This document shows positions 1 to 64,000 of a DNA stretch of 64,000 nt, in pieces. Both the position numbers and the translations under genes were made by a program. Numbering within the stretch: position 1 is the stretch's first letter; each line of letters starts with the position of its first letter. The notes beneath the pieces are model-generated. The model was not told the origin of the DNA. It ran no database searches and worked only from the letters and a program-made list of their open reading frames with translations. This DNA is from Hyunsoonleella flava (GTDB taxonomy: Bacteria; Bacteroidota; Bacteroidia; Flavobacteriales; Flavobacteriaceae), in the NCBI RefSeq assembly GCF_004310325.1, contig NZ_SIRT01000014.1, positions 1-64,000 of the forward strand. Direction: 5' to 3'.

Positions 1-420
1 GGTGGATAATGATTCTGATACCTACTTCGGTAGTGTCACTTCGGTAACGGCTTGTGAGCAACCTGTTGGGTATTCGCTTACGGCGCCTACTGCAGATGAC
101 TGTGATGATAATGATCCTAATGAGTTCCCTGGGCAAACTTGGTACATCGGGGTGGATAATGATTCTGATACCTACTTCGGTAGTGTAACTTCGGTAACGG
201 CTTGTGAGCAGCCTGTTGGGTATTCGCTTACGGCACCTACTGCAGATGATTGTGATGATAATGATCCTAACGAGTTCCCTGGTCAAACATGGTACATCGG
301 GGTGGATAATGATTCTGATACCTACTTCGGTAGTGTGACTTCGGTGACTGCTTGTGAGCAGCCTGTAGGCTACAGCTTAACAGCGCCTACTGCAGATGAT
401 TGTGATGATGCTGATGATAC
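1..420 (+). repeat. Tandem 150-bp coding repeat, 2.8 copies
   Basis: Units begin at 1, 151 and 301, each starting GGTGGATAATGATTCTGATA. Copies 1 and 2 encode the same 50 residues but differ at several third-codon positions, all synonymous. Copy 3 keeps the protein sequence until about 408 and then diverges into the terminal variant. More copies probably lie upstream of the window. Confidence 0.95.
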
Positions 421-772
421 TATCTATCCTGGTGCTCCAGAAATCACAAATGATGGTATTGATCAAGATTGTGATGGCTTTGATCAAACAACACTTGATA
501 GAGATAAATTAGAATTCCGAAATATTGCTGTAACTCCTAATCCTTTCGGAGATAATATCAATATTGCTTTACCATTAAGTTATAATAATACGGAATTCAG
601 TATTCAGATATTCGACATGAATGGTAGATTAGTTATAGACAGACAGTATTCAAATAGTAATAATAAAATAAAGGTAAATGGTTTAGATAAATTAGATCAA
701 GCGCCGTATATAATTAAAATTATTAATACAGAAACTGGATTCTCAATGATGAAACAGTTAATAAAATTTTAA
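2..772 (+). CDS. T9SS-sorted protein with MopE-type metal-binding repeats (5' end missing)
   Basis: Only the 3' part is present: the frame is open from the first bases, so the start lies upstream of the window. The visible 256 residues hold three 50-residue units, each with an acidic loop (DCDDNDPNEFPG) that matches the MopE-type putative metal-binding motif, probably for calcium. The last unit changes to DCDDADDTIYPGAPE and then DGIDQDCDG, a typical end of such arrays. The final ~80 residues (VTPNPFGDNINI and a closing IIKI...MKQLIKF) are a T9SS type A sorting domain, so the protein is exported across the outer membrane and probably cell-attached. It ends in a strong terminator. The biological role is unknown; adhesion is a guess from the family. 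Confidence 0.85.
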   Translation: MDNDSDTYFGSVTSVTACEQPVGYSLTAPTADDCDDNDPNEFPGQTWYIGVDNDSDTYFGSVTSVTACEQPVGYSLTAPTADDCDDNDPNEFPGQTWYIGVDNDSDTYFGSVTSVTACEQPVGYSLTAPTADDCDDADDTIYPGAPEITNDGIDQDCDGFDQTTLDRDKLEFRNIAVTPNPFGDNINIALPLSYNNTEFSIQIFDMNGRLVIDRQYSNSNNKIKVNGLDKLDQAPYIIKIINTETGFSMMKQLIKF

Positions 773-790
773 ACAAAAATAGAAGTTAAA

Positions 791-827
791 TGAGGTTGAA
801 TTTGGTATGAATTCAACCTCATTTTTT
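791..827 (+). terminator. Rho-independent terminator
   Basis: A perfect 12-bp stem, TGAGGTTGAATT (791-802) with AATTCAACCTCA (810-821), a 7-nt loop and six T. It closes the MopE-repeat gene. Confidence 0.93.
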
Positions 828-907
828 ATAAAATCCTTATAAAAATTACTTCAAAATTTTAAAGCTTCAACTAGTTGATAATCAGTATTTTATATTTTAT
901 TAATGCA

Positions 908-953
908 TTTCATCGATTATTTTTGTATTTCATAGAGTTATAACTTACATTTG
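908..953 (+). promoter_or_regulatory. Direct-repeat operator pair and -7 box before the 2195-residue surface protein
   Basis: TTTCATCGATTATTTT (908-923) and TTTCATAGAGTTATAA (928-943) start 20 bp apart. TACATTTG (946-953) is an exact match to the Bacteroidota -7 consensus TAnnTTTG. The repeat resembles those before the next two surface-protein genes and before the LytTR gene at 18902. That a LytTR protein binds here is inferred. Confidence 0.5.
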
Positions 954-965
954 AGGCTTAAATAA

Positions 966-981
966 TTAGTCCCAAACTAAA
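966..981 (+). promoter_or_regulatory. Shared leader motif TTAGTCCCAAACTAAA
   Basis: This 16-mer lies 30 bp before the ATG. Near-identical copies occur at 7807-7822 (26 bp before the ATG) and 11149-11164 (51 bp before the ATG), always in the leader of one of the three large paralogous surface-protein genes. Its function is unknown; it is downstream of the likely promoter, so it would be in the mRNA. Confidence 0.5.
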
Positions 982-995
982 AAATTTAACCTCTT

Positions 996-3900
996 ATGAA
1001 AAAAATTACTTTTCTATTTAGGTTTAGTATACTTATTGTAGGTATTCTATTTTCTTCAGTTGCTTTTTCGCAAAGTCAAACATTTACATCTAGTGGTACA
1101 TTTGTTGTTCCTGCCGGAGTAACATCAGTTAATGTAGCCGCATGGGGTGCAGGTGGTGGTGGTGGAGATGAAGCTAGTAATGACGGTGCCGGCGGTGGTG
1201 GCGGTGGTGGTTTCCGTGGAGGAACTATTGCAGTAACACCTGGTGATAATATTACAATAACTATTGGAAATGGTGGTGCTGGAGCCACATCTAACGGAAA
1301 CGATGGAGCAAACGGTGGCAACACAATTGTTTCACATACGATAGGAACTATAACCGCAAATGGTGGTGATGGCGGTACAACTTCTTTTGGAAGTGGTGGA
1401 TTCGGAGGTGCTGGCGGTGGCGGATCATTTACAGGAACGGTTACCAGCCAAATAGCCTTTTCTGGTGGTGATGGAGGCGATGGTGACGGAGATGAAGGTG
1501 GTGCCGGTGGTGGTGCAGCAGGAGATAGTGGTAATGGAAGTAACGGAGCTGATGCCGCAGGTAATTTTGCTCCTCCTGGTGGTGCTGGAGGTACGAATAA
1601 TGGTAACGGTGGTACTGGAAACGGTGGTGATGGCGGAAATGATAATAATGGTCAAGATGGTGAAGATTATGGTGGTGGAGGCGGTGCTTCAGGAGATGGA
1701 AATGGTACTGGTGGAGATGGAGCTCAAGGATTGGTAATACTAACTTGGACAGTTTCTGCTCCAGAAATAAATATACAAGGTAATGCTACAACGATTACAG
1801 ATGGTGATACAACTCCAACAACCGTTGACCATACCGATTTTGGTAATGTAGCAGTGGCTAGTACGCTAACAAGAACTTTTACTATTGAAAATTTAGGAAA
1901 TGTAGATTTGAATTTAACAGGAGGTTCGCCTTACGTAGTAATATCTGGAGCAGATGCTGCAGATTTTAGTGTTACGGCCATACCTTCAACACCTATATCG
2001 GCTTCTGGTAGTACCACATTTTCTATTATGTTCTCGCCAAGTACAACAGGAACTAAAAACGCAACGTTAACGATAGCCAATGATGATAGTGATGAAGCTC
2101 CTTATAATTTTGACATACAGGGAACTGCTTATATACCTGCTCCTGAAATAGACATTTTAGGTAATAGCACAAGTATTAGTGATGGTGATATTACCCCTGC
2201 AACTGCAGACCATACCGATTTTGGCAATGTAGGAACAGGCTACAGCTTTACAAGAACCTTTACTATAGAAAATACAGGAACAGCCGATTTAAATTTAACT
2301 GGGGTATCTCCCTATGTAGTTATTTCTGGGGTAAATGCAGCGGATTTTAGTGTTACAACGATTCCAGCAAGTACAATCTCTGCTTCAAATTTTACAACAT
2401 TTGTCATTACATTTTCACCTACAACCAATGGTCTGAAAAATGCGACTTTAACGATTGCCAATAATGATAGCGATGAAAATCCTTATAATTTTGCAATTAG
2501 AGGTACTGGTACACCCCCAGCTCCAGAGATAGATATAACCGGTAACTCTATTAGTATAGCCGATGGCGATACAACACCTGATATTAATGATTTTACAGAT
2601 TTTGGTTCAGTAAGTGTCACTGGAGACACAAGAACTTACACCTTTACTATTGATAACCTAGGAACTGGTGATCTAAACTTAACTGGAGGTTCACCTTATA
2701 TAACCATTTCTGGTACACATGCCGCAGATTTTTCGGTTACAAGTATCCCATCAACCCCTATAAGTGTTGGTTCTTCAACAACCTTTAGCATTACTTTTGA
2801 CCCAAGTGCTACAGGTACAAGAAGCGCTACTATTACTATAGCAAACGATGATAGTAATGAAAACCCTTATACGTTTGATATACAAGGTACTGGAATCACA
2901 TCATCACCATTACATACCATTTATTATGAAAATTTTGATAATAATAATGGTGGATGGACTATGACAAACGCTGGAAGTGGGTCTACTTGGGCCTATGGCA
3001 CAAATGCAACTGAAGTTGGGGAGGGCAGTTATTGGTATACCAATAGTTATAATAATTATGCAACAAATTCAGCCACATATGCTACAAGTCCAGTAATAGA
3101 TTTAACTGGGTATTATAATCTTGAGTTTAAAATTGATGTACGTTACAATACAGATAGCAATGATGGTGCTTATGTTCAATATTCGACTAACGGGTCTACT
3201 TGGACGACGCTAGGCGCTGTGGGCTCTGGTAATCAATGGTACAATAGTGCAAGTGTAAATGCACTAGGCAGTGTAAATGGTTGGAGTGGAGACAACGAAC
3301 CTTCTCCTACTGCGGGAAGAAATAATTTCCATGAAGCAAGTATAGGCTTGCCCTCTGCTTTAGACAATCAAGCAACAGTGCAGTTTAGGGTATACTTTGC
3401 GTCTACAACAGCAAATGATAATGGTGTCTGTTTTGACAATGTCTTTATTCACGGTGACCCTTATACCCTATTTCCAGACCCAACGTATGCCCCAGGTGGT
3501 GTAACAAGTAACCTTAAACTTTGGCTGAAAGCAGATTCTGAAATTGGAACAGCAACCAATGGAACAGATATCGCTACTTGGGATGACCAAGCACAGGATA
3601 ATGACGCTGTTAGTGTAACGACAAACAGTCCAGTGTTTTACAATAGTGCAGCTAACAACATCAACTTTAACCCTTATGTAGATTTTGTGAAGGCTAATCA
3701 AGACGTTATGAAAGGCAAGGGAGGGTATTATGCAAGAGAATATTTTATTGTTGTACAAGCTAACGATGTAATTGATTATCAAGTAAATAGCACACAAGCA
3801 CCGCTCTCTGGTAGATACGCATGGGAAACTATGCATAGTGATGGTAGTGGGTTATATTTTGGTGCAGGTTCTCAACGATTTACAAATTACAACTCGATGG

Positions 3901-6900
3901 TAAATCACATGGTGAGTACCGTACCTCCGTCTTTAACGGGTGGTGTGGATCCAAACGGTAGTTATGGTAGAACATATTCAAGCAGTACAGACTCTTATGA
4001 TAATGAAGTAATTGTATTTAATATTAAAAATAATACCGCTAACAATTCAACTGAAATTTACAAGAATGGTATAAGAATAGATAATGCGACTGGGGAAACC
4101 TCATCCTCATTCGAAACCTTACCATTTAATGAATTTTTGAACTCTTATTTCTGTTTAGGAAGTGGAAGAATTTCGATAAACGGCCACCCTTTTGACACCT
4201 TTTTTGATGGAAAAATAGGCGAGGTTTTAAGTTACTCTCAAGCCAATTCATCAACAGATCAACATAAGATTCTATCTGCACTTTGTTTAAAGTATGGTAT
4301 TACGCTTCATGATACTGGAAGTACTACAGCCGTAAACTTAAATGATAGAGATTATATTGATTCTCAAAATACTGTGATTTGGGATACAAGCGCGAATAGT
4401 GGTTATAATTATGATGTTGCTGGTATTGGTAGAGATGATGCTTCAGAATTAACACAGAAACAATCAAGCAGTATAAATGATGAGGCTGACGGAACTGGCC
4501 CAATTGAAGGCATATTAACTATTGGGCTATCTGATATTTATGATACTAATAGTGATAATATTACGAGCAACCCAACAAACTTTAACGACCGTGAATTTTT
4601 AATGTGGGGAAGCAATGGTGCCGATTTAAATTTAGCAGCAGCATCAGTTGCAGTAGATATGAGTGATGGGATTACAGGTTTATCAACTCCAGTATCGTTT
4701 GTTGCAATGCAAAGGACTTGGAAAGTAGTTGAAACAGGTGGAGATATCCCTTCATGTAAAGTTAGAATACCTCAAAATGCGATAAGAAATATAACACCTC
4801 CAGGGAATTATTATATGTTTATTTCTGACACTGGAGTTTTCGATCCAACAGCTGATTATAGAGTAATGACCCCTGATGGTAGTGGTAACCTAGAAACAGA
4901 TTACAACTTTAATGCTACAAAATATATTACTTTCGGGTATGCACCCCAAATTGTTGTTGAACGCTCTGTTTACTTTGACGGTGTTGTAGATTATATGGAT
5001 ATGGAAAACAACTTAGATTTGAACGCTACCGAATATACCTTATCAGCTTGGATTAAAAGAGATACAGGTACCACAAACGCCTCAATAATATCCAAAAGAA
5101 ACGCTGCAAATACTGAGGGATATGATTTAAGAATTAATGGTGCAGGTAGATTAGCATATACTGTTAATGGTGCTGCGGCAACTGTTACCTCATCCGTAGC
5201 AATACCAGAAAACAGATGGCACCACGTTTCGGTAATTTATACTGGAGGTACAGCAACACTTTATATTGATGGAGTAGAAGATACATCAGCAGCTTTACCA
5301 GCGCCAATAGCAACTTCTCAAAAATTCTTAGTAGCGGCTGCCGATGGTTTCGATCCTAATACAACCGATTATTTTGCAGGAAACATTGATGAGGTAAGGG
5401 TTTGGAATACGGCACTTTCTGTAGATCAATTAAGATATGTGATGAATCAAGAAATTATGGATGATAGTACTTTAGCTTTAGAATACGGTGACGTTATTCC
5501 AACAACTATAACCAATTGTGAAATAAGTACTGTACCATGGACGGATTTGGCTGGATATTATCCAATGTCGGTATATACATATACCAATACTGATGATATG
5601 TCTGGGAATAACATCCAAGGAGCCTTAAGAAATTTAAACACAGTAGATTTCCAAACCGCACCACTTCCCTATCAAACTCAAGCTGCGGGTTCTTGGGATG
5701 CAGCAGGAACTTGGTTGAATAATTCTGTGATTAATCTTCCAAATTCCTTATCGATTGTAGATGGTGTAACACCTATAGACTGGAACATTGTTGAAATTAA
5801 CCACGACACCTATCTTGGTGCTTCACCTACAGCGGTTAGAACTAGAAATTGCGCTGTTGAAGCATTAATTATTAATAGTGGAGATTTACAAGTGAATGGA
5901 GATACTGCAGCCAATACGGGAATAGGCTTAACAGTTTCACATTATTTATTACTTGATGGCACCATCGATTTGGAAGGAGAGTCGCAATTGGTGCAATCTG
6001 ACCAAAGTGACTTTGATACAGCAAGTACAGGTACTTTGGAACGTGATCAGCAAGGTGTTGCAAGTACATACATTTACAATTATTGGAGTTCACCTGTGTC
6101 AACCACAAGCAATGCAGATTATACTGTAGCGGATGTATTTAACAATGTTGGTTTCCTAACATCTGGATATAATGGAACCGCAACTCCATCTGTACAAAAC
6201 GCTGATTACTGGATTTGGACCTACACCAATTTACCAGATGATGATTATTCGCAATGGCAACATGCAAGAAGTACAACTCCTATTTCTGTTGGTGAAGGAT
6301 TTACCATGAAAGGTCCAGGTGTAGCTACTCCAGAACAAGACTATGAGTTTGTAGGACAACCAAATAATGGAGATTTTACTTTACCAATTACGGTAGATAA
6401 CGATTATTTAATTGGTAACCCATACCCTTCTGCTATAGATGCTGATGAATTCATTAGAGATAATTTAAGCAGTCTTGAAGTGGGTGCAGGTGGAAGAAAT
6501 CCGCTTGGAAATGTAATAAACGGTGCCCTTTACTTCTGGGATCATTTTTCAGATAACACTCATGCACTTGGAGATTATGAAGGTGGTTATGCAGTATATA
6601 CTTTACTTGGTGGTACTCTAGCGATATCAAGCGATGCCAGAATTAATGCAACTTATGTATCGGGAACTAAACGACCAGAGCGCTACATTCCTGTTGGACA
6701 AGGATTCTTTGTATCCGCCGTTAATGACCCAGGTTTAACTGGATTAACACAACCAATAGTTGGAGGAAATATTTTAATTAAAAATAGCCAAAGAGTATTC
6801 CAAAGAGAAGTTGTTTCTGGTACAAATACAGGTTCAATTTTTGTTAAAGGTAAAAGTTCAAAATCTTCTGCTAATAACAATAATTCCAATACTGAAGAAG

Positions 6901-7583
6901 ATACAAGACAGAAAATTAGATTAATGTTTGATTCACCTAATGGATTTCATAGAGAACTACTTGTTGGTGTAGATGCTAATGCTTCAAACAGTTTTGATCT
7001 TGGATACGATGCGCTTTTATTAGATATTGGTAACGAAGATATGTACTGGAATTTAAATGACGCAGCGCTTGTTATCCAAGGAGTGGATAATTTTGATGAA
7101 AACCAGACATTACCTTTAAGTGTTAAAGTATCTAACGCTGGTTTCGGCACAATAAAAATTGAAGACCTTTTGAATATTCCAGACAATACAAATATCTACT
7201 TACATGATAAAGAATTAAATATTCATCATGATTTGAAACAAAGCGAGTACACTATAAATTTAGAACCTGGAGAGTATAAAGATAGGTTTGAAATTACATT
7301 CAGTAATAGCGCATTGTTAGGAATTGAAGATTTTGAGTTTGATGATGTAAAGATTGAATACCATAACGACAATAAAAACTTGGTAGTTCAAAATCCAAAA
7401 CAGAGATTTGTTAATTCAATTGAAATTTTCAATCTATTAAGTCAATCTTTGAAGAACTTTGAAGAAACAACAAATAATAATGTTATAGAGCATACAATAA
7501 ACGGTGTCTCTACTGGGGTTTATTTGGTGAAAGTTCATTTAGATAATGAAAAATCTATATCGCAAAAAATCATTGTTGAATAA
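996..7583 (+). CDS. Giant multidomain T9SS surface protein (Gly-rich, HYDIN-like repeats, LamG)
   Basis: A 2195-residue exported protein. In order: an N-terminal signal peptide (to about residue 25); a glycine-rich domain opening with the [18 protein letters not shown] pattern (about 28-250); three ~125-residue choice-of-anchor-D / ASPM-SPD-2-Hydin-like beta units (about 256-630); a MAM-like beta-sandwich segment (about 642-820); a segment starting LKLWLKADS (about 839-1105); a LamG/concanavalin-like lectin domain (about 1322-1470); a module with [22 protein letters not shown] and [11 protein letters not shown] (about 1690-1910); and a C-terminal T9SS sorting domain. The second half is shared with the next two genes. 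The architecture suggests a cell-surface adhesin or carbohydrate-binding protein, but no enzymatic domain was recognised and the ligand is unknown. The gene has its own promoter and terminator. Confidence 0.88.
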
Positions 7584-7612
7584 TTAGTTTATCAATTTAA
7601 ATAAACGTACCA

Positions 7613-7649
7613 AAGTTGGAACATAAGTAAATATGTTCCAACTTTTTTT
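7613..7649 (+). terminator. Rho-independent terminator
   Basis: A perfect 13-bp stem AAGTTGGAACATA / TATGTTCCAACTT (7613-7625 and 7632-7644) followed by a T-run. It separates the giant gene from the next surface-protein gene. Confidence 0.93.
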
Positions 7650-7717
7650 GATTTTAAAGCCCCTAATTAATTAAACTAAAATTTTAGACCTATTAAATTT
7701 TAACAAAACAAACACAC

Positions 7718-7754
7718 TTTATCGATGTTTTTATACATTTTATCGTTGTTTTTA
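7718..7754 (+). promoter_or_regulatory. Tandem 16-bp direct repeats, 21-bp period (LytTR-like operator)
   Basis: TTTATCGATGTTTTTA (7718-7733) and TTTATCGTTGTTTTTA (7739-7754) agree at 15 of 16 positions and begin exactly 21 bp apart, two helical turns. LytTR regulators of the AgrA type are known to bind direct repeats with such a period. A near copy, TTTACCGATGTTTTTT, stands before the LytTR gene at 18902. The binding protein is inferred, not shown. Confidence 0.6.
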
Positions 7755-7806
7755 ATAATTATTAGTTATATTAGCCAAGTATAAATGTATATACACAACC
7801 AAATAT

Positions 7807-7822
7807 TTAGCCCCAAACTAAA
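7807..7822 (+). promoter_or_regulatory. Shared leader motif TTAGCCCCAAACTAAA
   Basis: The second copy of the 16-mer found in the leaders of the three surface-protein genes, with one difference from the copy at 966. The track-level upstream ATG at 7785 would place this motif inside the coding region, which is one reason to prefer the start at 7833. Confidence 0.5.
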
Positions 7823-7832
7823 TAACCTAAAT

Positions 7833-10800
7833 ATGAAGCATTTTGCTATTATCGTTTTGATGGTATTCTCTCTCTTTTTTAGTACCTCAAAAGTATTTGC
7901 CCAACTTCATGACACTCCAGAATGTGGAAATAATTTCACATTAAATTGGTCTACATACCCACAAGAATCTAATGAATATGGTTGGCCCACAGGTACGCTT
8001 TCAAATACATTTACCAATGTTGACAATTCAGATGTAAATATTAACATCGCTTTTACAGGAGAAACTAGCACTCTTGGATTTTGGGCTGGACAAACGCCTA
8101 AAGTTGGTACGCAATCTAGCTACTTATACAAAGGTATCGATATATTGACTAACGGATTTACCGATGAGGGAATTACCTGTACTATTACATTTAGTAAACC
8201 AATATATGCCCTGTCTTTTGATATTCATCATATTAATATGTACTTGGTAAATGGTGATAAATATACCGTAACGGGAAAAGACACTAATGGAAACACCATT
8301 TATCCTAAGTTTACAAATTCTCCTAACCCATCGTATACCGCAGATAATACCACAGGAATTGTAAATGCCGTTTCTAATTTAACTTCTGAGGAAAACCCTA
8401 TAGTTGGCGTTAATTTTTCAGATGAAAACTTAATTACCAGTATTACTATTCTTTGGGAGGACTGTGACGCTTGTGAACCTAACAAACCTCATGCCACTGG
8501 CATTGGTAATTTTAGTTTTTGTTCACCGCAAAAATTAGATTTTGATGGTGAAGATGATTACATAAGTAGTACTCCTTTTCTAGGTGGTAGGAATGAACTA
8601 ACCATGATGTCGTGGATTAAGTTAGATAGTGGTTCAGATGGCGGTGAAATTATGGGGCAACCAAATTTTAGACTGTATATAGATTCCAATAAAAAGCTAA
8701 AAGCATTCCTTAAAACTGATACTGGGTTAGACATTGTTTCACCCGCCATAGACAAAGCGATACTAAAAGAAGATATTTGGCAACATGTAGCACTAGCGTT
8801 TAATGGTGATAATGGAAGGTTGAAATTGTATTTAAATGGAACACCAATTTGGAATATAAATGATGCATCTATAAAAAATACAATTACCAATAATACTCCT
8901 GAATGGAATAATAACTATAATTTTGAAGTAGGTAGAAACGCCCAAAACGAAAACAACTATTTCGAAGGATCAATTAATGAGGTAAGGGTTTATGATAAAG
9001 CGTTAACAATTAATCAAATACACCCCCAAATAAATCAAAAAATTGAAGAAGATAAGGGTAATATAAAAGGGGCACTAATACCAAAAAATATTGAAGGGCT
9101 ATCATGGAATAGTCTACTTCTGTATTATCAGATGGATGCTAAAGGCACTGGATATACACTTGATAGCTCGGGTAATAATCGGGATGGATTATTGCACAAT
9201 ATGGATTCAGATTCAAATCAAGAATATACAGCTCCACTACCCTACCTTACTACCAATACTAGCCATGGCAATTGGCAAGATATTGATTCTTGGAAACATG
9301 GTGACGTTTGGGATATACAGGGCTATACCCCTGAACATGCTATAATCAAAGTACAAGGAAATTTAGAAATTGATACTAATATAAGTACAACTGGTCTCAT
9401 CATAGATGAGGGCAAAACACTCACTGTAAAAAACAAAAATGCTTTAATTAATTCTTTTTATTTAAAACTCGATGGCACCTTAAAACTTGAAGGTGATGCT
9501 CAACTAGTTCAAACTGAACATAGCTCTCTTGATATAACAAGTGCGGGCATTTTAGAAAAAGATATAATAGGTACCGCCGATAAATACACCTACAATTACT
9601 GGGCATCCCCAGTAAGTAAACCTAATAACACTACAAATAATAATAATAATAATAATTATACCGTTAGTGATGTTTTTTTAGACGTAGATTTTTTAACCAC
9701 TGGTTACGACGGAACAGAAATACCTTTGGGAATTGCAGATTACTGGATATGGAAATTTAGTAATAAACTAAGTGACGATTATGCGTCGTGGCAACACATT
9801 CGAAGTTCAGGTGAGATATATCCAGGTGAAGGATTTACCATGAAAGGCCCAGGGACTGGAAATATTCACGATGATCAAAAATACACACTAAAAGGAAAAC
9901 CAAACAATCAAGATATAAACTTAACAGTGAATGCTGGTAATGATTATTTAGTTGGCAACCCGTATCCTTCAGCTATAGATGCCGTTCAATTTCTTTTAGA
10001 CAATAAAGCAGAAATTTCTGGTTTAGGAGCAACAAACGGTACGTTATACTTTTGGAAACATTGGGGAGGAGGTTCGCACATAGCCAATGATTATCAAGGG
10101 GGCTACGCTACATTTTCTCTTTCGGGCGGTATCCCAGCAGCAACTCAGGGCACTAATAGTCCAGACATAGCCACTGGGGGAAATCTTATTAAAATCCCTA
10201 ACAGATACATTCCTGTAGGTCAAGGATTTTATATTACCGCAGAGACTGATGGTACAATAAACTTTAATAATGGGCAGCGTGTTTTTCACATTGAAGATAA
10301 TTCAATATCAAATAAAAATAGTTCACAGCATAAGAATACGATAACCAGTGCAAAAGATAACAGAATGAAACTTAGAATAGGTTTTAATTCTGTAAATACC
10401 CTTAGAAGACAACTACTCATCACAGTAGACGAAAACGCAACTGCAGGTATAGATTGGGGATATGATTCAAAATATATTGATACCCAAATTGATGACATGT
10501 ATTGGATACTAAATAATGAAAAGTTTTTAATTCAAGGTATTGATGCTATTACAGACAAAACTATAATACCATTAGGAATTCATACAGACAAGGCAGGTTT
10601 AAATAACATTTCAATTGATGAAATAGAAAATCCAACTGAAAACTTGAGTATATATCTGCATGATAAAGAACTTAATTTGTATCATGATTTACAGGAATCA
10701 AAATATGAAACCTATCTGGAAGCAGGAGAATATTTAAATAGATTTGAAATCGCATTCTCAAAAGCACAAACTTTAAGTGCAGAAAATCTTGAACCATTAA

Positions 10801-11039
10801 ATGATATAGACGTATATTTTTCAAATGAAAAGAAAAGCATTGTTATAAATAATACTGAAGGACAAGTTATAAAATCTGTAGAGATGTTTAATATTCTTGG
10901 TCAGTCCTTATTCAATTTAGACACAAATTCTTCCAAAAATCATTTAGAATATAGAGTTCCAAAAAACATATCAGGAAATTACATTTTAAATGTAGAAACC
11001 GATTTGGGTAAAATTTCTAAAAAAATATTAATCAATTAA
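7833..11039 (+). CDS. LamG-containing T9SS surface protein, paralogue A
   Basis: The start at 7833 is chosen because MKHFAIIVLMVFSLFFSTS is a good signal peptide; an in-frame ATG at 7785 would add a charged 16-residue extension lying over the leader motif. The mature protein begins QLHDTPECGNNFTLNW, has an N-terminal beta domain with conserved Cys (about to residue 225), a LamG-like lectin domain (about 232-386), the YNYWASPV / [14 protein letters not shown] / [11 protein letters not shown] module (from about 585), and a C-terminal T9SS sorting domain (about the last 80 residues). It is closely similar along its whole length to the next gene, so the two arose by tandem duplication. Likely a cell-surface binding protein; the ligand is unknown. 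Confidence 0.87.
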   Translation: MKHFAIIVLMVFSLFFSTSKVFAQLHDTPECGNNFTLNWSTYPQESNEYGWPTGTLSNTFTNVDNSDVNINIAFTGETSTLGFWAGQTPKVGTQSSYLYKGIDILTNGFTDEGITCTITFSKPIYALSFDIHHINMYLVNGDKYTVTGKDTNGNTIYPKFTNSPNPSYTADNTTGIVNAVSNLTSEENPIVGVNFSDENLITSITILWEDCDACEPNKPHATGIGNFSFCSPQKLDFDGEDDYISSTPFLGGRNELTMMSWIKLDSGSDGGEIMGQPNFRLYIDSNKKLKAFLKTDTGLDIVSPAIDKAILKEDIWQHVALAFNGDNGRLKLYLNGTPIWNINDASIKNTITNNTPEWNNNYNFEVGRNAQNENNYFEGSINEVRVYDKALTINQIHPQINQKIEEDKGNIKGALIPKNIEGLSWNSLLLYYQMDAKGTGYTLDSSGNNRDGLLHNMDSDSNQEYTAPLPYLTTNTSHGNWQDIDSWKHGDVWDIQGYTPEHAIIKVQGNLEIDTNISTTGLIIDEGKTLTVKNKNALINSFYLKLDGTLKLEGDAQLVQTEHSSLDITSAGILEKDIIGTADKYTYNYWASPVSKPNNTTNNNNNNNYTVSDVFLDVDFLTTGYDGTEIPLGIADYWIWKFSNKLSDDYASWQHIRSSGEIYPGEGFTMKGPGTGNIHDDQKYTLKGKPNNQDINLTVNAGNDYLVGNPYPSAIDAVQFLLDNKAEISGLGATNGTLYFWKHWGGGSHIANDYQGGYATFSLSGGIPAATQGTNSPDIATGGNLIKIPNRYIPVGQGFYITAETDGTINFNNGQRVFHIEDNSISNKNSSQHKNTITSAKDNRMKLRIGFNSVNTLRRQLLITVDENATAGIDWGYDSKYIDTQIDDMYWILNNEKFLIQGIDAITDKTIIPLGIHTDKAGLNNISIDEIENPTENLSIYLHDKELNLYHDLQESKYETYLEAGEYLNRFEIAFSKAQTLSAENLEPLNDIDVYFSNEKKSIVINNTEGQVIKSVEMFNILGQSLFNLDTNSSKNHLEYRVPKNISGNYILNVETDLGKISKKILIN

Positions 11040-11061
11040 ATCAATTATGCTTAATAATGAA

Positions 11062-11098
11062 TTTCATCAATTTTTTTTCCCTTTTATCGTATTTAAGA
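11062..11098 (+). promoter_or_regulatory. Imperfect direct repeats before surface-protein paralogue B
   Basis: TTTCATCAATTTTTTT (from 11062) and TTTTATCGTATTTAAG (from 11082) have their ATC cores 20 bp apart. They are a weaker version of the repeat pairs at 908 and 7718. Function inferred by analogy only. Confidence 0.35.
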
Positions 11099-11148
11099 TG
11101 ACCTGAAACCAATTTCAGTGTCTAAACAGTAATTGTGCCCAACAAATT

Positions 11149-11164
11149 TTAGCCCCAAGTTAAA
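11149..11164 (+). promoter_or_regulatory. Shared leader motif TTAGCCCCAAGTTAAA
   Basis: The third copy of the leader 16-mer, 51 bp before the ATG at 11200 rather than 26-30 bp as in the other two genes. Confidence 0.45.
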
Positions 11165-11199
11165 ATAAATGAAACCATTAATAAACAATAAGCCTACAG

Positions 11200-14100
11200 A
11201 TGAAAACTATTAGATTTAGCACTATACTAGTCATATTACTTCTTCTCTATGTCGAAAAAACATTTGGACAACTTCACGCCCCACCAAGCTGTGGAGAAAA
11301 CTTTACTTTAGACTGGGCTAGTGTACCATCAGCAAGTAATGAATATAACTGGACACCAGGAGGTGCCTTAACAAATACATTTACAAACGTAGACAACTCT
11401 GGAATTAATTTTACCGTTACATTTACAGGTGAGACTGGTACACTTGGAAGCTGGGGCGGACAAACTCCAAAAGTAGGAACAGCTGCCAGTGGCGGTTCAA
11501 CAGAAAATTTAGACTTGTATACTACAGGGTTTTCATCCACTGGTATCACCTGTACAATCACTTTTAGCTCTCCTATTTATGCTTTATCATTTGATTTACT
11601 GCATGTAAATGCTGGTGGCGGTCATGGTGATATGTATACCATAAATGCCACTACAACTTCAGGTGGAACCATTTATCCAACATTTACAAATTCAGGAACC
11701 CCATCATATACCTCTAATAATGCTACTGGTGTAGTTGATGCCAATGCATCTTCAACATCAGGAACAAATGCTATGGTTGGTGTTAATTTTTATGACCCAG
11801 ACTATATTACAAGCGTTACCTTTTTATGGCAAGATTGTAGTACATGTTCTCCGTTTAGAGTTCATGGTTCAGGCCTAGGAAACTTTAGTTTTTGCATACC
11901 ACAAACCTTAGACTTTGATGGCGTTAACGACTATATAAGTAGAAGTGCCTTTTTAGGTGGAGAATCTGAAGTCACCATGATGACATGGTTTAAAATGGAT
12001 TCAGGTTCTGATGGTGGTGAAATCATGGGGCAACGTAATTTTAGACTGTATGTAGATGCCAGCAAAAGGCTAAAAGGATATTTAAAGACCAGTACTGCAC
12101 TCGATATTTATTCTCCAGATATTCCAGCAGCATTACTTACCGACGATTTATGGTATCATGCCGCATTAAAGTTCAGTAGCACTAGCGGCACTTTTGAGCT
12201 CTTTCTCAACGGAACTAGTATTTTTAACTACACCAACCCTTCACTAGTTGGTATTTCCATAATTAATACATCAGGATGGAACTCAGACCATGACTTTGAA
12301 ATTGGTAGAAATACATTTAACGACAATAACTATTTTGAAGGTTCTATCTACGAATGCAGAGTGTATGATAAGGCACTTACTACAGCACAATTACATCGCC
12401 AAATAAACCAAGAGATCGAGAACAATAGTGGAAACGTTAGAGGTACGGTAATTCCAAAAGATATTGAAGGTCTATCTTGGAGCGATTTAATTCTTTATTA
12501 CAAGATGGATGTTATCGATACAGGATATACGCCCGATGATTCAAACTCTAATGTAGATGGGCAATTGCATAACATGAGAACCTATCAAGAATACACTGCC
12601 CCTTTACCATATGTTACAACGACATCGTGCAGTGGGGATTGGAACAATTCCAGTAATTGGGAGCACGGAGATGTTTGGGATATTCACAGTACACCACCAG
12701 ACTGTGCCATTGTACAAATACAGGGCAACATAGAAGTGGATCAAAACACAACTACCGTAGGTATGATAGTTGATAGCGGTGCCTCTATTGATGTAAAAGA
12801 TGATTCTGGATTATTTAACAGCTGGTATCTTAAATTAGATGGAAAGATTGATCTGGAAGGTGAAGCTCAGCTCGTTCAAAATGAAGATAGCACCTTAGAC
12901 CCAACAAGCAGCGGAACGTTACAAAAGGACCAACAAGGAACCGCAGACACCTTTACATACAATTATTGGTCTTCTCCCGTAGGCAGAACAAATAACTCCA
13001 CTAATAATAATGCCTACAATGTAACCGATGTTTTTACAAATACGAATTTTTTGAGCACAGGCTATAATGGTACCGTATCGCCTTTGGGCATTGCAGATTA
13101 TTGGATCTGGAAGTTCAGTAACAGGCTAAGTGACGATTATGCTTCTTGGCAGCATGTGAGGCAATCTGGTATGCTTCAAGTTGGTGAGGGCTTTACCATG
13201 AAAGGCCCTGGAAGTGGAGGTATTACTGACGACCAAAACTATGTCCTTGAAGGCAAGCCCAATAATGGTGATATTGATTTGACCATAAGTGCAGGTAACG
13301 ATTATTTGGTAGGTAACCCCTATCCTTCGGCAATAGATGCTGAACAATTTATTCTGGACAATGGAGCTACAATAGCGGGTACTGGCTCAACTACAGGCAC
13401 CTTGTATTTCTGGGAACATTGGGGTGGCGGCTCACATATAGCCGACCAATACCAAGGTGGTTATGCTACTTATTCCCTAGCAGGGGGCGTACCAGCTGCT
13501 GCTATAGGCACAACAGATCCTGATGTGGCCTCAGGAGGAACACCTACCAAAATACCAGGAAGATATATTCCTGTGGGACAGGGATTCTTTGTTACCGCAG
13601 AAACCGGAGGAACCATAAGGTTTAATAACGGACAACGTGTTTTTCAAGTGGAAGATGGCTCTAACTCCTTGTTTGTAAAAAGCAATAACTCAAAGAAATT
13701 AGGTAAGGATATAGTTTCTAAAAATGAAGACACAAGAATGAAACTAAGATTAGGGTTCAATTCTACGAACACCTTAAGAAGACAGTTATTGGTTACTGTG
13801 GACCAAAACGCCACAAATGGCGTAGATTGGGGATACGATTCCAAGTATATCGATACCCAAATGGATGACATGTACTGGATAATTGACAATGAAAAGTTTG
13901 TGATTCAGGCTATTGACACCATTACAAGTGAAAGTATCATCCCATTGGGCATACATGTCAATAAAGCTGGACTTAACAGCATCACTATTGATAAATTGGA
14001 GAATGTAGCCGATAACTTAGATATATACTTACATGACAAGGAACTAGATCTGTATCACGACCTTAGGGCTTCTAAATATGAGATAAATCTTCCCGCCGGT

Positions 14101-14412
14101 GAGCACTTAAACCGATTTGAGATTACATTCTCAAAATCACAAACTTTAAGCAATGGCGATTTTGAAATTGTAAAACTAATAGACGTGTTCTACTCTAATG
14201 AAAAAGAAAGTATCATTATCGATAATCCAAAATCTCATCTTGTGCAAAATGTAGAAATGTTTAATATCCTTGGACAATCTTTGTTTAGGTTGCAACCAAA
14301 TTCCAGCAATAAGAATATAGAATACAAAGTCCCCAGAAACATCGCGGGAAACTATGTTTTAAATATTGAAACCGAGCATGGTAAGATATCCAAAAAAGTA
14401 CTTATAAAATAG
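11200..14412 (+). CDS. LamG-containing T9SS surface protein, paralogue B
   Basis: 1070 residues, parallel in layout to the preceding gene: signal peptide ending near VEKTFGQ, an N-terminal beta domain with CGENF and DCSTC cysteines, a LamG domain (about 235-390), the YNYWSSPV / [14 protein letters not shown] / [11 protein letters not shown] module (about 585-800) and a C-terminal T9SS sorting domain ending SKKVLIK. Strong similarity to paralogue A throughout points to tandem duplication and divergence. Probably displayed on the cell surface; no catalytic motif was seen. Transcribed from its own promoter region; a hairpin terminator follows. Confidence 0.87.
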   Translation: MKTIRFSTILVILLLLYVEKTFGQLHAPPSCGENFTLDWASVPSASNEYNWTPGGALTNTFTNVDNSGINFTVTFTGETGTLGSWGGQTPKVGTAASGGSTENLDLYTTGFSSTGITCTITFSSPIYALSFDLLHVNAGGGHGDMYTINATTTSGGTIYPTFTNSGTPSYTSNNATGVVDANASSTSGTNAMVGVNFYDPDYITSVTFLWQDCSTCSPFRVHGSGLGNFSFCIPQTLDFDGVNDYISRSAFLGGESEVTMMTWFKMDSGSDGGEIMGQRNFRLYVDASKRLKGYLKTSTALDIYSPDIPAALLTDDLWYHAALKFSSTSGTFELFLNGTSIFNYTNPSLVGISIINTSGWNSDHDFEIGRNTFNDNNYFEGSIYECRVYDKALTTAQLHRQINQEIENNSGNVRGTVIPKDIEGLSWSDLILYYKMDVIDTGYTPDDSNSNVDGQLHNMRTYQEYTAPLPYVTTTSCSGDWNNSSNWEHGDVWDIHSTPPDCAIVQIQGNIEVDQNTTTVGMIVDSGASIDVKDDSGLFNSWYLKLDGKIDLEGEAQLVQNEDSTLDPTSSGTLQKDQQGTADTFTYNYWSSPVGRTNNSTNNNAYNVTDVFTNTNFLSTGYNGTVSPLGIADYWIWKFSNRLSDDYASWQHVRQSGMLQVGEGFTMKGPGSGGITDDQNYVLEGKPNNGDIDLTISAGNDYLVGNPYPSAIDAEQFILDNGATIAGTGSTTGTLYFWEHWGGGSHIADQYQGGYATYSLAGGVPAAAIGTTDPDVASGGTPTKIPGRYIPVGQGFFVTAETGGTIRFNNGQRVFQVEDGSNSLFVKSNNSKKLGKDIVSKNEDTRMKLRLGFNSTNTLRRQLLVTVDQNATNGVDWGYDSKYIDTQMDDMYWIIDNEKFVIQAIDTITSESIIPLGIHVNKAGLNSITIDKLENVADNLDIYLHDKELDLYHDLRASKYEINLPAGEHLNRFEITFSKSQTLSNGDFEIVKLIDVFYSNEKESIIIDNPKSHLVQNVEMFNILGQSLFRLQPNSSNKNIEYKVPRNIAGNYVLNIETEHGKISKKVLIK

Positions 14413-14475
14413 TTTAGTTGAGTTAGTCTTTAGTTAGTGTAATCCCCAAAATCTAAATAACCTTAACTTTACTTC

Positions 14476-14508
14476 AAGTCCTGAACTGACCTTCAGGACT
14501 TCTTTTTT
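14476..14508 (+). terminator. Terminator overlapping the 3' end of hisS
   Basis: Stem AAGTCCTGAA / TTCAGGACTT (14476-14485 and 14492-14501), 6-nt loop, then C and six T. The T-run is on the + strand, so it serves the surface-protein gene. Its 3' arm lies inside the last codons of convergent hisS. Confidence 0.88.
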
Positions 14509-15872
14509 ATGGTAGAGATCAGAACTTCCAACGACACTTTTTCCTGTATCCCTTTTTCCATATCCTTAAGCGCATATTTGTTTGAATTGATTTCTTCCTC
14601 CCCAACCAACACCACAAAAGGAATGTCCCGTCTGTTAGCATGGGTCATTTGCTTTTTCATTTTAGCTTTGTCTGGATAAAGCTCTGCATTAACACCTTCA
14701 GCCCTTAGTGCTTTTATAGCCTTTAAGCTGAATAAAGCTTCTTTCTCTCCAAAATTGATGAACAGCACCTCAACACTTTTAGAAACAGTTTCAGGGAACA
14801 ATCCTAATTCTTCCAATACCAAATAAATACGATCTAAACCAAAACTAATACCTACACCACTCATATTTGGCATTCCGAAAATCCCAGTAAGGTCGTCATA
14901 ACGACCACCACCACCAATAGAACCCATTTTTACACCTTCTGGAGCAGATACTTCAAAAATAGCTCCCGTATAGTAATTTAGCCCGCGAGCTAAGGTTACA
15001 TCTAATTGCAGCTTAGCGGTTTTAAGACCTAATTCAGAAGTGGCATTGTCAATGAATGCTAATTCTTCTATACCTTTTTTTCCTTCTTCTGAAGTTGAAA
15101 GAATCGTTTTTAAACTTCGGATTTGAGATTCAAAATCTCCCTTGATAGAAAATAAGGGTTGCAATTTGTCAATACCAGATTGCGGAATACCCTTATCTAG
15201 CATTTCTTGTTTTACCTTCTCCTCTCCTATTTTATCCAACTTATCCAAGGCAACCGTAAAATCAATTAATTTATCGCTTGCACCAATAACCTCAGCAATG
15301 CCAGATAATATTTTACGATTGTTTATTTTGATGGTAACACCGTCTAACTTAAGAGCAGAAAATACGGAATCATACAATTGAATAAATTCCACTTCCTGCC
15401 ATAGGGAATCGCTTCCCACCGCATCGGCATCACATTGATAAAATTCTCTAAAGCGTCCTTTTTGTGGTCTATCAGCACGCCATACAGGTTGTATTTGATA
15501 TCTTTTGAATGGGAATTCAATTTCGTTTTGGTGTTGTACTACATAACGTGCAAACGGCACTGTAAGGTCGTAACGGAGGGCTTTTTCAGAAATACTCGAT
15601 GTAAGTTTATTTGAGTCTTTTTCATTATAAGCTTCCTCATCTGCTTTAGATAAATAATCCCCAGAATTCAAAATCTTAAAAATCAAACGATCGCCTTCAT
15701 CACCGTATTTGCCCATTAAGGTATCAGAGTTTTCAAAACTTGGGGTTTCAATAGGTTGAAATCCAAAAGTTTCAAATGCACCTTGAATCGTATTAAAAAT
15801 ATAATTGCGTTTTGCAACCTGCTCAGGGTTAAAATCTCTTGTGCCTTTTGGGATAGATGGTTTTTGTGCCAT
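14493..15872 (-). CDS. hisS: Histidyl-tRNA synthetase
   Basis: Charges tRNA-His with histidine in the cytoplasm. Class II synthetase hallmarks are visible: motif 1 region near [10 protein letters not shown] at the N-terminus, motif 2 ([20 protein letters not shown]), the histidine-specific [15 protein letters not shown] stretch, and motif 3 ([11 protein letters not shown]), then a C-terminal anticodon-binding domain (about residues 365-455). At 459 residues it has the usual bacterial length. A REP-like hairpin repeat starts six bases upstream of the start codon. Confidence 0.97.
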
Positions 15873-15878
15873 AACAAT

Positions 15879-15950
15879 GCCTGCGGACGCAGGTATCTCT
15901 TATTTAATAATTCGTTTTTTAAATGGATTCCGCATCAAGCGCGGAATGAC
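15879..15950. repeat. REP-like intergenic hairpins (two families)
   Basis: CCTGC-GGAC-GCAGG (15880-15893) and ATTCCGC-ATCAAGC-GCGGAAT followed by GAC (15927-15950). Both resemble short palindromic repeats commonly dispersed in flavobacterial and other bacterial intergenic DNA (recalled, not searched). They lie in the hisS upstream region. Confidence 0.6.
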
Positions 15951-16026
15951 AAACTTCACGCAAAAATAACAAAAGGTCATATATTATGACTTTTTTTTCC
16001 ACGCTAAACCAGAAGAGTTTCTAAAA

Positions 16027-16497
16027 TCAATTAATAATATTATCAAAATAACGATACAACTCGCCTTTGGTAATAGAAGCTCCTTGTTCAATCATCTTGA
16101 ATTTATCTAGGTTTTTATCTTCACTATAATCTTTATCGGCCTGAAGAAACTCTACACGCTCATCCATCAAATTTTCACGCAGCCAGTCATATCCTTCTTT
16201 AGTAGTAATATCTATAGCATCGTTCTTAACATTTACAACAATAGCATGCATTTTTTCTTCACTTAAATGAAACAAGTACATATGTTGTGGCGCAAAATGC
16301 TCCAAATACTCTGCATTATTTAGCACACCTTCCCAGATTAGATCACTAAAAACATCAAGTTCCATTTCAGCAACTTCTGGTTTATTGGCTTTTAAATTTG
16401 TCCATTCATCAGCTGTGATGGATTGCGTTGCCAAAAAGTTTATAAACTCTTGGTGTAATTCTTCAAACTGTTCTTTTGTAAGTCTAGCGTATTTCAT
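16027..16497 (-). CDS. DUF6495-type conserved cytosolic protein
   Basis: 156 residues, beginning MKYARLTKEQFEELHQEF. It is acidic, with no signal peptide or membrane segment, and mostly helical in pattern. I recognise it as the small Bacteroidota family annotated DUF6495, with moderate certainty; no function is known. It is preceded by a short gap and lies in the same orientation as hisS and the GDPD gene, but spacing does not prove an operon. Confidence 0.75.
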   Translation of the reverse strand: MKYARLTKEQFEELHQEFINFLATQSITADEWTNLKANKPEVAEMELDVFSDLIWEGVLNNAEYLEHFAPQHMYLFHLSEEKMHAIVVNVKNDAIDITTKEGYDWLRENLMDERVEFLQADKDYSEDKNLDKFKMIEQGASITKGELYRYFDNIIN

Positions 16498-16551
16498 AAC
16501 CCTCTTAACCTCCTAAGCGGAGATATTTATTTCTTTTGTAAAAATAGTGTT

Positions 16552-17442
16552 TTAGTCGTGTAATGCTTTAGCAACCGCAAAAGGTCGGTCGGTAGCAATA
16601 ACATCAATCCCCTTATCCACCCAAGTGTTGTAGAGAGCATCCCCTCTTGTTTCAGCACGTTTATCTAAGTTTCCCAAAGTACCCAACATAGTTTTTATAC
16701 CATAACTGTGTATTTTAGCATACAGCGAATCTGGAGACAAGCGTGTTCCTGTAAATGCTATCATATTTTGAGTTGGAATTCCAGAACGCAACAACCATTC
16801 AAATTCCTGATGATTTCTTGCAGATACCGACAGCATTAAATCTGGCGCTACAGCATTTGCCAATTCTGCCTGTCTTAAATCGTAAGTAATAATAATTGAA
16901 ACGTCTTCTGCTTTAACTTCCCTAATAAGGTCAACCACGTTTTCCAAAGCCACACTTCTTTTGATATCTATAGTTAATATTACCCCGTTGTTTTTAGCCC
17001 ATTGTAACACCTCCCTAAATTTAGGAGTTTTAAATTTGGTTTCGTTACCAAAATCGTCCTCTAGGTTAAAAGCCTGTAGCTCCTTAAATGTAAAACTGGC
17101 AATATTTCCATTACCTGTTGCTGTTCTATCTATAGTATTGTCGTGCATCAATACCAAAACATCATCTTTTGTTTTTGCTACGTCAATTTCAAAAATGGCG
17201 TTATCAATGCTATCATTTATATATTTTAAGGTCTCAAGGCAATTCTCTGGATAATTTTTGATGCCTTTACCGCCTCTATGAACGCTTATTAATGGTTTAG
17301 CATTTGGAGAATACTTAAATTTTTCCAGCAGAATAGAAGATGTTGCCTGCTCCTCTGATACTGGCTCTACATTTTTTTTTCCTTTTTCGGTCTTACATGA
17401 AAAACAAAGCAGCACGAAAAAGATGATGAGTGTTTTCTTCAT
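16552..17442 (-). CDS. Glycerophosphodiester phosphodiesterase-family lipoprotein
   Basis: Hydrolyses glycerophosphodiesters to glycerol-3-phosphate plus an alcohol, if the family function holds. An N-terminal lipobox (LLCFSC, Cys16) predicts a lipid-anchored periplasmic protein. The GDPD catalytic set is visible: HRGG (His55, Arg56), FEIDVAKTKDD (Glu85, Asp87) and MHDNTIDRT (His100). The barrel then continues to the C-terminus (residue 296) with VDKGIDVIATDRPF, a typical end strand. The length is normal for the family. Confidence 0.9.
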   Translation of the reverse strand: MKKTLIIFFVLLCFSCKTEKGKKNVEPVSEEQATSSILLEKFKYSPNAKPLISVHRGGKGIKNYPENCLETLKYINDSIDNAIFEIDVAKTKDDVLVLMHDNTIDRTATGNGNIASFTFKELQAFNLEDDFGNETKFKTPKFREVLQWAKNNGVILTIDIKRSVALENVVDLIREVKAEDVSIIITYDLRQAELANAVAPDLMLSVSARNHQEFEWLLRSGIPTQNMIAFTGTRLSPDSLYAKIHSYGIKTMLGTLGNLDKRAETRGDALYNTWVDKGIDVIATDRPFAVAKALHD

Positions 17443-17541
17443 AAGTAATTATTAATTCAAGATATTACTAGAATACGAATTTGATGCAACTTACAACTTT
17501 AAGTTCGTCTCTTCTACTTCTTAAAATTGAATTTTATTAAT

Positions 17542-17575
17542 AAAAAAACCGTTTAGAGCATATCCAAACGGTTTT
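17542..17575 (-). terminator. Terminator of the rpsF-rpsR-rplI operon
   Basis: Stem AAAACCGTTT / AAACGGTTTT (17545-17554 and 17566-17575). On the - strand the hairpin is followed by a T-run (the A-run at 17542-17548). It lies just after the rplI stop. Confidence 0.9.
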
Positions 17576-17597
17576 AATTGTATTTAGAATTTTGAAA

Positions 17598-18050
17598 TTA
17601 CTTAGCTTGTGCTATAACTTCAAATGGTAATTCAACCGATACTTCTCTATGTAAACGAATAGTAGCATTGTACTTCCCTAAACGCTTTACATTTCCACCA
17701 GCAACAGAGATGAATTTTTTATCAATCTCATGTCCTTCTTTTTCTAAAGCAGCAGATACATCAATATTGTTTACCGAACCAAATAGTTTGTCTCCAGTTC
17801 CAACTTTAGATGCTATCTTAATTTCTAATGCTTTTATCGCTTCAGCAGTTTTATTAGCATCGTCAATTATTTTCTTCTCTTTAAAAGCTCTTTGCTTTAA
17901 GTTCTCTGCCAATACTTTTTTGGCAGAAGGCGTAGCTATTACAGCATGCCCTTGAGGAATTAAATAATTTCTACCATAACCGTTCTTAACTGTTACAATG
18001 TCGTCTTTAAATCCTAAATTTTCAACGTCTTGTTTTAATATAAGTTCCAT
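17598..18050 (-). CDS. rplI: 50S ribosomal protein L9
   Basis: 150 residues, the usual L9 length. The N-terminal signature MELILKQDVENLGFKDDIVTVKNGYGRNYLIPQGHA is the conserved rRNA-binding domain with the YGRNYL motif; a charged helix links it to the C-terminal domain. It is the last gene of the conserved rpsF-rpsR-rplI operon and is followed by a terminator. Confidence 0.97.
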   Translation of the reverse strand: MELILKQDVENLGFKDDIVTVKNGYGRNYLIPQGHAVIATPSAKKVLAENLKQRAFKEKKIIDDANKTAEAIKALEIKIASKVGTGDKLFGSVNNIDVSAALEKEGHEIDKKFISVAGGNVKRLGKYNATIRLHREVSVELPFEVIAQAK

Positions 18051-18063
18051 TGTTATGATTGTT

Positions 18064-18360
18064 TTATTTTAATAAATCTGCTACATAAGGCATTAAAGCC
18101 AAATGGCGTGCTCTCTTAATAGCTACAGACACTTTACGTTGGTACTTTAAAGATGTTCCTGTTAAGCGTCTTGGTAAAATCTTACCTTGTTCGTTTACAA
18201 AACCTAACAACCAATCTGGATCTTTATAATCTACATATTTGATACCAGATTTCTTGAAACGACAATATTTCTTCTGTTTGTTAGTCTCTATATTAAGCGG
18301 AGTTAAATACCTGATTTCTCCGTCTTTTTTTCCTTTAGATTGTTGTTCTATAGTTGCCAT
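18064..18360 (-). CDS. rpsR: 30S ribosomal protein S18
   Basis: 98 residues. The core [62 protein letters not shown] is a clear S18 (quoted in outline; key features are the PRRLTG loop and [11 protein letters not shown]). It sits between rpsF and rplI, with only 2 bp between it and rpsF. A single cysteine, no zinc motif. Confidence 0.96.
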
Positions 18361-18362
18361 AA

Positions 18363-18701
18363 TTAAGCTTTTGCGTTAAGTTTTTCTCTTCTTCTTTCTG
18401 CCCAAGCCACAGCGTGCTTGTCTAATTTCACCGTTAAGTAACGCATGAAACGCTCATCACGTCTAAACTCAACTTCTAATTGTTCAATTACCTCACCGGC
18501 AACTTGGTACTCAAATAAGTGATAAAACCCACTTTTTTTGTTCTGGATAGGGTAGGCTAATTTTTTTAGCCCCCAATCTTCTTTGGATATCATCTTAGCA
18601 CCTTTAGAAACGAGAAAATCTTCGTATTTCTTTACTGTTTCCTTTATCTGGTCATCAGATAAAACGGGATTTAAGATGAAAACAGTTTCATAATGATTCA
18701 T
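18363..18701 (-). CDS. rpsF: 30S ribosomal protein S6
   Basis: 112 residues starting [18 protein letters not shown], with [16 protein letters not shown], both diagnostic of S6. It is the first gene of the rpsF-rpsR-rplI operon and has its own promoter immediately upstream. The C-terminus is basic ([10 protein letters not shown]), as is common in this family. Confidence 0.97.
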
Positions 18702-18732
18702 AAAAATCTATTTTATTGTTAAAAATTGGCTG

Positions 18733-18762
18733 CAAAAATAACCATTTTTTGCTATATTGCAA
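18733..18762 (-). promoter_or_regulatory. Promoter of rpsF operon
   Basis: Read on the - strand: TTG at 18762-18760 and TATTTTTG at 18740-18733, with the spacing expected for the Bacteroidota sigma-A pair TTTG / TAnnTTTG. The leader to rpsF is about 25 nt. Confidence 0.6.
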
Positions 18763-18824
18763 CACTTTCCTAGCATTAAATTTATGACAGTTAAAAACTG
18801 TTAATTTTATGTTAAAATCAACAG

Positions 18825-18869
18825 TTTACCGATGTTTTTTGGTTTTTAGCGGAATTTATTGTACTATTG
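18825..18869 (+). promoter_or_regulatory. LytTR-like repeat and weak -7 box before the LytTR regulator gene
   Basis: TTTACCGATGTTTTTT (18825-18840) matches the surface-gene repeat TTTATCGATGTTTTTA at 14 of 16 positions. A degenerate second copy containing TTAGCGGAATTT starts 21 bp later, and TACTATTG (18862-18869) is one base off the -7 consensus. This suggests autoregulation by the downstream LytTR protein (inferred). Confidence 0.45.
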
Positions 18870-18901
18870 TCGATATCTTAACCGAAATAATATAAAATGT
18901 T

Positions 18902-19597
18902 ATGACTTTAAACTGTGTAGTAGTAGACGATTCAGCGATACAACGTCTCTCTATTGTTAAGTTAGTCGAAAATCACCCTTCACTAAACTTAATAGCTGAG
19001 TACAGTAGCGCACTCGAAACAAAAAATGGTTTAAATACGCATCAAGTAGACTTAATCTTTTTAGACATTGAAATGCCAGTGCTAAATGGTTTTGAACTTT
19101 TAGACGTATTGAACAAAAAACCCCAAATTATCTTTGTAACCGGTAAAACCGAATATGCTTTTAAGGCCTTTAATTACGATGCTACCGATTATTTACACAA
19201 ACCAATTACCAAAGAACGTTTTAACACATCTGTTGAAAAAGCTCTTGAGCAACATAAATTGACACTAGATTTCCATGAAGAAGAAGGTGAGCATATTTTT
19301 GTAAAGAGTAACCTGAAAAAACGTAAAGTTTATATTAAGGACATTAAATGGATTGAAGCCCTTGGTGATTATGTGAAATTAGTCACTGAAGAAACAAGCT
19401 TAGTGGTATTGTCTACAATGAAAGCTTTTGAGGCAGAATTGCCAGAAAACAAATTTTTAAGAATCCACAAATCTTATATCGTAAATCTTGATAAAATTGA
19501 CAGATTTAACAGTAAAAATGTGGAAGTTGGTGCTTATGAAATACCGTTAAGCCGAAATAAAAAGACACAATTGGTTGATGCATTAAATAACATTTAA
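18902..19597 (+). CDS. LytTR-family response regulator (orphan)
   Basis: 231 residues: a receiver domain (about 1-120) with the acidic pair Asp9-Asp10, phospho-acceptor Asp55 (LIFLDIEMP), conserved Thr/Lys (FVTGKTE, HKPI), and a C-terminal LytTR DNA-binding domain (about 130-230; KYIKDIKWIEALGDYVKL-like and FLRIHKSYIVNLDKI). No histidine kinase gene is adjacent, so its partner is encoded elsewhere. It converges on priA with a one-base gap between stops. The upstream repeat shared with the surface-protein genes makes it a candidate regulator of them; this is inference. Confidence 0.93.
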   Translation: MTLNCVVVDDSAIQRLSIVKLVENHPSLNLIAEYSSALETKNGLNTHQVDLIFLDIEMPVLNGFELLDVLNKKPQIIFVTGKTEYAFKAFNYDATDYLHKPITKERFNTSVEKALEQHKLTLDFHEEEGEHIFVKSNLKKRKVYIKDIKWIEALGDYVKLVTEETSLVVLSTMKAFEAELPENKFLRIHKSYIVNLDKIDRFNSKNVEVGAYEIPLSRNKKTQLVDALNNI

Positions 19598-19598
19598 A

Positions 19599-22049
19599 CT
19601 AATAATTATCGACATTTAAAATTATTTTAACCGACCGAAAATCTTTTACACTAAAGAAGCTATTATTTATTTTAATGATAGCTTCTTTTGTTTTTGATAG
19701 GGATTGCTTTTTTGGAATCTTCACTAAAATATTTTTATAAAATTGATTCCTAATTCTTGATACTGGTGGTGACTCCGGCCCCAAAACATTATCTCCAAAA
19801 ACTTGCCTTAAAGATTTTCCAAACCAAATAGAAGCCTGCTCTACCCTATTATAATCTTTATGCTTTAACGTAATTTTTATCTGTTTATAAACTGGCGGGT
19901 ATTTATAATTGAAACGCTCATCCATTTGCTCCTTAAACATCGCTTCATAATTATTGGCCGAAACTTGTTGTAAAATATTATGATATGGATTATAGGTTTG
20001 CACTAAAACCTTTCCTCGTTTATCGGTTCTCCCCGCTCTTCCTGAAACTTGCATTATCAATTGAAAACTATGTTCATGCGCTCTAAAGTCTGGAAAATTA
20101 AGCATATTATCAGCATTCATAACCCCAACCAATTTTACATTTCTAAAATCCAATCCTTTGGTTAGCATTTGTGTGCCCACCAAAATATCAATTTCCTGTT
20201 GTTCTAATGCTGTAATTATTTTTTCATATCCATATTTTCCTCGTGTCGTATCTAAGTCCATTCGCGCCACATTATGCTCTGGAAATAATACTTTTACTTC
20301 TTCTTCAATTTGTTCTGTTCCAAAACCTTTGTTATCTAACTCGGGGCTTCCACAGGCACTACATGTCTTAATCATAGCGGTATTGTAACCACAATAATGA
20401 CAACGCAATTGATTTCTATATTGATGATATGTTAAACTCACATCGCAATTTGGACATTGTGGTGCATGTCCACAGGTATTACATTCAATGATTGGCGAAA
20501 AGCCTCTACGATTTTGAAATAGTATAATTTGATGTCCTTCTGAAAGCGTCTCAGTCATTTCTTCGATTAATCTATCACTAAAATGACCTTTCATGAGTTT
20601 GCGTTTGTGCTTGTCTTTTATATCAACCAACTCTATTTCTGGCATCAACACATTATTATAGCGGTAGTTTAGCTCTACTAATCCATAACGCTGTTGTTGA
20701 GCATTAAAATAACTTTCTAAACTAGGGGTTGCAGAACCCAGAAGTGTTTTGGCTTGATGCATATTGGCCAAAACAATGGCTGCATCTCTTGCATGATATC
20801 TTGGTGCAGGATCAAATTGCTTAAATGATTGCTCGTGCTCCTCATCTACTATTACCAAACCTAAATTTTGAAAAGGCAAGAATATTGATGATCGAGCGCC
20901 CAAAATTATCTGCGCTTTCTTAGAATTATTTAAAACATTATTCCATACCTCAACACGTTCATGCGATGAATATTTGGAGTGAAATATGGCAACTTTCTCT
21001 CCAAAGTAATTTTGCAATCTACTGACCAATTGCGTTGTTAAAGCTATCTCTGGCAGTAAGTACAACACTTGCTGTTCTTTTTGCAATATTTCCTCAATTA
21101 GCTTTACATAAATTTCTGTTTTACCAGAAGATGTTACGCCATGTAATAAAACCGTATGCTGATTTTCGAATTCAGATTTAATTTCTGATAGCGCTTTTTC
21201 CTGATATTCGTTAAGATGTTTTGAGGCCTCATTGGCTTCTCCAGAATACACTACTCTATCGATTTTAATATGGTATTCCTCCAAAACACCTTTATCGATA
21301 AGCGTCCTAATAATTGCTGAAGACGCTTCACTTTGTGAAATTAATTCTGAGACTTTTACTGGTTTTTTAGTTTTAGACGACAACATAAACAAGGTCATTA
21401 TTACCTGTCTTTGTTTCTTTGCCCTACTTAAATTTTCCAACAATTCTTGAAGCTTTAGCTCCGAAGAATAATCAGAAGCGAGCTTCACATAGCGCACCAA
21501 TTTAGGCTTATACTTTTCAAAAACCTCTTCTTGAACAGATATGGCATCCTTTTCAATCAATCGCTTAATAACTGGCAGAACAGTTTTCTTATCCAAAATA
21601 CTCATCACATCTTGAACTTTTAAAGACGATTGATGATGCAACGCCTCATAGACCAAAAACTCATCATCTTTTAAATCTTCATCATTAAGTTTCGAGGTGG
21701 TTTTGGTAAGTATGGTTTCACTTTCTAAAATAAAGGCATTAGGTAGTGCGGCGCGCATAATATCCCCCATAGTACACATGTAATAGCTTGCTATCCATTC
21801 CCAAAATTTTAGCTGCATTTTGGTTACTAAAGGAACTTCATCCAAGATTTGATGAATATCCTTTGCTTCATAAACCACGGGAGCTTGCTCATGAATATTT
21901 TTTACAATCCCAGTATATATTTTGGATTTCCCAAAAGGCACCGAAACGCGCATTCCCGGTTTTAAAAAATTTGCCTCTGCAGCTGTAACACTATAGGTAA
22001 ATAGTTTCTGCAATGGAATTGGTAATATTACGTCTATAAAGTTTGGCAA
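19599..22049 (-). CDS. priA: Primosomal protein N' (PriA helicase)
   Basis: A DEXH-box 3'-5' helicase that reloads the replisome at stalled forks. Seen: the N-terminal 3'-BD beginning FIDVILPIPLQKLFTYSV, a winged-helix segment, Walker A HGVTSSGKTEIY, Walker B DEEHEQSFKQ, the zinc-binding cysteines CNTCGHAPQCPNC and CHYCGYNTAMIKTCSAC, and the motif V-VI region TDKRGKVLVQT. The first ATG in frame (22157) would overlap the upstream DUF2147 gene by 86 bp and add 36 residues not expected in PriA. TTG at 22049 gives LPNFIDVILPIPL at the N-terminus, 816 residues, and a 22-bp gap, so it is preferred. Confidence 0.95.
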   Translation of the reverse strand: MPNFIDVILPIPLQKLFTYSVTAAEANFLKPGMRVSVPFGKSKIYTGIVKNIHEQAPVVYEAKDIHQILDEVPLVTKMQLKFWEWIASYYMCTMGDIMRAALPNAFILESETILTKTTSKLNDEDLKDDEFLVYEALHHQSSLKVQDVMSILDKKTVLPVIKRLIEKDAISVQEEVFEKYKPKLVRYVKLASDYSSELKLQELLENLSRAKKQRQVIMTLFMLSSKTKKPVKVSELISQSEASSAIIRTLIDKGVLEEYHIKIDRVVYSGEANEASKHLNEYQEKALSEIKSEFENQHTVLLHGVTSSGKTEIYVKLIEEILQKEQQVLYLLPEIALTTQLVSRLQNYFGEKVAIFHSKYSSHERVEVWNNVLNNSKKAQIILGARSSIFLPFQNLGLVIVDEEHEQSFKQFDPAPRYHARDAAIVLANMHQAKTLLGSATPSLESYFNAQQQRYGLVELNYRYNNVLMPEIELVDIKDKHKRKLMKGHFSDRLIEEMTETLSEGHQIILFQNRRGFSPIIECNTCGHAPQCPNCDVSLTYHQYRNQLRCHYCGYNTAMIKTCSACGSPELDNKGFGTEQIEEEVKVLFPEHNVARMDLDTTRGKYGYEKIITALEQQEIDILVGTQMLTKGLDFRNVKLVGVMNADNMLNFPDFRAHEHSFQLIMQVSGRAGRTDKRGKVLVQTYNPYHNILQQVSANNYEAMFKEQMDERFNYKYPPVYKQIKITLKHKDYNRVEQASIWFGKSLRQVFGDNVLGPESPPVSRIRNQFYKNILVKIPKKQSLSKTKEAIIKINNSFFSVKDFRSVKIILNVDNY

Positions 22050-22071
22050 AAGGAGGTGTTTAGGTTGTAAG

Positions 22072-22500
22072 TTAATCTTTAATACGTTCCCAATATTGTG
22101 TGGCATAGAAAAAAGCGACATAACCCCTAACCTGCAACAAATCTTCATTATCTTCATCTAAACCTAATCTACACTTGTACTTTTTTCCTTTCTGGGGGTC
22201 AAAGATGGTACCTCCTTCATAATATCTACCGTCTTTCTCTAGATTTCGAATCAGCACAAACCCCATAATAGGCTTATCCTTATCGTCCCCCTCGCATTTA
22301 ATACATAACGCATCTTTACGATCTGGATTTAAGATATCCACTATTTTTCCAAATACTTTGCCGTTTTCTTTATAAATCTTAACTATTGATTTTGCTTCGC
22401 CAGTTTCATCATCAATGGTTTTCCATTTTCCAAAGATATCTTGAGCGAACATAGAGCAAGAGATCAAACATAAAACTAAAACGGCTATTTTATTTTTCAT
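22072..22500 (-). CDS. DUF2147 secreted protein
   Basis: 142 residues with a signal peptide (MKNKIAVLVLCLISCSMFAQ). The rest matches DUF2147: FGKWKTIDDETGEAKSIV at the start of the mature protein, EGDDKDKPIMG in the middle and the closing RGYVAFFYATQYWER. The fold is a small lipocalin-like beta-barrel; the function is unknown. It overlaps the 3' end of the YihY-family gene by 11 bp, suggesting translational coupling. Confidence 0.9.
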   Translation of the reverse strand: MKNKIAVLVLCLISCSMFAQDIFGKWKTIDDETGEAKSIVKIYKENGKVFGKIVDILNPDRKDALCIKCEGDDKDKPIMGFVLIRNLEKDGRYYEGGTIFDPQKGKKYKCRLGLDEDNEDLLQVRGYVAFFYATQYWERIKD

Positions 22501-23443
22501 TACTTCTAATTTTTCTTAAAATATTTAAAGAGGCATTCAATTCATATCCTAACAGTAGGATATTAGAATTTAACCACAAATAAAGCAACAAGATGAGCAA
22601 AGCCCCAATAGAACCATATAACTCATTATATTTTGAAAAATTATCAATGTAAATTCCAAACAGATAAGAAGTAAGTATAATTAACAATGTGGTAAGCAAA
22701 GCACCGAAGGAAAAAAAGCGGGCATTTCTTCCTTCTTTAGTCCCAAAATAGTACAGGGTTGCCGTTGCTAGGTATACCATAATAACGAAGAACATGTATT
22801 TAGCAAAAATAATCCATCCTAACCCTTGGTCATCATCAAGTACTTCACCACTTAAACTTTCATAAATAGGACTCAAAACATAAATTTGAAAATACCCAAA
22901 AACAGCCACTGTAAGTAGCACTAAAATTGCTAAAATAAGCGCAATACCCAAAGCATACATGTATTGTTGAAAAACATTTCTTGTTAGCTGTTCGTGATAA
23001 GAATTCTCAAAACCAGAAAACACAGCATTAACACCGTTTGCCATTAACAACATGGACAGTAAAAACACTGACGATATCAAGCCTGCACCACTGCCGCTAC
23101 TAATGTTTTCGAAAATGTTAGAAAAGAAAAAATCTGAAGTTTGGGGCGGTAAAAAAGAATTTAAAAAATCGAGAAACTCAGTTTGAAAATCTTCAATTGG
23201 TATGTACGGTATAAGGATGATAACAAATAACAAAAAAGGGAAAATTGCAGTAAAAAAACTAAATGCAATAGCACTGGCTCTGGTGGTAAGTGCGCCCTTT
23301 ACTATTCCTAAAGCATATAATTCTAATAAGTCGTAAACGGACAGTCCTTCAAAACCCGGTAATTTAATCTGCTTTAAAAACCTAACTAAGACATTTATAA
23401 TGGGGATTTTATCTAATTTGTCTTCAATCAGTTTCGTCATCAA
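22490..23443 (-). CDS. YihY/BrkB-family inner-membrane protein
   Basis: 317 residues with about six membrane segments. The family signature is visible near the first helix (TTRASAIAFSFFTAIFPFLLFVI) and near the end (YGSIGALLILLLYLWLNSNILLLGYELNA). These proteins were once called ribonuclease BN, but that activity belongs to another protein; the role is a poorly defined envelope or transport function. The 3' end overlaps the DUF2147 gene. Confidence 0.92.
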   Translation of the reverse strand: MMTKLIEDKLDKIPIINVLVRFLKQIKLPGFEGLSVYDLLELYALGIVKGALTTRASAIAFSFFTAIFPFLLFVIILIPYIPIEDFQTEFLDFLNSFLPPQTSDFFFSNIFENISSGSGAGLISSVFLLSMLLMANGVNAVFSGFENSYHEQLTRNVFQQYMYALGIALILAILVLLTVAVFGYFQIYVLSPIYESLSGEVLDDDQGLGWIIFAKYMFFVIMVYLATATLYYFGTKEGRNARFFSFGALLTTLLIILTSYLFGIYIDNFSKYNELYGSIGALLILLLYLWLNSNILLLGYELNASLNILRKIRSNEK

Positions 23444-23537
23444 TCACTGTAATTTTCAAATATATCTTGCTATTAACGCAAGTTAAAAAATTAGTAGCAT
23501 TAACTAAGAGAATGTTTCAGAAATAAAAAGAAAATTG

Positions 23538-24398
23538 CTATTTAACGGCTTTTAGGCTTAAGTCCATATTATGTACCGAATGTGTCAGAGCACCACAAGA
23601 AATAAAGTCCACTCCACATTCAGCATAATGTCTTACCGTGGTTTCATTAATGTTCCCTGAGGATTCCGTTAAGCACTTATTCCCTATTAATTTCACCGCT
23701 TTTCTGGTATCTTCGTAATCAAAATTATCCAATAGAATACGGTAAATACCATCACTCTGTAAAATCTCTTCTACCTCGATTAAATCTCTAGCCTCTACCA
23801 TGATTTGAAGATCTTTACCTGTTTCCGCTAGATATTCTTTAGTTAAATCAATGGCTTTAGTGATGCCTCCTGCAAAATCAATATGATTGTCCTTTAGCAT
23901 AATCATATCATAAAGTGCAAAACGATGATTTCTTCCTCCTCCTATCTGAACTGCCCATTTTTCGAGCACCCTGATACCTGGTGTCGTTTTCCTAGTATCC
24001 AAAATTTTAGTGTCCGTACCCTTAAGTAAGTCCACAAAAGTTCTTGTTTTAGTGGCAATGGCACTCATACGCTGCATTGCATTAAGCACTGTACGTTCCG
24101 CCTTTAATATAGACTGGGAAGGCCCTTCCACATAAAGCACAACATCTCCGTAAGTAACCGGAGTTCCATCCTCAATTTTTACTTCTACCCTAAGTTTTTT
24201 ATCAACATAGTCAAAAACGCGTCTTGCAAAATTAACACCTGCAATCACACCTTTATCCTTAACAAGAAGCTTAGCTCTTCCTCTCGCATTTTCTGGAATA
24301 CATGCCAAAGAACTATGGTCGCCGTCTCCAACATCCTCTCTTATAGCATTTTCAATAATGTATGCTACTTCTTTTTCAAAATACTCTTTCGTAATCAT
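23538..24398 (-). CDS. nadC: Nicotinate-nucleotide pyrophosphorylase (carboxylating)
   Basis: Makes nicotinate mononucleotide from quinolinate and PRPP in de novo NAD synthesis. At 286 residues it has normal length. Seen: DVGDGDHSSLACIPE near the N-terminus, the catalytic ERTVLNAMQRMSAIATKT segment, DTRKTTPGIRVLEKWAV, GGGRNHRFALYDMIMLKDNH, and ESSGNINETTVRHYAECGVDFIS at the C-terminus (key residues given in pieces). No nadA or nadB is adjacent. Confidence 0.97.
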   Translation of the reverse strand: MITKEYFEKEVAYIIENAIREDVGDGDHSSLACIPENARGRAKLLVKDKGVIAGVNFARRVFDYVDKKLRVEVKIEDGTPVTYGDVVLYVEGPSQSILKAERTVLNAMQRMSAIATKTRTFVDLLKGTDTKILDTRKTTPGIRVLEKWAVQIGGGRNHRFALYDMIMLKDNHIDFAGGITKAIDLTKEYLAETGKDLQIMVEARDLIEVEEILQSDGIYRILLDNFDYEDTRKAVKLIGNKCLTESSGNINETTVRHYAECGVDFISCGALTHSVHNMDLSLKAVK

Positions 24399-24496
24399 AT
24401 TAGGGAATTTGCGCTAAAATAATAAATGGAAGTTTAATTTGCGAATTTTTTAGTTTTAATGCCGAAAAATGCTAATCTCATAAAAAAATGAAATTG

Positions 24497-24504
24497 TAAT
24501 TTTG
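24497..24504 (+). promoter_or_regulatory. -7 box of rlmH, leaderless spacing
   Basis: TAATTTTG ends four bases before the ATG at 24509. If it is the active -7 element, transcription would start at or within a base or two of the start codon. Confidence 0.45.
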
Positions 24505-24508
24505 TGCC

Positions 24509-24982
24509 ATGACAATAAAACTACTTGCCATTGGCAAAACTGATAATAAGGAACTAAATACTTTAATCGATATATATACAAAGCGTTTAAGGCATTATAT
24601 CTCTTTTGATTTTGAAATAATTCCCGATTTAAAAAAGACAAAACACTTAAGCGAAGTTGAACAAAAGCAAAAAGAAGGTGAGCTCATTTTAAATAAACTA
24701 AATTCTGCTGATGTTTTGGTTGTTTTAGATGAAAATGGAAAGCAATATACTTCGGTAGATTTTTCAGGATATCTTCAAAAACATATGAATTCTGGGATAA
24801 AACGACTGGTTTTTGTTATTGGTGGCCCTTATGGATTTTCTGATGATGTTTATAAGAAAGCAAATGGGAAAATATCACTTTCAAAAATGACATTTTCCCA
24901 TCAAATGGTTCGTTTATTTTTTATTGAACAGCTGTATCGCGGGTTTACGATTTTAAGGAATGAGCCTTATCACCATCGATAA
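24509..24982 (+). CDS. rlmH: 23S rRNA (pseudouridine-1915-N3)-methyltransferase
   Basis: 157 residues, a SPOUT methyltransferase acting on helix 69 of 23S rRNA in assembled ribosomes. Diagnostic features: the N-terminal ITIKLLAIGKTDN-like strand, DENGKQYTS, the knot loop VIGGPYGFSDDVY and the C-terminal SFSHQMVRLFFIEQLYRGFTILRNEPYHH pattern (FSHQMVR and EQLYR are key). Its stop abuts the stop of convergent hpf with no gap. Confidence 0.97.
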   Translation: MTIKLLAIGKTDNKELNTLIDIYTKRLRHYISFDFEIIPDLKKTKHLSEVEQKQKEGELILNKLNSADVLVVLDENGKQYTSVDFSGYLQKHMNSGIKRLVFVIGGPYGFSDDVYKKANGKISLSKMTFSHQMVRLFFIEQLYRGFTILRNEPYHHR

Positions 24983-25282
24983 CTAGTGTGTTTTATATAC
25001 CTGTTTACGTTTTTTTAGTTGTCGGTCTAAATCCTTTATGGTCTCTCTTACCGAAACTTCAAAATTATGTTCATTAGAAGTTGCATATATCCTAGGTCCT
25101 GGAAGGCTCAACTCTATATTACATATTTTACCTGCGTCATGATCCTTTTCGTCTTGTTTGAAGTACACCATGGCGCTTATTAAAAACTCATATTTATTAA
25201 ACAATTTACCTAATTTTTCTTCTGTGAACTCAGAGAGTGTTTCACTAACATCTACACCTACATATTGAAAATTTACTGTCAT
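24983..25282 (-). CDS. hpf: Short ribosome hibernation promoting factor (HPF/RaiA family)
   Basis: 99 residues, so the short form: only the ribosome-binding domain and a basic tail (LDRQLKKRKQVYKTH), lacking the C-terminal dimerisation domain of long HPF. The start (MTVNFQYVGVDVSETLSEFTEEKLGKL) and the IELSLPGPRIYATSNEHNFEVSV region fit the sigma-54 modulation protein family. It presumably binds stalled 30S subunits in starvation. Convergent with rlmH. Confidence 0.9.
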   Translation of the reverse strand: MTVNFQYVGVDVSETLSEFTEEKLGKLFNKYEFLISAMVYFKQDEKDHDAGKICNIELSLPGPRIYATSNEHNFEVSVRETIKDLDRQLKKRKQVYKTH

Positions 25283-25435
25283 AATCCATTTACTTTTTAA
25301 TTGTTAATTCTTATCTAAGATACAAATTTCCACCCTCATCTTGAATGACTAAAATCATAAAAAATATTAAATTTTTTCAATTTCATGAAAGTTGGGCTAG
25401 TGCTTTTCGTCTATACTTATATAAACCAGTATATT

Positions 25436-25819
25436 ATGGGAAAAGCAATAACACAGGATATAATAGTTTTTGATGGCGAATGTAATTTATGCAATGGTGT
25501 GGTGGGTTGGCTGTTAAAATTTGCCCCAGCTGATGTGTTTCAATTTGTAGCGTTTCAATCACCCTATGGCCAACAGCTTCTAAAAAATTATGGTTTCCCA
25601 ACAAAGCGGCTGGATACTGTAATTTTAATAGATAACGAAGGTATACAAACACACTCAGATGGCTTTTTGAAGATTGTTTCAAAAATACCAAAGTGGCAAC
25701 GAGTTGCTGCGCTTTTAGCATTCATCCCTAGATTAATTCGCGATTACATCTATAAAACGGCTTCAAGAAATAGAGTGAAATGGTTTGGCAAATCCAAAAG
25801 CTGTACTATTAGTTTTTAA
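25436..25819 (+). CDS. DCC-family thiol-disulfide oxidoreductase (DUF393)
   Basis: The family starts IVFDGECNLCNGVV, with the CxxC (Cys16, Cys19) and the DxD/DGxC signature that names it. The ATG at 25436 (MGKAITQDIIVFDG) is preferred over the upstream ATG at 25385, which adds 17 residues outside the family pattern. 127 residues; contains KIPKWQRVAALLAFIPRLIRDYIY and ends with KSCTISF. Redox function is inferred from the family; no physiological partner is visible. Confidence 0.9.
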   Translation: MGKAITQDIIVFDGECNLCNGVVGWLLKFAPADVFQFVAFQSPYGQQLLKNYGFPTKRLDTVILIDNEGIQTHSDGFLKIVSKIPKWQRVAALLAFIPRLIRDYIYKTASRNRVKWFGKSKSCTISF

Positions 25820-25845
25820 AAAACATAAATTTTCACATAGTTATT

Positions 25846-26856
25846 CTATTCTAAAATTTCTATTTGTTTCAAAATCTGAGATTCAGATATCAAATAAGGT
25901 TTGTTATTTCTAATAGCTTGATAAACATCTTCAAAAATATTCATGTAGTTAGACCTGATTGATGGTATTCTTTCTTGTGTTTTGTTAATACCGTTTTCAT
26001 AATAAGTCAATATACCTTCTTTACCATCTTCCTCAATACCAAACAGCTTATCGTTTGGTTTTATTCCTAACTCTAATTGGTCTTCTTGCACATCTGCTCG
26101 CTCCTTAACATAAGCACCATTTTTACCGTATAAAACGAATGCTGGCATTGGATGAGCAACCAATAAACTTGCTGTTATAAACACCTGTAATCCTTTGGGG
26201 TACTTTAAATGTATTTGAGCATAATCATCTATTTGGGTTTTGGGTCTAAACTGTCCTGAAGATTTACGCCATTCAATTGGATCACCAAATAAGGAAATTG
26301 CTGCATCAACACTGTGCGCTCCCAAATTGTACATGATACTATTTCCTGCTATAGGAGATTCTTTGTAAGCATTATCGCTTAGTGCATAAATATATCTATC
26401 ATATCTAAAATGAACTTCTATTAAATCACCAAGTATACCAGTTTCTAAAACTTTTTTCACAGATAAATAATCACTGTCATAACGCCTATTTTGATATGGT
26501 AGGATAAGACGGTTGTGTTTTTTAGCTTCTTTATAAAGCTCTTTTGCCTCATCTAAAGTTACCGTAAATGGTTTTTCCATTATAATATGCTTCCCAGATT
26601 GGATTGCTTTTAAGCCAAACTCAAAATGTGTGGCACTCGGTGTGTTCACCACAACTAGCTCAATTTCAGAATCTTTCAACAATTCATCAATCGCATCATA
26701 GCTTTTAATCTGTGGATATTTTAATTGAGCCCTTTTTTTCGTTCGCTCTACAATAGCATACAAATGGAAGCCAGAATGCAATTCTAAAAACGGACAGTGA
26801 AATAAACTTCCTGATTTTCCATATGATAAGACTCCTGTTTTTATTTTTTGAATCAT
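25846..26856 (-). CDS. Gfo/Idh/MocA-family oxidoreductase
   Basis: An NAD(P)-dependent dehydrogenase family acting on sugars or related polyols. Start at 26856 gives MIQKIKTGVLSYGKSGSLFH, the Rossmann nucleotide-binding start, and 336 residues. An in-frame ATG at 26976 would add 40 residues and overlap the divergent rdgB gene. The EKP motif (IIMEKPFTV) and the substrate-domain segment with SIMYNLGAHSVDAAISLFG, including the conserved His, are visible. The substrate cannot be told from sequence. Confidence 0.92.
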   Translation of the reverse strand: MIQKIKTGVLSYGKSGSLFHCPFLELHSGFHLYAIVERTKKRAQLKYPQIKSYDAIDELLKDSEIELVVVNTPSATHFEFGLKAIQSGKHIIMEKPFTVTLDEAKELYKEAKKHNRLILPYQNRRYDSDYLSVKKVLETGILGDLIEVHFRYDRYIYALSDNAYKESPIAGNSIMYNLGAHSVDAAISLFGDPIEWRKSSGQFRPKTQIDDYAQIHLKYPKGLQVFITASLLVAHPMPAFVLYGKNGAYVKERADVQEDQLELGIKPNDKLFGIEEDGKEGILTYYENGINKTQERIPSIRSNYMNIFEDVYQAIRNNKPYLISESQILKQIEILE

Positions 26857-26950
26857 ATAAATTTTTTCTTGGATAAACCTGTAATCTAATTTAGTGTTTT
26901 TTATATGAACCATTATCCTCGTACTTTTGGTATAACTATTAATTTTAATT

Positions 26951-27538
26951 ATGCTATTAGTTTTTGCCACAAACAATCAAAACAAACTAAAAGAGGTTCA
27001 AACCTTAATTCCTGAAAATATTGAACTTTTAGGTTTGAAAGATATAGGATGTTTTGAGGATGTTCCTGAAACCAAAGAGACCATAGAGGACAATGCCATT
27101 CAAAAAGCCGAATATATCCAAACCCACTACGGTTACGATTGTTTTGCCGATGATACCGGATTGGAAGTTGACGAACTTCATGGTGCTCCGGGAGTATATT
27201 CAGCAAGATATGCCGGCCCACAAAGAGATGCAGCGGATAACACAGCGCTTCTTCTTAAAAATCTTGAGCAAACCACAAACAGAAATGCGCAGTTTAAAAC
27301 CGTAATTGCACTTTCGCTTAATAGCAAACTCTCAACATTCACAGGAATTTGCAAAGGAGAAATTACCACAGAAAAACATGGTGAAAAAGGTTTTGGTTAC
27401 GACCCTGTTTTTAAACCCTTAGGCCATGATGAAACCTTTGCAGAAATGGATTTAGCATTAAAAAATCAAATTGGACATCGTGGAAAAGCAGTAAATCAAC
27501 TTGTAGATTTCCTGAATAAACTTTCTGAAAAAAAATAG
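26951..27538 (+). CDS. rdgB: Non-canonical purine NTP pyrophosphatase
   Basis: Hydrolyses dITP, XTP and ITP to monophosphates, keeping them out of DNA. 195 residues; the start MLLVFATNNQNKLKEVQTL, the CFADDTGLEVDELHGAPGVYSARYAG substrate loop, and EKGFGYDPVFKP with the C-terminal NQIGHRGKAVNQL are diagnostic. Divergent from the oxidoreductase gene, and 45 bp before relA/spoT in the same direction. Confidence 0.96.
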   Translation: MLLVFATNNQNKLKEVQTLIPENIELLGLKDIGCFEDVPETKETIEDNAIQKAEYIQTHYGYDCFADDTGLEVDELHGAPGVYSARYAGPQRDAADNTALLLKNLEQTTNRNAQFKTVIALSLNSKLSTFTGICKGEITTEKHGEKGFGYDPVFKPLGHDETFAEMDLALKNQIGHRGKAVNQLVDFLNKLSEKK

Positions 27539-27583
27539 AAAATCTGTATTGGCTATTAAAACGGTTTATCTTATTTTTATTCG

Positions 27584-29803
27584 ATGTCTGAAGAAGAGAT
27601 CGAAAAAGAAAATAAGTTAATAGCCAAGGCCTACAAAAACCTTTTGAAGGTTAGCTACACAACCTTGACCAATGAGGATAAGAAGCTAATAAGAAAGGCG
27701 TTTGAAGTTGCGCTTGATGGTCATAAAGACCAGCGCAGAAAGTCTGGTGAAGCCTATATTTTCCATCCACTGGCCGTTGCTAGAATTGTTGCCCAAGAAA
27801 TTGGTTTAGACGCAACATCCATTGCTGCGGCATTACTTCATGATGTAGTAGAAGACTGCGAAGATTATTCAATCGATGACATCGAGCAATTATTTGGCGA
27901 AACAGTTGCCAGAATTGTTGATGGCCTTACTAAGATTTCTTCCTTAAGCAAGGAGCAGGACATGGACGTATCCCTTCAGGCAGAAAATTTTAGAAAAATG
28001 CTGCTCACTTTAAATGATGATGTTCGTGTTATCATTATAAAAATAGCAGACCGTTTGCACAATATGCAAACCATGGATTCCATGCGACCTGATAAACAGG
28101 TTAAAATTGCTTCTGAAACCTTATATATTTATGCGCCTTTAGCTCATAGAATAGGGCTATACAATATAAAAACAGAGCTTGAAGATTTATCGCTTAAGTA
28201 TACTGAGCCTGATGTTTATAAAGATATTCTATTTAAAATAAAGGAAAGTAAAGAAGAACAGGATAAGTATATTGAGCAGTTTAGTGAAGTACTAAAAAAA
28301 TCACTCGACAAAGAAGATTTTGAATACACTATAAAAGGGCGTCCAAAATCTATCTTTTCCATTCGTAAAAAGATGGTAACGCAAGGTGTTTCCTTTGATG
28401 AAGTTTATGACAAGTTCGCCATTAGAATTATTTATAAAAGCGACGAGCAAAATGAGAAGTTTTTGGCTTGGAAAATTTACTCCATAGTTACCGATCATTT
28501 TAGGCCCAATCCGTTACGACTTCGGGATTGGATTACATCTCCCAAAGGAACTGGTTACGAAGCTTTGCATATTACTGTTATGGGGCCTAAAGGTAATTGG
28601 GTAGAGGTACAAATACGCAGTGAGCGTATGAACGAAATAGCCGAAAAAGGATATGCAGCGCACTATAAGTACAAACAAGGGGCGGAAAAAGAAGATAACC
28701 TTGAAAACTGGATTAACAGATTGCAAGAAGCACTGGAAAACCCCAGTTTAAATGCTGTTGATTTTGTTGAGCAGTTTAAATTGAATCTCTACGCTCAGGA
28801 AATTTTTGTCTTTACACCTGCAGGTGAATTAAAATCGTTACCAAAAGGGGCTACCTCTTTAGATTTTGCATTTCATATCCATACCGAAGTAGGCATGCAT
28901 ACCAGAGGCGCCAGAGTTAATGGGAAACTGGTACCTTTAAGTCATGAGCTGCAAAGTGGCGATCAGGTAGAGATTATCACATCTGAAAGTTCAAAACCAA
29001 ACGCCAACTGGTTAAATTACGCTACAACTGCCAGAGCTAGGGCGAAAATAAAATCAGCACTTAGGGAAGACCGAAAACTTATTGCAGAAGAAGGCAAAGA
29101 AGTGTTGAGGCGTAAACTTAAGCAACTTAAAATAACGCTAAATGAATCCTCTGTTAATGATTTGGTGCGCCATTTCAACTTAAAAACAAGTTTAGATCTG
29201 TTTTATCGTGTAGGTATTGGCTCTATTGACAATACCATGCTTAAAGATTTTGCATCTTCCAGAAATAATGCCTTGGTTAGCTTTTTTAAGAACAGAATCT
29301 CGAGAAAACCATCCATTTCAAAAGAACAGATTGAAAAAGACGAAATTACATCTAATTTCGATTCGCTAGTTTTTGGTAAAGAAGAAGAAAAACTGGATTA
29401 TAAATTATCCAACTGCTGTAATCCAATTCCTGGAGATGATGTTTTTGGTTTCCTAACGGTTTCAGAAGGCATAAAAGTACACAAGAACAACTGCCCAAAT
29501 GCATTAAGCCTAAGGTCTAATTATGCATATAGGATTATGCCCGCAAAATGGATAGACTCAAGTCAGCAGGAATACGCCACGGAAATCACAGTTTCAGGAA
29601 TTGATCATATGGGACTTGTTAATGACATAACAAAAGTAATATCCAATAACCTAAATGTAAATATGAAAAGCTTGAGCTTTGAGACAGACGACGGTATTTT
29701 CTCGGGTAAAATTAAGCTTGTAGTTAAGAACAAAGCATTGTTGAAAAAAATATTGGATAATCTTAAAAAAATTAATGGTATCGATAAGGTTTCCAGAGTT
29801 TAA
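27584..29803 (+). CDS. Bifunctional (p)ppGpp synthetase/hydrolase (RelA/SpoT, Rsh)
   Basis: 739 residues, full length. Order: HD hydrolase domain with His86-Asp87 and Glu90-Asp91 (LLHDVVED), synthetase domain with the YEALHITV and EVQIRSERM signatures (about 255-370), TGS domain (EIFVFTPAGELKSLPKGATSLDFAFHIH, about 405-465), a zinc/helical region (CCNPIPGDD, NNCPNA) and a C-terminal ACT domain. Intact HDxxED argues that both activities are present. It governs the stringent response. Confidence 0.96.
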   Translation: MSEEEIEKENKLIAKAYKNLLKVSYTTLTNEDKKLIRKAFEVALDGHKDQRRKSGEAYIFHPLAVARIVAQEIGLDATSIAAALLHDVVEDCEDYSIDDIEQLFGETVARIVDGLTKISSLSKEQDMDVSLQAENFRKMLLTLNDDVRVIIIKIADRLHNMQTMDSMRPDKQVKIASETLYIYAPLAHRIGLYNIKTELEDLSLKYTEPDVYKDILFKIKESKEEQDKYIEQFSEVLKKSLDKEDFEYTIKGRPKSIFSIRKKMVTQGVSFDEVYDKFAIRIIYKSDEQNEKFLAWKIYSIVTDHFRPNPLRLRDWITSPKGTGYEALHITVMGPKGNWVEVQIRSERMNEIAEKGYAAHYKYKQGAEKEDNLENWINRLQEALENPSLNAVDFVEQFKLNLYAQEIFVFTPAGELKSLPKGATSLDFAFHIHTEVGMHTRGARVNGKLVPLSHELQSGDQVEIITSESSKPNANWLNYATTARARAKIKSALREDRKLIAEEGKEVLRRKLKQLKITLNESSVNDLVRHFNLKTSLDLFYRVGIGSIDNTMLKDFASSRNNALVSFFKNRISRKPSISKEQIEKDEITSNFDSLVFGKEEEKLDYKLSNCCNPIPGDDVFGFLTVSEGIKVHKNNCPNALSLRSNYAYRIMPAKWIDSSQQEYATEITVSGIDHMGLVNDITKVISNNLNVNMKSLSFETDDGIFSGKIKLVVKNKALLKKILDNLKKINGIDKVSRV

Positions 29804-29807
29804 AGTG

Positions 29808-29815
29808 TAAATTTG
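29808..29815 (+). promoter_or_regulatory. -7 box of the Fur-family gene
   Basis: TAAATTTG lies 18 bp before the ATG at 29826, just after the relA/spoT stop, and gives the regulator its own promoter with a very short leader. Confidence 0.5.
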
Positions 29816-29825
29816 CAGCGCGATT

Positions 29826-30293
29826 ATGAATTCAAATACAGATAGCAAAAACCAAGAGATAGTAAAAAGCGTTTTCACTAGTTTTTTAGAGGAAAATGGG
29901 CACAGAAAAACACCTGAACGCTATGCAATACTTCAGGAAATTTACGACAGTAATGAACATTTTGATATTGAGTCTCTTTACCTCAATATGAAAAATAAAA
30001 ATTACCGTGTCTCTCGTGCTACACTTTACAATACCATAGAATTGCTATTGGAATGTAAATTGGTAAGAAAGCATCAGTTTGGGCAAAATCAAGCCCATTA
30101 TGAAAAGTCTTATTTTGATAGACAGCACGACCATGTAATCTTAACCGATACGGGCGAAGTCATCGAATTTTGCGATCCAAGAATACAATCCATCAAAAAA
30201 ACTATAGAAGAAGTTTTCGATATAGAAATTAATAACCACTCACTTTATTTTTACGGAAATAGAAAATCTCCTGAAGACAATCAGGATAACTAA
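29826..30293 (+). CDS. Fur-family metalloregulator
   Basis: 155 residues. N-terminal winged helix ([50 protein letters not shown], key parts HFDIESL and SRATLYNTI), then a metal-binding dimerisation domain with [18 protein letters not shown]. There is only one cysteine in the usual second-metal region and no CxxC pair, so a structural Zn(Cys)4 site is absent. Fur itself, or a PerR/Zur-like relative, cannot be separated by eye. It is followed 18 bp later by purA. Confidence 0.92.
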
Positions 30294-30310
30294 CTAATTC
30301 ACTTTTTAAA

Positions 30311-31585
30311 ATGGCAGTAGATTTACTACTAGGATTACAATGGGGAGACGAAGGCAAAGGAAAAATTGTTGACGTACTGACCAAAAACTACAATATTATA
30401 GCACGTTTTCAAGGCGGACCAAATGCAGGACACACCTTAGTGTTTAACGGCAGAAAACATGTATTGCATACGATACCATCTGGAATTTTTCATGACGATG
30501 CTGTTAATTTAGTCGGTAACGGAGTTGTTATAGATCCTGTGATTTTTAAGAAAGAATTAGATAAACTTGAAGAGCAGGATGTAGATTATAGAAAATCGCT
30601 ATTAATTTCGAGAAAAGCACATATCATTTTACCTACGCACCGTTTATTGGATGCAGCAAGTGAAGCCTCTAAAGGAAAGGCTAAAATTGGCTCTACCCTT
30701 AAAGGTATAGGACCAACTTATATGGATAAAACTGGTAGAAATGGTATTCGTGTTGGTGATTTGGAGTTAGCTGATTGGAAGGAGCGCTATCAAGCACTTG
30801 CAGACAAGCACCAATCGATGATCGATTATTATGATGCTTCCATTGAGTATGATTTAAAAGAATTAGAAGCGGAGTTCTTTGAAGCGGTTAAAGTTTTAAA
30901 GTCATTAACGTTTATTGATTCTGAAGAATATGTTTATCAAGCACAAAGAGATGGTAAAACAATTTTAGCAGAAGGTGCCCAAGGGTCGCTTTTGGATATT
31001 GATTTTGGAACCTATCCATTTGTAACCTCTAGCAATACTACTGCCGCGGGAGCATGTACAGGCTTAGGTGTTGCTCCAAACCAAATAGGTGAGGTTTTCG
31101 GGATTTTTAAGGCGTATACTACGAGAGTTGGCTCAGGACCGTTTCCTACAGAGCTATTTGATGAAGACGGTGCTACCATGGCAAAAGTAGGTCATGAATT
31201 TGGTGCCACTACTGGTCGACCAAGACGTTGCGGGTGGCTAGATTTAGTAGCTTTAAAATATGCCTGTCAGGTCAATGGCGTAACCCAATTAAATATGATG
31301 AAAGGCGATGTGCTTTCTGGCTTCAAAACTTTAAAAGTTTGTACGGCCTATAATTATAAAGGTGAAACCATCAAACACTTACCTTACAATATCGAACCAG
31401 AAAACGTAACACCAATCTACTCGGAATTTAAAGGTTGGAGTGAGGATTTAACCAAAATGACCGAAGCCTCTCAATTCCCTAAAGAATTAAACGATTACAT
31501 TGATTTCTTGGAAAAAGAACTGGAAATTCCTATTACTATTGTTTCTGTAGGTCCAGATAGGAAGCAGACTATTTTTAGAAAATAA
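30311..31585 (+). CDS. purA: Adenylosuccinate synthetase
   Basis: Joins IMP and aspartate using GTP, the first step from IMP to AMP. 424 residues; the start AVDLLLGLQWGDEGKGKIVDVL carries the catalytic Asp and GDEGKGK P-loop. GPNAGHTLVF, KGIGPTYMDKTGRNGIRVGDL, AEGAQGSLLDIDFGTYPFVTSSN and TTGRPRRCGWLDL are all conserved. Adjacent to the Fur-family gene, and closed by a terminator. Confidence 0.97.
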   Translation: MAVDLLLGLQWGDEGKGKIVDVLTKNYNIIARFQGGPNAGHTLVFNGRKHVLHTIPSGIFHDDAVNLVGNGVVIDPVIFKKELDKLEEQDVDYRKSLLISRKAHIILPTHRLLDAASEASKGKAKIGSTLKGIGPTYMDKTGRNGIRVGDLELADWKERYQALADKHQSMIDYYDASIEYDLKELEAEFFEAVKVLKSLTFIDSEEYVYQAQRDGKTILAEGAQGSLLDIDFGTYPFVTSSNTTAAGACTGLGVAPNQIGEVFGIFKAYTTRVGSGPFPTELFDEDGATMAKVGHEFGATTGRPRRCGWLDLVALKYACQVNGVTQLNMMKGDVLSGFKTLKVCTAYNYKGETIKHLPYNIEPENVTPIYSEFKGWSEDLTKMTEASQFPKELNDYIDFLEKELEIPITIVSVGPDRKQTIFRK

Positions 31586-31592
31586 AAACTAC

Positions 31593-31620
31593 AAAAAAAG
31601 CTGCCTAATGCAGCTTTTTT
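31593..31620. terminator. Bidirectional terminator between purA and the lipoprotein gene
   Basis: Stem AAAAAAGCTGC / GCAGCTTTTTT with loop CTAAT. A-run on one side and T-run on the other serve both convergent genes; it reaches the stop codon of the - strand gene. Confidence 0.92.
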
Positions 31621-32363
31621 TATTCTACAAGAATAACTTCTACATGTTCTGTTTCAATTTTAGATAGTAACTCTAGCTTATCATTTTGAAACAGTGCATC
31701 CAAATCAGTTAATTCTACATCTAAGTTTTTTGGCTTATAGTTATTATAATCTAAAAACGTAATACCATTTACAACCCTTTTGTTATAGGCTTCCCTAAAT
31801 CGAATGCCACCACCGTCCACAGCATAACTGTAGGCCAAATAGTCCATTGAAAAATCTGTTTTATTAATCCAATACACAAATTTATCCTCAAAATCGGCAC
31901 CACCACCTTCCTCATTAAAGGTCACTCCTATTTCATAATAGTCTTTCCCATTAATGGTAGCTTCTCCCAAAAGTTCTTTATTGGCAGCAGGCGCATTGAG
32001 GCCATAAGGTAATTGCGCAAAATAATACACGCTATTTACACTGTTAGTATATTTTGTTTTTATGGCATCTGGCAATGCTACCAAAGTATCATTAACGTAA
32101 CGCTTAAACCCATCATTGGTTAATACGTCTCTTATAAAATCTAAACTATCACTAAATATACGTTCGTATTGGTATGTCCCTCCTTTTTTAATGGACTTAT
32201 AAGATCTATTCCTAAAATTAAAAGTAATAATGCTCTTTTCACAATTCCCATTACAATGTTTAGCAATTGACTTGTTGACTATATCGTTAGCACTAAGCGT
32301 TTTGCCAGAAGAATTACAGCCAACAAGTAAACTTGTAAAAACTAAAGCGTAAAATAATTTCAT
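31620..32363 (-). CDS. Outer-membrane lipoprotein, DUF6503-like
   Basis: 247 residues with a lipobox (TSLLVGC, Cys16). The mature part has repeated beta strands with aromatic residues (FNFRNRSYKSI, YYEIGVTFNEEGGGADFEDKFVYWINK, FREAYNKRVVNGITF), the LolA/LolB-like pattern I associate with the family called DUF6503 in Bacteroidota. That assignment is from memory and moderate. It has four cysteines at most near the N-terminus (CNGNC). Function unknown. Confidence 0.75.
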   Translation of the reverse strand: MKLFYALVFTSLLVGCNSSGKTLSANDIVNKSIAKHCNGNCEKSIITFNFRNRSYKSIKKGGTYQYERIFSDSLDFIRDVLTNDGFKRYVNDTLVALPDAIKTKYTNSVNSVYYFAQLPYGLNAPAANKELLGEATINGKDYYEIGVTFNEEGGGADFEDKFVYWINKTDFSMDYLAYSYAVDGGGIRFREAYNKRVVNGITFLDYNNYKPKNLDVELTDLDALFQNDKLELLSKIETEHVEVILVE

Positions 32364-32435
32364 GAAAATCAGTTTAAAACTAAGTCATAAATACCAAAGA
32401 AACCTTTCACAACTAAGATTTTAATTGTTATAAGT

Positions 32436-33380
32436 TTAACTTTTCATAAAAACCAAAACCATAAAGATACTGTAACCTAAAACTAAAAAGAACCCCTTAA
32501 ACCTGCTTATTTGCATGCGTTTAGGAATAAAAATAAGAGGTATTAATACTGCTGCAAAACCTAGCATCCAAAAGATATCGTTGGTCAAAATTTGAGGTTC
32601 GGTGACTTCTATTGGCTTTACCAATGATGTTAACCCAAGTACGGATCCAATATTGAAAATATTAGAACCTATCAGGTTACCTAGTGAAATAGCCTTTTCT
32701 TGTTTTGCAGCTGCTATTACTGATGCCGCCAATTCTGGAACACTAGTACCTATTGCAATTAAGGACACGCCAATTACTGCTTCACTAACACCAATAGAAC
32801 GAGCTATCTCTTTAGAGCCTTCCACAAGCCATTCACTGCCAAAATATAATGCTGCAGCACCAATAATCAACCAAATTATAATCTTAAAGTTGGAAACTGT
32901 TGCCAGAGTCTCGTCTACTTCCTCAACAACTGTATCCTTTCTAGCCTTTCTTATTAGAATAAATAAAAATAGCACTAAACCTAAAAACAGGATACCACCT
33001 TCCACTGCTGTAAGCAAGTTATCATTTTTTAAAAAGTAATAGAGCACAAGGGAAAACACCATCATTACAGGCCAATTAAGCTTGTAAAACGATTTATCCA
33101 CCGCTATGGAGCCCACTAAGGCTGTAACTCCTAGTACCAAACCTATATTGGCAATATTAGAACCTACTACATTATTAATTGCTATAGCCGGAGAGCCAGA
33201 GAATGCCGCTTGCAAACTCACCAACAACTCTGGAGCTGATGTCGCGAAGGATACCACCGTCATACCAATAACCATTTTTGAGATATCAAATTTAAAAGAG
33301 AGCGCTACAGAGGAACGCACGAGATACTCCCCTCCTACTACTAATAGAACAAAACCAAGAACAACCCAAAGGATACTCAT
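32436..33380 (-). CDS. Calcium/sodium antiporter (CaCA family)
   Basis: 314 residues, about ten membrane helices, built from two inverted halves each with an alpha-repeat: SFATSAPELLVSLQAAFSG...NNVVGSNIANIG and AIGTSVPELAASVIAAAKQ...GNLIGSNIFNIG. These are the ion-binding GTSxPE and GSNxxN motifs of the YrbG-type exchangers. Inner-membrane Na+/Ca2+ (or K+) exchange is the family role. Confidence 0.95.
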   Translation of the reverse strand: MSILWVVLGFVLLVVGGEYLVRSSVALSFKFDISKMVIGMTVVSFATSAPELLVSLQAAFSGSPAIAINNVVGSNIANIGLVLGVTALVGSIAVDKSFYKLNWPVMMVFSLVLYYFLKNDNLLTAVEGGILFLGLVLFLFILIRKARKDTVVEEVDETLATVSNFKIIIWLIIGAAALYFGSEWLVEGSKEIARSIGVSEAVIGVSLIAIGTSVPELAASVIAAAKQEKAISLGNLIGSNIFNIGSVLGLTSLVKPIEVTEPQILTNDIFWMLGFAAVLIPLIFIPKRMQISRFKGFFLVLGYSIFMVLVFMKS

Positions 33381-33477
33381 AAACTATTTTTTTGCGAAGA
33401 TAATACTAAGAATTAACGATTTACAATTTTTGATTTACGATTTATAAACAGCTTAAAAACTAAAAATTTCGTTAAAT

Positions 33478-33521
33478 AACTATAATTTTAGTTTTATAAC
33501 TATAAAAATAGTTTATATTTG
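33478..33521 (+). promoter_or_regulatory. Twin palindromic operators and promoter of the BlaI/BlaR1 pair
   Basis: AACTATAATTTTAGTT (33478-33493) and AACTATAAAAATAGTT (33498-33513) have centres 20 bp apart; the second has perfect 6-bp half-sites. TATATTTG (33514-33521) directly after matches the -7 consensus. A dimeric winged-helix BlaI repressor would block the promoter there (inferred from family behaviour). Confidence 0.7.
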
Positions 33522-33525
33522 TAAG

Positions 33526-33658
33526 GCACATATTTTGGTAAGTATTAAAACAAACTGGGAAGCAATGATTTTTGCTGATATGTGCGTAAGGTATAGTAGC
33601 GGCATCCTTTTTTACTTTTTTGTAAAAAAGATCTGCCTGTCATATCACAGGTAGGCAG
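33526..33658 (+). other. Structured 5' leader of the BlaI gene
   Basis: Downstream of the promoter there is a ~155-nt leader with three inverted repeats: GCACATAT/ATATGTGC (33526 and 33578), CTTTTTTAC/GTAAAAAAG (33607 and 33622), and CTGCCT/AGGCAG (33633 and 33653). The third resembles a dispersed flavobacterial hairpin repeat. No known riboswitch class was recognised. Confidence 0.5.
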
Positions 33659-33683
33659 GGTCCCAAATAAAAATTAAAAATAC

Positions 33684-34043
33684 ATGGATAAATTAACAAA
33701 CAAAGAAGAAGAAATAATGCATGTGCTTTGGAAGTTGGAAAAAGCTTTTGTAAAGGATGTGCTTGCTGAAATTGAAGGCGAAAAACCGCATTACAACACG
33801 CTTTCTACAATAATTAGAAATTTAGAAGATAAGGGATATGTAGCCCATAATGCTTACGGAAAAACCCACCAGTACTACCCTATTGTTGAAAAAGAGGACT
33901 ATAGAAAAGGCTTTATGACAGCAGCAATTGACAACTATTTTAACAACTCCTACAAGAATGTAGTGTCATTTTTTGCTAAAGAGGAAAAAATAAGCGTTGA
34001 GGATTTAAAGGAAATTATCTCAATAATTGAAAAAGAAAAATAG
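33684..34043 (+). CDS. BlaI/MecI/CopY-family repressor
   Basis: 119 residues: winged helix with LTNKEEEIMHVLWKLEKAFVKDVL, the recognition region HYNTLSTIIRNLEDKGYVAHNAYGKTHQYYPIV, and a C-terminal dimerisation helix pair. Such repressors are inactivated by proteolysis triggered by a BlaR1-type membrane protease, encoded two bases downstream. Twin palindromes upstream are its likely binding sites. Targets besides its own operon are unknown; there is no beta-lactamase nearby. Confidence 0.94.
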   Translation: MDKLTNKEEEIMHVLWKLEKAFVKDVLAEIEGEKPHYNTLSTIIRNLEDKGYVAHNAYGKTHQYYPIVEKEDYRKGFMTAAIDNYFNNSYKNVVSFFAKEEKISVEDLKEIISIIEKEK

Positions 34044-34045
34044 TT

Positions 34046-35764
34046 ATGGAATATATATTGAAAGCTTCGGGCGTTGTTGCCATTTTTTACGTTTTTTACT
34101 TAGTGCTTTTAAGGAAAGACACCTTTTTTAAATGGAACCGGCTGTTTTTGTTAGTAGGATTAGTGTCCGCTTTTTTGCTATCCTTAGTAGTCATACCTAT
34201 TTATATAGAGTACACTCCAATTGATATCTCCAGTTTTACCTTTGAAACTGCTCAAAGCCAACAGGCTGTAGTTTCATACGACGTTTTAGATTATTTGGCA
34301 CTTGCTTACTTTTTAGGAGTTACTTACTTTTTTCTTCGGTTTGTACTTCAGCTGTTTTCATTAATTCGCGTTATTTGGAACAATAAAAGAAAACCTATGG
34401 AACGATTTGTTTATGTTGAAACCCAGCAGGATATTTCACCATTTTCATTCTTTAAATGGATAGTTTATAATCCCAATCAGTTTAATCCTAAAGAATTACA
34501 ACAAATCCTAGCGCACGAAAAAGTGCATGTAGAACAACATCATTCAATAGACGTACTTTTAATGCAAGTGTTTTGCATTGTACTATGGTTTAATCCGTTT
34601 GTATGGTTGTATTCAAAAAGTTTAACACAGAATTTGGAGTTTTTGGCCGATAGTGCTGCAGTAGATAACTCTGAATGCAAAAAATCGTATCAATATACAT
34701 TGCTTAAAACAAGTTTGCCAACTCATCAATTGGCTTTAAGCAATAATTTTTATAATTCATTAATCAAAAAACGAATCGTTATGTTACACAAATCAAAATC
34801 TAATAAATTAAATCAATTAAAATTTCTTCTTATTACGCCACTTTTAGTGTTGTTCTTAATGAGTTTTAGCACAAAAGAAATTTATATTAAAAAAGATATT
34901 GTCCCTGTCTATGAACTTCAATCTAAAGTAGCATCTCCTGTGGAAACTATTATTGAACAAAAAGATACAGGAGCCACTATGGCAAAAACAAATGAAAATA
35001 TTATAGCCGAAAAAAGAAAAATTAAGGGAAAGCGTGACCCTATTAAAACCAATAGCACAGTTAATAGACTAAATAAAAAAACTATCAGTACAGTAGCTGC
35101 TACATCAATTTCAACTTCAAATATTACAAAGCCTGGAGAGGAGGTAATCATCATCACCAAAAATACTAGTGATGAAGAATTGGAAAACATTGCTACGAAT
35201 CAAAAAAAACTGGGATTAGATTTAAAGTTTAGCGGTGTGAAGCGCAACAAAGACGGCGAAATAACAGCTATAAAAATAGAAGCCAGCACTAAAAGATCCA
35301 ACGCAAACTATAACATCAAAGATGACGATGCCATAAACCCGATTATGATTAGTTATTCTGATGGGAATATCTCCATAGGAAACGCTAAATCAAAACACAA
35401 CACTTTTGTTTTTGAAAGTGAAGACAATAACAACAAAACAGTATCCGTAATAGTTGAGGCAGATGAAGACATTGACGAAGATGTGGAAGAAGACATTATT
35501 GTAATAAAAGAAAAGAGCAACGGAAAAGAAGATAAAAGAATAATAAATATTGAGAAGAAAAGCAAAATGATTGTTCGAACCAAGGATGGTACTCAGCCAC
35601 TATTTATTGTTGATGGCAAAGAACTTAAAAGATCAAAGTTCAAAAACTTAGAACCAGATGATATCGAAAAAATTTATGTATTAAAAGGTGATAGTGCTAC
35701 TGAAAAGTACGGAGACAAAGGAAAAAATGGCGTTGTAGAAGTTATTACCAAAAAGAAAAAATAA
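34046..35764 (+). CDS. BlaR1-type M56 membrane metallopeptidase with TonB-plug-like tail
   Basis: 572 residues. N-terminal membrane helices (about 1-115), then the M56 zinc protease site HEKVH (His157, Glu158, His161) and the third-ligand region NLEFLADSAAVD, then a further helix near residue 265 (FLLITPLLVLFLMSF). A long polar periplasmic region follows. The last ~55 residues (PLFIVDGKELKRSK...IEKIYVLKGDSATEKYGDKG...VVEVITK) look like the plug segment of TonB receptors instead of a penicillin-binding sensor. It senses an envelope signal and cleaves the BlaI partner, by family analogy; the signal is unknown. Confidence 0.92.
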   Translation: MEYILKASGVVAIFYVFYLVLLRKDTFFKWNRLFLLVGLVSAFLLSLVVIPIYIEYTPIDISSFTFETAQSQQAVVSYDVLDYLALAYFLGVTYFFLRFVLQLFSLIRVIWNNKRKPMERFVYVETQQDISPFSFFKWIVYNPNQFNPKELQQILAHEKVHVEQHHSIDVLLMQVFCIVLWFNPFVWLYSKSLTQNLEFLADSAAVDNSECKKSYQYTLLKTSLPTHQLALSNNFYNSLIKKRIVMLHKSKSNKLNQLKFLLITPLLVLFLMSFSTKEIYIKKDIVPVYELQSKVASPVETIIEQKDTGATMAKTNENIIAEKRKIKGKRDPIKTNSTVNRLNKKTISTVAATSISTSNITKPGEEVIIITKNTSDEELENIATNQKKLGLDLKFSGVKRNKDGEITAIKIEASTKRSNANYNIKDDDAINPIMISYSDGNISIGNAKSKHNTFVFESEDNNNKTVSVIVEADEDIDEDVEEDIIVIKEKSNGKEDKRIINIEKKSKMIVRTKDGTQPLFIVDGKELKRSKFKNLEPDDIEKIYVLKGDSATEKYGDKGKNGVVEVITKKKK

Positions 35765-35795
35765 AGGGCACTAAACTTAAAACAATTTATTAAAT

Positions 35796-35823
35796 AAGGG
35801 CACTCTATCATGAGTGCCTTTCT
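35796..35823 (+). terminator. Terminator after the BlaR1-type gene
   Basis: Stem GGCACTC / GAGTGCC (35799-35805 and 35812-35818), extended by AAG/CTT with a bulge, then TTTCTT. Confidence 0.75.
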
Positions 35824-36136
35824 TATTGATTTTTCTGATTGAAAAAGATGAAATCGTCAAAAAACGACAGTTTTTAAATAAAAAGCGCCTTGGTTTTTAA
35901 AACACACCTCCAAAACACCCTATAATTATTTCATATTGAAACCATAATTATTATAAAAAGTTTCATTTACTCACTTACGTAAAGATGGTCACACCAATAT
36001 CGAAACCAATTCTGTTTTTTTACTTACAAATCACTATTCAAATTCATCGATTTTCATAAAAATGCTTGGTGGACACTAGGGCTAATATATATATTGAAAA
36101 AACATTGATAATTATTAACCTTAAAAACCAAATAAA
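35824..36136. other. Intergenic stretch, no gene seen
   Basis: AT-rich. I see no plausible ORF on either strand. One sequence, TTCATCGATTTTCA near 36043, resembles half of the surface-gene direct repeats, but it has no second copy 20-21 bp away. Confidence 0.5.
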
Positions 36137-36196
36137 ATGATAACTCTTGCCAAATTTTTAGTTGATGTAATACTGTTTATTATATCAAGTATTTAA
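36137..36196 (+). CDS. Candidate 19-residue hydrophobic peptide
   Basis: ATG at 36137 opens a 19-codon frame, MITLAKFLVDVILFIISSI, ending TAA. It would be a single membrane helix with one Lys and one Asp. A 10-bp perfect inverted repeat follows at 36209-36236. A peptide this short could easily be chance; the hairpin behind it and the AAATAAAATG context are the only support. Confidence 0.3.
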   Translation: MITLAKFLVDVILFIISSI

Positions 36197-36208
36197 TCCA
36201 AAAAAACG

Positions 36209-36244
36209 GTAAAACTTAGTCTAGAATAAGTTTTACTATTTTTG
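36209..36244 (+). terminator. Hairpin with T-rich tail; also overlaps a -7 box
   Basis: GTAAAACTTA (36209-36218) pairs perfectly with TAAGTTTTAC (36227-36236), followed by TATTTTTG. It could end a short upstream transcript. The same TATTTTTG (36237-36244) is an exact -7 box placed 19 bp before the small gene at 36263, so it may instead be a promoter with an operator. Confidence 0.5.
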
Positions 36245-36262
36245 CTTTAAGTACAGTAAATT

Positions 36263-36415
36263 TTGAAAAAGCAAGTTTTTATATTTTTAGCGAAGGTTAA
36301 CAAATTACTTCTCCCCAGCTATTCTAAACGTAAATTAGATTTAACCAAAGCCAGCAAACTACAATTGGCAATAATTGGTTGGCGCTGGTGTGTTACAAAA
36401 CATGCTTTGGATTAA
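36263..36415 (+). CDS. Small conserved basic protein (family often mislabelled SsrA-binding)
   Basis: A 50-codon frame beginning TTG and ending TAA. The product starts KKQVFIFLAKVNKLLLPSYS and continues with LDLTKASKLQLAIIGWRW and CVTKHALD. I recognise this pattern (LAKINKLLLPSYSK...DLxKASKxQLAIIGWRxxVTKxALD) as a short flavobacterial protein commonly annotated SsrA-binding protein; it is far too short to be SmpB, and its role is unknown. A stop lies two codons upstream of the TTG, so the start must be TTG (or ATT). A TAnnTTTG promoter box lies 19 bp upstream. It was too short for standard ORF cut-offs. Confidence 0.7.
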   Translation: MKKQVFIFLAKVNKLLLPSYSKRKLDLTKASKLQLAIIGWRWCVTKHALD

Positions 36416-36487
36416 ATTATTCTACACATAAAAGAGAAGTATTTAATAGAGATACAGGATTCCATATACTTACGATACTCCACTGGT

Positions 36488-36622
36488 AACAAAAACTCCA
36501 GCTTATAAATTCGAGCAATATTGAATATCCAATTTAAAGGTAGCTTTAACCTTTGCACGATTACATATCCTGACAAAGCTCCGCTTTGAAAAACAAAAAC
36601 TCCAGCTTATAAATTCAAGCAA
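36488..36622. repeat. 31-bp direct repeat, 104 bp apart
   Basis: AACAAAAACTCCAGCTTATA plus 11 further bases occurs at 36488-36518 and again at 36592-36622 with one mismatch. The second copy forms one arm of the terminator beside tRNA-Arg; the first copy lacks the partner arm, so it looks like a partial duplication. Confidence 0.85.
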
Positions 36623-36646
36623 GCTCGATTTAACGCTGGAGTTTTT
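36595..36646. terminator. Terminator of tRNA-Arg (long-loop hairpin)
   Basis: AAAAACTCCAGC (36595-36606) pairs with GCTGGAGTTTTT (36635-36646). On the - strand it follows the tRNA 3' end by 11 bases and ends in a T-run. Confidence 0.75.
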
Positions 36647-36656
36647 GTTTTATTCG

Positions 36657-36730
36657 TGACCACGGCAGGATTCAAACCTGCAACCTCTTGAGCCGTAATC
36701 AAGTGCGCTATTCAGTTGCGCCACGTGGCC
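36657..36730 (-). tRNA. tRNA-Arg (anticodon ACG)
   Basis: 74 nt read on the - strand. Acceptor GGCCACG pairs with CGTGGTC (one G-U), discriminator A; D arm GCGC/GCGC; anticodon stem CTTGA/TCAAG with loop TTACGGC, anticodon ACG; T arm GCAGG-TTTGAAT-CCTGC. A34 is normally edited to inosine to read CGU, CGC and CGA. The CCA end is not encoded. Confidence 0.95.
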
Positions 36731-36843
36731 ATTTTTAGTGGCTGCAAATATACATTTTTTATTAAAACACCTCCAAACTTTTATTTCAGTTTAAGATAAA
36801 AAATAATAATGATGCTTCATTAAGAGACGTTAAGGGTTTTGGG

Positions 36844-36887
36844 GTAACTAATGTTACAGTACAATAAAGTTATATAAACTACTTTTA
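36844..36887 (+). promoter_or_regulatory. Crp/Fnr-type site and -7 box before the cytochrome gene
   Basis: GTAACTAATGTTAC (36844-36857), a perfect GTAAC-N4-GTTAC palindrome. TACTTTTA at 36880-36887 is one base off TAnnTTTG. The site centre is 29.5 bp before the box, as at five other sites of the region. Confidence 0.75.
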
Positions 36888-36910
36888 AAAATTACTAAAA
36901 ATAATAATTA

Positions 36911-37921
36911 ATGAAAAACTTTATTTTCTTATCACTGGTTTCCTTTTTAATTTTTAGTTGTAACGACACCAAGAAGAAAGGATATGCCACATACGATATA
37001 CAAAAAGACATTAGCCAGCACCCTGGGAAAAAACTAATGGAAACCAATTGTTACATTTGCCATAACCCTACAGCAAGTCATGATAATAGAATTGCACCAC
37101 CAATGATAGCCATAAAAAAGCACTATATAACAGACACTACAAACAAAAGTGAATTTATTGATGCGATGCAGACATGGATAAAAAACCCTAATGCCGAAGA
37201 CGCAAAAATGTTTGGTGCCGTATATCGTTTTGGTGTTATGCCTAAAACGCCATATCCTGAAGAAACCATAACGCAAATTGCCGATTATATGTTTGATCAT
37301 GATATTGAGCAACCAGAATGGTTTGAAGATCATTTTAATAAGGAAAGAGAAATGCAACATGGGAAAGGTACGGGTAATGGTATGGGAATGGGGAAAGGTA
37401 TGCATAAAAAGCACATGCAAACTAATTTTGAAGATTTGCCTTACGGAGAGCGCGGCTTAAAATATGCCTTAACAACAAAAGCTGTATTAGGCAAAAATTT
37501 AATGGGAACAATTCAAAAAAAAGGTACTCTTGAAGCTTTAGCCTTTTGTAATGAAAAAGCATATCCTTTAACGGATAGTATGGCTGTTGTGCACAATGCC
37601 AAAATCAAACGAGTATCAGATAAGCCAAGAAATATAAATAACCAAGCCAATACTGAAGAGTTAAAGTATATAAAAACATTTAAACAGGCTATTGCCAACA
37701 AAGAAGAGCCCAAACCAATAGTTAAAGAATTAAATAATGAAGTACACGTATATTATCCTATAACTACTAATGCTATGTGCTTGCAGTGTCATGGAAAGCC
37801 AAATGAAATTATTAACAAAGCAACATTAGAAAAATTAACATCTTTATATCCAAAAGATAAGGCTATTGGTTATGAAATTAATCAGGTAAGAGGTATTTGG
37901 AGTATTACTTTTGATGAATAA
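36911..37921 (+). CDS. Cytochrome c / DUF3365 (Tll0287-like) lipoprotein
   Basis: 336 residues with a lipobox (FLIFSC, Cys17), so probably membrane-anchored in the periplasm. An N-terminal cytochrome c domain carries CYICH (Cys47, Cys50, His51) and a likely axial Met in RFGVMPKTPYP. After a Gly/Met/Lys-rich linker, a C-terminal DUF3365 haem domain has CLQCH (Cys290, Cys293, His294). DUF3365 domains are seen as redox or gas sensors and as electron carriers. A Crp/Fnr-type site is directly upstream, so expression is probably tied to redox state. Confidence 0.93.
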   Translation: MKNFIFLSLVSFLIFSCNDTKKKGYATYDIQKDISQHPGKKLMETNCYICHNPTASHDNRIAPPMIAIKKHYITDTTNKSEFIDAMQTWIKNPNAEDAKMFGAVYRFGVMPKTPYPEETITQIADYMFDHDIEQPEWFEDHFNKEREMQHGKGTGNGMGMGKGMHKKHMQTNFEDLPYGERGLKYALTTKAVLGKNLMGTIQKKGTLEALAFCNEKAYPLTDSMAVVHNAKIKRVSDKPRNINNQANTEELKYIKTFKQAIANKEEPKPIVKELNNEVHVYYPITTNAMCLQCHGKPNEIINKATLEKLTSLYPKDKAIGYEINQVRGIWSITFDE

Positions 37922-37996
37922 ACCATGTTCGGTATGGCAAATTTTCGAAATTAATAATTGTTGTATTTGTATTGAAATAATATTAACGCAATACAA

Positions 37997-38040
37997 CTGA
38001 CAAATGTCATATTTAATAAAACTTATGATTAATATTTTTG
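37997..38040 (+). promoter_or_regulatory. Variant Crp/Fnr-type site and -7 box before the 49-residue peptide
   Basis: CTGACAAATGTCAT (37997-38010) is a perfect TGAC-N4-GTCA palindrome, and TATTTTTG (38033-38040) is an exact -7 box. The centre-to-box distance is 29.5 bp, the same as at the GTAAC-N4-GTTAC sites. Confidence 0.65.
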
Positions 38041-38066
38041 AAATTTAGAACCAAAAAACTGTATTT

Positions 38067-38216
38067 ATGATAACTCAAAATATTGCATTATTCAATTGGA
38101 GTAATGGCGTAATAATGATAGCTATTTTTGGACTAGTTTGCTTATTTCTTGTTGGCTTTTTAATTAAGTTTATGGCTGGTGGTAATAAGAATAATAATGA
38201 GCCTAAAGAACAATAA
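38067..38216 (+). CDS. 49-residue single-span membrane protein
   Basis: ATG at 38067, stop at 38214-38216. The product starts MITQNIALFNWSNGVIMIAI, continues through one membrane helix (FGLVCLFLVGFLIKFM) and ends in a polar Asn/Lys tail. It has its own promoter with a Crp/Fnr-type site and a strong terminator 18 bp after the stop, so it is a complete transcription unit. It lies between a cytochrome gene and a probable copper receptor. No known family was recognised. Confidence 0.75.
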   Translation: MITQNIALFNWSNGVIMIAIFGLVCLFLVGFLIKFMAGGNKNNNEPKEQ

Positions 38217-38233
38217 TTTATAGTTTTTAAAAT

Positions 38234-38266
38234 AAAGGAGCGCATTAAAAAATGCGCTCCTTTTTT
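38234..38266. terminator. Bidirectional terminator
   Basis: AAAGGAGCGCATT (38234-38246) pairs perfectly with AATGCGCTCCTTT (38251-38263), loop AAAA, T-run to 38266. It serves the small peptide gene and the convergent TonB receptor gene. Confidence 0.93.
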
Positions 38267-38282
38267 GTATAATAACTGGATG

Positions 38283-40385
38283 TTAAAATTTATATTGCAA
38301 GAAGGCAGAGAGGTTTCGTCCTGGTTCTGTAATGGGGGTTCTTCCAAAATCTGCTTGGTTTGTAAAAGAAAAGTTTAAATGGTTGTTGTAAGCTTCATCA
38401 AAAGCATTAATTAACGCCACTCCTAAAGTTATGCTTTTAATAGGCTTTATTCCCAAGCGCATATCTAAAGTTTCATAAGCGGCAGTTGTTGTTTCTCCAA
38501 AGCTTCTTGAAATATTATCTTGTTTTGATACTAAATTATACTGAATATTTCCCCAAAATTTATTCTTTTCAATACCTAAAGATAACCGCGTTGTACGGGG
38601 AGGTGTTAATGGAAGGGATTCAGCTAAATCTTTGTTTTTAGCATACACATAAGAAAATTCAGTTTTAAAATAACAATGGTTTAAAAAATCAATTTGCGCC
38701 ATAGCTTCAAAACCAGTTTTATAAGCTTCATCTAGATTTCTAAAAACTTTTGGGTTTCTTGGTTGTGCCATAGGTCTAAACTTCCTGTTTAACGTTTCAT
38801 CTACGATACCAACAATATAGTTTTCAAAAAACGAATAGTAAAAGGAGGTTTCATATCTAAAGCTATTAAAGCCATTTTTCAAGGGTTCATTGCCTTTAAA
38901 ACCAATTTCAAACTGATTATTAACTTCAGCTTTTAAATTAGGATTTCCAATATATTCAAAAGGATCTTGCCCTACTGTAAAATGATTGATGAAGCGCTCT
39001 ATCATATTAGCAGATCGTACACCTCGCCCATAAGCAACTTCTAAAGTAAATTTATCTGAGACTATTTGTTTTACAGAAACTGTACCGCTAACGTTATGTT
39101 CTGTACGCTTCTTTAAATCGTACATGGCAGCAAAGTCGTCCTCAGGATCTTGTATGTCTGAAGCAACATTGTCGTAACGTATTCCAGCTGTAAAAATAGT
39201 TTTAGAATTTAGATTGTATTTTGCTTCAGTAAATACACCTATATCTGTAATGTAAGAGTCTTGCCAAACTTTATCATTAAACGTCATTGGCATTGGTAGA
39301 GGGTTTCCATTCATTATTTTTACCAATCGCGTTCTGCCTCCGTCTCTAGCAATATGCATTGCATCTATACCCGAAAAAAGGTTTAACCTTTTGGCAGGTT
39401 CCCAGTTTAATTCTAATTTACCACCAAGTGTTGTTGCATCAACAGCAGAGGCAGCTTCCATCATCATGAAAGAAGGCCTATTATTGTTGGTCATTAAATG
39501 GTCTACATAGCTGTAATAGGCTTTTGCCGTTAATGATTTTAGGGCTTTACCTATATTATCTAATTTATAATCTAAAGCAAAAATGCTACTATTATCATAT
39601 TCGGTATCCATGGGTAACGCAGCATGTAGTACATCACGACCAAAAGATTGTCGCCAATGTGCTTTTAAACGTTGGTCTTCAGAAAAATTATAGCCTATTT
39701 TAATGCCATAATCTGTACTTCTAAAGGACGATGGGATTTCTATACCATCACCATCCTCATAATTTCCAAAATCTCTATAACCAGCATTTGCTACAATATC
39801 ATATTTTTCTTCAATGTATTGTATTTGTGCTAAGTTTACTAAAGAATTTCCGTTGCTTTCGTAACCTCCAGAAACTTTTCCATGTAATCCATAATCTTCA
39901 TAATCTGGTTTTTGGGTTACTAAATTTACAATGCCTCCAAAAGTGGCTCCGTATCTAACAGTATAGGGCCCTTTTATAATTTCAATTTTAGAAATTTCCT
40001 CAGGAATAATATGCGTTGTAATGGGGTCCATTCGGTTAGGGCAGGCATGCATTGCTTTGGTACCACCATCATACTGAATATTTAACTGTTCGTATTGTGC
40101 AGCTCTAAACGATGGGTCGATCGCATAATTTCCTCTTTTTATAACCGAAAAGCCATTAATGTTGTTGAATAAATCGGCTACATTTTTAGGTTGCATAATT
40201 TTTTCGTCATATTTATTTGCAACAACAGTAAGTACAGGGTCTGTTGTTACATTTCCATTTACAATAACCTCACTAAGTTTTATTGTTTTTTGCTTTGTTG
40301 TATCTTTTTTGGTATCGCTATTTTTTTGACCATAAGATACAGCCGTAATTAGCGTGCATAGAAGCACACTATAAAATGTTTTCAT
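38283..40385 (-). CDS. TonB-dependent outer-membrane receptor, probably for copper
   Basis: 700 residues: signal peptide (to about residue 19), a plug domain (VADLFNNINGFSVIKRG...IEIIKGPYTVRYGATFGGIVNL) and a 22-strand barrel ending in LSAFLQYKF. No N-terminal CarboxypepD domain, so it is not of the SusC type. The plug has MHACPNRMDP, with Cys115 and Met119 spaced as in the CxxxM copper site of OprC/NosA receptors; copper import is inferred from this. It follows, on the same strand, a small Cys-containing membrane protein gene. No Crp/Fnr-type site was found for this - strand unit. Confidence 0.92.
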   Translation of the reverse strand: MKTFYSVLLCTLITAVSYGQKNSDTKKDTTKQKTIKLSEVIVNGNVTTDPVLTVVANKYDEKIMQPKNVADLFNNINGFSVIKRGNYAIDPSFRAAQYEQLNIQYDGGTKAMHACPNRMDPITTHIIPEEISKIEIIKGPYTVRYGATFGGIVNLVTQKPDYEDYGLHGKVSGGYESNGNSLVNLAQIQYIEEKYDIVANAGYRDFGNYEDGDGIEIPSSFRSTDYGIKIGYNFSEDQRLKAHWRQSFGRDVLHAALPMDTEYDNSSIFALDYKLDNIGKALKSLTAKAYYSYVDHLMTNNNRPSFMMMEAASAVDATTLGGKLELNWEPAKRLNLFSGIDAMHIARDGGRTRLVKIMNGNPLPMPMTFNDKVWQDSYITDIGVFTEAKYNLNSKTIFTAGIRYDNVASDIQDPEDDFAAMYDLKKRTEHNVSGTVSVKQIVSDKFTLEVAYGRGVRSANMIERFINHFTVGQDPFEYIGNPNLKAEVNNQFEIGFKGNEPLKNGFNSFRYETSFYYSFFENYIVGIVDETLNRKFRPMAQPRNPKVFRNLDEAYKTGFEAMAQIDFLNHCYFKTEFSYVYAKNKDLAESLPLTPPRTTRLSLGIEKNKFWGNIQYNLVSKQDNISRSFGETTTAAYETLDMRLGIKPIKSITLGVALINAFDEAYNNHLNFSFTNQADFGRTPITEPGRNLSAFLQYKF

Positions 40386-40451
40386 TTACAAGTAATTTAA
40401 TTTTAACTTAAGTAATTGGAGTGGTAATTACTATCTCTCAGACAAAAAGTA

Positions 40452-40829
40452 TTATACTCTTGGAGGATGAAAAAAATCATAAGTATTTATAAATGAATAT
40501 AAGTTATTATAGGTAATTAGGACGGGCTTTTTATTATGAATTATTTTAGGAAATAAAAATTCTGAAGTATGAGTTGAGAACAAAATAACTTCCTTGAAAT
40601 CAATAATACTTTCAGGAGTGTTTTGTTTATTATCTTGCGATTTAGCTACTTTTTTTAAGTGACATTTACCGTTACATTGTAATTCTGGTTGGTCTTTGTT
40701 TTCACATAATGCTTCAATAAAACCTACGGGATCTAACTCATAATAGGCATAAGTTAAAGATGTTTTTGTGCTATTGATTAATATCAAAGCACTTAAAAAA
40801 ATAAAAACTATAGGTGTGCCTACTTTCAT
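40452..40829 (-). CDS. Small secreted/membrane protein with CNGKC motif
   Basis: 125 residues: N-terminal hydrophobic helix (TPIVFIFLSALILINST), then CENKDQPELQCNGKCHLKK and a hydrophilic region ending YDFFHPPRV. Similar short proteins with a CNGKCxLxK motif stand directly upstream of TonB receptors in many Bacteroidota (from memory). The cysteine cluster could bind metal, but this is not shown. TATCTTTG at 40844-40837 on the - strand is its likely -7 box. Confidence 0.7.
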   Translation of the reverse strand: MKVGTPIVFIFLSALILINSTKTSLTYAYYELDPVGFIEALCENKDQPELQCNGKCHLKKVAKSQDNKQNTPESIIDFKEVILFSTHTSEFLFPKIIHNKKPVLITYNNLYSFINTYDFFHPPRV

Positions 40830-40967
40830 TATGCTGCAAAGATATAATAGCTTGTTAGTTTATGTGCAGATTTTTTATCATACTTTCTACAGAACCTAAA
40901 TTTATAGCACAATTGATTCAGCTACACATATTTATTTCGAATGTCTTAATATAAACTGAATTTCAAA

Positions 40968-41011
40968 GCAACATTGGTTACATAGTTAAATACTATACAA
41001 TAGTACCTTTA
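40968..41011 (+). promoter_or_regulatory. Crp/Fnr-type site and -7 box before the peroxiredoxin gene
   Basis: GCAACATTGGTTAC (40968-40981), one base off GTAAC-N4-GTTAC, and TACCTTTA at 41004-41011, one base off TAnnTTTG. Centre-to-box distance is 29.5 bp. Confidence 0.65.
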
Positions 41012-41039
41012 CTATAAACAATACAAATAGTTATAAATT

Positions 41040-41708
41040 ATGAATATCACAGAAACAACACAAGAACAAGAATTTTATGCAATGCCAAGAATTGGGGACA
41101 CAGCTCCAGATTTTGAAGCGGTAACAACTAAAGGGAAAATAAAAATGTCTGATTTTGCTAAAGACAAATGGATTGTTATGTTTTCGCATCCAGCAGATTT
41201 TACACCTGTTTGCACCACAGAAATGAGTGGTTTTGCTACTAGGAAAAATGAATTTGATGCCTTAAACACAGAGCTTTTAGGTTTAAGTATAGATAGCATT
41301 CATGCACATTTAGGCTGGGTACAAAACGTTAGGGAAAATACAGGAGTGTATTTTGACTTCCCAATTATTGCAGATATAGATATGAAGGTATCTAAACGCT
41401 ACGGTATGTTACAGCCAAATGAAAGTGAAACCGCCGCAGTTCGTGCAGTATTCTTTATAGATCCAGAGAAAAAAATTCGACTAGTTATGTACTATCCTTT
41501 AAACGTTGGTAGAAATATGGACGAAATTTTAAGAGCTCTAGAAGCTTTACAAACATCTGACAAGTATAAAGTGGCAATGCCTTTAGATTGGAAAAAAGGA
41601 GATAAAGTAATTGTTGGTCCTCCAAAGACGTTAGATGAATTAAACGAAAGAATAAATGATGATACTTTAGAAAAGGTCGATTGGTATTTGGCAAAGAAAA
41701 ATATATAA
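41040..41708 (+). CDS. 1-Cys peroxiredoxin (Prx6-like)
   Basis: 222 residues; reduces peroxides via Cys58 in HPADFTPVCTTE. This is the only cysteine in the protein, so it is a 1-Cys enzyme needing an external reductant. The GDTAPDFEAVTTKG start and the C-terminal half with MYYPLNVGRNMDEILRALEALQ and the RNMDEILR helix are typical of the Prx6 group. A Met at residue 15 is an alternative start. A Crp/Fnr-type site lies 72 bp before the ATG. Confidence 0.95.
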   Translation: MNITETTQEQEFYAMPRIGDTAPDFEAVTTKGKIKMSDFAKDKWIVMFSHPADFTPVCTTEMSGFATRKNEFDALNTELLGLSIDSIHAHLGWVQNVRENTGVYFDFPIIADIDMKVSKRYGMLQPNESETAAVRAVFFIDPEKKIRLVMYYPLNVGRNMDEILRALEALQTSDKYKVAMPLDWKKGDKVIVGPPKTLDELNERINDDTLEKVDWYLAKKNI

Positions 41709-41735
41709 AAGTAATCTTAAAAAACAGGCTTTTTT

Positions 41736-41781
41736 GTGTAACATTAGTTACTACTATTAAATTACTTATTGTCTAAATTTA
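41736..41781 (+). promoter_or_regulatory. Crp/Fnr-type site before the DUF2202 gene
   Basis: GTAACATTAGTTAC (41736-41749), a full match to GTAAC-N4-GTTAC. The best -7 candidate, TAAATTTA at 41774-41781, gives a centre distance of 31.5 bp, two more than elsewhere. Confidence 0.65.
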
Positions 41782-41803
41782 TATATAATTTAAACATAAT
41801 AAG

Positions 41804-42466
41804 ATGAGAAATTCAGTTTTAAATCAGTTAGCTACTATTGCAATATTGTTTATATCGTTTGCATTTTTTAATGGTTGTAGTGATAATGATGAAATTAATG
41901 ATATTGTAAATGAGGGTATAAATAATAATACACCAAATGATACACCAAAGGAAATATTAACAGCAGCAGACAAGGCAGCTTTATTATTTATGTTAGAAGA
42001 AGAAAAATTAGCAAGAGATACATATATCTATTTAAACGATTTATGGGCTATTAATCAATTTGCAAACATTACAAAGAGTGAACAAACCCATATGGATGCG
42101 ATTGCCAATTTGTTAACTCAAAACAAAATCCAATATACGGTTTTACCTGTTGGTGAATTCAAAAATCAAGATTTACAAAACCTTTACAATCAATTTGTAA
42201 TTAATGGTAAAGTAGATAAAATTAATGCCTTTAAAATTGGCGCAACAATTGAAGATTTAGACATTGTAGACTTACAAAATCTTATGGATGCTAGTCAAAA
42301 CACCGATATGATCTCTATTTTTAAAAGTTTACAATGCGGTTCTCGTAACCATTTAAGAAGTTTTATTAAGGGATTAGACAATATAGGAGGCACTTATTCA
42401 CCACAGTTTTTAACACAAACGGAATTTGACACCATTGTATCAGCACGTAATGAAAAGTGTAATTGA
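41804..42466 (+). CDS. DUF2202 ferritin-like lipoprotein
   Basis: 220 residues with a lipobox (FFNGCSDN). After an Asn-rich spacer the DUF2202 domain starts at about residue 50: MLEEEKLARDTYIYLNDLW and ITKSEQTHMDAIANLL hold the Glu and His residues spaced as a di-iron four-helix (ferritin-like) site, and LDIVDLQNLMDAS and CGSRNHLRSFI complete it. Iron or oxygen handling is suggested, not established, for the family. It has its own Crp/Fnr-type site. Confidence 0.88.
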   Translation: MRNSVLNQLATIAILFISFAFFNGCSDNDEINDIVNEGINNNTPNDTPKEILTAADKAALLFMLEEEKLARDTYIYLNDLWAINQFANITKSEQTHMDAIANLLTQNKIQYTVLPVGEFKNQDLQNLYNQFVINGKVDKINAFKIGATIEDLDIVDLQNLMDASQNTDMISIFKSLQCGSRNHLRSFIKGLDNIGGTYSPQFLTQTEFDTIVSARNEKCN

Positions 42467-42518
42467 TTTAAAAAATAATAAAATCAAATAGTGTTTTTTG
42501 AAAAAGTGTTTTTTTAAT

Positions 42519-42561
42519 GTAACATATGTTACATAAGTAAATTAATAATCCTTGTATTTTG
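42519..42561 (+). promoter_or_regulatory. Crp/Fnr-type site and -7 box before the candidate sRNA
   Basis: GTAACATATGTTAC (42519-42532) is perfectly palindromic through the spacer. TATTTTG (42555-42561) lies 29.5 bp from the centre. No ORF follows before the terminator at 42640. Confidence 0.7.
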
Positions 42562-42566
42562 CTCTA

Positions 42567-42669
42567 GAATACTATTTATTTACTGGATACCTTATAATTT
42601 TAGGATTTGGAATAAGAATTTAGAAGATTAATAGCAAATAAAAGCACTCAATTAATTGAGTGCTTTTTT
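42567..42669 (+). ncRNA. Candidate Crp/Fnr-controlled small RNA, about 100 nt
   Basis: The region between the promoter box at 42555 and the terminator at 42640-42669 contains no ATG-started frame of any length. The predicted 5' end (about 42567) puts the Crp/Fnr site at -41.5. The transcript would be about 103 nt and end in a perfect hairpin plus T-run. The logic is like FnrS of enteric bacteria, though no sequence similarity is claimed. Exact ends are predicted, not measured. Confidence 0.5.
42640..42669 (+). terminator. Perfect-palindrome terminator of the candidate sRNA
   Basis: AAAGCACTCAATT / AATTGAGTGCTTT (42641-42666), fully complementary, followed by a T-run. It is too far (about 170 bp) from the DUF2202 stop to be that gene's simple terminator, though readthrough is possible. 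Confidence 0.88.
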
Positions 42670-42976
42670 ATTTCTAAACTATTGCGAGATATAGCACTAG
42701 ATCTGATAGAGATCATTGTGTCAAACAAATTTCTCAAATATCTTTGGTTGTGTTTTAATTAAAACAGGATTACTAAGCCTACAAAATCTATTTAAAAATC
42801 CTTTTGGAATTTCATGCTAAATACAGCAAGGGTATTAGAGTGTCTGCAATTATTGGTGTTGGTATCCTTTTAAATCATACTCTTTTTTTCAGTAAAGAAA
42901 GATCAGAGGTTTATGGACGAAAATATACAACTCAACTTCTTAATATAAATAAACATCGATAGAAAAAAGACAGCAA
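42670..42976. other. Intergenic stretch with a possible degenerate ORF fragment
   Basis: No complete gene seen. A + strand frame of about 46 codons ending at TAG near 42961 (VSAIIGVGILLNHTLFFSK within it) lacks an ATG start and could be decayed coding DNA. I could not assign it to a family. Confidence 0.35.
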
Positions 42977-43020
42977 GTAACATTGGTTACAAACTTCAAC
43001 TCAACATTAAACTATGTTTG
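42977..43020 (+). promoter_or_regulatory. Crp/Fnr-type site and -7 box of the efflux operon
   Basis: GTAACATTGGTTAC (42977-42990) with an exact -7 box TATGTTTG (43013-43020), centre distance 29.5 bp. This is the best-formed example in the window. The leader to the TolC gene is about 15 nt. Confidence 0.8.
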
Positions 43021-43039
43021 CACTGTAAATTTATAATTA

Positions 43040-44347
43040 ATGAAAAAACATATTTATATAACACTAGGCCTTTTGGCTTTTACACTTTTCGTGGAAGCCC
43101 AAGAAATGGTTCCAATATCTAAATCTGAAGTACAATCTAAGGTTTTAGAAAACAATACTTCTATTAAAATTTCAGAAGAAGAATTTAAACAAGCACGAGC
43201 AGATTACAGACAAACAAACGCTGTGTTTTTACCAAACATTACTGCAAGTCATACAGCAATAGCAACTACTAATCCATTAATGGCTTTTGGTTCAAAATTA
43301 AATCAGGAAATTTTAACACAAAACGATTTCAATCCTGCTTTGCTAAACGATCCATCTCAAATTGAAAATTTCGCAACTAAGCTAGAAATACAGCAACCAC
43401 TTATTAATCTAGACGGAATGTTTCAACGAAAAGCCGCCAAATCTAAAATGGAGGCCATGTCTTTAAAAACAGAACGCACGAAAGACTATTTAGCGTTTGA
43501 AGTTGATAAAGCATACATGCAATTACAATTAGCATATAAAGCTATAGATGTTTTAGAAAAAGCACTAGAAGCGGCCAATGCCAACAAAAAACTAGCAGAC
43601 GATAGTTTTAAACAAGGCTATCTACAACGTGCAGATGTGTTAAATGTAGAAGTACGTGTAACCGAAGTTCAGAACCAGTTACATATGGCAAAAAGTAATG
43701 TTCAAAACGCATCCAATTATTTATCTTTTTTAATAAATGATGAAAGTTTCGTTGTTTACGCACCAACCGACGAGTTGACTGTATCTGCTTATACTTTGCA
43801 GGATAAAACAGTTTCAGAAAACCGGTCAGATATTAAAGCGATGCAATTTGCATCAAACGCTTTTGAATCCATCAATAAAGCAGATAAAATGGCATTCTTA
43901 CCAAAATTAAATGCCTTCGGTAGTTATGAGATGTATGACGATCAAATCTTTCAAGCTGATGCCAATGGATATTTATTTGGAGCACAATTAAGTTGGGATA
44001 TTTTTCAAGGCTCAAAACGTTTTGGAAAAGCGCAAAAGAGCAAAGCAGAATTCGAAAAATCCAAGCTAGAATATGAGCAATATGTATCGCAAAGTCAATT
44101 AGAATTGAATAAAGTAAAACGCGCATTTTTAGATGCTGAAAACAAATTAAAACTTACTGAATTAGCATTACAACAATCAGATGAATCTTTACGAATTCGA
44201 ACAAACAGATTTAAAGAAGGTTTAGAAAAAACATCCGATTTATTAATAGCAGAAACACAATACGCCCAAAAACAATTAGAATATTATCAAACCATTTTTG
44301 AATACAATTATACACAAGCGTATTTACAATTTTTAACTAAAGAATAA
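43040..44347 (+). CDS. TolC-family outer-membrane efflux protein
   Basis: 435 residues with a signal peptide (to about residue 20). The two long TolC helical repeats are visible: ISEEEFKQARADYRQTNAVFLPNI in the first and ALQQSDESLRIRTNRFKEGLEKTSDLLIAETQYAQKQL in the second (key words LRIRTNRFKEG and TSDLL). It forms the outer-membrane channel of the tripartite pump encoded with the next two genes. First gene of the operon, directly behind a Crp/Fnr-type promoter. Confidence 0.95.
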   Translation: MKKHIYITLGLLAFTLFVEAQEMVPISKSEVQSKVLENNTSIKISEEEFKQARADYRQTNAVFLPNITASHTAIATTNPLMAFGSKLNQEILTQNDFNPALLNDPSQIENFATKLEIQQPLINLDGMFQRKAAKSKMEAMSLKTERTKDYLAFEVDKAYMQLQLAYKAIDVLEKALEAANANKKLADDSFKQGYLQRADVLNVEVRVTEVQNQLHMAKSNVQNASNYLSFLINDESFVVYAPTDELTVSAYTLQDKTVSENRSDIKAMQFASNAFESINKADKMAFLPKLNAFGSYEMYDDQIFQADANGYLFGAQLSWDIFQGSKRFGKAQKSKAEFEKSKLEYEQYVSQSQLELNKVKRAFLDAENKLKLTELALQQSDESLRIRTNRFKEGLEKTSDLLIAETQYAQKQLEYYQTIFEYNYTQAYLQFLTKE

Positions 44348-44355
44348 TTTTTAAA

Positions 44356-45492
44356 ATGAAAAAAACATATACAATCCTAACACTTTTGGTAACACTAATA
44401 TTAGCAAGTTGCGGAAGCGAAGGCAAAAATAACGTTGCTGATAATTCACCAGCAATTACTGTTAAAGTAAACCAAGTGGAAGCAAATGGAAATAGTCCAT
44501 TTTTATCTACTAGTGGAAAAATACAAGCTAAAAATAGTGCCGATTTAAGCACTAGAATGATGGGTTACGTTAATAAAGTACATGTAAATGTTGGAGACCA
44601 AGTACACAAAGGGCAATTATTAGTTTCCATTAACAATGCCGATTTACAAGCTAAAAAAGCACAAGTCAATGCCGGAATTACCGAGGCTACAGCTGCTTTT
44701 AATAATGCACAAAAAGATTATAATCGTTTTAAAAACTTATTTGCAAGCAATAGTGCCTCTCAAAAAGAAATGGACGATATAACCGCTAATTTTGAAATGG
44801 CTAAAGCCCGTTTAGAAGCTGCAAACCAAATGAAAAACGAAATTAATGCACAATTTACATACAGCAATATTTCCGCTCCATTTAATGGAATTATTACTAG
44901 TAAAAATATAAAAGTTGGTGATATGGCAAATCCTGGAATGCCATTAATAAGCATAGAAACACCGGGGGTTTTTGAAGTGATAGCTATGGTACCAGAAACA
45001 GAAATTTCAAGCATTAAAACGGGAATAACCATTGATGTTTTGGTGAAATCCATCAACAAAACTCTTAAAGGAAAAGTGACAGAAGTAAGTTCATCTGCAA
45101 AAAATACAGGAGGGCAATATTTAGTAAAAATAGATTTAGACAGAACAGAAGCCAATATTTTATCAGGCATGTTTGTTACCGTACAATTTCCAGTAGAAAA
45201 GAAAGCTAAATGGTCTATGGTTTTAATACCTGAAGACGCTATCGTAAAAAATGGGCAACTATCTGGAGTTTACACCGTAAGCCAAAGTAATACAGCCTTG
45301 TTACGTTGGCTGCGTTTAGGCAAGACGTTTGGGAACCAAGTAGAAGTCTTATCTGGATTAAATGCAGATGAAGCTTACATTGTTTCTGCCGAAGGAAAAT
45401 TGTTTAATGGTGCAAAGATAAGCCCATCCTCAATCCTTCCCAAAGGGAAGGAAGCCAATACGGAATCAAACTTAAAAAAAAGTATTAATTAA
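44356..45492 (+). CDS. RND efflux periplasmic adaptor (membrane fusion lipoprotein)
   Basis: 378 residues. Lipobox LILASC (Cys19). The lipoyl-like half-motifs GYVNKVHVNVGDQVHKGQLL and FNGIITSKNIKVGDMANPGMPL flank a helical hairpin (about 100-170), followed by beta-barrel and membrane-proximal domains. It links the RND permease to TolC. The last ~25 codons run through a palindromic repeat (45434-45452), so the C-terminal tail SSILPKGKEANTES is probably repeat-derived. Starts 8 bp after the TolC gene. Confidence 0.94.
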   Translation: MKKTYTILTLLVTLILASCGSEGKNNVADNSPAITVKVNQVEANGNSPFLSTSGKIQAKNSADLSTRMMGYVNKVHVNVGDQVHKGQLLVSINNADLQAKKAQVNAGITEATAAFNNAQKDYNRFKNLFASNSASQKEMDDITANFEMAKARLEAANQMKNEINAQFTYSNISAPFNGIITSKNIKVGDMANPGMPLISIETPGVFEVIAMVPETEISSIKTGITIDVLVKSINKTLKGKVTEVSSSAKNTGGQYLVKIDLDRTEANILSGMFVTVQFPVEKKAKWSMVLIPEDAIVKNGQLSGVYTVSQSNTALLRWLRLGKTFGNQVEVLSGLNADEAYIVSAEGKLFNGAKISPSSILPKGKEANTESNLKKSIN

Positions 45493-45526
45493 AATTTACC
45501 CGTTCAGTTTTTCCCCTTTGGGGAAA
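45434..45526. repeat. Two palindromic repeats, one inside the adaptor gene
   Basis: TCCTTCCCAAAGGGAAGGA (45434-45452) lies in the 3' end of the adaptor coding sequence, and TTTCCCCTTTGGGGAAA (45510-45526) in the short gap before the permease gene. They are of the CCC-TTT-GGG type common between flavobacterial genes (from memory). Confidence 0.75.
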
Positions 45527-45545
45527 TTAAAAGGGGCTTATAATT

Positions 45546-48500
45546 ATGAAAGAAGGAATCGCAGGTAAAATTGCCAAAATCTTTATACAATCGAAGTTAA
45601 CAGTTTTGTTAATGATTGTGTTTATGGTTGTTGGTGTGTATAGTTCGTTTTTAATTCCGCGTGAAGAAGAGCCACAAATTGATGTGCCTATGGCCGACAT
45701 TTTTGTTGGGTATCCTGGAGCGAGTCCAACAGAGGTAGAATCGCGAGTTATTAAGCCTTTAGAACAACTCATTTCGAACATAAAAGGTGTTGAATATGTC
45801 TACTCTACGTCGATGAAAGAGCAAGGTATGGTGATTGTACAGTTTTATGTAGGCGAAGATATTGAGCGCAGTTTCGTGAAATTATATAACGAAATTAACA
45901 AGCACATGGATCAAATGCCTGCAGGCGTAACGTTTCCGTTGGTAAAAACACGTGCCATTGATGATGTACCAATGTTAGGATTAACCTTGTGGAGCGAAAA
46001 TTACGACGATTACCAATTAGGCCAAATGGCACAAGAGCTTGAATCTGAAATTAAAAAGGTAAACGATGTAGCCATGACGCATAAAATTGGCGGGAGAAAT
46101 CGCCAATTACGTGTGGTTTTAGATAAAGATAAACTAGCAGCAAGTGGACTTGATTTCTTGATGGTTTCTGAAATGATTAAAGTGAACAATAGTCAATTAA
46201 ACTCCGGAAGTTTTGATAAGAATGATACCGAATTTTTAGTAAATACTGGTAAGTTTTTGGAATCGGTTACCGATGTGGAGAATTTAGTAGTTGGTGTGCA
46301 ACAAAATCAGCCCATTTATTTAAAGCAAATTGCTACAATTATTGACGGACCAGAAGTACCACAAAACTATGTGAGTTTAGGATTTGGTAAAGGCAGTGCG
46401 AAAGCTTCGGAATACCAATCTGAGTATCCTGCTGTAACCATTTCTGTTGCTAAAAGAAAAGGTGCTGATGCCATGAAAATTGCTGAGGTTATTATTGATA
46501 AGGTATCACATCTTCGAACAACTTTAATCCCAGATGATGTCCATGTTGAAATTACAAGAAACTATGGTGAAACGGCGTCACACAAAGTATCAGAATTACT
46601 CTTGCACCTTATTGGTTCTATTATAGCGGTAACTATTGTGGTTATGTTGGCTATGGGTTGGCGCGGTGGTTTGGTGGTGTTTTTATCCGTTCCAATCACG
46701 TTTGCTTTAACGCTTTTGAGTTACTATATGTTGGATTACACGCTAAACAGAATCACATTATTTGCATTGGTATTCGTTACTGGTATTGTGGTAGATGACT
46801 CCATTATTATTGCTGAAAATATGCATAGGCATTTTAAAATGAAACGCTTGCCTTTTAAACAAGCCGCCTTATACGCTATAAATGAAGTTGGTAACCCTAC
46901 TATATTGGCAACCTTTACCGTAATAGCGTCTGTTCTACCTATGGCGTTTGTATCTGGATTAATGGGGCCATATATGGCACCAATGCCAATTGGAGCGTCT
47001 ATTGCCATGATATTATCCTTATTTGTGGCTTTAACAATAACGCCTTATTTGGGTTATATTTTCTTGAGAGAAAAGGACAAAAAAGTCGCTGCAGATAAAC
47101 CTGAAAAAGCAATTGAGGATACGGCTATTTATAGAGTTTATAATAAGTTTGAAAGACCCCTATTAGAAAGCAAAACAAAACGTTGGTTGTTTTTAGGTGG
47201 AACATTCTTGTTACTTATGGGCACCATGGTTTTGTTTTTTACAAAATCGGTTGCAGTAAAAATGCTGCCTTTTGATAATAAAAATGAATTCCAAGTAGTC
47301 ATAGATATGCCTGAAGGTACAACACTAGAAAGAACTGGCGTTGTAGCTCAAGAAATTGCACAATATTTATCCACCCGACCAGAAGTGGTTAATTACCAAA
47401 ACTACATTGGAACCTCGGCGCCAATTACTTTTAATGGATTGGTGCGTCATTACGATTTACGTGGCGGTAGTAATATGGCCGATATTCAAGTAAATTTATT
47501 GGACAAAAAAGAACGCTCTGATCAAAGTCACGATATTGCGAAGTTACTGCGACCAGATATTCAAAACATAGCTTCAAAATATAATGCAAATGTGAAATTA
47601 GTTGAAGTCCCACCAGGGCCTCCAGTTTTATCAACAATAGTAGCTGAAGTTTATGGCCCCGAATATGACAAGCAAATTGAAATAGCCAATAGTATACAAG
47701 ATATCCTGAAAAACACAGAAGATGTTGTGGATATCGATTGGATGGTAGAAGCAGATCAAACCGAATATCAATTCGAAATTAACAAAGAGAAAGCAATGTT
47801 ATACGGAGTTGCTCCGCAGCAGATAGTTTACACAATGAATATGGCTCTGTCTAACAGAATTCTAACCAACCTATATGACGAAGATGCCGTTAATCAAGTT
47901 GGATTATTGTTGACTTTAGATGAAAAAGAAAAATCGACAATTTCTGATATTTCACAATTAAAGGTGAAATCTAAACAAGGTAATATGGTGCCTATTGCAG
48001 ACTTGGTTAATATTACAGAAACTAATACAGCAAAAAGTATTTACCGCAAAAACCAAAAACGAGTAGTCTATGTTATGGCCGATATGGCAGGTGAATTAGA
48101 GAGTCCCGCTTATGCAATTTTGGGGATGGAAGAAAAACTGAAAAACATTCCATTACCAAAAGGTTACGAGATTAACGAAATGTATTTAGGTCAGCCAGAT
48201 TTTGAAGATGACTACACTGTAAAATGGGATGGTGAATGGCAAATAACTTTGGAGGTTTTTCGAGATTTAGGCATCGCCTTTTTAGGCGCTATTATTCTAA
48301 TTTATATTTTAATTGTAGGATGGTTTCAAAATTTTAAAGCACCAATAGTTATGATGGTTGCCATACCATTATCATTAATCGGGATTATTCTGGGACACTG
48401 GATTATGGGGGCGTTTTTTACTGCTACCTCATTTATAGGAATGATTGCTTTAGCTGGAATTATGGTGAGGAACTCCGTATTACTTATTGATTTTATCAAC

Positions 48501-48740
48501 CTAAGAACAGCTGAAGGTGCACCATTAAAGCAAGCTGCTATTGAGGCAGGCGCCGTACGAACAACACCCATTCTATTAACGGCAGGAACCGTTGTAATTG
48601 GGGCGTTCGTAATACTTTTTGATCCTATTTTTCAAGGGCTAGCTATATCACTAATGGGAGGAACCATCGTGTCAACAGTTTTAACCTTGTTGGTTGTGCC
48701 ACTTGTTTATTATATGATTGAGAAAAAGAATTATAAATAA
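45546..48740 (+). CDS. RND efflux permease (AcrB/MexB-like superfamily)
   Basis: 1064 residues, full length for a proton-driven RND pump: twelve membrane helices in two halves and two large periplasmic loops. Seen: N-terminal SKLTVLLMIVFMVVGVYSSFLIPREEEPQI, GYPGASPTEVESRVIKPLE, and the helix 4 proton-relay pair in GIVVDDSIIIAENMHRH. A second half with YLGQPDFEDDYTVKW and MIALAGIMVRNSVLLIDFI follows. The DD pair resembles drug/organic exporters rather than the CusA type. Substrate unknown; context suggests reactive sulfur, metal or redox stress. Confidence 0.95.
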   Translation: MKEGIAGKIAKIFIQSKLTVLLMIVFMVVGVYSSFLIPREEEPQIDVPMADIFVGYPGASPTEVESRVIKPLEQLISNIKGVEYVYSTSMKEQGMVIVQFYVGEDIERSFVKLYNEINKHMDQMPAGVTFPLVKTRAIDDVPMLGLTLWSENYDDYQLGQMAQELESEIKKVNDVAMTHKIGGRNRQLRVVLDKDKLAASGLDFLMVSEMIKVNNSQLNSGSFDKNDTEFLVNTGKFLESVTDVENLVVGVQQNQPIYLKQIATIIDGPEVPQNYVSLGFGKGSAKASEYQSEYPAVTISVAKRKGADAMKIAEVIIDKVSHLRTTLIPDDVHVEITRNYGETASHKVSELLLHLIGSIIAVTIVVMLAMGWRGGLVVFLSVPITFALTLLSYYMLDYTLNRITLFALVFVTGIVVDDSIIIAENMHRHFKMKRLPFKQAALYAINEVGNPTILATFTVIASVLPMAFVSGLMGPYMAPMPIGASIAMILSLFVALTITPYLGYIFLREKDKKVAADKPEKAIEDTAIYRVYNKFERPLLESKTKRWLFLGGTFLLLMGTMVLFFTKSVAVKMLPFDNKNEFQVVIDMPEGTTLERTGVVAQEIAQYLSTRPEVVNYQNYIGTSAPITFNGLVRHYDLRGGSNMADIQVNLLDKKERSDQSHDIAKLLRPDIQNIASKYNANVKLVEVPPGPPVLSTIVAEVYGPEYDKQIEIANSIQDILKNTEDVVDIDWMVEADQTEYQFEINKEKAMLYGVAPQQIVYTMNMALSNRILTNLYDEDAVNQVGLLLTLDEKEKSTISDISQLKVKSKQGNMVPIADLVNITETNTAKSIYRKNQKRVVYVMADMAGELESPAYAILGMEEKLKNIPLPKGYEINEMYLGQPDFEDDYTVKWDGEWQITLEVFRDLGIAFLGAIILIYILIVGWFQNFKAPIVMMVAIPLSLIGIILGHWIMGAFFTATSFIGMIALAGIMVRNSVLLIDFINLRTAEGAPLKQAAIEAGAVRTTPILLTAGTVVIGAFVILFDPIFQGLAISLMGGTIVSTVLTLLVVPLVYYMIEKKNYK

Positions 48741-48750
48741 TAACATTTGG

Positions 48751-48813
48751 TTGAGTGCAGTAGAGACCTATATGTAGCAAAGTAGTTGAAATGAGTTCTC
48801 GACTGCGCTCGAA
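48751..48813. repeat. Dispersed flavobacterial inverted repeat
   Basis: GAGTGCAGTAGAGA (48753-48766) and TCTCGACTGCGCTC (48797-48810) are complementary at 12 of 14 positions. The element contains the familiar GTTCTCGACTGCGCTCGAAC core. It separates the permease gene from the next small gene, and an ATG inside it (48791) is not a real start. Confidence 0.75.
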
Positions 48814-48832
48814 CCTACAAAAATTTAAGACA

Positions 48833-49138
48833 ATGAAATTAGTCATCGTTACAGCAGTAGAGCAATTTCAGAAAGATGTTTTGAAATTGTTTAAAAAAGC
48901 AAATATTGAAAGCTTTAGTAGTTCAGAAATTGATGGATACAAAAATGGAACCTCATTATTAATGGCTTCAAATTGGTTTTCAGGTGAAAAAGGAAGTAAT
49001 GAATCGAGCTTGTTTTTTTCTTTTACAGAAGACGAAAACATTGATACATTATTCAATTTAATCAAAGAATTTAATACAAACTTAGAAACTAACAATCCCT
49101 TAAAAGCGATTGTAGTTCCTATTGAAAAATTTATATAA
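48833..49138 (+). CDS. Small PII-like/DUF3240-like protein of the efflux operon
   Basis: 101 residues from MKLVIVTAVEQFQKDVLKLFK; an in-frame ATG at 48791 lies in a dispersed repeat and is rejected. The alternating strand-helix pattern with a basic first helix and a hydrophobic end (LKAIVVPIEKFI) suggests a ferredoxin-like/PII-like fold. Proteins of this size and position occur behind RND metal-pump genes as DUF3240; the assignment here is tentative. Confidence 0.65.
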   Translation: MKLVIVTAVEQFQKDVLKLFKKANIESFSSSEIDGYKNGTSLLMASNWFSGEKGSNESSLFFSFTEDENIDTLFNLIKEFNTNLETNNPLKAIVVPIEKFI

Positions 49139-49156
49139 TCTTAAAAATTAAGCAAA

Positions 49157-49342
49157 ATGTTAAATACATATTTTAGAGTTATTGTTGGTTTTATGGTGCT
49201 TTTAAGCGTTATACTAACCATATACGTAAATACAAACTGGATGTGGTTTACCGTATTTATTGGCGTGAACTTGATTCAATCAGCATTTACCAAATGGTGT
49301 TTATTAGAAACTATATTACAAAAATTAGGAGTGGAAAAATAA
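49157..49342 (+). CDS. DUF2892 membrane protein (YgaP-tail-like)
   Basis: 61 residues, two membrane helices (FRVIVGFMVLLSVILTIYV and MWFTVFIGVNLIQSAF), then FTKWCLLETILQKLGV, the DUF2892 signature with WC. The same domain forms the membrane part of the rhodanese YgaP, and stand-alone copies occur in sulfur and thiol clusters. It is 18 bp after the previous gene and probably closes the efflux operon. Confidence 0.88.
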   Translation: MLNTYFRVIVGFMVLLSVILTIYVNTNWMWFTVFIGVNLIQSAFTKWCLLETILQKLGVEK

Positions 49343-49444
49343 GATTTGCGCCCGTACTTCTTTCTAATCTGTAATTAAATATTAGTACATTTTTTATTAA
49401 ACCCAAATGATAATTTAATACATTTTAAATTGTTATTTTTGGGT

Positions 49445-50074
49445 ATGGATTATAATTTATTGCAACAAAAGTTTTCCCATATTTTTGATGACGAATTAAT
49501 AGTTGAAATTTCAGAAAAAGGAATATTTAAAAACTTCAAGAAAGATGATATTATAATTGATATTGATCAACCATTAAATTTCATTCCATTATTACTGGTT
49601 GGAGATATCAAAATCATTAGAGAAGATGATGATGGTCATGAAATTCTTATATATTTTCTTGAAGCTGGGGAGACTTGCACTATGTCTTTAACATGCTGCC
49701 TGGGTATTGCGAAAAGTAAAATTAGAGCTGTAGCCGAAAAAGACTCTAGTTTAATTATGATTCCTGTTCATAATATGCAGAAATGGTTTGATAGTAATGC
49801 TAGTTGGAGAAACTTTATTTTACAAAGCTACCAAATTCGCTTTGAAGAAATGCTTGAAGCTATAGATAGTCTTGCATTCATGAAAATGGATGAACGTTTA
49901 TACAAATATCTAAAAAACATGGCCATGATTGATGAATCTAATACCATATCCATAAAACATCAAGATATTGCCGAAGATTTAAATACTTCTCGTGTAGTTA
50001 TCTCTAGACTCTTAAAGAAATTAGAGACCGAACGTAAAATTAAATTAGGACGAAATAAAATCGTTATTTTATAA
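49445..50074 (+). CDS. Crp/Fnr-family regulator with Cys78/Cys84/Cys85
   Basis: 209 residues from MDYNLLQQKF; the in-frame codon at 49430 would put a -7 box (TATTTTTG, 49434-49441) inside the gene. Cyclic-nucleotide-binding-type barrel (about 10-120) and a C-terminal winged helix with IKHQDIAEDLNTSRVVISRLLKKLE. There is no N-terminal Fe-S cysteine cluster as in Fnr; instead GETCTMSLTCCLG places three cysteines in the sensor domain, which suggests thiol or persulfide sensing (inference). The recognition helix (TSRVVISRLL) is like that of NtcA, whose GTA-N8-TAC target matches the local sites. Confidence 0.92.
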   Translation: MDYNLLQQKFSHIFDDELIVEISEKGIFKNFKKDDIIIDIDQPLNFIPLLLVGDIKIIREDDDGHEILIYFLEAGETCTMSLTCCLGIAKSKIRAVAEKDSSLIMIPVHNMQKWFDSNASWRNFILQSYQIRFEEMLEAIDSLAFMKMDERLYKYLKNMAMIDESNTISIKHQDIAEDLNTSRVVISRLLKKLETERKIKLGRNKIVIL

Positions 50075-50166
50075 GTTTTTCAACTTTTAAAAGATCTTTT
50101 TTCGTCCATTAAAATTCTGAAAAAAGTTTTTAATACCAATTATCCCGTAAAAAATAAACTTCAATG

Positions 50167-50174
50167 TAAATTTG
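50167..50174 (+). promoter_or_regulatory. -7 box of the sulfur-transport operon
   Basis: TAAATTTG, 15 bp before the ATG at 50190. No good GTAAC-N4-GTTAC site is seen at the expected distance, so this unit may be controlled differently or weakly. Confidence 0.5.
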
Positions 50175-50189
50175 CAACAAACATTAGGT

Positions 50190-50747
50190 ATGAATTATAT
50201 ATTAAACCCATGGCCTTGGTATATTTCAGGTCCACTTATAGCCTTAGTTATGGCGCTCCTACTCTATTTTGGTAAAACATTTGGCATGTCTTCAAATCTA
50301 AGAACCATGTGCACCATTGCTGGAGCAGGTAAATTTGTCGATTTTTTCAATTTTAGGTGGAAAGATCAAATTTGGAATTTAACCGTAGTGTTTGGCGCCA
50401 TAATTGGTGGCTACATTGCTGTTAATTTCCTATCGAATGATATTGGAACGGATTTAAATCCAACAACAATAGTAGAACTACAAAATATGGGATTTTATAG
50501 CCCCGGAGAAACTCTAGTGCCAAATGAAATTTTCGATTTAGACGTTTTAGCATCTCCTAAAACCTTAATAATTCTTGTTATAGGAGGGTTGCTTGTTGGT
50601 TTTGGCACACGCTATGCTAGTGGCTGTACATCTGGGCATGCTATAACAGGATTGAGTAGTTTTCAAAAGCCATCTTTAATTGCGGTTATTGGCTTTTTTA
50701 TTGGAGGTCTCATTATGGCTAATTTCATTTTACCCTTAATATTTTAA
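50190..50747 (+). CDS. YeeE/YedE-family sulfur transporter, first half
   Basis: 185 residues with about four to five membrane helices. MNYILNPWPWYISGPLIALVM is a typical start; the upstream TTG at 50172 is not needed. MCTIAGAG and RYASGCTSGHAITGLSSFQ carry the conserved cysteines of YeeE/YedE (TsuA-like thiosulfate uptake) proteins. Two short proteins often replace the long one, and the second half follows 3 bp later. Cargo is probably a sulfur species such as thiosulfate. Confidence 0.9.
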   Translation: MNYILNPWPWYISGPLIALVMALLLYFGKTFGMSSNLRTMCTIAGAGKFVDFFNFRWKDQIWNLTVVFGAIIGGYIAVNFLSNDIGTDLNPTTIVELQNMGFYSPGETLVPNEIFDLDVLASPKTLIILVIGGLLVGFGTRYASGCTSGHAITGLSSFQKPSLIAVIGFFIGGLIMANFILPLIF

Positions 50748-50750
50748 TAT

Positions 50751-51164
50751 ATGAAGTTTTTAAAATTTTTATTGATTGGAGTATTTTTTGGTATTGTTTT
50801 GGTAAAATCTGAAGCCGTGTCTTGGTACCGTATTTATGAAATGTTTCGTTTTCAATCCTTCCACATGTATGGCATTATTGGTACTGCAATTGCATCAGGT
50901 ATTTTGTTTCTTCAATTATCAAAAAAAGGGATTATAAAGAATATAAACGGATCAAAAATACATGTTCCTAAGAAAGAAGATGGTTTAGTAAGATATATTA
51001 TTGGTGGTATAATTTTCGGACTTGGTTGGGCACTAGTAGGTGTTTGTCCTGGACCTATGTACATTCTTTTAGGTACAGGTGTTTGGAGTATGGTTATTGT
51101 TATCGTTGCGGCCATTTTTGGTACATTCATTTACGGACTTTTAAAAAATAAGCTACCACATTAA
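50751..51164 (+). CDS. YeeE/YedE-family sulfur transporter, second half (DUF6691-like)
   Basis: 137 residues with four membrane helices. The motif GVCPGPMYILLG has the conserved cysteine of the family, and SWYRIYEMFRFQSFHMYG is typical of DUF6691. It is encoded 3 bp after the first half and its stop codon directly abuts the ATG of the TauE/SafE gene, so the three are one operon. Confidence 0.9.
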   Translation: MKFLKFLLIGVFFGIVLVKSEAVSWYRIYEMFRFQSFHMYGIIGTAIASGILFLQLSKKGIIKNINGSKIHVPKKEDGLVRYIIGGIIFGLGWALVGVCPGPMYILLGTGVWSMVIVIVAAIFGTFIYGLLKNKLPH

Positions 51165-51962
51165 ATGGATTCCACTCAAATATTAGGATATATTGGCGCT
51201 CTAATTGTTGGCCTAGTACTAGGACTAATTGGAGGAGGAGGCTCCATATTAACAGTACCATTATTGGTGTACTTATTGGGCTATAATCCTGTAATAGCTA
51301 CAGCATATTCCCTATTTGTTGTGGGCGCCTCTTCTATGGTTGGTACGTATCAAAAACATAAAAAAGGATTGGTGGACTTTAAAACGGGGTTAGCCTTCTC
51401 CTTCCCGTCTTTTGTGGCTGTGTATGCCACACGTCGCTATTTAGTTCCTGGAATTCCTGACACTTTTTTCAGTATTGGTAATTTCAGCTTAACAAAGGAT
51501 ATGGGCATTATGATATTTTTCGCCATTATTATGATAATCGCCTCGTACTCTATGATTAAGAACAGAAAAAAGCGTCTTAATAATTCCAAGAGTCAGAGTC
51601 AGCCCTACTACAAAACATTTATACAAGGTGTAATAATAGGAACAATCACAGGAATAATTGGAGCTGGTGGTGGCTTTCTATATGTACCTGCACTTGTGCT
51701 TTGGGCGAATATTCCAATGAAAAAAGCGGTAGGCACATCTTTAATTATAATCACTATCAATTCATTAATTGGATTTGTTGGAGATGTCCAAACATTAAAT
51801 ATAGAATGGACTTTCCTGCTAATATTTACAGGTATTGCCATTTTAGGCATCATTTTAGGTGTGTTTTTATCAAGGTTTATTAGTGGTGAAAAGCTGAAAA
51901 AGAGTTTTGGATATTTCATACTTATCATGGCTACCTACATCATTTACAAAGAGTTAAATTAA
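51165..51962 (+). CDS. TauE/SafE-family sulfite/anion exporter
   Basis: 265 residues and about eight membrane helices in two repeated halves, each with a glycine-rich loop: VLGLIGGGGSILTVPLLVYLLGY and TGIIGAGGGFLYVPALVLW, then GTSLIIITINSLIGF. The family exports sulfite or sulfoacetate-like anions. The ATG touches the preceding stop. Sulfite is the product expected from persulfide oxidation by the MBL-rhodanese protein encoded next. Confidence 0.92.
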   Translation: MDSTQILGYIGALIVGLVLGLIGGGGSILTVPLLVYLLGYNPVIATAYSLFVVGASSMVGTYQKHKKGLVDFKTGLAFSFPSFVAVYATRRYLVPGIPDTFFSIGNFSLTKDMGIMIFFAIIMIIASYSMIKNRKKRLNNSKSQSQPYYKTFIQGVIIGTITGIIGAGGGFLYVPALVLWANIPMKKAVGTSLIIITINSLIGFVGDVQTLNIEWTFLLIFTGIAILGIILGVFLSRFISGEKLKKSFGYFILIMATYIIYKELN

Positions 51963-51970
51963 GTTTAAAT

Positions 51971-52014
51971 GTGATAATAGTTACAAACCGAACCAATTAG
52001 GTTTAGTAATTTTG
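51971..52014 (+). promoter_or_regulatory. Crp/Fnr-type site and -7 box before the MBL-rhodanese gene
   Basis: GTGATAATAGTTAC (51971-51984): the right half is perfect, the left half differs at two bases. The exact -7 box TAATTTTG (52007-52014) is again 29.5 bp from the centre. Confidence 0.65.
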
Positions 52015-52036
52015 ATTCACTAAAAAAATAATAAAT

Positions 52037-53449
52037 ATGAAGATAGAACAAATATATACGGGGTGTTTAGCACAAGGGGCATACTACATTGAATCTGATG
52101 GAGAAGTCGCCATAATTGACCCATTGAGAGAAACACAACAATACGTGGATAAAGCCGAAAAAGAAAATGCGAAAATCAAATATATTTTTGAAACTCATTT
52201 TCATGCTGATTTTGTCTCTGGGCATATTGATTTAGCAAAAAAAACAGGTGCAACCATAGTTTTTGGACCTGGGGCAAAAACGGAATACGATATTCATGAA
52301 GCCAAAGACAATGAAACTTTTACATTAGGCAACGTTGTAATTAAAGTGTTGCATACACCAGGGCACACACTTGAATCTGCAACGTATTTATTGTATGATG
52401 AAAATGGAAGAGAACACGCTATTTTCTCTGGAGACACTTTGTTTTTAGGCGATGTGGGTAGACCAGATTTGGCAATAAAATCGGATTTGACGAAAGAAGA
52501 TTTAGCCGGCATGCTTTACGATTCACTACGCAACAAAGTCATGACATTACCAGACGACGTTATTGTATATCCAGCCCATGGTGCAGGTTCAGCCTGTGGA
52601 AAAAATTTAAGTAAAGAGACAGTGGGTGTTTTAGGAGACCAAAAGCGTACCAATTATGCATTGCGAGCAGATATGACCAAGGACGAATTTGTAAAAGAAG
52701 TGTTGGATGGTATTGCACCACCACCGCAATATTTCGCCAAAAACGCCATGATGAACAAAGTGGGCTATGATGCTTTTGAAACTATTTTAAAACAAGGTAA
52801 TACACCGTTAAATCCAGAAGATTTTGAGAACATAGCAAATCAAGAAGGTGCTTTAGTACTCGACGTTCGTACAGAAAAGGAATTTGTTAACGGACACATT
52901 CCCAATTCTATTTTTATCGGTATACATGGTGGTTTTGCGCCTTGGGTTGGAGCTTTAATCACAGATTTAAAACAACCCATTTTATTGGTTACCCCAGAAA
53001 GTCGTGAAGAGGAAACCGTTACCAGACTATCGCGCGTGGGTTATGATAACACTTTAGGGTATTTAGAAGGTGGCATTAAAGCTTGGAAAAATGCTGGTAA
53101 GGATATTGAAACCATTACCTCAATTTCCGCTGAAGAATTTGCAAATCAGTTTAAAAATGATAGCATACATGTTTTAGATGTTAGAAAAGATGGGGAATTT
53201 AGCTCAGAGCATTTAGAAGGTGATAATGTACAGCATTTCGCTTTAGATTATATTAATGATAATATGAACAGTATCGATAAGGAGAAAAGGTATCATTTGC
53301 ATTGTGCTGGTGGATACCGTTCTGTTATTGCCGCTTCTATTTTGAAAGCGCGCGGATTTGATAACCTAGTTGATATTGCTGGTGGCTTTGGAGCTATCAA
53401 AAAAACAGATTTACCAACCACAGATTTTGTTTGTCCCTCAACTTTATAA
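52037..53449 (+). CDS. MBL-fold persulfide dioxygenase-like protein with two rhodanese domains
   Basis: 470 residues. N-terminal metallo-beta-lactamase domain with THFHADFVSGH (His54, His56, Asp58; Phe59 where hydrolases have His), His110 (HTPGHT) and Asp133 (SGDTLFLGD). This pattern fits the mononuclear-iron persulfide dioxygenases (ETHE1, CstB) rather than hydrolases. The first rhodanese domain (about 265-355) has TPESREEE in place of the catalytic Cys loop and is probably inactive. The second (about 370-460) keeps HCAGGYRS. Expected role: oxidising persulfides to sulfite and handling sulfane sulfur in the cytoplasm. Confidence 0.93.
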   Translation: MKIEQIYTGCLAQGAYYIESDGEVAIIDPLRETQQYVDKAEKENAKIKYIFETHFHADFVSGHIDLAKKTGATIVFGPGAKTEYDIHEAKDNETFTLGNVVIKVLHTPGHTLESATYLLYDENGREHAIFSGDTLFLGDVGRPDLAIKSDLTKEDLAGMLYDSLRNKVMTLPDDVIVYPAHGAGSACGKNLSKETVGVLGDQKRTNYALRADMTKDEFVKEVLDGIAPPPQYFAKNAMMNKVGYDAFETILKQGNTPLNPEDFENIANQEGALVLDVRTEKEFVNGHIPNSIFIGIHGGFAPWVGALITDLKQPILLVTPESREEETVTRLSRVGYDNTLGYLEGGIKAWKNAGKDIETITSISAEEFANQFKNDSIHVLDVRKDGEFSSEHLEGDNVQHFALDYINDNMNSIDKEKRYHLHCAGGYRSVIAASILKARGFDNLVDIAGGFGAIKKTDLPTTDFVCPSTL

Positions 53450-53450
53450 A

Positions 53451-53720
53451 ATGAAAACAACTTTAAAAATACAAAATCTTAAATGTGGCGGGTGTGCCAA
53501 TACCATACTAAAGAAAATGTCTACCATTAAGAATATCACTGATATAGAAGTGGACAATGAAACCGATACAGTTTCTTTTAATTATGACGATAATAACACC
53601 CTAAATAAGGTAACAACATTACTTAACAATATAGGGTACCCCGTGAACGGAGAAAAAAATGCGTTGTCAACAAAAGCTAAATCTTTTGTGAGTTGCGCCG
53701 TTGGCAGGATTAAAAGTTAA
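53451..53720 (+). CDS. HMA-domain metal-binding protein
   Basis: 89 residues from MKTTLKIQNLKCGGCANTILKKM, with a CGGC metal site (Cys12, Cys15) and the beta-alpha-beta-beta-alpha-beta order of copper chaperones and CopZ-like proteins. It begins one base after the MBL-rhodanese stop; an in-frame start at 53370 would overlap that gene and is rejected. The tail includes a further Cys. Soft metal binding is likely; copper is inferred. Confidence 0.9.
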   Translation: MKTTLKIQNLKCGGCANTILKKMSTIKNITDIEVDNETDTVSFNYDDNNTLNKVTTLLNNIGYPVNGEKNALSTKAKSFVSCAVGRIKS

Positions 53721-53722
53721 AA

Positions 53723-53752
53723 AAGCCTTTAAGATTAAAATCTTAAAGGCTT
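53723..53752. terminator. Hairpin between the HMA gene and clpS
   Basis: AAGCCTTTAAGAT / ATCTTAAAGGCTT, 13-bp perfect stem with a 4-nt loop. The T-run is weak on the + strand, while on the - strand AAAA before the stem gives TTTT. Probably serves both convergent genes. Confidence 0.75.
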
Positions 53753-53778
53753 ACTAATTTATCAAATAGATACTCTTT

Positions 53779-54054
53779 TTACACAATTTCTGCACTTAAA
53801 CCAGCTTCTAACAATTTAGAGCATCTAGGTTTTAAGTCGTCATATTCGCCAGTTTTAACTGTACATTTTCCTTTGTAATGCACAATTAATGAACATTGTT
53901 CTGCTTGTTCAGAAGTATGATCACAAGCATAAATTAAAGTGTCTATTACATGATCAAATGTGTTAACATCATCATTATACAGTACAATTTCATTTTGTTT
54001 TAATACTTCCTCTTCAAGTAATAATTCTTCTGATACTTTTTCTTTTGAACTCAT
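53779..54054 (-). CDS. clpS: ClpS adaptor protein
   Basis: 91 residues. The core NEIVLYNDDVNTFDHVIDTLI and the ACDHTSEQAEQCSLIVHYKGKCTVKTG region are classic ClpS (N-degron recognition and delivery to ClpA/ClpC with ClpP). The length and acidic flexible N-terminus are normal. It lies 31 bp after prmA on the same strand; clpA is not in the window. Confidence 0.95.
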   Translation of the reverse strand: MSSKEKVSEELLLEEEVLKQNEIVLYNDDVNTFDHVIDTLIYACDHTSEQAEQCSLIVHYKGKCTVKTGEYDDLKPRCSKLLEAGLSAEIV

Positions 54055-54084
54055 TTTTTAATCTTTTGGGGAGCAATTTCACTA

Positions 54085-54921
54085 CTAATTTAAAAATTTT
54101 AACGACACCCAATTGTTCCGTTCTAATTTTTCTTCAAATTTTAACAGATATTTTTCACATTCAGATTGTATCATAGGAATATCATCTGTATAAAATCCAC
54201 TTAAAAACAACATCCCATTCTTATTCAAGCATGATATATAAGTTCCCATATCTTGCATTAATATGTTTCTATTGATGTTGGCAATAATAATATCATATTT
54301 GTTTTTTCCTAAGACAGATGCATCTCCTTCAATTACTGTGATGTGTTTACAATTATTTCGTTCTACATTTTCAAGACTATTTAGGTAACACCAGTTATCA
54401 TAATCCACAGCCTCAATAGGTTTTGCTCCTTTAAGTTCTGCCAGAATTGCTAAAACACCCGTACCACAACCCATATCAAGAACTGATTTATTTTCAAAAT
54501 CGTTTTTTAAAATATGCTGAATCATCATGTGTGTAGTTTCGTGATGCCCAGTACCGAAACTCATTTTGGGTTCAATAATAATATCGTACTGGGTATTGAA
54601 AGATTCATGAAATGGTGCACGAACCACACATATATCGTCTACCACAATTGGATTGAAGTTTTTCTCCCATTCGGCATTCCAATTGGTTTGTTCTATCTCT
54701 TCAAACGTAAAAGATATTTCAAACTCATCAGAACTCAAGACTTGAACATCTTCTAGAATATTTTCATACCATTCTTCTTTTTGAATGTATGCTGTAACAC
54801 CTTCTTCAGTTTCAATAAAACTTTCAAAACCTGCATAACCTAATTCGGCTATAAGAATTTCAACAACAGGTTGAAGCGGTTGTACTTTGAAATAATATCC
54901 AATATAAATCGTGTTTGACAT
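54085..54921 (-). CDS. prmA: Ribosomal protein L11 methyltransferase
   Basis: 278 residues. An N-terminal substrate-recognition domain (NTIYIGYYFKVQPLQPVVEIL) and a SAM-dependent methyltransferase domain with FGTGHHETT, VLDMGCGTGVLAILAELKGA, IIANINRNIL and LSGFY. It methylates ribosomal protein L11. Upstream of clpS on the same strand, a common flavobacterial order. Confidence 0.96.
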   Translation of the reverse strand: MSNTIYIGYYFKVQPLQPVVEILIAELGYAGFESFIETEEGVTAYIQKEEWYENILEDVQVLSSDEFEISFTFEEIEQTNWNAEWEKNFNPIVVDDICVVRAPFHESFNTQYDIIIEPKMSFGTGHHETTHMMIQHILKNDFENKSVLDMGCGTGVLAILAELKGAKPIEAVDYDNWCYLNSLENVERNNCKHITVIEGDASVLGKNKYDIIIANINRNILMQDMGTYISCLNKNGMLFLSGFYTDDIPMIQSECEKYLLKFEEKLERNNWVSLKFLN

Positions 54922-55093
54922 ATAACTTATTTAGGGTACAAAGTTACATGTAATTTATGAGTTCATTCCTTTACATTTTCTAAACTTAACTTTTCAATTC
55001 TTAATTTGTATCTAAGGTAGCTTGGACAATCACTCTAGCTCCAACCTGAACCTTAACGCTACATTCACTTAAAAAAGTATTATTTTTGAATTG

Positions 55094-56710
55094 CTATTGT
55101 TTGATGATCTTTAAAACTGAACTGGTATTAGCTGTCGTTACTTTGATATAGTAACTCCCTAAAGGCACATCTAAATTTAAATGTATGAGTTGATCCCCAT
55201 GATAATTGCTATCAAGAAGATGCAGTCCCAAAGTATTATAAACCGAAACGTTAACCTCTTCATAATACTGATTTAAATCTATAATGAGCTCACCCTTAGT
55301 TGGATTTGGATAAGCTTTGAAGATTGTACTAAATGAATTATCAAAATCACTTAACGTATTTAAGCCTGGTAAAGTATTAGGCTCATTAGCATCGAATACA
55401 AAAACAGAACCAGCACTTTGTAAAAAATTAAGTCCATCTTGGTCCTCGTCCTCTGGATAAGCACCAACAATGGCAAAATCACCACTTAAAGCTACATCAA
55501 AACCAAAATAATCACTGTTATTCGCATTTGGATCGTATATCGTCGACACTAGACTCCAAGTACCCGTTCCATCTTTTTCATAAACAAATGAAACACCTGC
55601 ATCTCCCACACCTCCTACGTCCATTAAGTAAGCACCAACAACCAAACGATTACCATCTAAATCAATAGAGTGGCCAAATTTTGATGCATGTTCTAAATAA
55701 TCTGGTCTTACTTTTTGAATTTCGTTCCAGACACCATTAGCATCACGCTCAAAAACATAGAATGCTCCGTACTGCGCCCTTGTATTTCCTGTGGCATATT
55801 CTTGTGAAGCACCAACTATTAAGGTATTACCTTCCATTGTTACTGATGCTCCAAACCACTCTCCAAACTCTCTATCCGACGCTACAATTTTTTGCGTTTC
55901 ATTCCATACACCTGCACCATTGCGTTCGAACACATACACAGCTCCAGCACTACCCAATATATTATTGCCAGAAACATCTTTTGACTCTCTAAATGCACCA
56001 ATAGCTATGTAATTTCCGTCAATAGCCACAGCTTTATCTCCAAAGGCAACATTTGCTTCTCTATCTGAAGCTACAATCTTCTGTACGCGCTGCCAGACAC
56101 CGCCTCCATCACGCTCAAAAATAAATGCAGATCCTGCCTGGTTAAGTGTATTGGTATCGTTCTCATCTTCATCTTCCCATGGTGCTGATACCACAGCATA
56201 ATCGCCGCTGATGTCTACTGCGTCGCCAAATACATCTAAAGAGGTTCTATCTGTACCTACTAGTTTTTGAGCTTGAATCCAATTGCCACTGCCATCCTTT
56301 TCGAAAATATAAGCGGCACCTGGCGCATCGTTTATATAGTTGTTTTCATTTTCATCGTAATCCTGATTTAAACATCCAACAATAAGGTAATCTCCATCAA
56401 TGGCTATAGAATTCCCAAACTGGTCGAACTGTCTCGGGCTAGAATGTGTTATGAGTTGTTCTTGATTCCAAACATCATTTACATCCTGTTTAAAAAAATA
56501 AACACCTCCACCATCAGAAGCCACTGTGCCTTTGTGTCTAGCATTAATAAAAGCGTAATTGCCTTGCAAAGCCACTGCATATCCAAACTCATCTCCTAAT
56601 GCCCTGTCATCAGGAACGATTTTCTGGATTTCTCCCCAACCTTGTGAGTTGATATTAAAAGCTATAAATAGGCTAAAAAGAATTAATAGTAATTTGCGTT
56701 TCATAATCAA
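55094..56710 (-). CDS. FG-GAP/integrin-alpha-like beta-propeller protein, T9SS-sorted
   Basis: 538 residues with a signal peptide (MIMKRKLLLILFSLFIAFNINSQ in outline). Seven or so repeats of about 55 residues run from 30 to 440, each with an FG-x-A/S-V-x-hydrophobic-x-G-D-Y/N pattern and DxDxDG-like or DENEND calcium loops, consistent with an FG-GAP beta-propeller. The last ~80 residues (FKAYPNPTKGELIIDLN...SYYIKVTTANTSSVLKIIKQ) are a T9SS sorting domain. Upstream lies a 43-nt hairpin element shared with the lipoprotein gene at 60008. The ligand is unknown. Confidence 0.9.
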   Translation of the reverse strand: MIMKRKLLLILFSLFIAFNINSQGWGEIQKIVPDDRALGDEFGYAVALQGNYAFINARHKGTVASDGGGVYFFKQDVNDVWNQEQLITHSSPRQFDQFGNSIAIDGDYLIVGCLNQDYDENENNYINDAPGAAYIFEKDGSGNWIQAQKLVGTDRTSLDVFGDAVDISGDYAVVSAPWEDEDENDTNTLNQAGSAFIFERDGGGVWQRVQKIVASDREANVAFGDKAVAIDGNYIAIGAFRESKDVSGNNILGSAGAVYVFERNGAGVWNETQKIVASDREFGEWFGASVTMEGNTLIVGASQEYATGNTRAQYGAFYVFERDANGVWNEIQKVRPDYLEHASKFGHSIDLDGNRLVVGAYLMDVGGVGDAGVSFVYEKDGTGTWSLVSTIYDPNANNSDYFGFDVALSGDFAIVGAYPEDEDQDGLNFLQSAGSVFVFDANEPNTLPGLNTLSDFDNSFSTIFKAYPNPTKGELIIDLNQYYEEVNVSVYNTLGLHLLDSNYHGDQLIHLNLDVPLGSYYIKVTTANTSSVLKIIKQ

Positions 56711-56766
56711 ATCATTTTTATAATTAATAACTGTTATAAAATTACTTTGACCATCGCTAAAATACT

Positions 56767-56809
56767 TAAGGGCTTTCCTTGATTTATTTAAAATCAGGGA
56801 ATACCCTTA
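56767..56809 (-). promoter_or_regulatory. 43-nt hairpin element A
   Basis: TAAGGGCTTTCCTTGATTT (56767-56785), 5-nt loop, AAATCAGGGAATACCCTTA (56791-56809): 16 of 19 positions complementary. The same 19-5-19 layout occurs at 60063-60105. Both lie about 55-100 bp before a - strand gene for an exported protein. Possible operator of the LuxR-type regulator between them, or a mRNA structure. Confidence 0.6.
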
Positions 56810-56913
56810 GACCAACTAAGCTTAAAACTTGTTAGATAAAAATTAGAATACGATTAAAGTTAAAATAGAAGATTTTACTAGCCTTAGTCGTAATCACAAA
56901 GGCATGTTGAATG

Positions 56914-57549
56914 TTAAAGCAAGTTATTTTCTATGGCGGCTTTGATAATCCCCACACTATTTTTTGCACCTAGTTTGCTCATAATGTTCATGCGATGGGT
57001 TTCTACTGTTTTTGGGCTAATAAAGAGTTTTTCAGAGATTTCTTGCGTCGTTAATTCTTCAAATATAGCTTGCAAGACTTCTTTTTCGCGTCGCGTTAGC
57101 TTTACTAAAAGCGTGTTCACATTTTTCTTACCAATGGATTGGGCCAATAACTTTTTTTCGACATCGCGCTGTAGATATTGTTCACCATTAAGTACTGTTT
57201 TAAAAGCAGTTAACAATTCTAGCTTATCCGTATTTTTCAATACATAACCATCTGCTCCACTGTTGAGCATTCGTTTGATAAAAGACACCTCATCATAGTT
57301 AGAAATCGCTATTATCTTGAGGGTTTTATTATTCTTTTTAAGCTGTTTGCACAAATCAATACCACTTGTATCTGGTAAGTTAATATCGAGTAACAAGATA
57401 TCTGGTTTGTCTTTTTCAACAGCATTTAAGGTTTCAGAACCACTACTATAAAGACCTATGATCTTGATATCCTTAGTATCTTTAAGCATTGATTGAATAC
57501 CTTTTAAAACCATTTTGTGATCGTCTGTTATGGCTATTTTAGTAATCAT
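56914..57549 (-). CDS. NarL/FixJ-type response regulator
   Basis: 211 residues: receiver domain with Asp9-Asp10, phospho-acceptor Asp55 (ILLLDINLPDTSG) and KNT near residue 103, and a LuxR-type helix-turn-helix at the C-terminus (LTRREKEVLQAIFEELTTQEISEKLFISPKTVETHRMNI, key words REKEVL and KTVETH). The start overlaps the end of the histidine kinase gene by 4 bp (ATGA), so the two form a coupled two-component pair. Confidence 0.95.
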   Translation of the reverse strand: MITKIAITDDHKMVLKGIQSMLKDTKDIKIIGLYSSGSETLNAVEKDKPDILLLDINLPDTSGIDLCKQLKKNNKTLKIIAISNYDEVSFIKRMLNSGADGYVLKNTDKLELLTAFKTVLNGEQYLQRDVEKKLLAQSIGKKNVNTLLVKLTRREKEVLQAIFEELTTQEISEKLFISPKTVETHRMNIMSKLGAKNSVGIIKAAIENNLL

Positions 57550-59474
57550 GATAGTTTATTAGTATTGATGTCTATAACGAATGATGTGCCTTTATCATCT
57601 GAGGTTATATCTAATTTTGCATTTAAATAAGCTATTCTAGATTTTACATTTTGCAACCCAATACCATTTGCTTTTTCTGTATGTATATCGAAGCCTTTAC
57701 CATTATCTTCAACAGTTAATTGAATAGCATCATTTTGGTAACTGATTTGCACGTCGATTTCGGAAGCTTCTGCATGTTTTATACTATTGCTTACTAGCTC
57801 TTGCACAATTCTAAATATATTGGCCTCTGCTTTTTTAGACAGGTTGATGTCACTCCCAATAGATTGAAACGACACTTTTGCATCGTGAATGGCATTCGTT
57901 GTACTACAATAATCTTCAAGCGCTTCAACCAAACTAAAATCTTTAAGTGCTGGTGGCACTAAATTATGTGAAATGGCTCGAACTTGCTCACAGGACTTAT
58001 CTATCATGATCACAGCTTCATTTATGACTTCATTATTCTTTTCTAATAATGACGTTAATTTGTATTTAATTGCAGACAGATCTACATTGACTCCATCATG
58101 TAATTCCTTTGCTATACGGAAGCGTTCTTTTTCTTCACCTTCCATTAACAACTCTAGTGTTTTTACTTGTTGTTCACGTTTAAGTGTTAGTATTTCTTGA
58201 TTTTTCCGTTTTTGACGCTGTTGGTATAAAAACCAGATCAAAATAGATGTTAATAGCAGAAATATTGCTAGACCTGTCATGAGTTTATATTGAGATTGTT
58301 TTTTTTGAAGTTGGGATTCCTGTTTTTGAATTGATAGTTTTTGTGCTATAATTTCTTTGTCTTTTTTTTCTGTATTATATTTCGTTTCAACTTCATTAAG
58401 GTGTTCAAGATTTTCTTTAGAAAGTATAGAATCATTATAGGCTGAAAAAGCTTCATAATTAACTAAAGCATCATTATAATTGCGCTTTTGCTTGTAGATT
58501 TGAAACAAACTATAGTGAAGCTCTCTTAAAACTTTTTTGGACTCTGGTGCTTGTGCTATCCCTTCTTGTAAAACCTGTTCGCTTTTAGATAATTCACCTA
58601 TTTTTAAATAAGCCTTTCCTAAGGAATTTCTGGTCTCTGCCAAAACTGTACTATAATTGTTTTTTTTCTGAATAGTATAGGCCTCTTTTAAATATGTAAT
58701 GGCAGTTTTATAATCTTGTTTCTCAATATACAACTCAGCAATATTCTGACTGTTGATCGACAAACCCCAATCATAATTAAGTTGTTTATCCATTTCTCTA
58801 GCCTCTTTAAAGTAGAACAATGCACTATCTTGTTGTTTTGAATGCAGAAAGGCAGTTCCTAAATTACCATATGCATTGGCCAAATCATCTTTATACTGAC
58901 TTCCTTTCAATGTTGTAATAGCTTTTCTATAAGTTGAAATTGCATTTTTGTATTGTTCAAGATTTTTCTGAAGAATACCAATACTATTTAAGGTCATACC
59001 TATGCCTTTAATATTATTTGATTTTTCGTAAATCTCTAAAATTTGATAATACAACGTTATACTGGTTTCATAATTACCTTTCAGGCTATTGATTACTCCT
59101 TTCTGAAACAAATCATTTGCAATCCTAAACGAATCCTTTTGAGATACGTTGTATTGGTAAGATTTGTCTACATAATCTAATGCTATATCGTAGTCTCCTT
59201 TAAGGCGAAACAAAACGGCATACCTGTAGTTTAATTGAGCCATGCCTTTTGGATTATTTGCCTTTGATAAAATTGCAAATGAAGAATCTAAATGAGATTG
59301 AGAAACTTCTAAGTTCTTTCCTAAATTTAGCCATGCAATTCTGCCGTGAACAGTTGCCTTTAATTTGAGACTATCTGTAGTTTTTAAAATCTGTTTTAGA
59401 CTATCTAGTTCCTTATTTTGCGAAAAACAACAAAGTCTGAATAGAATTACGCCAATATATATAAGATGTTTCAA
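57546..59474 (-). CDS. TPR-containing sensor histidine kinase
   Basis: 642 residues. A signal peptide (to about residue 19), then about seven tetratricopeptide repeats in the periplasm (about 60-370), a coiled-coil, one membrane helix (LMTGLAIFLLLTSILIWFLY, about 400-420), a HisKA_3 dimerisation domain with ERFRIAKELHDGVN (phospho-acceptor His459) and a HATPase domain (NSIKHAEA, VEDNGKGFD, GIGLQNVKSR). This is the NarX/DegS-like class common in Bacteroidota. The signal it senses is unknown. Confidence 0.95.
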   Translation of the reverse strand: MKHLIYIGVILFRLCCFSQNKELDSLKQILKTTDSLKLKATVHGRIAWLNLGKNLEVSQSHLDSSFAILSKANNPKGMAQLNYRYAVLFRLKGDYDIALDYVDKSYQYNVSQKDSFRIANDLFQKGVINSLKGNYETSITLYYQILEIYEKSNNIKGIGMTLNSIGILQKNLEQYKNAISTYRKAITTLKGSQYKDDLANAYGNLGTAFLHSKQQDSALFYFKEAREMDKQLNYDWGLSINSQNIAELYIEKQDYKTAITYLKEAYTIQKKNNYSTVLAETRNSLGKAYLKIGELSKSEQVLQEGIAQAPESKKVLRELHYSLFQIYKQKRNYNDALVNYEAFSAYNDSILSKENLEHLNEVETKYNTEKKDKEIIAQKLSIQKQESQLQKKQSQYKLMTGLAIFLLLTSILIWFLYQQRQKRKNQEILTLKREQQVKTLELLMEGEEKERFRIAKELHDGVNVDLSAIKYKLTSLLEKNNEVINEAVIMIDKSCEQVRAISHNLVPPALKDFSLVEALEDYCSTTNAIHDAKVSFQSIGSDINLSKKAEANIFRIVQELVSNSIKHAEASEIDVQISYQNDAIQLTVEDNGKGFDIHTEKANGIGLQNVKSRIAYLNAKLDITSDDKGTSFVIDINTNKLS

Positions 59475-59534
59475 ACCAATTGATTTATAGCTTATTAAAG
59501 ATAGTATTTTTTAACTCAAGTCGTTTTATAATAA

Positions 59535-60008
59535 TTAGTTATCATCAGAGACTTTACTAAGGTGTAAAATTTCAGGTGTATTGTTACTATACAACTCTTC
59601 AAACTCAATAACAGTGGCATTGCCGTTTACACTAGTGACAATCCAATCTTCAACCAGATCGTTCAAATCAGCATCTCCAGGATTATCGATATTATCAAAA
59701 TCTAGATAAACAACCCAAGTATCTTCACTCAGATTATCTTCAATAAATACTTCAATTAAAGCGGTTTCTGAAACTTCATTGTAAGTTATAACAGCACGTT
59801 CCTCTTCAACATTGAACGTAAATTCGTAACCAGTAAATTCTGTGGTACGATTTTCATTTTCGTCTGTAAATAGACTAATACTCCATGTTCCATTTAGAAG
59901 CTCTGGCGAAAACTCTTGACTAGAATTTCCTGAGTCATCATCGTTGCTGCAGTTTAGCACTAATGAGAAGAAAACAAATAGGACTAAGGTTTTTAATAGA
60001 GATTTCAT
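59535..60008 (-). CDS. Lipocalin-like lipoprotein
   Basis: 157 residues from MKSLLKTLVLFVFFSLVLNC; an in-frame ATG at 60071 would run through the upstream hairpin element and is rejected. Lipobox VLNC followed by an acidic Ser/Asp linker. The mature domain begins LLNGTWSISLFTDENENRTT and contains beta strands ending in IVTSVNGNATVIEFEEL, a small lipocalin-like barrel. Function unknown. The upstream 43-nt element is shared with the FG-GAP gene, so both are probably co-regulated with the kinase pair between them. Confidence 0.78.
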   Translation of the reverse strand: MKSLLKTLVLFVFFSLVLNCSNDDDSGNSSQEFSPELLNGTWSISLFTDENENRTTEFTGYEFTFNVEEERAVITYNEVSETALIEVFIEDNLSEDTWVVYLDFDNIDNPGDADLNDLVEDWIVTSVNGNATVIEFEELYSNNTPEILHLSKVSDDN

Positions 60009-60062
60009 AGTAACAGATTTAAATTTATACCTGCAAGCTATTACCATATGACTAAAAATTGC

Positions 60063-60105
60063 TAAGGGCATTCCTTGATTTACGAAAAATCAGGGAATAC
60101 CCTTA
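60063..60105 (-). promoter_or_regulatory. 43-nt hairpin element B
   Basis: TAAGGGCATTCCTTGATTT (60063-60081), 5-nt loop, AAATCAGGGAATACCCTTA (60087-60105): 17 of 19 complementary. The right arm is identical to that of element A, and the conservation also extends weakly on the gene-proximal side (ATTTTAG followed a few bases later by ATGG on the - strand). Confidence 0.6.
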
Positions 60106-60146
60106 TATAAAATTGAATTCGAAATAGAAGATGAAATCTGAAATGA

Positions 60147-60172
60147 GATACTGAAACAAGTTCAGCATGACA
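60147..60172. repeat. REP-like hairpin
   Basis: CTGAA-ACAAG-TTCAG (60151-60165) within GATACTGAAACAAGTTCAGC and CATGACA. This resembles a dispersed flavobacterial intergenic repeat (from memory). It lies just after the tpiA stop and may act as its terminator structure. Confidence 0.55.
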
Positions 60173-60184
60173 AACGCTGATTAT

Positions 60185-60934
60185 CTAAAACGCATTAACA
60201 ATAGCAAAAAAGTCTTCTGCTTTTAATGACGCTCCACCAATCAAACCACCATCTACATCTGGCTTAGAGAAAATCTCTTCTGCATTTGCTGGCTTCACGC
60301 TTCCTCCGTAAAGAATAGAAACACTGTCTGCTACATCTGCTCCATATTTGTTGGCTAGTGTTTTTCTGATAAACGCATGCATATCTTGTGCTTGTTCTGG
60401 TGTAGCCGTTTCACCTGTTCCAATAGCCCAAACTGGCTCGTAGGCCAAAACGATATCTTTAAAAGCTGTAGCCTCTAAATGGAATAACGCATTTTTAATT
60501 TGGTTACCAACTATGTTTTCTTCATTTCCAGCTTTTCTATCAGCTAATTCTTCTCCAAAACAGAAAATAACACGCATCCCTTTTGCTAATGCAGCGTCTA
60601 CTTTTTTAGCTAATAACTCATCTGTTTCATTAAAATATTCTCTGCGTTCACTGTGTCCTAAAATCACTGTTTTTACACCTACACTTTTTAACATACCAGC
60701 ACTAACTTCACCAGTATATGCACCATCTTCTGCAAAATGCATGTTTTGGGCAATTACTTCTATATCACTCTTTCTTAAGGACTCAAAAGCACTCCATAAA
60801 TTTGTGAAGGAAGGTGCTATCATTACCTCAGCATCAGAACTTTTTGTTTGGTTTTTTAAATCGGTAATTAATGATTGGGTTTGCGACAAACCATTATTCA
60901 TTTTCCAATTTCCGGCTACGATATGTTTTCTCAT
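60185..60934 (-). CDS. tpiA: Triosephosphate isomerase
   Basis: 249 residues; interconverts dihydroxyacetone phosphate and glyceraldehyde 3-phosphate. Catalytic residues are in place: Lys11 (AGNWKMN), His94 (ILGHSERRE) and Glu166 (AYEPVWAIGTG). The phosphate-binding loops LYGGSVKP and GGLIGGASL close the barrel. Same strand and close behind the TlpA-like gene. Confidence 0.97.
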   Translation of the reverse strand: MRKHIVAGNWKMNNGLSQTQSLITDLKNQTKSSDAEVMIAPSFTNLWSAFESLRKSDIEVIAQNMHFAEDGAYTGEVSAGMLKSVGVKTVILGHSERREYFNETDELLAKKVDAALAKGMRVIFCFGEELADRKAGNEENIVGNQIKNALFHLEATAFKDIVLAYEPVWAIGTGETATPEQAQDMHAFIRKTLANKYGADVADSVSILYGGSVKPANAEEIFSKPDVDGGLIGGASLKAEDFFAIVNAF

Positions 60935-60998
60935 AAGGTTGATTTAAACTTCTCTAAAGAAGATGTGTGTATTTATATTTTATTAAATACAAAAATAC

Positions 60999-61487
60999 TT
61001 AATTTTTCAGAGCTGCAATCAACTTTTCGTCATCAGCTTCAATAACATCAAATACAACGATTTCGCCAGCTTTATTTATGACCATGTATCTAGGAATCCA
61101 ACCAATACTTACAAAATCTCCGAAAGATGATTTTTTCCCTTTGGGTAAAAAATAATGCTCACCAACTACATCATACTTTTTTATACCTCGTTTCCATGGT
61201 GCTTCGCCTCTATCTAAAGAAAAAAACAAGTACGCTGCTTCAGGATACGCCTCTTGAAGTGCTTTTACCTTTGGCATACCTTGAATACAATCTCCACACC
61301 ATGATGCCCAAATATCGATGACTATAGTTTTACCTTCGTGTTTTTCTAAAATAGATTTTAGTGACATAGTATTCCCCTCTAAAGTCGTAAACGTGTCATT
61401 TAATGCTGCCTCACTAAACTGTGTTGGCGCTTCCGCACAACTAAGAAAACTAAATAGGAATAAGAACAAATAACTTATCTTTTTCAT
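60999..61487 (-). CDS. TlpA-like thioredoxin-fold lipoprotein
   Basis: 162 residues. Lipobox FLSC (Cys17) predicts a membrane-anchored periplasmic protein. Thioredoxin fold with the active site WASWCGDC (Cys64, Cys67), an unusual GD dipeptide between the cysteines, and the cis-Pro region GWIPRYMVI. Thiol-disulfide reductase or oxidase in the envelope. Encoded 10 bp after the OppB-like permease gene. Confidence 0.92.
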   Translation of the reverse strand: MKKISYLFLFLFSFLSCAEAPTQFSEAALNDTFTTLEGNTMSLKSILEKHEGKTIVIDIWASWCGDCIQGMPKVKALQEAYPEAAYLFFSLDRGEAPWKRGIKKYDVVGEHYFLPKGKKSSFGDFVSIGWIPRYMVINKAGEIVVFDVIEADDEKLIAALKN

Positions 61488-61497
61488 GCTTATCTTT

Positions 61498-62574
61498 TTA
61501 TTGTAATTTAACTTTTGGATCTAACCAAACATAAATTAAGTCGACTAAAATATTAATCATTACAAACAAAGTTGCAATTACTAAAACAGAACCCATAATT
61601 ACTGGTAAGTCTAAAGTATTAAGTGAGTTTACAATTTCTTTCCCAAGTCCGTTCCAACCGAAAATAAACTCCACAAACACAGCTCCTGCTAGCATAGATG
61701 CAAACCATCCTGAAATTGCCGTAACTACTGGGTTTAATGCGTTTTTTACCGCGTGACGTTTTATAATTTGAAACTCGCTTAAACCTTTTGCTCTTGCAGT
61801 TCTTATGTAATCTTGATTGAAAACTTCTAATAATGAGTTTCGCATCAATTGAATAACTACTGCAAGTGGGCGAATACCCAAAACAATGGCTGGTAAAATC
61901 AAATTTTTCCATTTAATGTGCATCGCTTCACCAAAATCATCGAGTTCGTAGAGGCTTCCTGTCATTTCCAAATTAGTGTATTTATGCAATACATAACCAA
62001 ACAACCAAGCGAATAAAATTGCACTGAAAAACGAAGGTACACTCATACCTAGCGTACTGAAAATTTGAATGGTTTTATCAAGCCATTTGTCTTTGTACAA
62101 TGCAGAAACTATTCCAAGCAATACACCTAAAATCATGGCAATAATAATCGCTGAAACTGCTAACACAAAAGTATTTGGTAAAGTTTCCCCTAAAACTTGA
62201 GTCACCTTTTTTCCTTGTTTTGTAAATGATTCTCGTAAATATGGAAACTTTAAAACAGTGGTTGTATTTCCTATTGAAAACAACTTTACCGCACTATACT
62301 TGTTTTGCGACAAATAGGTGTAATCCTCTTTGTTTTTAGAATGAAATGATAATGGTGATAAATCGTTGATGTAATAGCCATATTGGGTTAAAATAGGTTT
62401 ATCAAAACCATATTTTGCTTTTACTTTTGCTAATTGCTCACTATCTTCATTTTGCCCCATCATCATTTGTGCGGGATCTCCAGGAAGTACATTAAATAAA
62501 AAGAATATCACCGTCACTACTCCAAATAATGTGAGTATGGCGTAAAGGGTTTTATTTAGGAAGTAGTTTATCAG
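61498..62574 (-). CDS. OppB/DppB-type ABC transporter permease
   Basis: Inner-membrane permease of the peptide/nickel class. Seen: FFLFNVLPGDPAQMMMGQ near the N-terminus, YVLAVSAIIIAMILGVLLG-type helices, the EAA loop YIRTARAKGLSEFQIIKRHAVKNAL, and FIFGWNGLGKEIVNSL. The first standard start is GTG 62517, but the frame is open a further 19 codons to CTG 62574 (then INYFLNKTLYAILTLFGVV), which restores the first helix expected in the family; a stop is two codons before it. A start at CTG is therefore likely. No OppC, ATPase or binding-protein gene is adjacent. Confidence 0.88.
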   Translation of the reverse strand: MINYFLNKTLYAILTLFGVVTVIFFLFNVLPGDPAQMMMGQNEDSEQLAKVKAKYGFDKPILTQYGYYINDLSPLSFHSKNKEDYTYLSQNKYSAVKLFSIGNTTTVLKFPYLRESFTKQGKKVTQVLGETLPNTFVLAVSAIIIAMILGVLLGIVSALYKDKWLDKTIQIFSTLGMSVPSFFSAILFAWLFGYVLHKYTNLEMTGSLYELDDFGEAMHIKWKNLILPAIVLGIRPLAVVIQLMRNSLLEVFNQDYIRTARAKGLSEFQIIKRHAVKNALNPVVTAISGWFASMLAGAVFVEFIFGWNGLGKEIVNSLNTLDLPVIMGSVLVIATLFVMINILVDLIYVWLDPKVKLQ

Positions 62575-62611
62575 TGGTTAGTTATTTGTTGTCAGAAAAC
62601 TAAAAACTCTT

Positions 62612-63928
62612 TTAGTTTTCCTTTAATTTTACTTGAACAAAGCCTGTATAAGATGTGTTATTTTCAATATTATACTCTTTTAAAGCAATTTCATTTTTAT
62701 TAACATTAACACTTTCAATCATATTTGAATCTAATGCTTCTACTAGTTCCTTTGTAGAAGCTTCTCCATCAATAAAGTACGCAATATTTTCATGTAGAAG
62801 TTTTTTGGGAGAACTGATTTTAGGTGCAACTTTAGGCAAATCTAAATCCTCCAAATCATTCCAATGCACTTTTTGCTTTACAGTGCCATTGTCCAACTCC
62901 AAAATTCCAGGGTTAGAACGCACCACTGTTTTTAACGCTTTTTCATCACATAAATACCATTCAAAATCAATATCATAGGCCTCATTTATACGATTTTTTG
63001 CTTCTTCGCCTGATGCCGTTAATCCTATTATTTGATAATTATTTTGTCTTACTCGTTTTTGTAATGCTTTTAACTTTGAAGCACCATCTCGTTCTATCTT
63101 TTCAAGGCTATATGATACTACTATAATTAGATTTTCTTGATCTAAATAGTGCGCCGTTAAGTCTTCATCTACACTTTCAATAGAAAAATCAACTACTGGC
63201 GGTGTATAACCCTCTTGAATAACTTTGGTTTCTACACCAATAAATTCACCTTCAACCGAGGGATAAGCTCCATTTGTAGTAATTATTTGTTCTTCTCCGT
63301 TTACTTTAAATTTCCAGCTATATTCCTGTACTGGTTTTGGTGCGTCTTCTGGAATGGTCATACCTTCCTTGATATTTTTCCCAATAGCATACGCCCTAAA
63401 ATCTATCGTTGGCAAATGCATTAATACGTGGTAACCAAACCATAAACTCACGACAAAACCTAATAAGGCTAATATTGTTATTGGGAGCTTAGTAAAAACA
63501 GGTTTTATATGTTTTACACCGATGAATAGAATTAGTATAAGCACCAACAACGCCACATCTTTCCAAAATGTTTCCCACGGTTTTAATTTTATAAAATCTC
63601 CAAAACAGCCACAGTCTTTTACCTTTTCAAAATAGGCTGCATAAAAGGTTAAAAACGTAAAGAAGATTATCATCAATAATAAACTCCAAACCGTGAATTT
63701 GGGTTTATAGCCAATTAATAAAAACACACCTAAAACCACTTCAAACACAACTACAAAAACTGAAATTAATAAGGCATAAGGTTCTAAAAAAGGAATATTT
63801 AATACATCTGGACTGAAGTATTCCTGCAGTTTATATGAAAAACCTATAGGATCATTTAGTTTTATAAATCCTGAGAATATGAATAATACGCCTACTAAAA
63901 TTCTTGAAATACTTACAATTGCTTTCAT
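62612..63928 (-). CDS. DoxX-like membrane protein with extended C-terminal domain (BT_3928-type)
   Basis: 438 residues. N-terminal DoxX/MauE-like bundle of four helices (about 1-155): ISRILVGVLFIFSGFIKLNDPIGFSYKLQEYF, then CGCFGDFIKLKPWETFWKD with a conserved CGCFG pair, a helix around 150-170, and a long soluble C-terminal part (about 175-438) with a thioredoxin-like strand order but no CxxC. Such proteins are common in Bacteroidota and may serve periplasmic redox. It starts inside the stop of the DUF1599 gene (ATGA overlap). Confidence 0.88.
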   Translation of the reverse strand: MKAIVSISRILVGVLFIFSGFIKLNDPIGFSYKLQEYFSPDVLNIPFLEPYALLISVFVVVFEVVLGVFLLIGYKPKFTVWSLLLMIIFFTFLTFYAAYFEKVKDCGCFGDFIKLKPWETFWKDVALLVLILILFIGVKHIKPVFTKLPITILALLGFVVSLWFGYHVLMHLPTIDFRAYAIGKNIKEGMTIPEDAPKPVQEYSWKFKVNGEEQIITTNGAYPSVEGEFIGVETKVIQEGYTPPVVDFSIESVDEDLTAHYLDQENLIIVVSYSLEKIERDGASKLKALQKRVRQNNYQIIGLTASGEEAKNRINEAYDIDFEWYLCDEKALKTVVRSNPGILELDNGTVKQKVHWNDLEDLDLPKVAPKISSPKKLLHENIAYFIDGEASTKELVEALDSNMIESVNVNKNEIALKEYNIENNTSYTGFVQVKLKEN

Positions 63929-64000
63929 GCTTTGTCTTCATTTAAATGAATCATCGCGAAAACCGCATAGTTTATCATATCCTGATAATTAGCATCAATG
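63925..64000 (-). CDS. DUF1599-type protein, 3' end only
   Basis: The last 24 codons of a - strand gene that continues past the window: IDANYQDMINYAVFAMIHLN and EDKA, then TGA. The NYxDxxNYAxFAxIxL pattern is the usual C-terminus of DUF1599 (a nucleotide-modification-associated domain). The TGA overlaps the ATG of the DoxX-like gene, indicating translational coupling. Identification rests on a short fragment. Confidence 0.65.
   Translation of the reverse strand, partial: IDANYQDMINYAVFAMIHLNEDKA

Follow-up and report, generated by a model that had tools for sequence, protein, structure and literature searches.

The window analysed here is the whole 64,000-nt stretch from positions 1 to 64,000 of the forward strand of contig NZ_SIRT01000014.1, in the 3.81-Mb genome of Hyunsoonleella flava (Flavobacteriaceae; GCF_004310325.1). 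The block under study, from 36,844 to 52,014, contains short palindromes preceding genes for a cytochrome, a peroxiredoxin, a DUF2202 protein, an RND-type pump and a metallo-beta-lactamase (MBL)-rhodanese protein, which we take to be of the persulfide dioxygenase-rhodanese type (table 1). It also contains the gene for a Crp/Fnr regulator, referred to below by its start position, 49445.

Table 1. Operators and genes of the site block (positions in the window; bits in the operator rows are weight-matrix scores)
Feature	Position	Strand	Evidence
Operator GTAACTAATGTTAC and -7-like box TACTTTTA (36880)	36844..36887	+	0 mismatches; 24.6 bits
c-type cytochrome / Tll0287-like (DUF3365) protein	36911..37921	+	PF11845 74.7 bits; cytochrome domain just below cut-off
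Operator CTGACAAATGTCAT and box TATTTTTG	37997..38040	+	FNR-type class, not GTAAC class; 3.2 bits
49-residue membrane peptide	38067..38216	+	tblastn matches in 9 other loci, E<=1e-3
Operator GCAACATTGGTTAC and box TACCTTTA	40968..41011	+	1 mismatch; 21.4 bits per strand
1-Cys peroxiredoxin	41040..41708	+	PF00578, PF10417; NF009668 289.9 bits (cut-off 211)
Operator GTAACATTAGTTAC and box TAAATTTA	41738..41781	+	0 mismatches; 30.4 bits
DUF2202 protein	41804..42466	+	PF09968 171 bits
Operator GTAACATATGTTAC and imperfect box TATTTTGC	42519..42562	+	palindrome exact; 21.7 bits
Candidate short RNA (106 nt), intrinsic terminator at end	42567..42672	+	fold z -4.35
Operator GTAACATTGGTTAC and box TATGTTTG	42977..43020	+	0 mismatches; 27.3 bits
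Outer membrane efflux protein (TolC-type, OEP)	43040..44347	+	PF02321
Membrane fusion protein of RND pump	44356..45492	+	operon position; label by reading
RND efflux permease	45546..48740	+	under the cut-off of every matching NCBIfam RND model (best 460 bits)
Crp/Fnr regulator; Cys78, Cys84, Cys85; recognition helix TSRVVISRLL	49445..50074	+	PF00027, PF13545; cysteines and helix conserved in relatives
YeeE/YedE-type half transporter (Sulf_transp)	50190..50747	+	PF04143
Second YeeE-type half transporter	50751..51164	+	homologues in 33/80 regulator loci; label by reading
TauE/SafE-type exporter	51165..51962	+	PF01925
Operator GTGATAATAGTTAC and box TAATTTTG	51971..52014	+	2 mismatches; 25.2 bits
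MBL with two rhodanese stretches	52037..53449	+	PF00753, PF00581 (2 stretches)

The first-pass annotation had described seven Crp/Fnr-type sites. All seven palindromes are present, and the sequences place the T of the box at site start +36, 29.5 bp past the palindrome centre, in all seven. The spacing had been given as 29.5 bp at six sites and 31.5 bp at a site placed at 41736; the palindrome there starts at 41738, and the exception therefore vanishes. Six of the sites repeat one 14-letter operator, GTAAC-N4-GTTAC, followed 22 bp on by a -7-like box, and for these six the earlier proposal of a single regulon is supported. The placement is like that of a class II activator, as proposed earlier; class II sites are centred close to -41.5 relative to the transcription start, and the quantity observed here is a constant 29.5 bp to a -7-like box. 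The exact palindrome occurs four times in the window against 0.03 in shuffled sequences; palindrome plus box at up to two mismatches occurs six times against 0.33, and none of 100 shuffles reaches six. Without the box, the loose palindrome is not enriched in the window (34 against 26 expected, two mismatches). When 112 sites from relatives, window sites excluded, are used to train a weight matrix, it gives seven window matches at 9 bits or more, and these are exactly the six operators, that at 40968 being counted on both strands. On its minus strand the latter faces a 125-aa ORF (40452-40829), with a poor box on that side. Among the 112 sites, no base between palindrome and box is strongly conserved (highest 0.53).

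The site at 37997 belongs elsewhere. It was rejected as a member of the GTAAC set because it carries four mismatches to the consensus, scores low with the matrix and is of a different operator class, TGAY-N4-RTCA. A [C/A/G]TGAY-N4-RTCAT site with its box is kept before the same membrane peptide, which has no Pfam match, in seven of nine other loci, so that its earlier assignment to the same regulon does not hold. This site is an operator of an FNR-like regulon that shares the promoter geometry of the GTAAC sites, and it appears that oxygen is served in this genome by an operator separate from these.

Several of the units behind the operators recur in relatives. The cytochrome/DUF3365 architecture lies behind an exact site in another locus (L192). 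No DUF2202 gene was found in 80 loci around regulator relatives; one follows an exact site in a genome of the same genus (G132, locus L224), in which four of the six window sites are at the same places. The short RNA proposed behind 42519 stays a candidate: its terminator is strong, no Rfam match or homologue was found for it, and the site is missing in G132. A signature, GATTAATAGCAAA, that precedes terminators both here and in L148 was discarded as not specific, since the longer pattern with one mismatch allowed is present in 69 of 149 genomes. Terminator-ended short stretches lie behind a site in L148, L164, L173 and L176. No GTAAC site is recognisable in the window before the YeeE operon that adjoins the regulator gene (50190). 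Sites directly before the regulator gene are present in three of the 80 loci (L135, L149, and L189) and not in the window, and autoregulation as a rule was rejected.

Over the whole genome, the exact palindrome is found eight times, four of them in the window, and followed by TAnnTTT three times, all in the window. Looser searches show no enrichment: the palindrome at one mismatch has 140 matches and its reversed control 217, while for palindrome plus box, two mismatches being allowed, the figures are 28 and 40. At up to one mismatch, the pairs number nine against three. The first-pass annotation had named many pairs at random positions as a refutation, and this was checked: at up to one mismatch eight of the nine are intergenic and one is coding; at two mismatches 12 of 28 are coding, a count that depends on the ORF rule used. 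Seven of the eight intergenic pairs are followed by a protein gene, and the remaining one is that at 42519. Outside the window, genes for a type III sulfide:quinone reductase (SQR), which scores above its NCBIfam cut-off, and for a SorA-like sulfite dehydrogenase also follow the exact palindrome. The regulon, first described as local, is not: SQR, SorA-like, and DUF983 genes that lie on other contigs have sites as well.

A relative of the 49445 protein was identified in 125 of the 148 sampled genera of Flavobacteriaceae. The 126 family genomes with a relative contain 673 site-box pairs against 239 in the control, and the 23 without one contain 13 against 29; 99 of the 126 exceed their own control and 14 fall below it, compared with 2 and 12 of the 23, in a 149-genome comparison that ignores kinship and whose regulator-free genomes are few and many of them small. 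Extension of the regulon to the phylum was rejected: taken together, 46 genomes from beyond the family that have a relative (E<=1e-30) show no excess, with 73 sites where the control has 97. In the 80 loci around regulator relatives, 92 exact palindromes are spread over 48 loci. Of 184 orientations, 68 have the box at +22, and the next best offset accounts for 6; allowing one mismatch, there are 100 boxes at +22 compared with 0-3 for eight control palindromes.

As in the window, operators precede sulfur genes in related genera. MBL-rhodanese genes lie behind sites in 38 of the 80 loci, the window being additional, TauE genes in 25 and YeeE genes in 19; frequent targets are persulfide-dioxygenase/rhodanese, TauE, YeeE, rhodanese and TolC-type genes. 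Operators thus precede persulfide dioxygenase-type, SQR and sulfur-transport genes, as would be expected of a regulator that responds to reactive sulfur, and these genes would be under its control. Away from the regulator gene, 27 exact pairs in other genomes were retained out of 30 regions, L199, L212, and L213 being dropped as they lie ~13 kb or less from a regulator copy. Eleven of the 27 precede sulfur-related genes (three of these weakly named), five precede OEP (TolC-type) genes and three have no assigned gene. Targets with no obvious sulfur tie include P5C dehydrogenase (L215), a porin (L216), and DUF983. Among 22 SQR promoters, the exact palindrome is present in 15 and 4 have no site; an FNR-type site with box is present in 19, and 13 have both this and the palindrome. 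One genome, G147 (assembly 73% complete), has the exact palindrome before SQR and gave no regulator match.

The 49445 protein is a member of the Crp/Fnr superfamily (PF00027, 31.5 bits, cut-off 27.5; PF13545, 36.5 bits, cut-off 27), and the best structural matches of its predicted fold are of the Crp family (top TM 0.65). Its best sequence match among solved structures is 3dv8 from Eubacterium rectale, a Crp/Fnr-family protein that bears the title putative regulator and has no listed function; it ranks third by fold (26% identity in the fold alignment) and has cysteines aligned to Cys78 and Cys84. In an alignment of 81 sequences, Cys78 and Cys84 are present in all and Cys85 in 79 (it is absent in L066, for example); the peptide patterns used to retrieve the 80 loci contain Cys78 and a portion of the recognition helix, with Cys84 and V184 outside them, so conservation of the former is partly built in. 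The three cysteines are the only columns with cysteine above 10%, and the N-terminal cysteine cluster that binds [4Fe-4S] in FNR-type proteins is absent. A profile alignment places V184 opposite the glutamate of CRP, as in NtcA, in agreement with the NtcA-like recognition helix noted before. Seven cNMP-binding proteins are encoded in the genome. None of the six other paralogues (L005 aligned by eye) has the R-V---R set of the 49445 protein, and four have the glutamate, which fits TGA rather than TAA half-sites. The proposal that the 49445 protein is the regulator gains weight from the clustering of sites by its gene in many genera and from family site counts that track its presence. Both the six-site operator and this assignment are well supported.

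NtcA, the global nitrogen regulator of cyanobacteria, is a Crp/Fnr-family protein that activates from class II positions at GTA-N8-TAC sites. The 49445 protein resembles it in fold type and in the valine, but has sulfur rather than nitrogen gene targets and three conserved cysteines, and scores well under the NtcA cut-off (TIGR03697, 44.9 vs 244.95 bits). CRP binds GTGA-N6-TCAC, the counterpart of which in the 49445 operator is GTAA-N6-TTAC. Fold type, class II-like geometry and site register are common to both; unlike CRP, the 49445 protein carries cysteines in the stretch that corresponds to the cAMP phosphate-binding loop, and it lies under the CRP cut-off (NF008732, 42.9 vs 266 bits).

CstR, BigR/SqrR, and FisR control sulfide-detoxification genes via cysteines, CstR and SqrR as repressors and FisR as an activator (PMC9774590; PMC7315123). 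The 49445 protein differs from all of them in protein family, these being CsoR-like, ArsR and Fis-type, respectively (PMC9774590); in the 49445 protein Pfam gives Crp/Fnr-type domains only. An account of PmpA/PmpB and the YeeE-like SoxT describes a pair of short YeeE-type proteins that may work jointly (PMC11582611), and here the 50190 and 50751 genes likewise adjoin each other. The words Crp and Fnr are absent from the text of that article, and passages of PMC9603854, PMC12531629, and PMC3265434 have no bearing on a Crp/Fnr sulfide regulator. Among the matches listed in literature searches (titles and abstracts, with few subscription papers), we found no Crp/Fnr regulator of sulfide oxidation in Bacteroidota and nothing on the regulation of sulfide removal in flavobacteria.

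Sites, geometry, conservation, co-occurrence and target families were computed directly. From them we infer, with a probability of roughly 0.78, that the 49445 protein, of the Crp/Fnr family, acts from class II sites to activate sulfide (reactive sulfur) oxidation and defence. A dimer would bind GTAAC-N4-GTTAC centred ~41-43 bp before the transcription start and contact RNA polymerase at promoters that have a TAnnTTTG-like -7 box and lack a conserved -33 element. Binding would probably occur when persulfide or polysulfide modifies Cys78, Cys84, and Cys85. The protein may then switch on the persulfide dioxygenase-rhodanese, the sulfur transporters, the peroxiredoxin, the c-type cytochromes, the TolC-RND pump, SQR and sulfite dehydrogenase. 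In most SQR promoters the GTAAC site lies upstream of an FNR-type site itself occupying the class II position, so that SQR probably integrates sulfide and low oxygen. We see an even chance that this is an undescribed Crp/Fnr branch of the flavobacterial family in which a three-cysteine reactive-sulfur switch replaces the cyclic-nucleotide pocket, one changed recognition residue distinguishes TAA from TGA half-sites, the geometry is common with an FNR-type oxygen regulator and both operators are stacked in most SQR promoters as a sulfide/low-oxygen gate.

Regulon and regulator might be correct and the signal be oxygen, NO, peroxide or copper, with the sulfur genes answering a condition that accompanies sulfide. 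The targets include a peroxiredoxin, cytochromes, an RND pump and, in 5 of 80 loci, cytochrome bd; most SQR promoters also carry an FNR-type site, and three cysteines could equally sense oxidants. We nevertheless consider a non-sulfur signal unlikely, because the commonest conserved targets, MBL-rhodanese, TauE and YeeE, make up 86 of 152 site rows and oxygen appears to be served by the separate operator. Palindromes could also have clustered by chance in sequence this rich in AT, which would account for the absence of enrichment of the loose palindrome without box and of the two-mismatch pairs genome-wide; the shuffles, none of which matches the observed pairs, and conservation across genera make it extremely improbable.

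That another Crp/Fnr paralogue binds the GTAAC sites is improbable too, even with seven cNMP-binding proteins encoded and one of them, L006, also having a valine where CRP has the glutamate: over 149 genomes the number of sites goes with the presence of the 49445 family, sites flank its gene across genera, and the other six differ in their recognition residues as described. Repression by the 49445 protein would accord with CstR and SqrR, known reactive-sulfur regulators that repress (PMC9774590). It is hardly to be expected here, since a site that always stands 22 bp before the -7-like box, no base between the two being strongly conserved, looks like an activator-dependent class II promoter, and a repressor would need no single spacing. 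Activation by the 49445 protein in response to reactive sulfur is the reading we prefer.

Flavobacteria are abundant marine heterotrophs. If this reading is true, one operator and one regulator would make the response to sulfide predictable in many of them, and a context would be given to neglected genes such as those for the TolC-RND pump, DUF3365 cytochromes, DUF2202, DUF983, and a 120-residue cysteine protein. Reactive-sulfur control, known for regulators of the CsoR, ArsR and Fis types, would gain a Crp/Fnr-type activator. Finally, two operators one central base apart per half-site, together with one residue to explain the difference, would offer a clean test of how specificity evolves.

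All seven palindromes with TAnnTTTG-like −7 boxes described in the first-pass annotation are present in the window, with the T of the box 36 bases past the first palindrome base in each. The deviating spacing assigned to the site at 41736 came from an offset of two, as the exact palindrome begins at 41738, where the spacing is also 29.5 bp. The 64 kb window contains four exact palindromes versus 0.03 in shuffles, and six palindrome-box pairs with at most two mismatches versus 0.33, a number reached in 0 of 100 shuffles. Without the box, the palindrome shows no enrichment once one or two mismatches are allowed. We also built a weight matrix of 52 positions from 112 good-box sites in 80 loci that hold relatives of the 49445 protein, the Crp/Fnr regulator encoded in the window, using no window sequence. 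Its seven window hits of at least 9 bits, scoring 21 to 30 bits, are the six GTAAC-type sites, 40968 being hit on both strands. As controls, the window in reverse yielded two hits, the best at 10.4 bits, and 739 kb of reversed sequence from 40 of the 80 loci yielded five, the best at 18.9. No base frequency between palindrome and box exceeds 0.53 among the 112 sites, and thus no −33 element was seen. The proposed set of seven holds for the six GTAAC-type sites; 37997, which scores 3.2 and is of the FNR type (TGAY-N4-RTCA), had been misfiled. At five of these six sites, a start codon lies 63–72 bases past the first site base.

Coordinates of the sites and associated features
Feature	Position	Remarks
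GTAAC-type site	36844 (start)	cytochrome/DUF3365 gene at 36911
FNR-type site	37997 (start)	49-residue peptide gene at 38067
GTAAC-type site	40968-40981	1-Cys peroxiredoxin gene at 41040; scores toward minus strand too
125-aa ORF with cysteines	40452-40829 (-)	on the minus-strand side of 40968
GTAAC-type site	41738 (start)	DUF2202 gene at 41804
GTAAC-type site	42519 (start)	
Suggested short RNA	42567-42672	suggested by site, imperfect box, and strong terminator
FNR-type site with box	42704-42746	TGATAGAGATCA ... TATCTTTG; only a doubtful 52-aa ORF behind
GTAAC-type site	42977 (start)	TolC-type OEP gene at 43040
Regulator gene	49445-50074 (+)	Crp/Fnr protein
GTAAC-type site	51971 (start)	MBL-rhodanese gene at 52037
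FNR-type site (L255)	C3:29622-29664 (-)	SQR intergenic region of this genome; toward divergent outer-membrane gene, FadL-like by reading

Proteins of 120 residues, alike by eye to the 125-aa minus-strand ORF, are encoded at L201, L209, and L212 in other genera, with exact sites of their own. Short terminator-ended stretches also lie behind sites in L148, L164, L173, and L176.

In the 3.81-Mb genome, the exact palindrome occurs eight times and is paired with a box three times, all three within the block of the window. With at most one mismatch there are nine pairs versus three in the reversed control. Many site/box pairs at random positions had been named as evidence against a regulon; eight of these nine are intergenic and one lies inside a gene. 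Seven of the eight precede a protein gene on the correct strand, two of them through a single palindrome shared by divergent genes; the remaining one is 42519. Pairs with two mismatches are not enriched genome-wide (28 vs 40 in the control), and 12 of the 28 are coding under our ORF rule: the signal resides in the near-exact pairs. Describing the regulon as local was too narrow. Elsewhere in the genome, an exact palindrome precedes a gene that scores 652 bits (cut-off 525) with the NCBIfam model for the selenoprotein subtype of type III SQR, and another lies between the genes for a SorA-like sulfite dehydrogenase, whose 240 bits fall short of the cut-off (600), and for a membrane protein of 230 residues. 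A site with one mismatch stands ahead of a DUF983 gene. Two further exact palindromes look like chance occurrences: one is inside a coding region on contig C10, and the other lies 3′ of a gene on contig C12 that was read as encoding a sigma factor.

The 80 regulator loci contain 92 exact palindromes, distributed over 48 loci. A box is found at +22 in 68 of 184 orientations, every other offset giving at most 6; with one mismatch the +22 count is 100, versus 0 to 3 for eight control palindromes. Named relatives among these loci belong to Algibacter, Tamlana, Winogradskyella, and Flavobacterium, suggesting that the sampled family is Flavobacteriaceae. A relative of the 49445 protein at E ≤ 1e-10 was identified in 126 of 149 family genomes, which carry 673 site-box pairs versus 239 in the reversed control. 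The 23 genomes without a relative, few and often small, carry 13 versus 29 (Mann-Whitney 2e-11 for sites and 0.06 for the control, uncorrected for relatedness). In the same-genus genome G132, sites occur at the counterparts of 36844, 41738, 42977, and 51971, and none at those of 40968 and 42519. Some family members encode two relatives of the regulator; in G101 and G087, both copies are accompanied by an exact site-box pair. In genomes of other families the signal disappears in aggregate (73 sites vs 97 in the control, in 46 genomes whose relative reaches E ≤ 1e-30), although the distance from the end of the regulator gene to the start of a site is at most 30 bp in G155 and G237 and at most 2.6 kb in G150, G187, and G255.

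Profile alignment to solved structures places S-R-V-V-V-S-R in the recognition helix of the 49445 protein, where CRP has S-R-E-T-V-G-R and NtcA T-R-V-T-V-T-R. In the CRP register, GTGA-N6-TCAC becomes GTAA-N6-TTAC, the changed base pair being the one that Glu181 reads. Substitutions of Glu181, reportedly described by Ebright in 1984, are said to alter specificity at this base pair. Among the six other cNMP-binding proteins of this genome, the CRP-glutamate position is occupied by glutamate in four, proline in one, and valine without the preceding arginine in one. All 81 aligned sequences share S182, R183, V184, S187, and R188 as well as Cys78 and Cys84, and 79 have Cys85, a conservation partly built in because the retrieval patterns included Cys78 and part of the helix. 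The AlphaFold model has a Crp fold (mean pLDDT 86.3, pTM 0.61), with residues 84–86, the place of cAMP phosphate binding by CRP anatomy, at a pLDDT under 50. The protein has no N-terminal cysteine cluster. The sensing mechanism that we would propose for it is one that we infer.

The FNR-type sites define a second operator. Ahead of the 49-residue peptide gene, TGAY-N4-RTCA with a box at equal distance is found in seven of nine other loci (in L148 by inspection of the sequence); the distance is two bases shorter in L221, and the palindrome was not seen in L180. This genome has 14 copies of TGAY-N4-RTCA-N23-TAnnTTTG, versus one in the control. Of the 14 genes behind these sites, four were scanned: ccoN and hemN exceed cut-offs, and pyruvate formate-lyase and phosphate acetyltransferase match strongly although their genes are truncated at the locus end. 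Malate dehydrogenase, a universal stress protein, and a c-type cytochrome were recognized by reading, and some of the genes have no assignment. Together they make an FNR-like set. The Crp/Fnr gene L001, whose product has N-terminal cysteines, is located some 3 kb away from the ccoN site.

Both operators meet at the SQR genes. Among the 22 family-sample genomes with a close SQR, this genome counted, the upstream GTAAC palindrome is exact in 15, has one mismatch in two and two mismatches in one, and was not found within the searched stretch in four. L237 alone has it at the class II position together with a TA box; the box-like match at this position in L244 belongs to the FNR-type operator. TGAY-N4-RTCA stands exactly 23 bases ahead of TAnnTTT in 19 of the 22 (reversed control 0). 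Where both operators are present (13/22), the GTAAC centre lies 22 to 38 bp upstream of the FNR-type site, and 27 bp in seven. The SQR promoter thus looks like a tandem, in which an FNR-type protein would adjoin the polymerase and the sulfide regulator would bind upstream. The genome that contains the SQR locus L233 is 73% complete and gave no regulator match, and the start codon of L243 was probably misplaced by the ORF rule. The SQR matches at L236 (G111) and L237 (G007) each contain one stop within the matched stretch (TAA and TAG, respectively).

For the target census a looser rule was used, under which 64 of the 80 regulator loci have a site with box; target clusters were named from Pfam or by reading. 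Among the 152 site rows, seven of them from the window, MBL-rhodanese genes account for 42 (38 of the 80 loci plus the window), TauE for 25, YeeE for 19, cytochrome/Tll0287-like proteins for seven, and cytochrome bd and a ~120-residue protein for five each; 25 are singletons, including 14 ORFs of less than 100 residues. Thirty regions around exact pairs distant from the regulator were gathered, among the matches listed. Three at most about 13 kb from a regulator copy were left out: L199 (OEP), L212 (a 51-residue ORF and the 120-residue protein, with YeeE facing away), and L213 (TauE, and a DUF983-like gene by reading). In the 27 unlinked regions, named in part by Pfam scans, and among the matches listed, sulfur-related genes stand behind 11 pairs, OEP behind five, cytochrome, peroxidase, or thioredoxin genes behind four, the 120-residue protein behind two, a porin behind one, and a P5C dehydrogenase behind one, the remaining three (L194, L196, L207) being given no gene name. 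Eight of the 11 sulfur-related assignments are firmer (three rhodaneses, two MBL-rhodaneses, one TauE, one SorA-type molybdenum oxidoreductase, one YgaP-like); three are weaker (two pyridine-nucleotide oxidoreductases read as SQR-like and one DsrE-like under cut-off). The P5C dehydrogenase gene, behind an exact site with box in L215, was an unexpected target.

Among the titles and abstracts listed in literature searches, no work deals with this regulon. The accessible part of a 2022 review (PMC9774590) names CstR, SqrR/BigR, PigP, FisR, OxyR, LasR, and OhrR; there, Crp appears in references only and Fnr is absent. The accessible parts of two other articles report persulfidation of a Crp-like protein in a different bacterium (PMC7315123) and paired short YeeE-type proteins, PmpA and PmpB (PMC11582611).

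As OEP genes recur behind unlinked pairs in other genomes, the window pump falls in a recurrent target class. Judged from sequence, the GTAAC-type sites form a real, conserved regulon; the 49445 protein is a strong candidate for its regulator, and the signal would likely be reactive sulfur.
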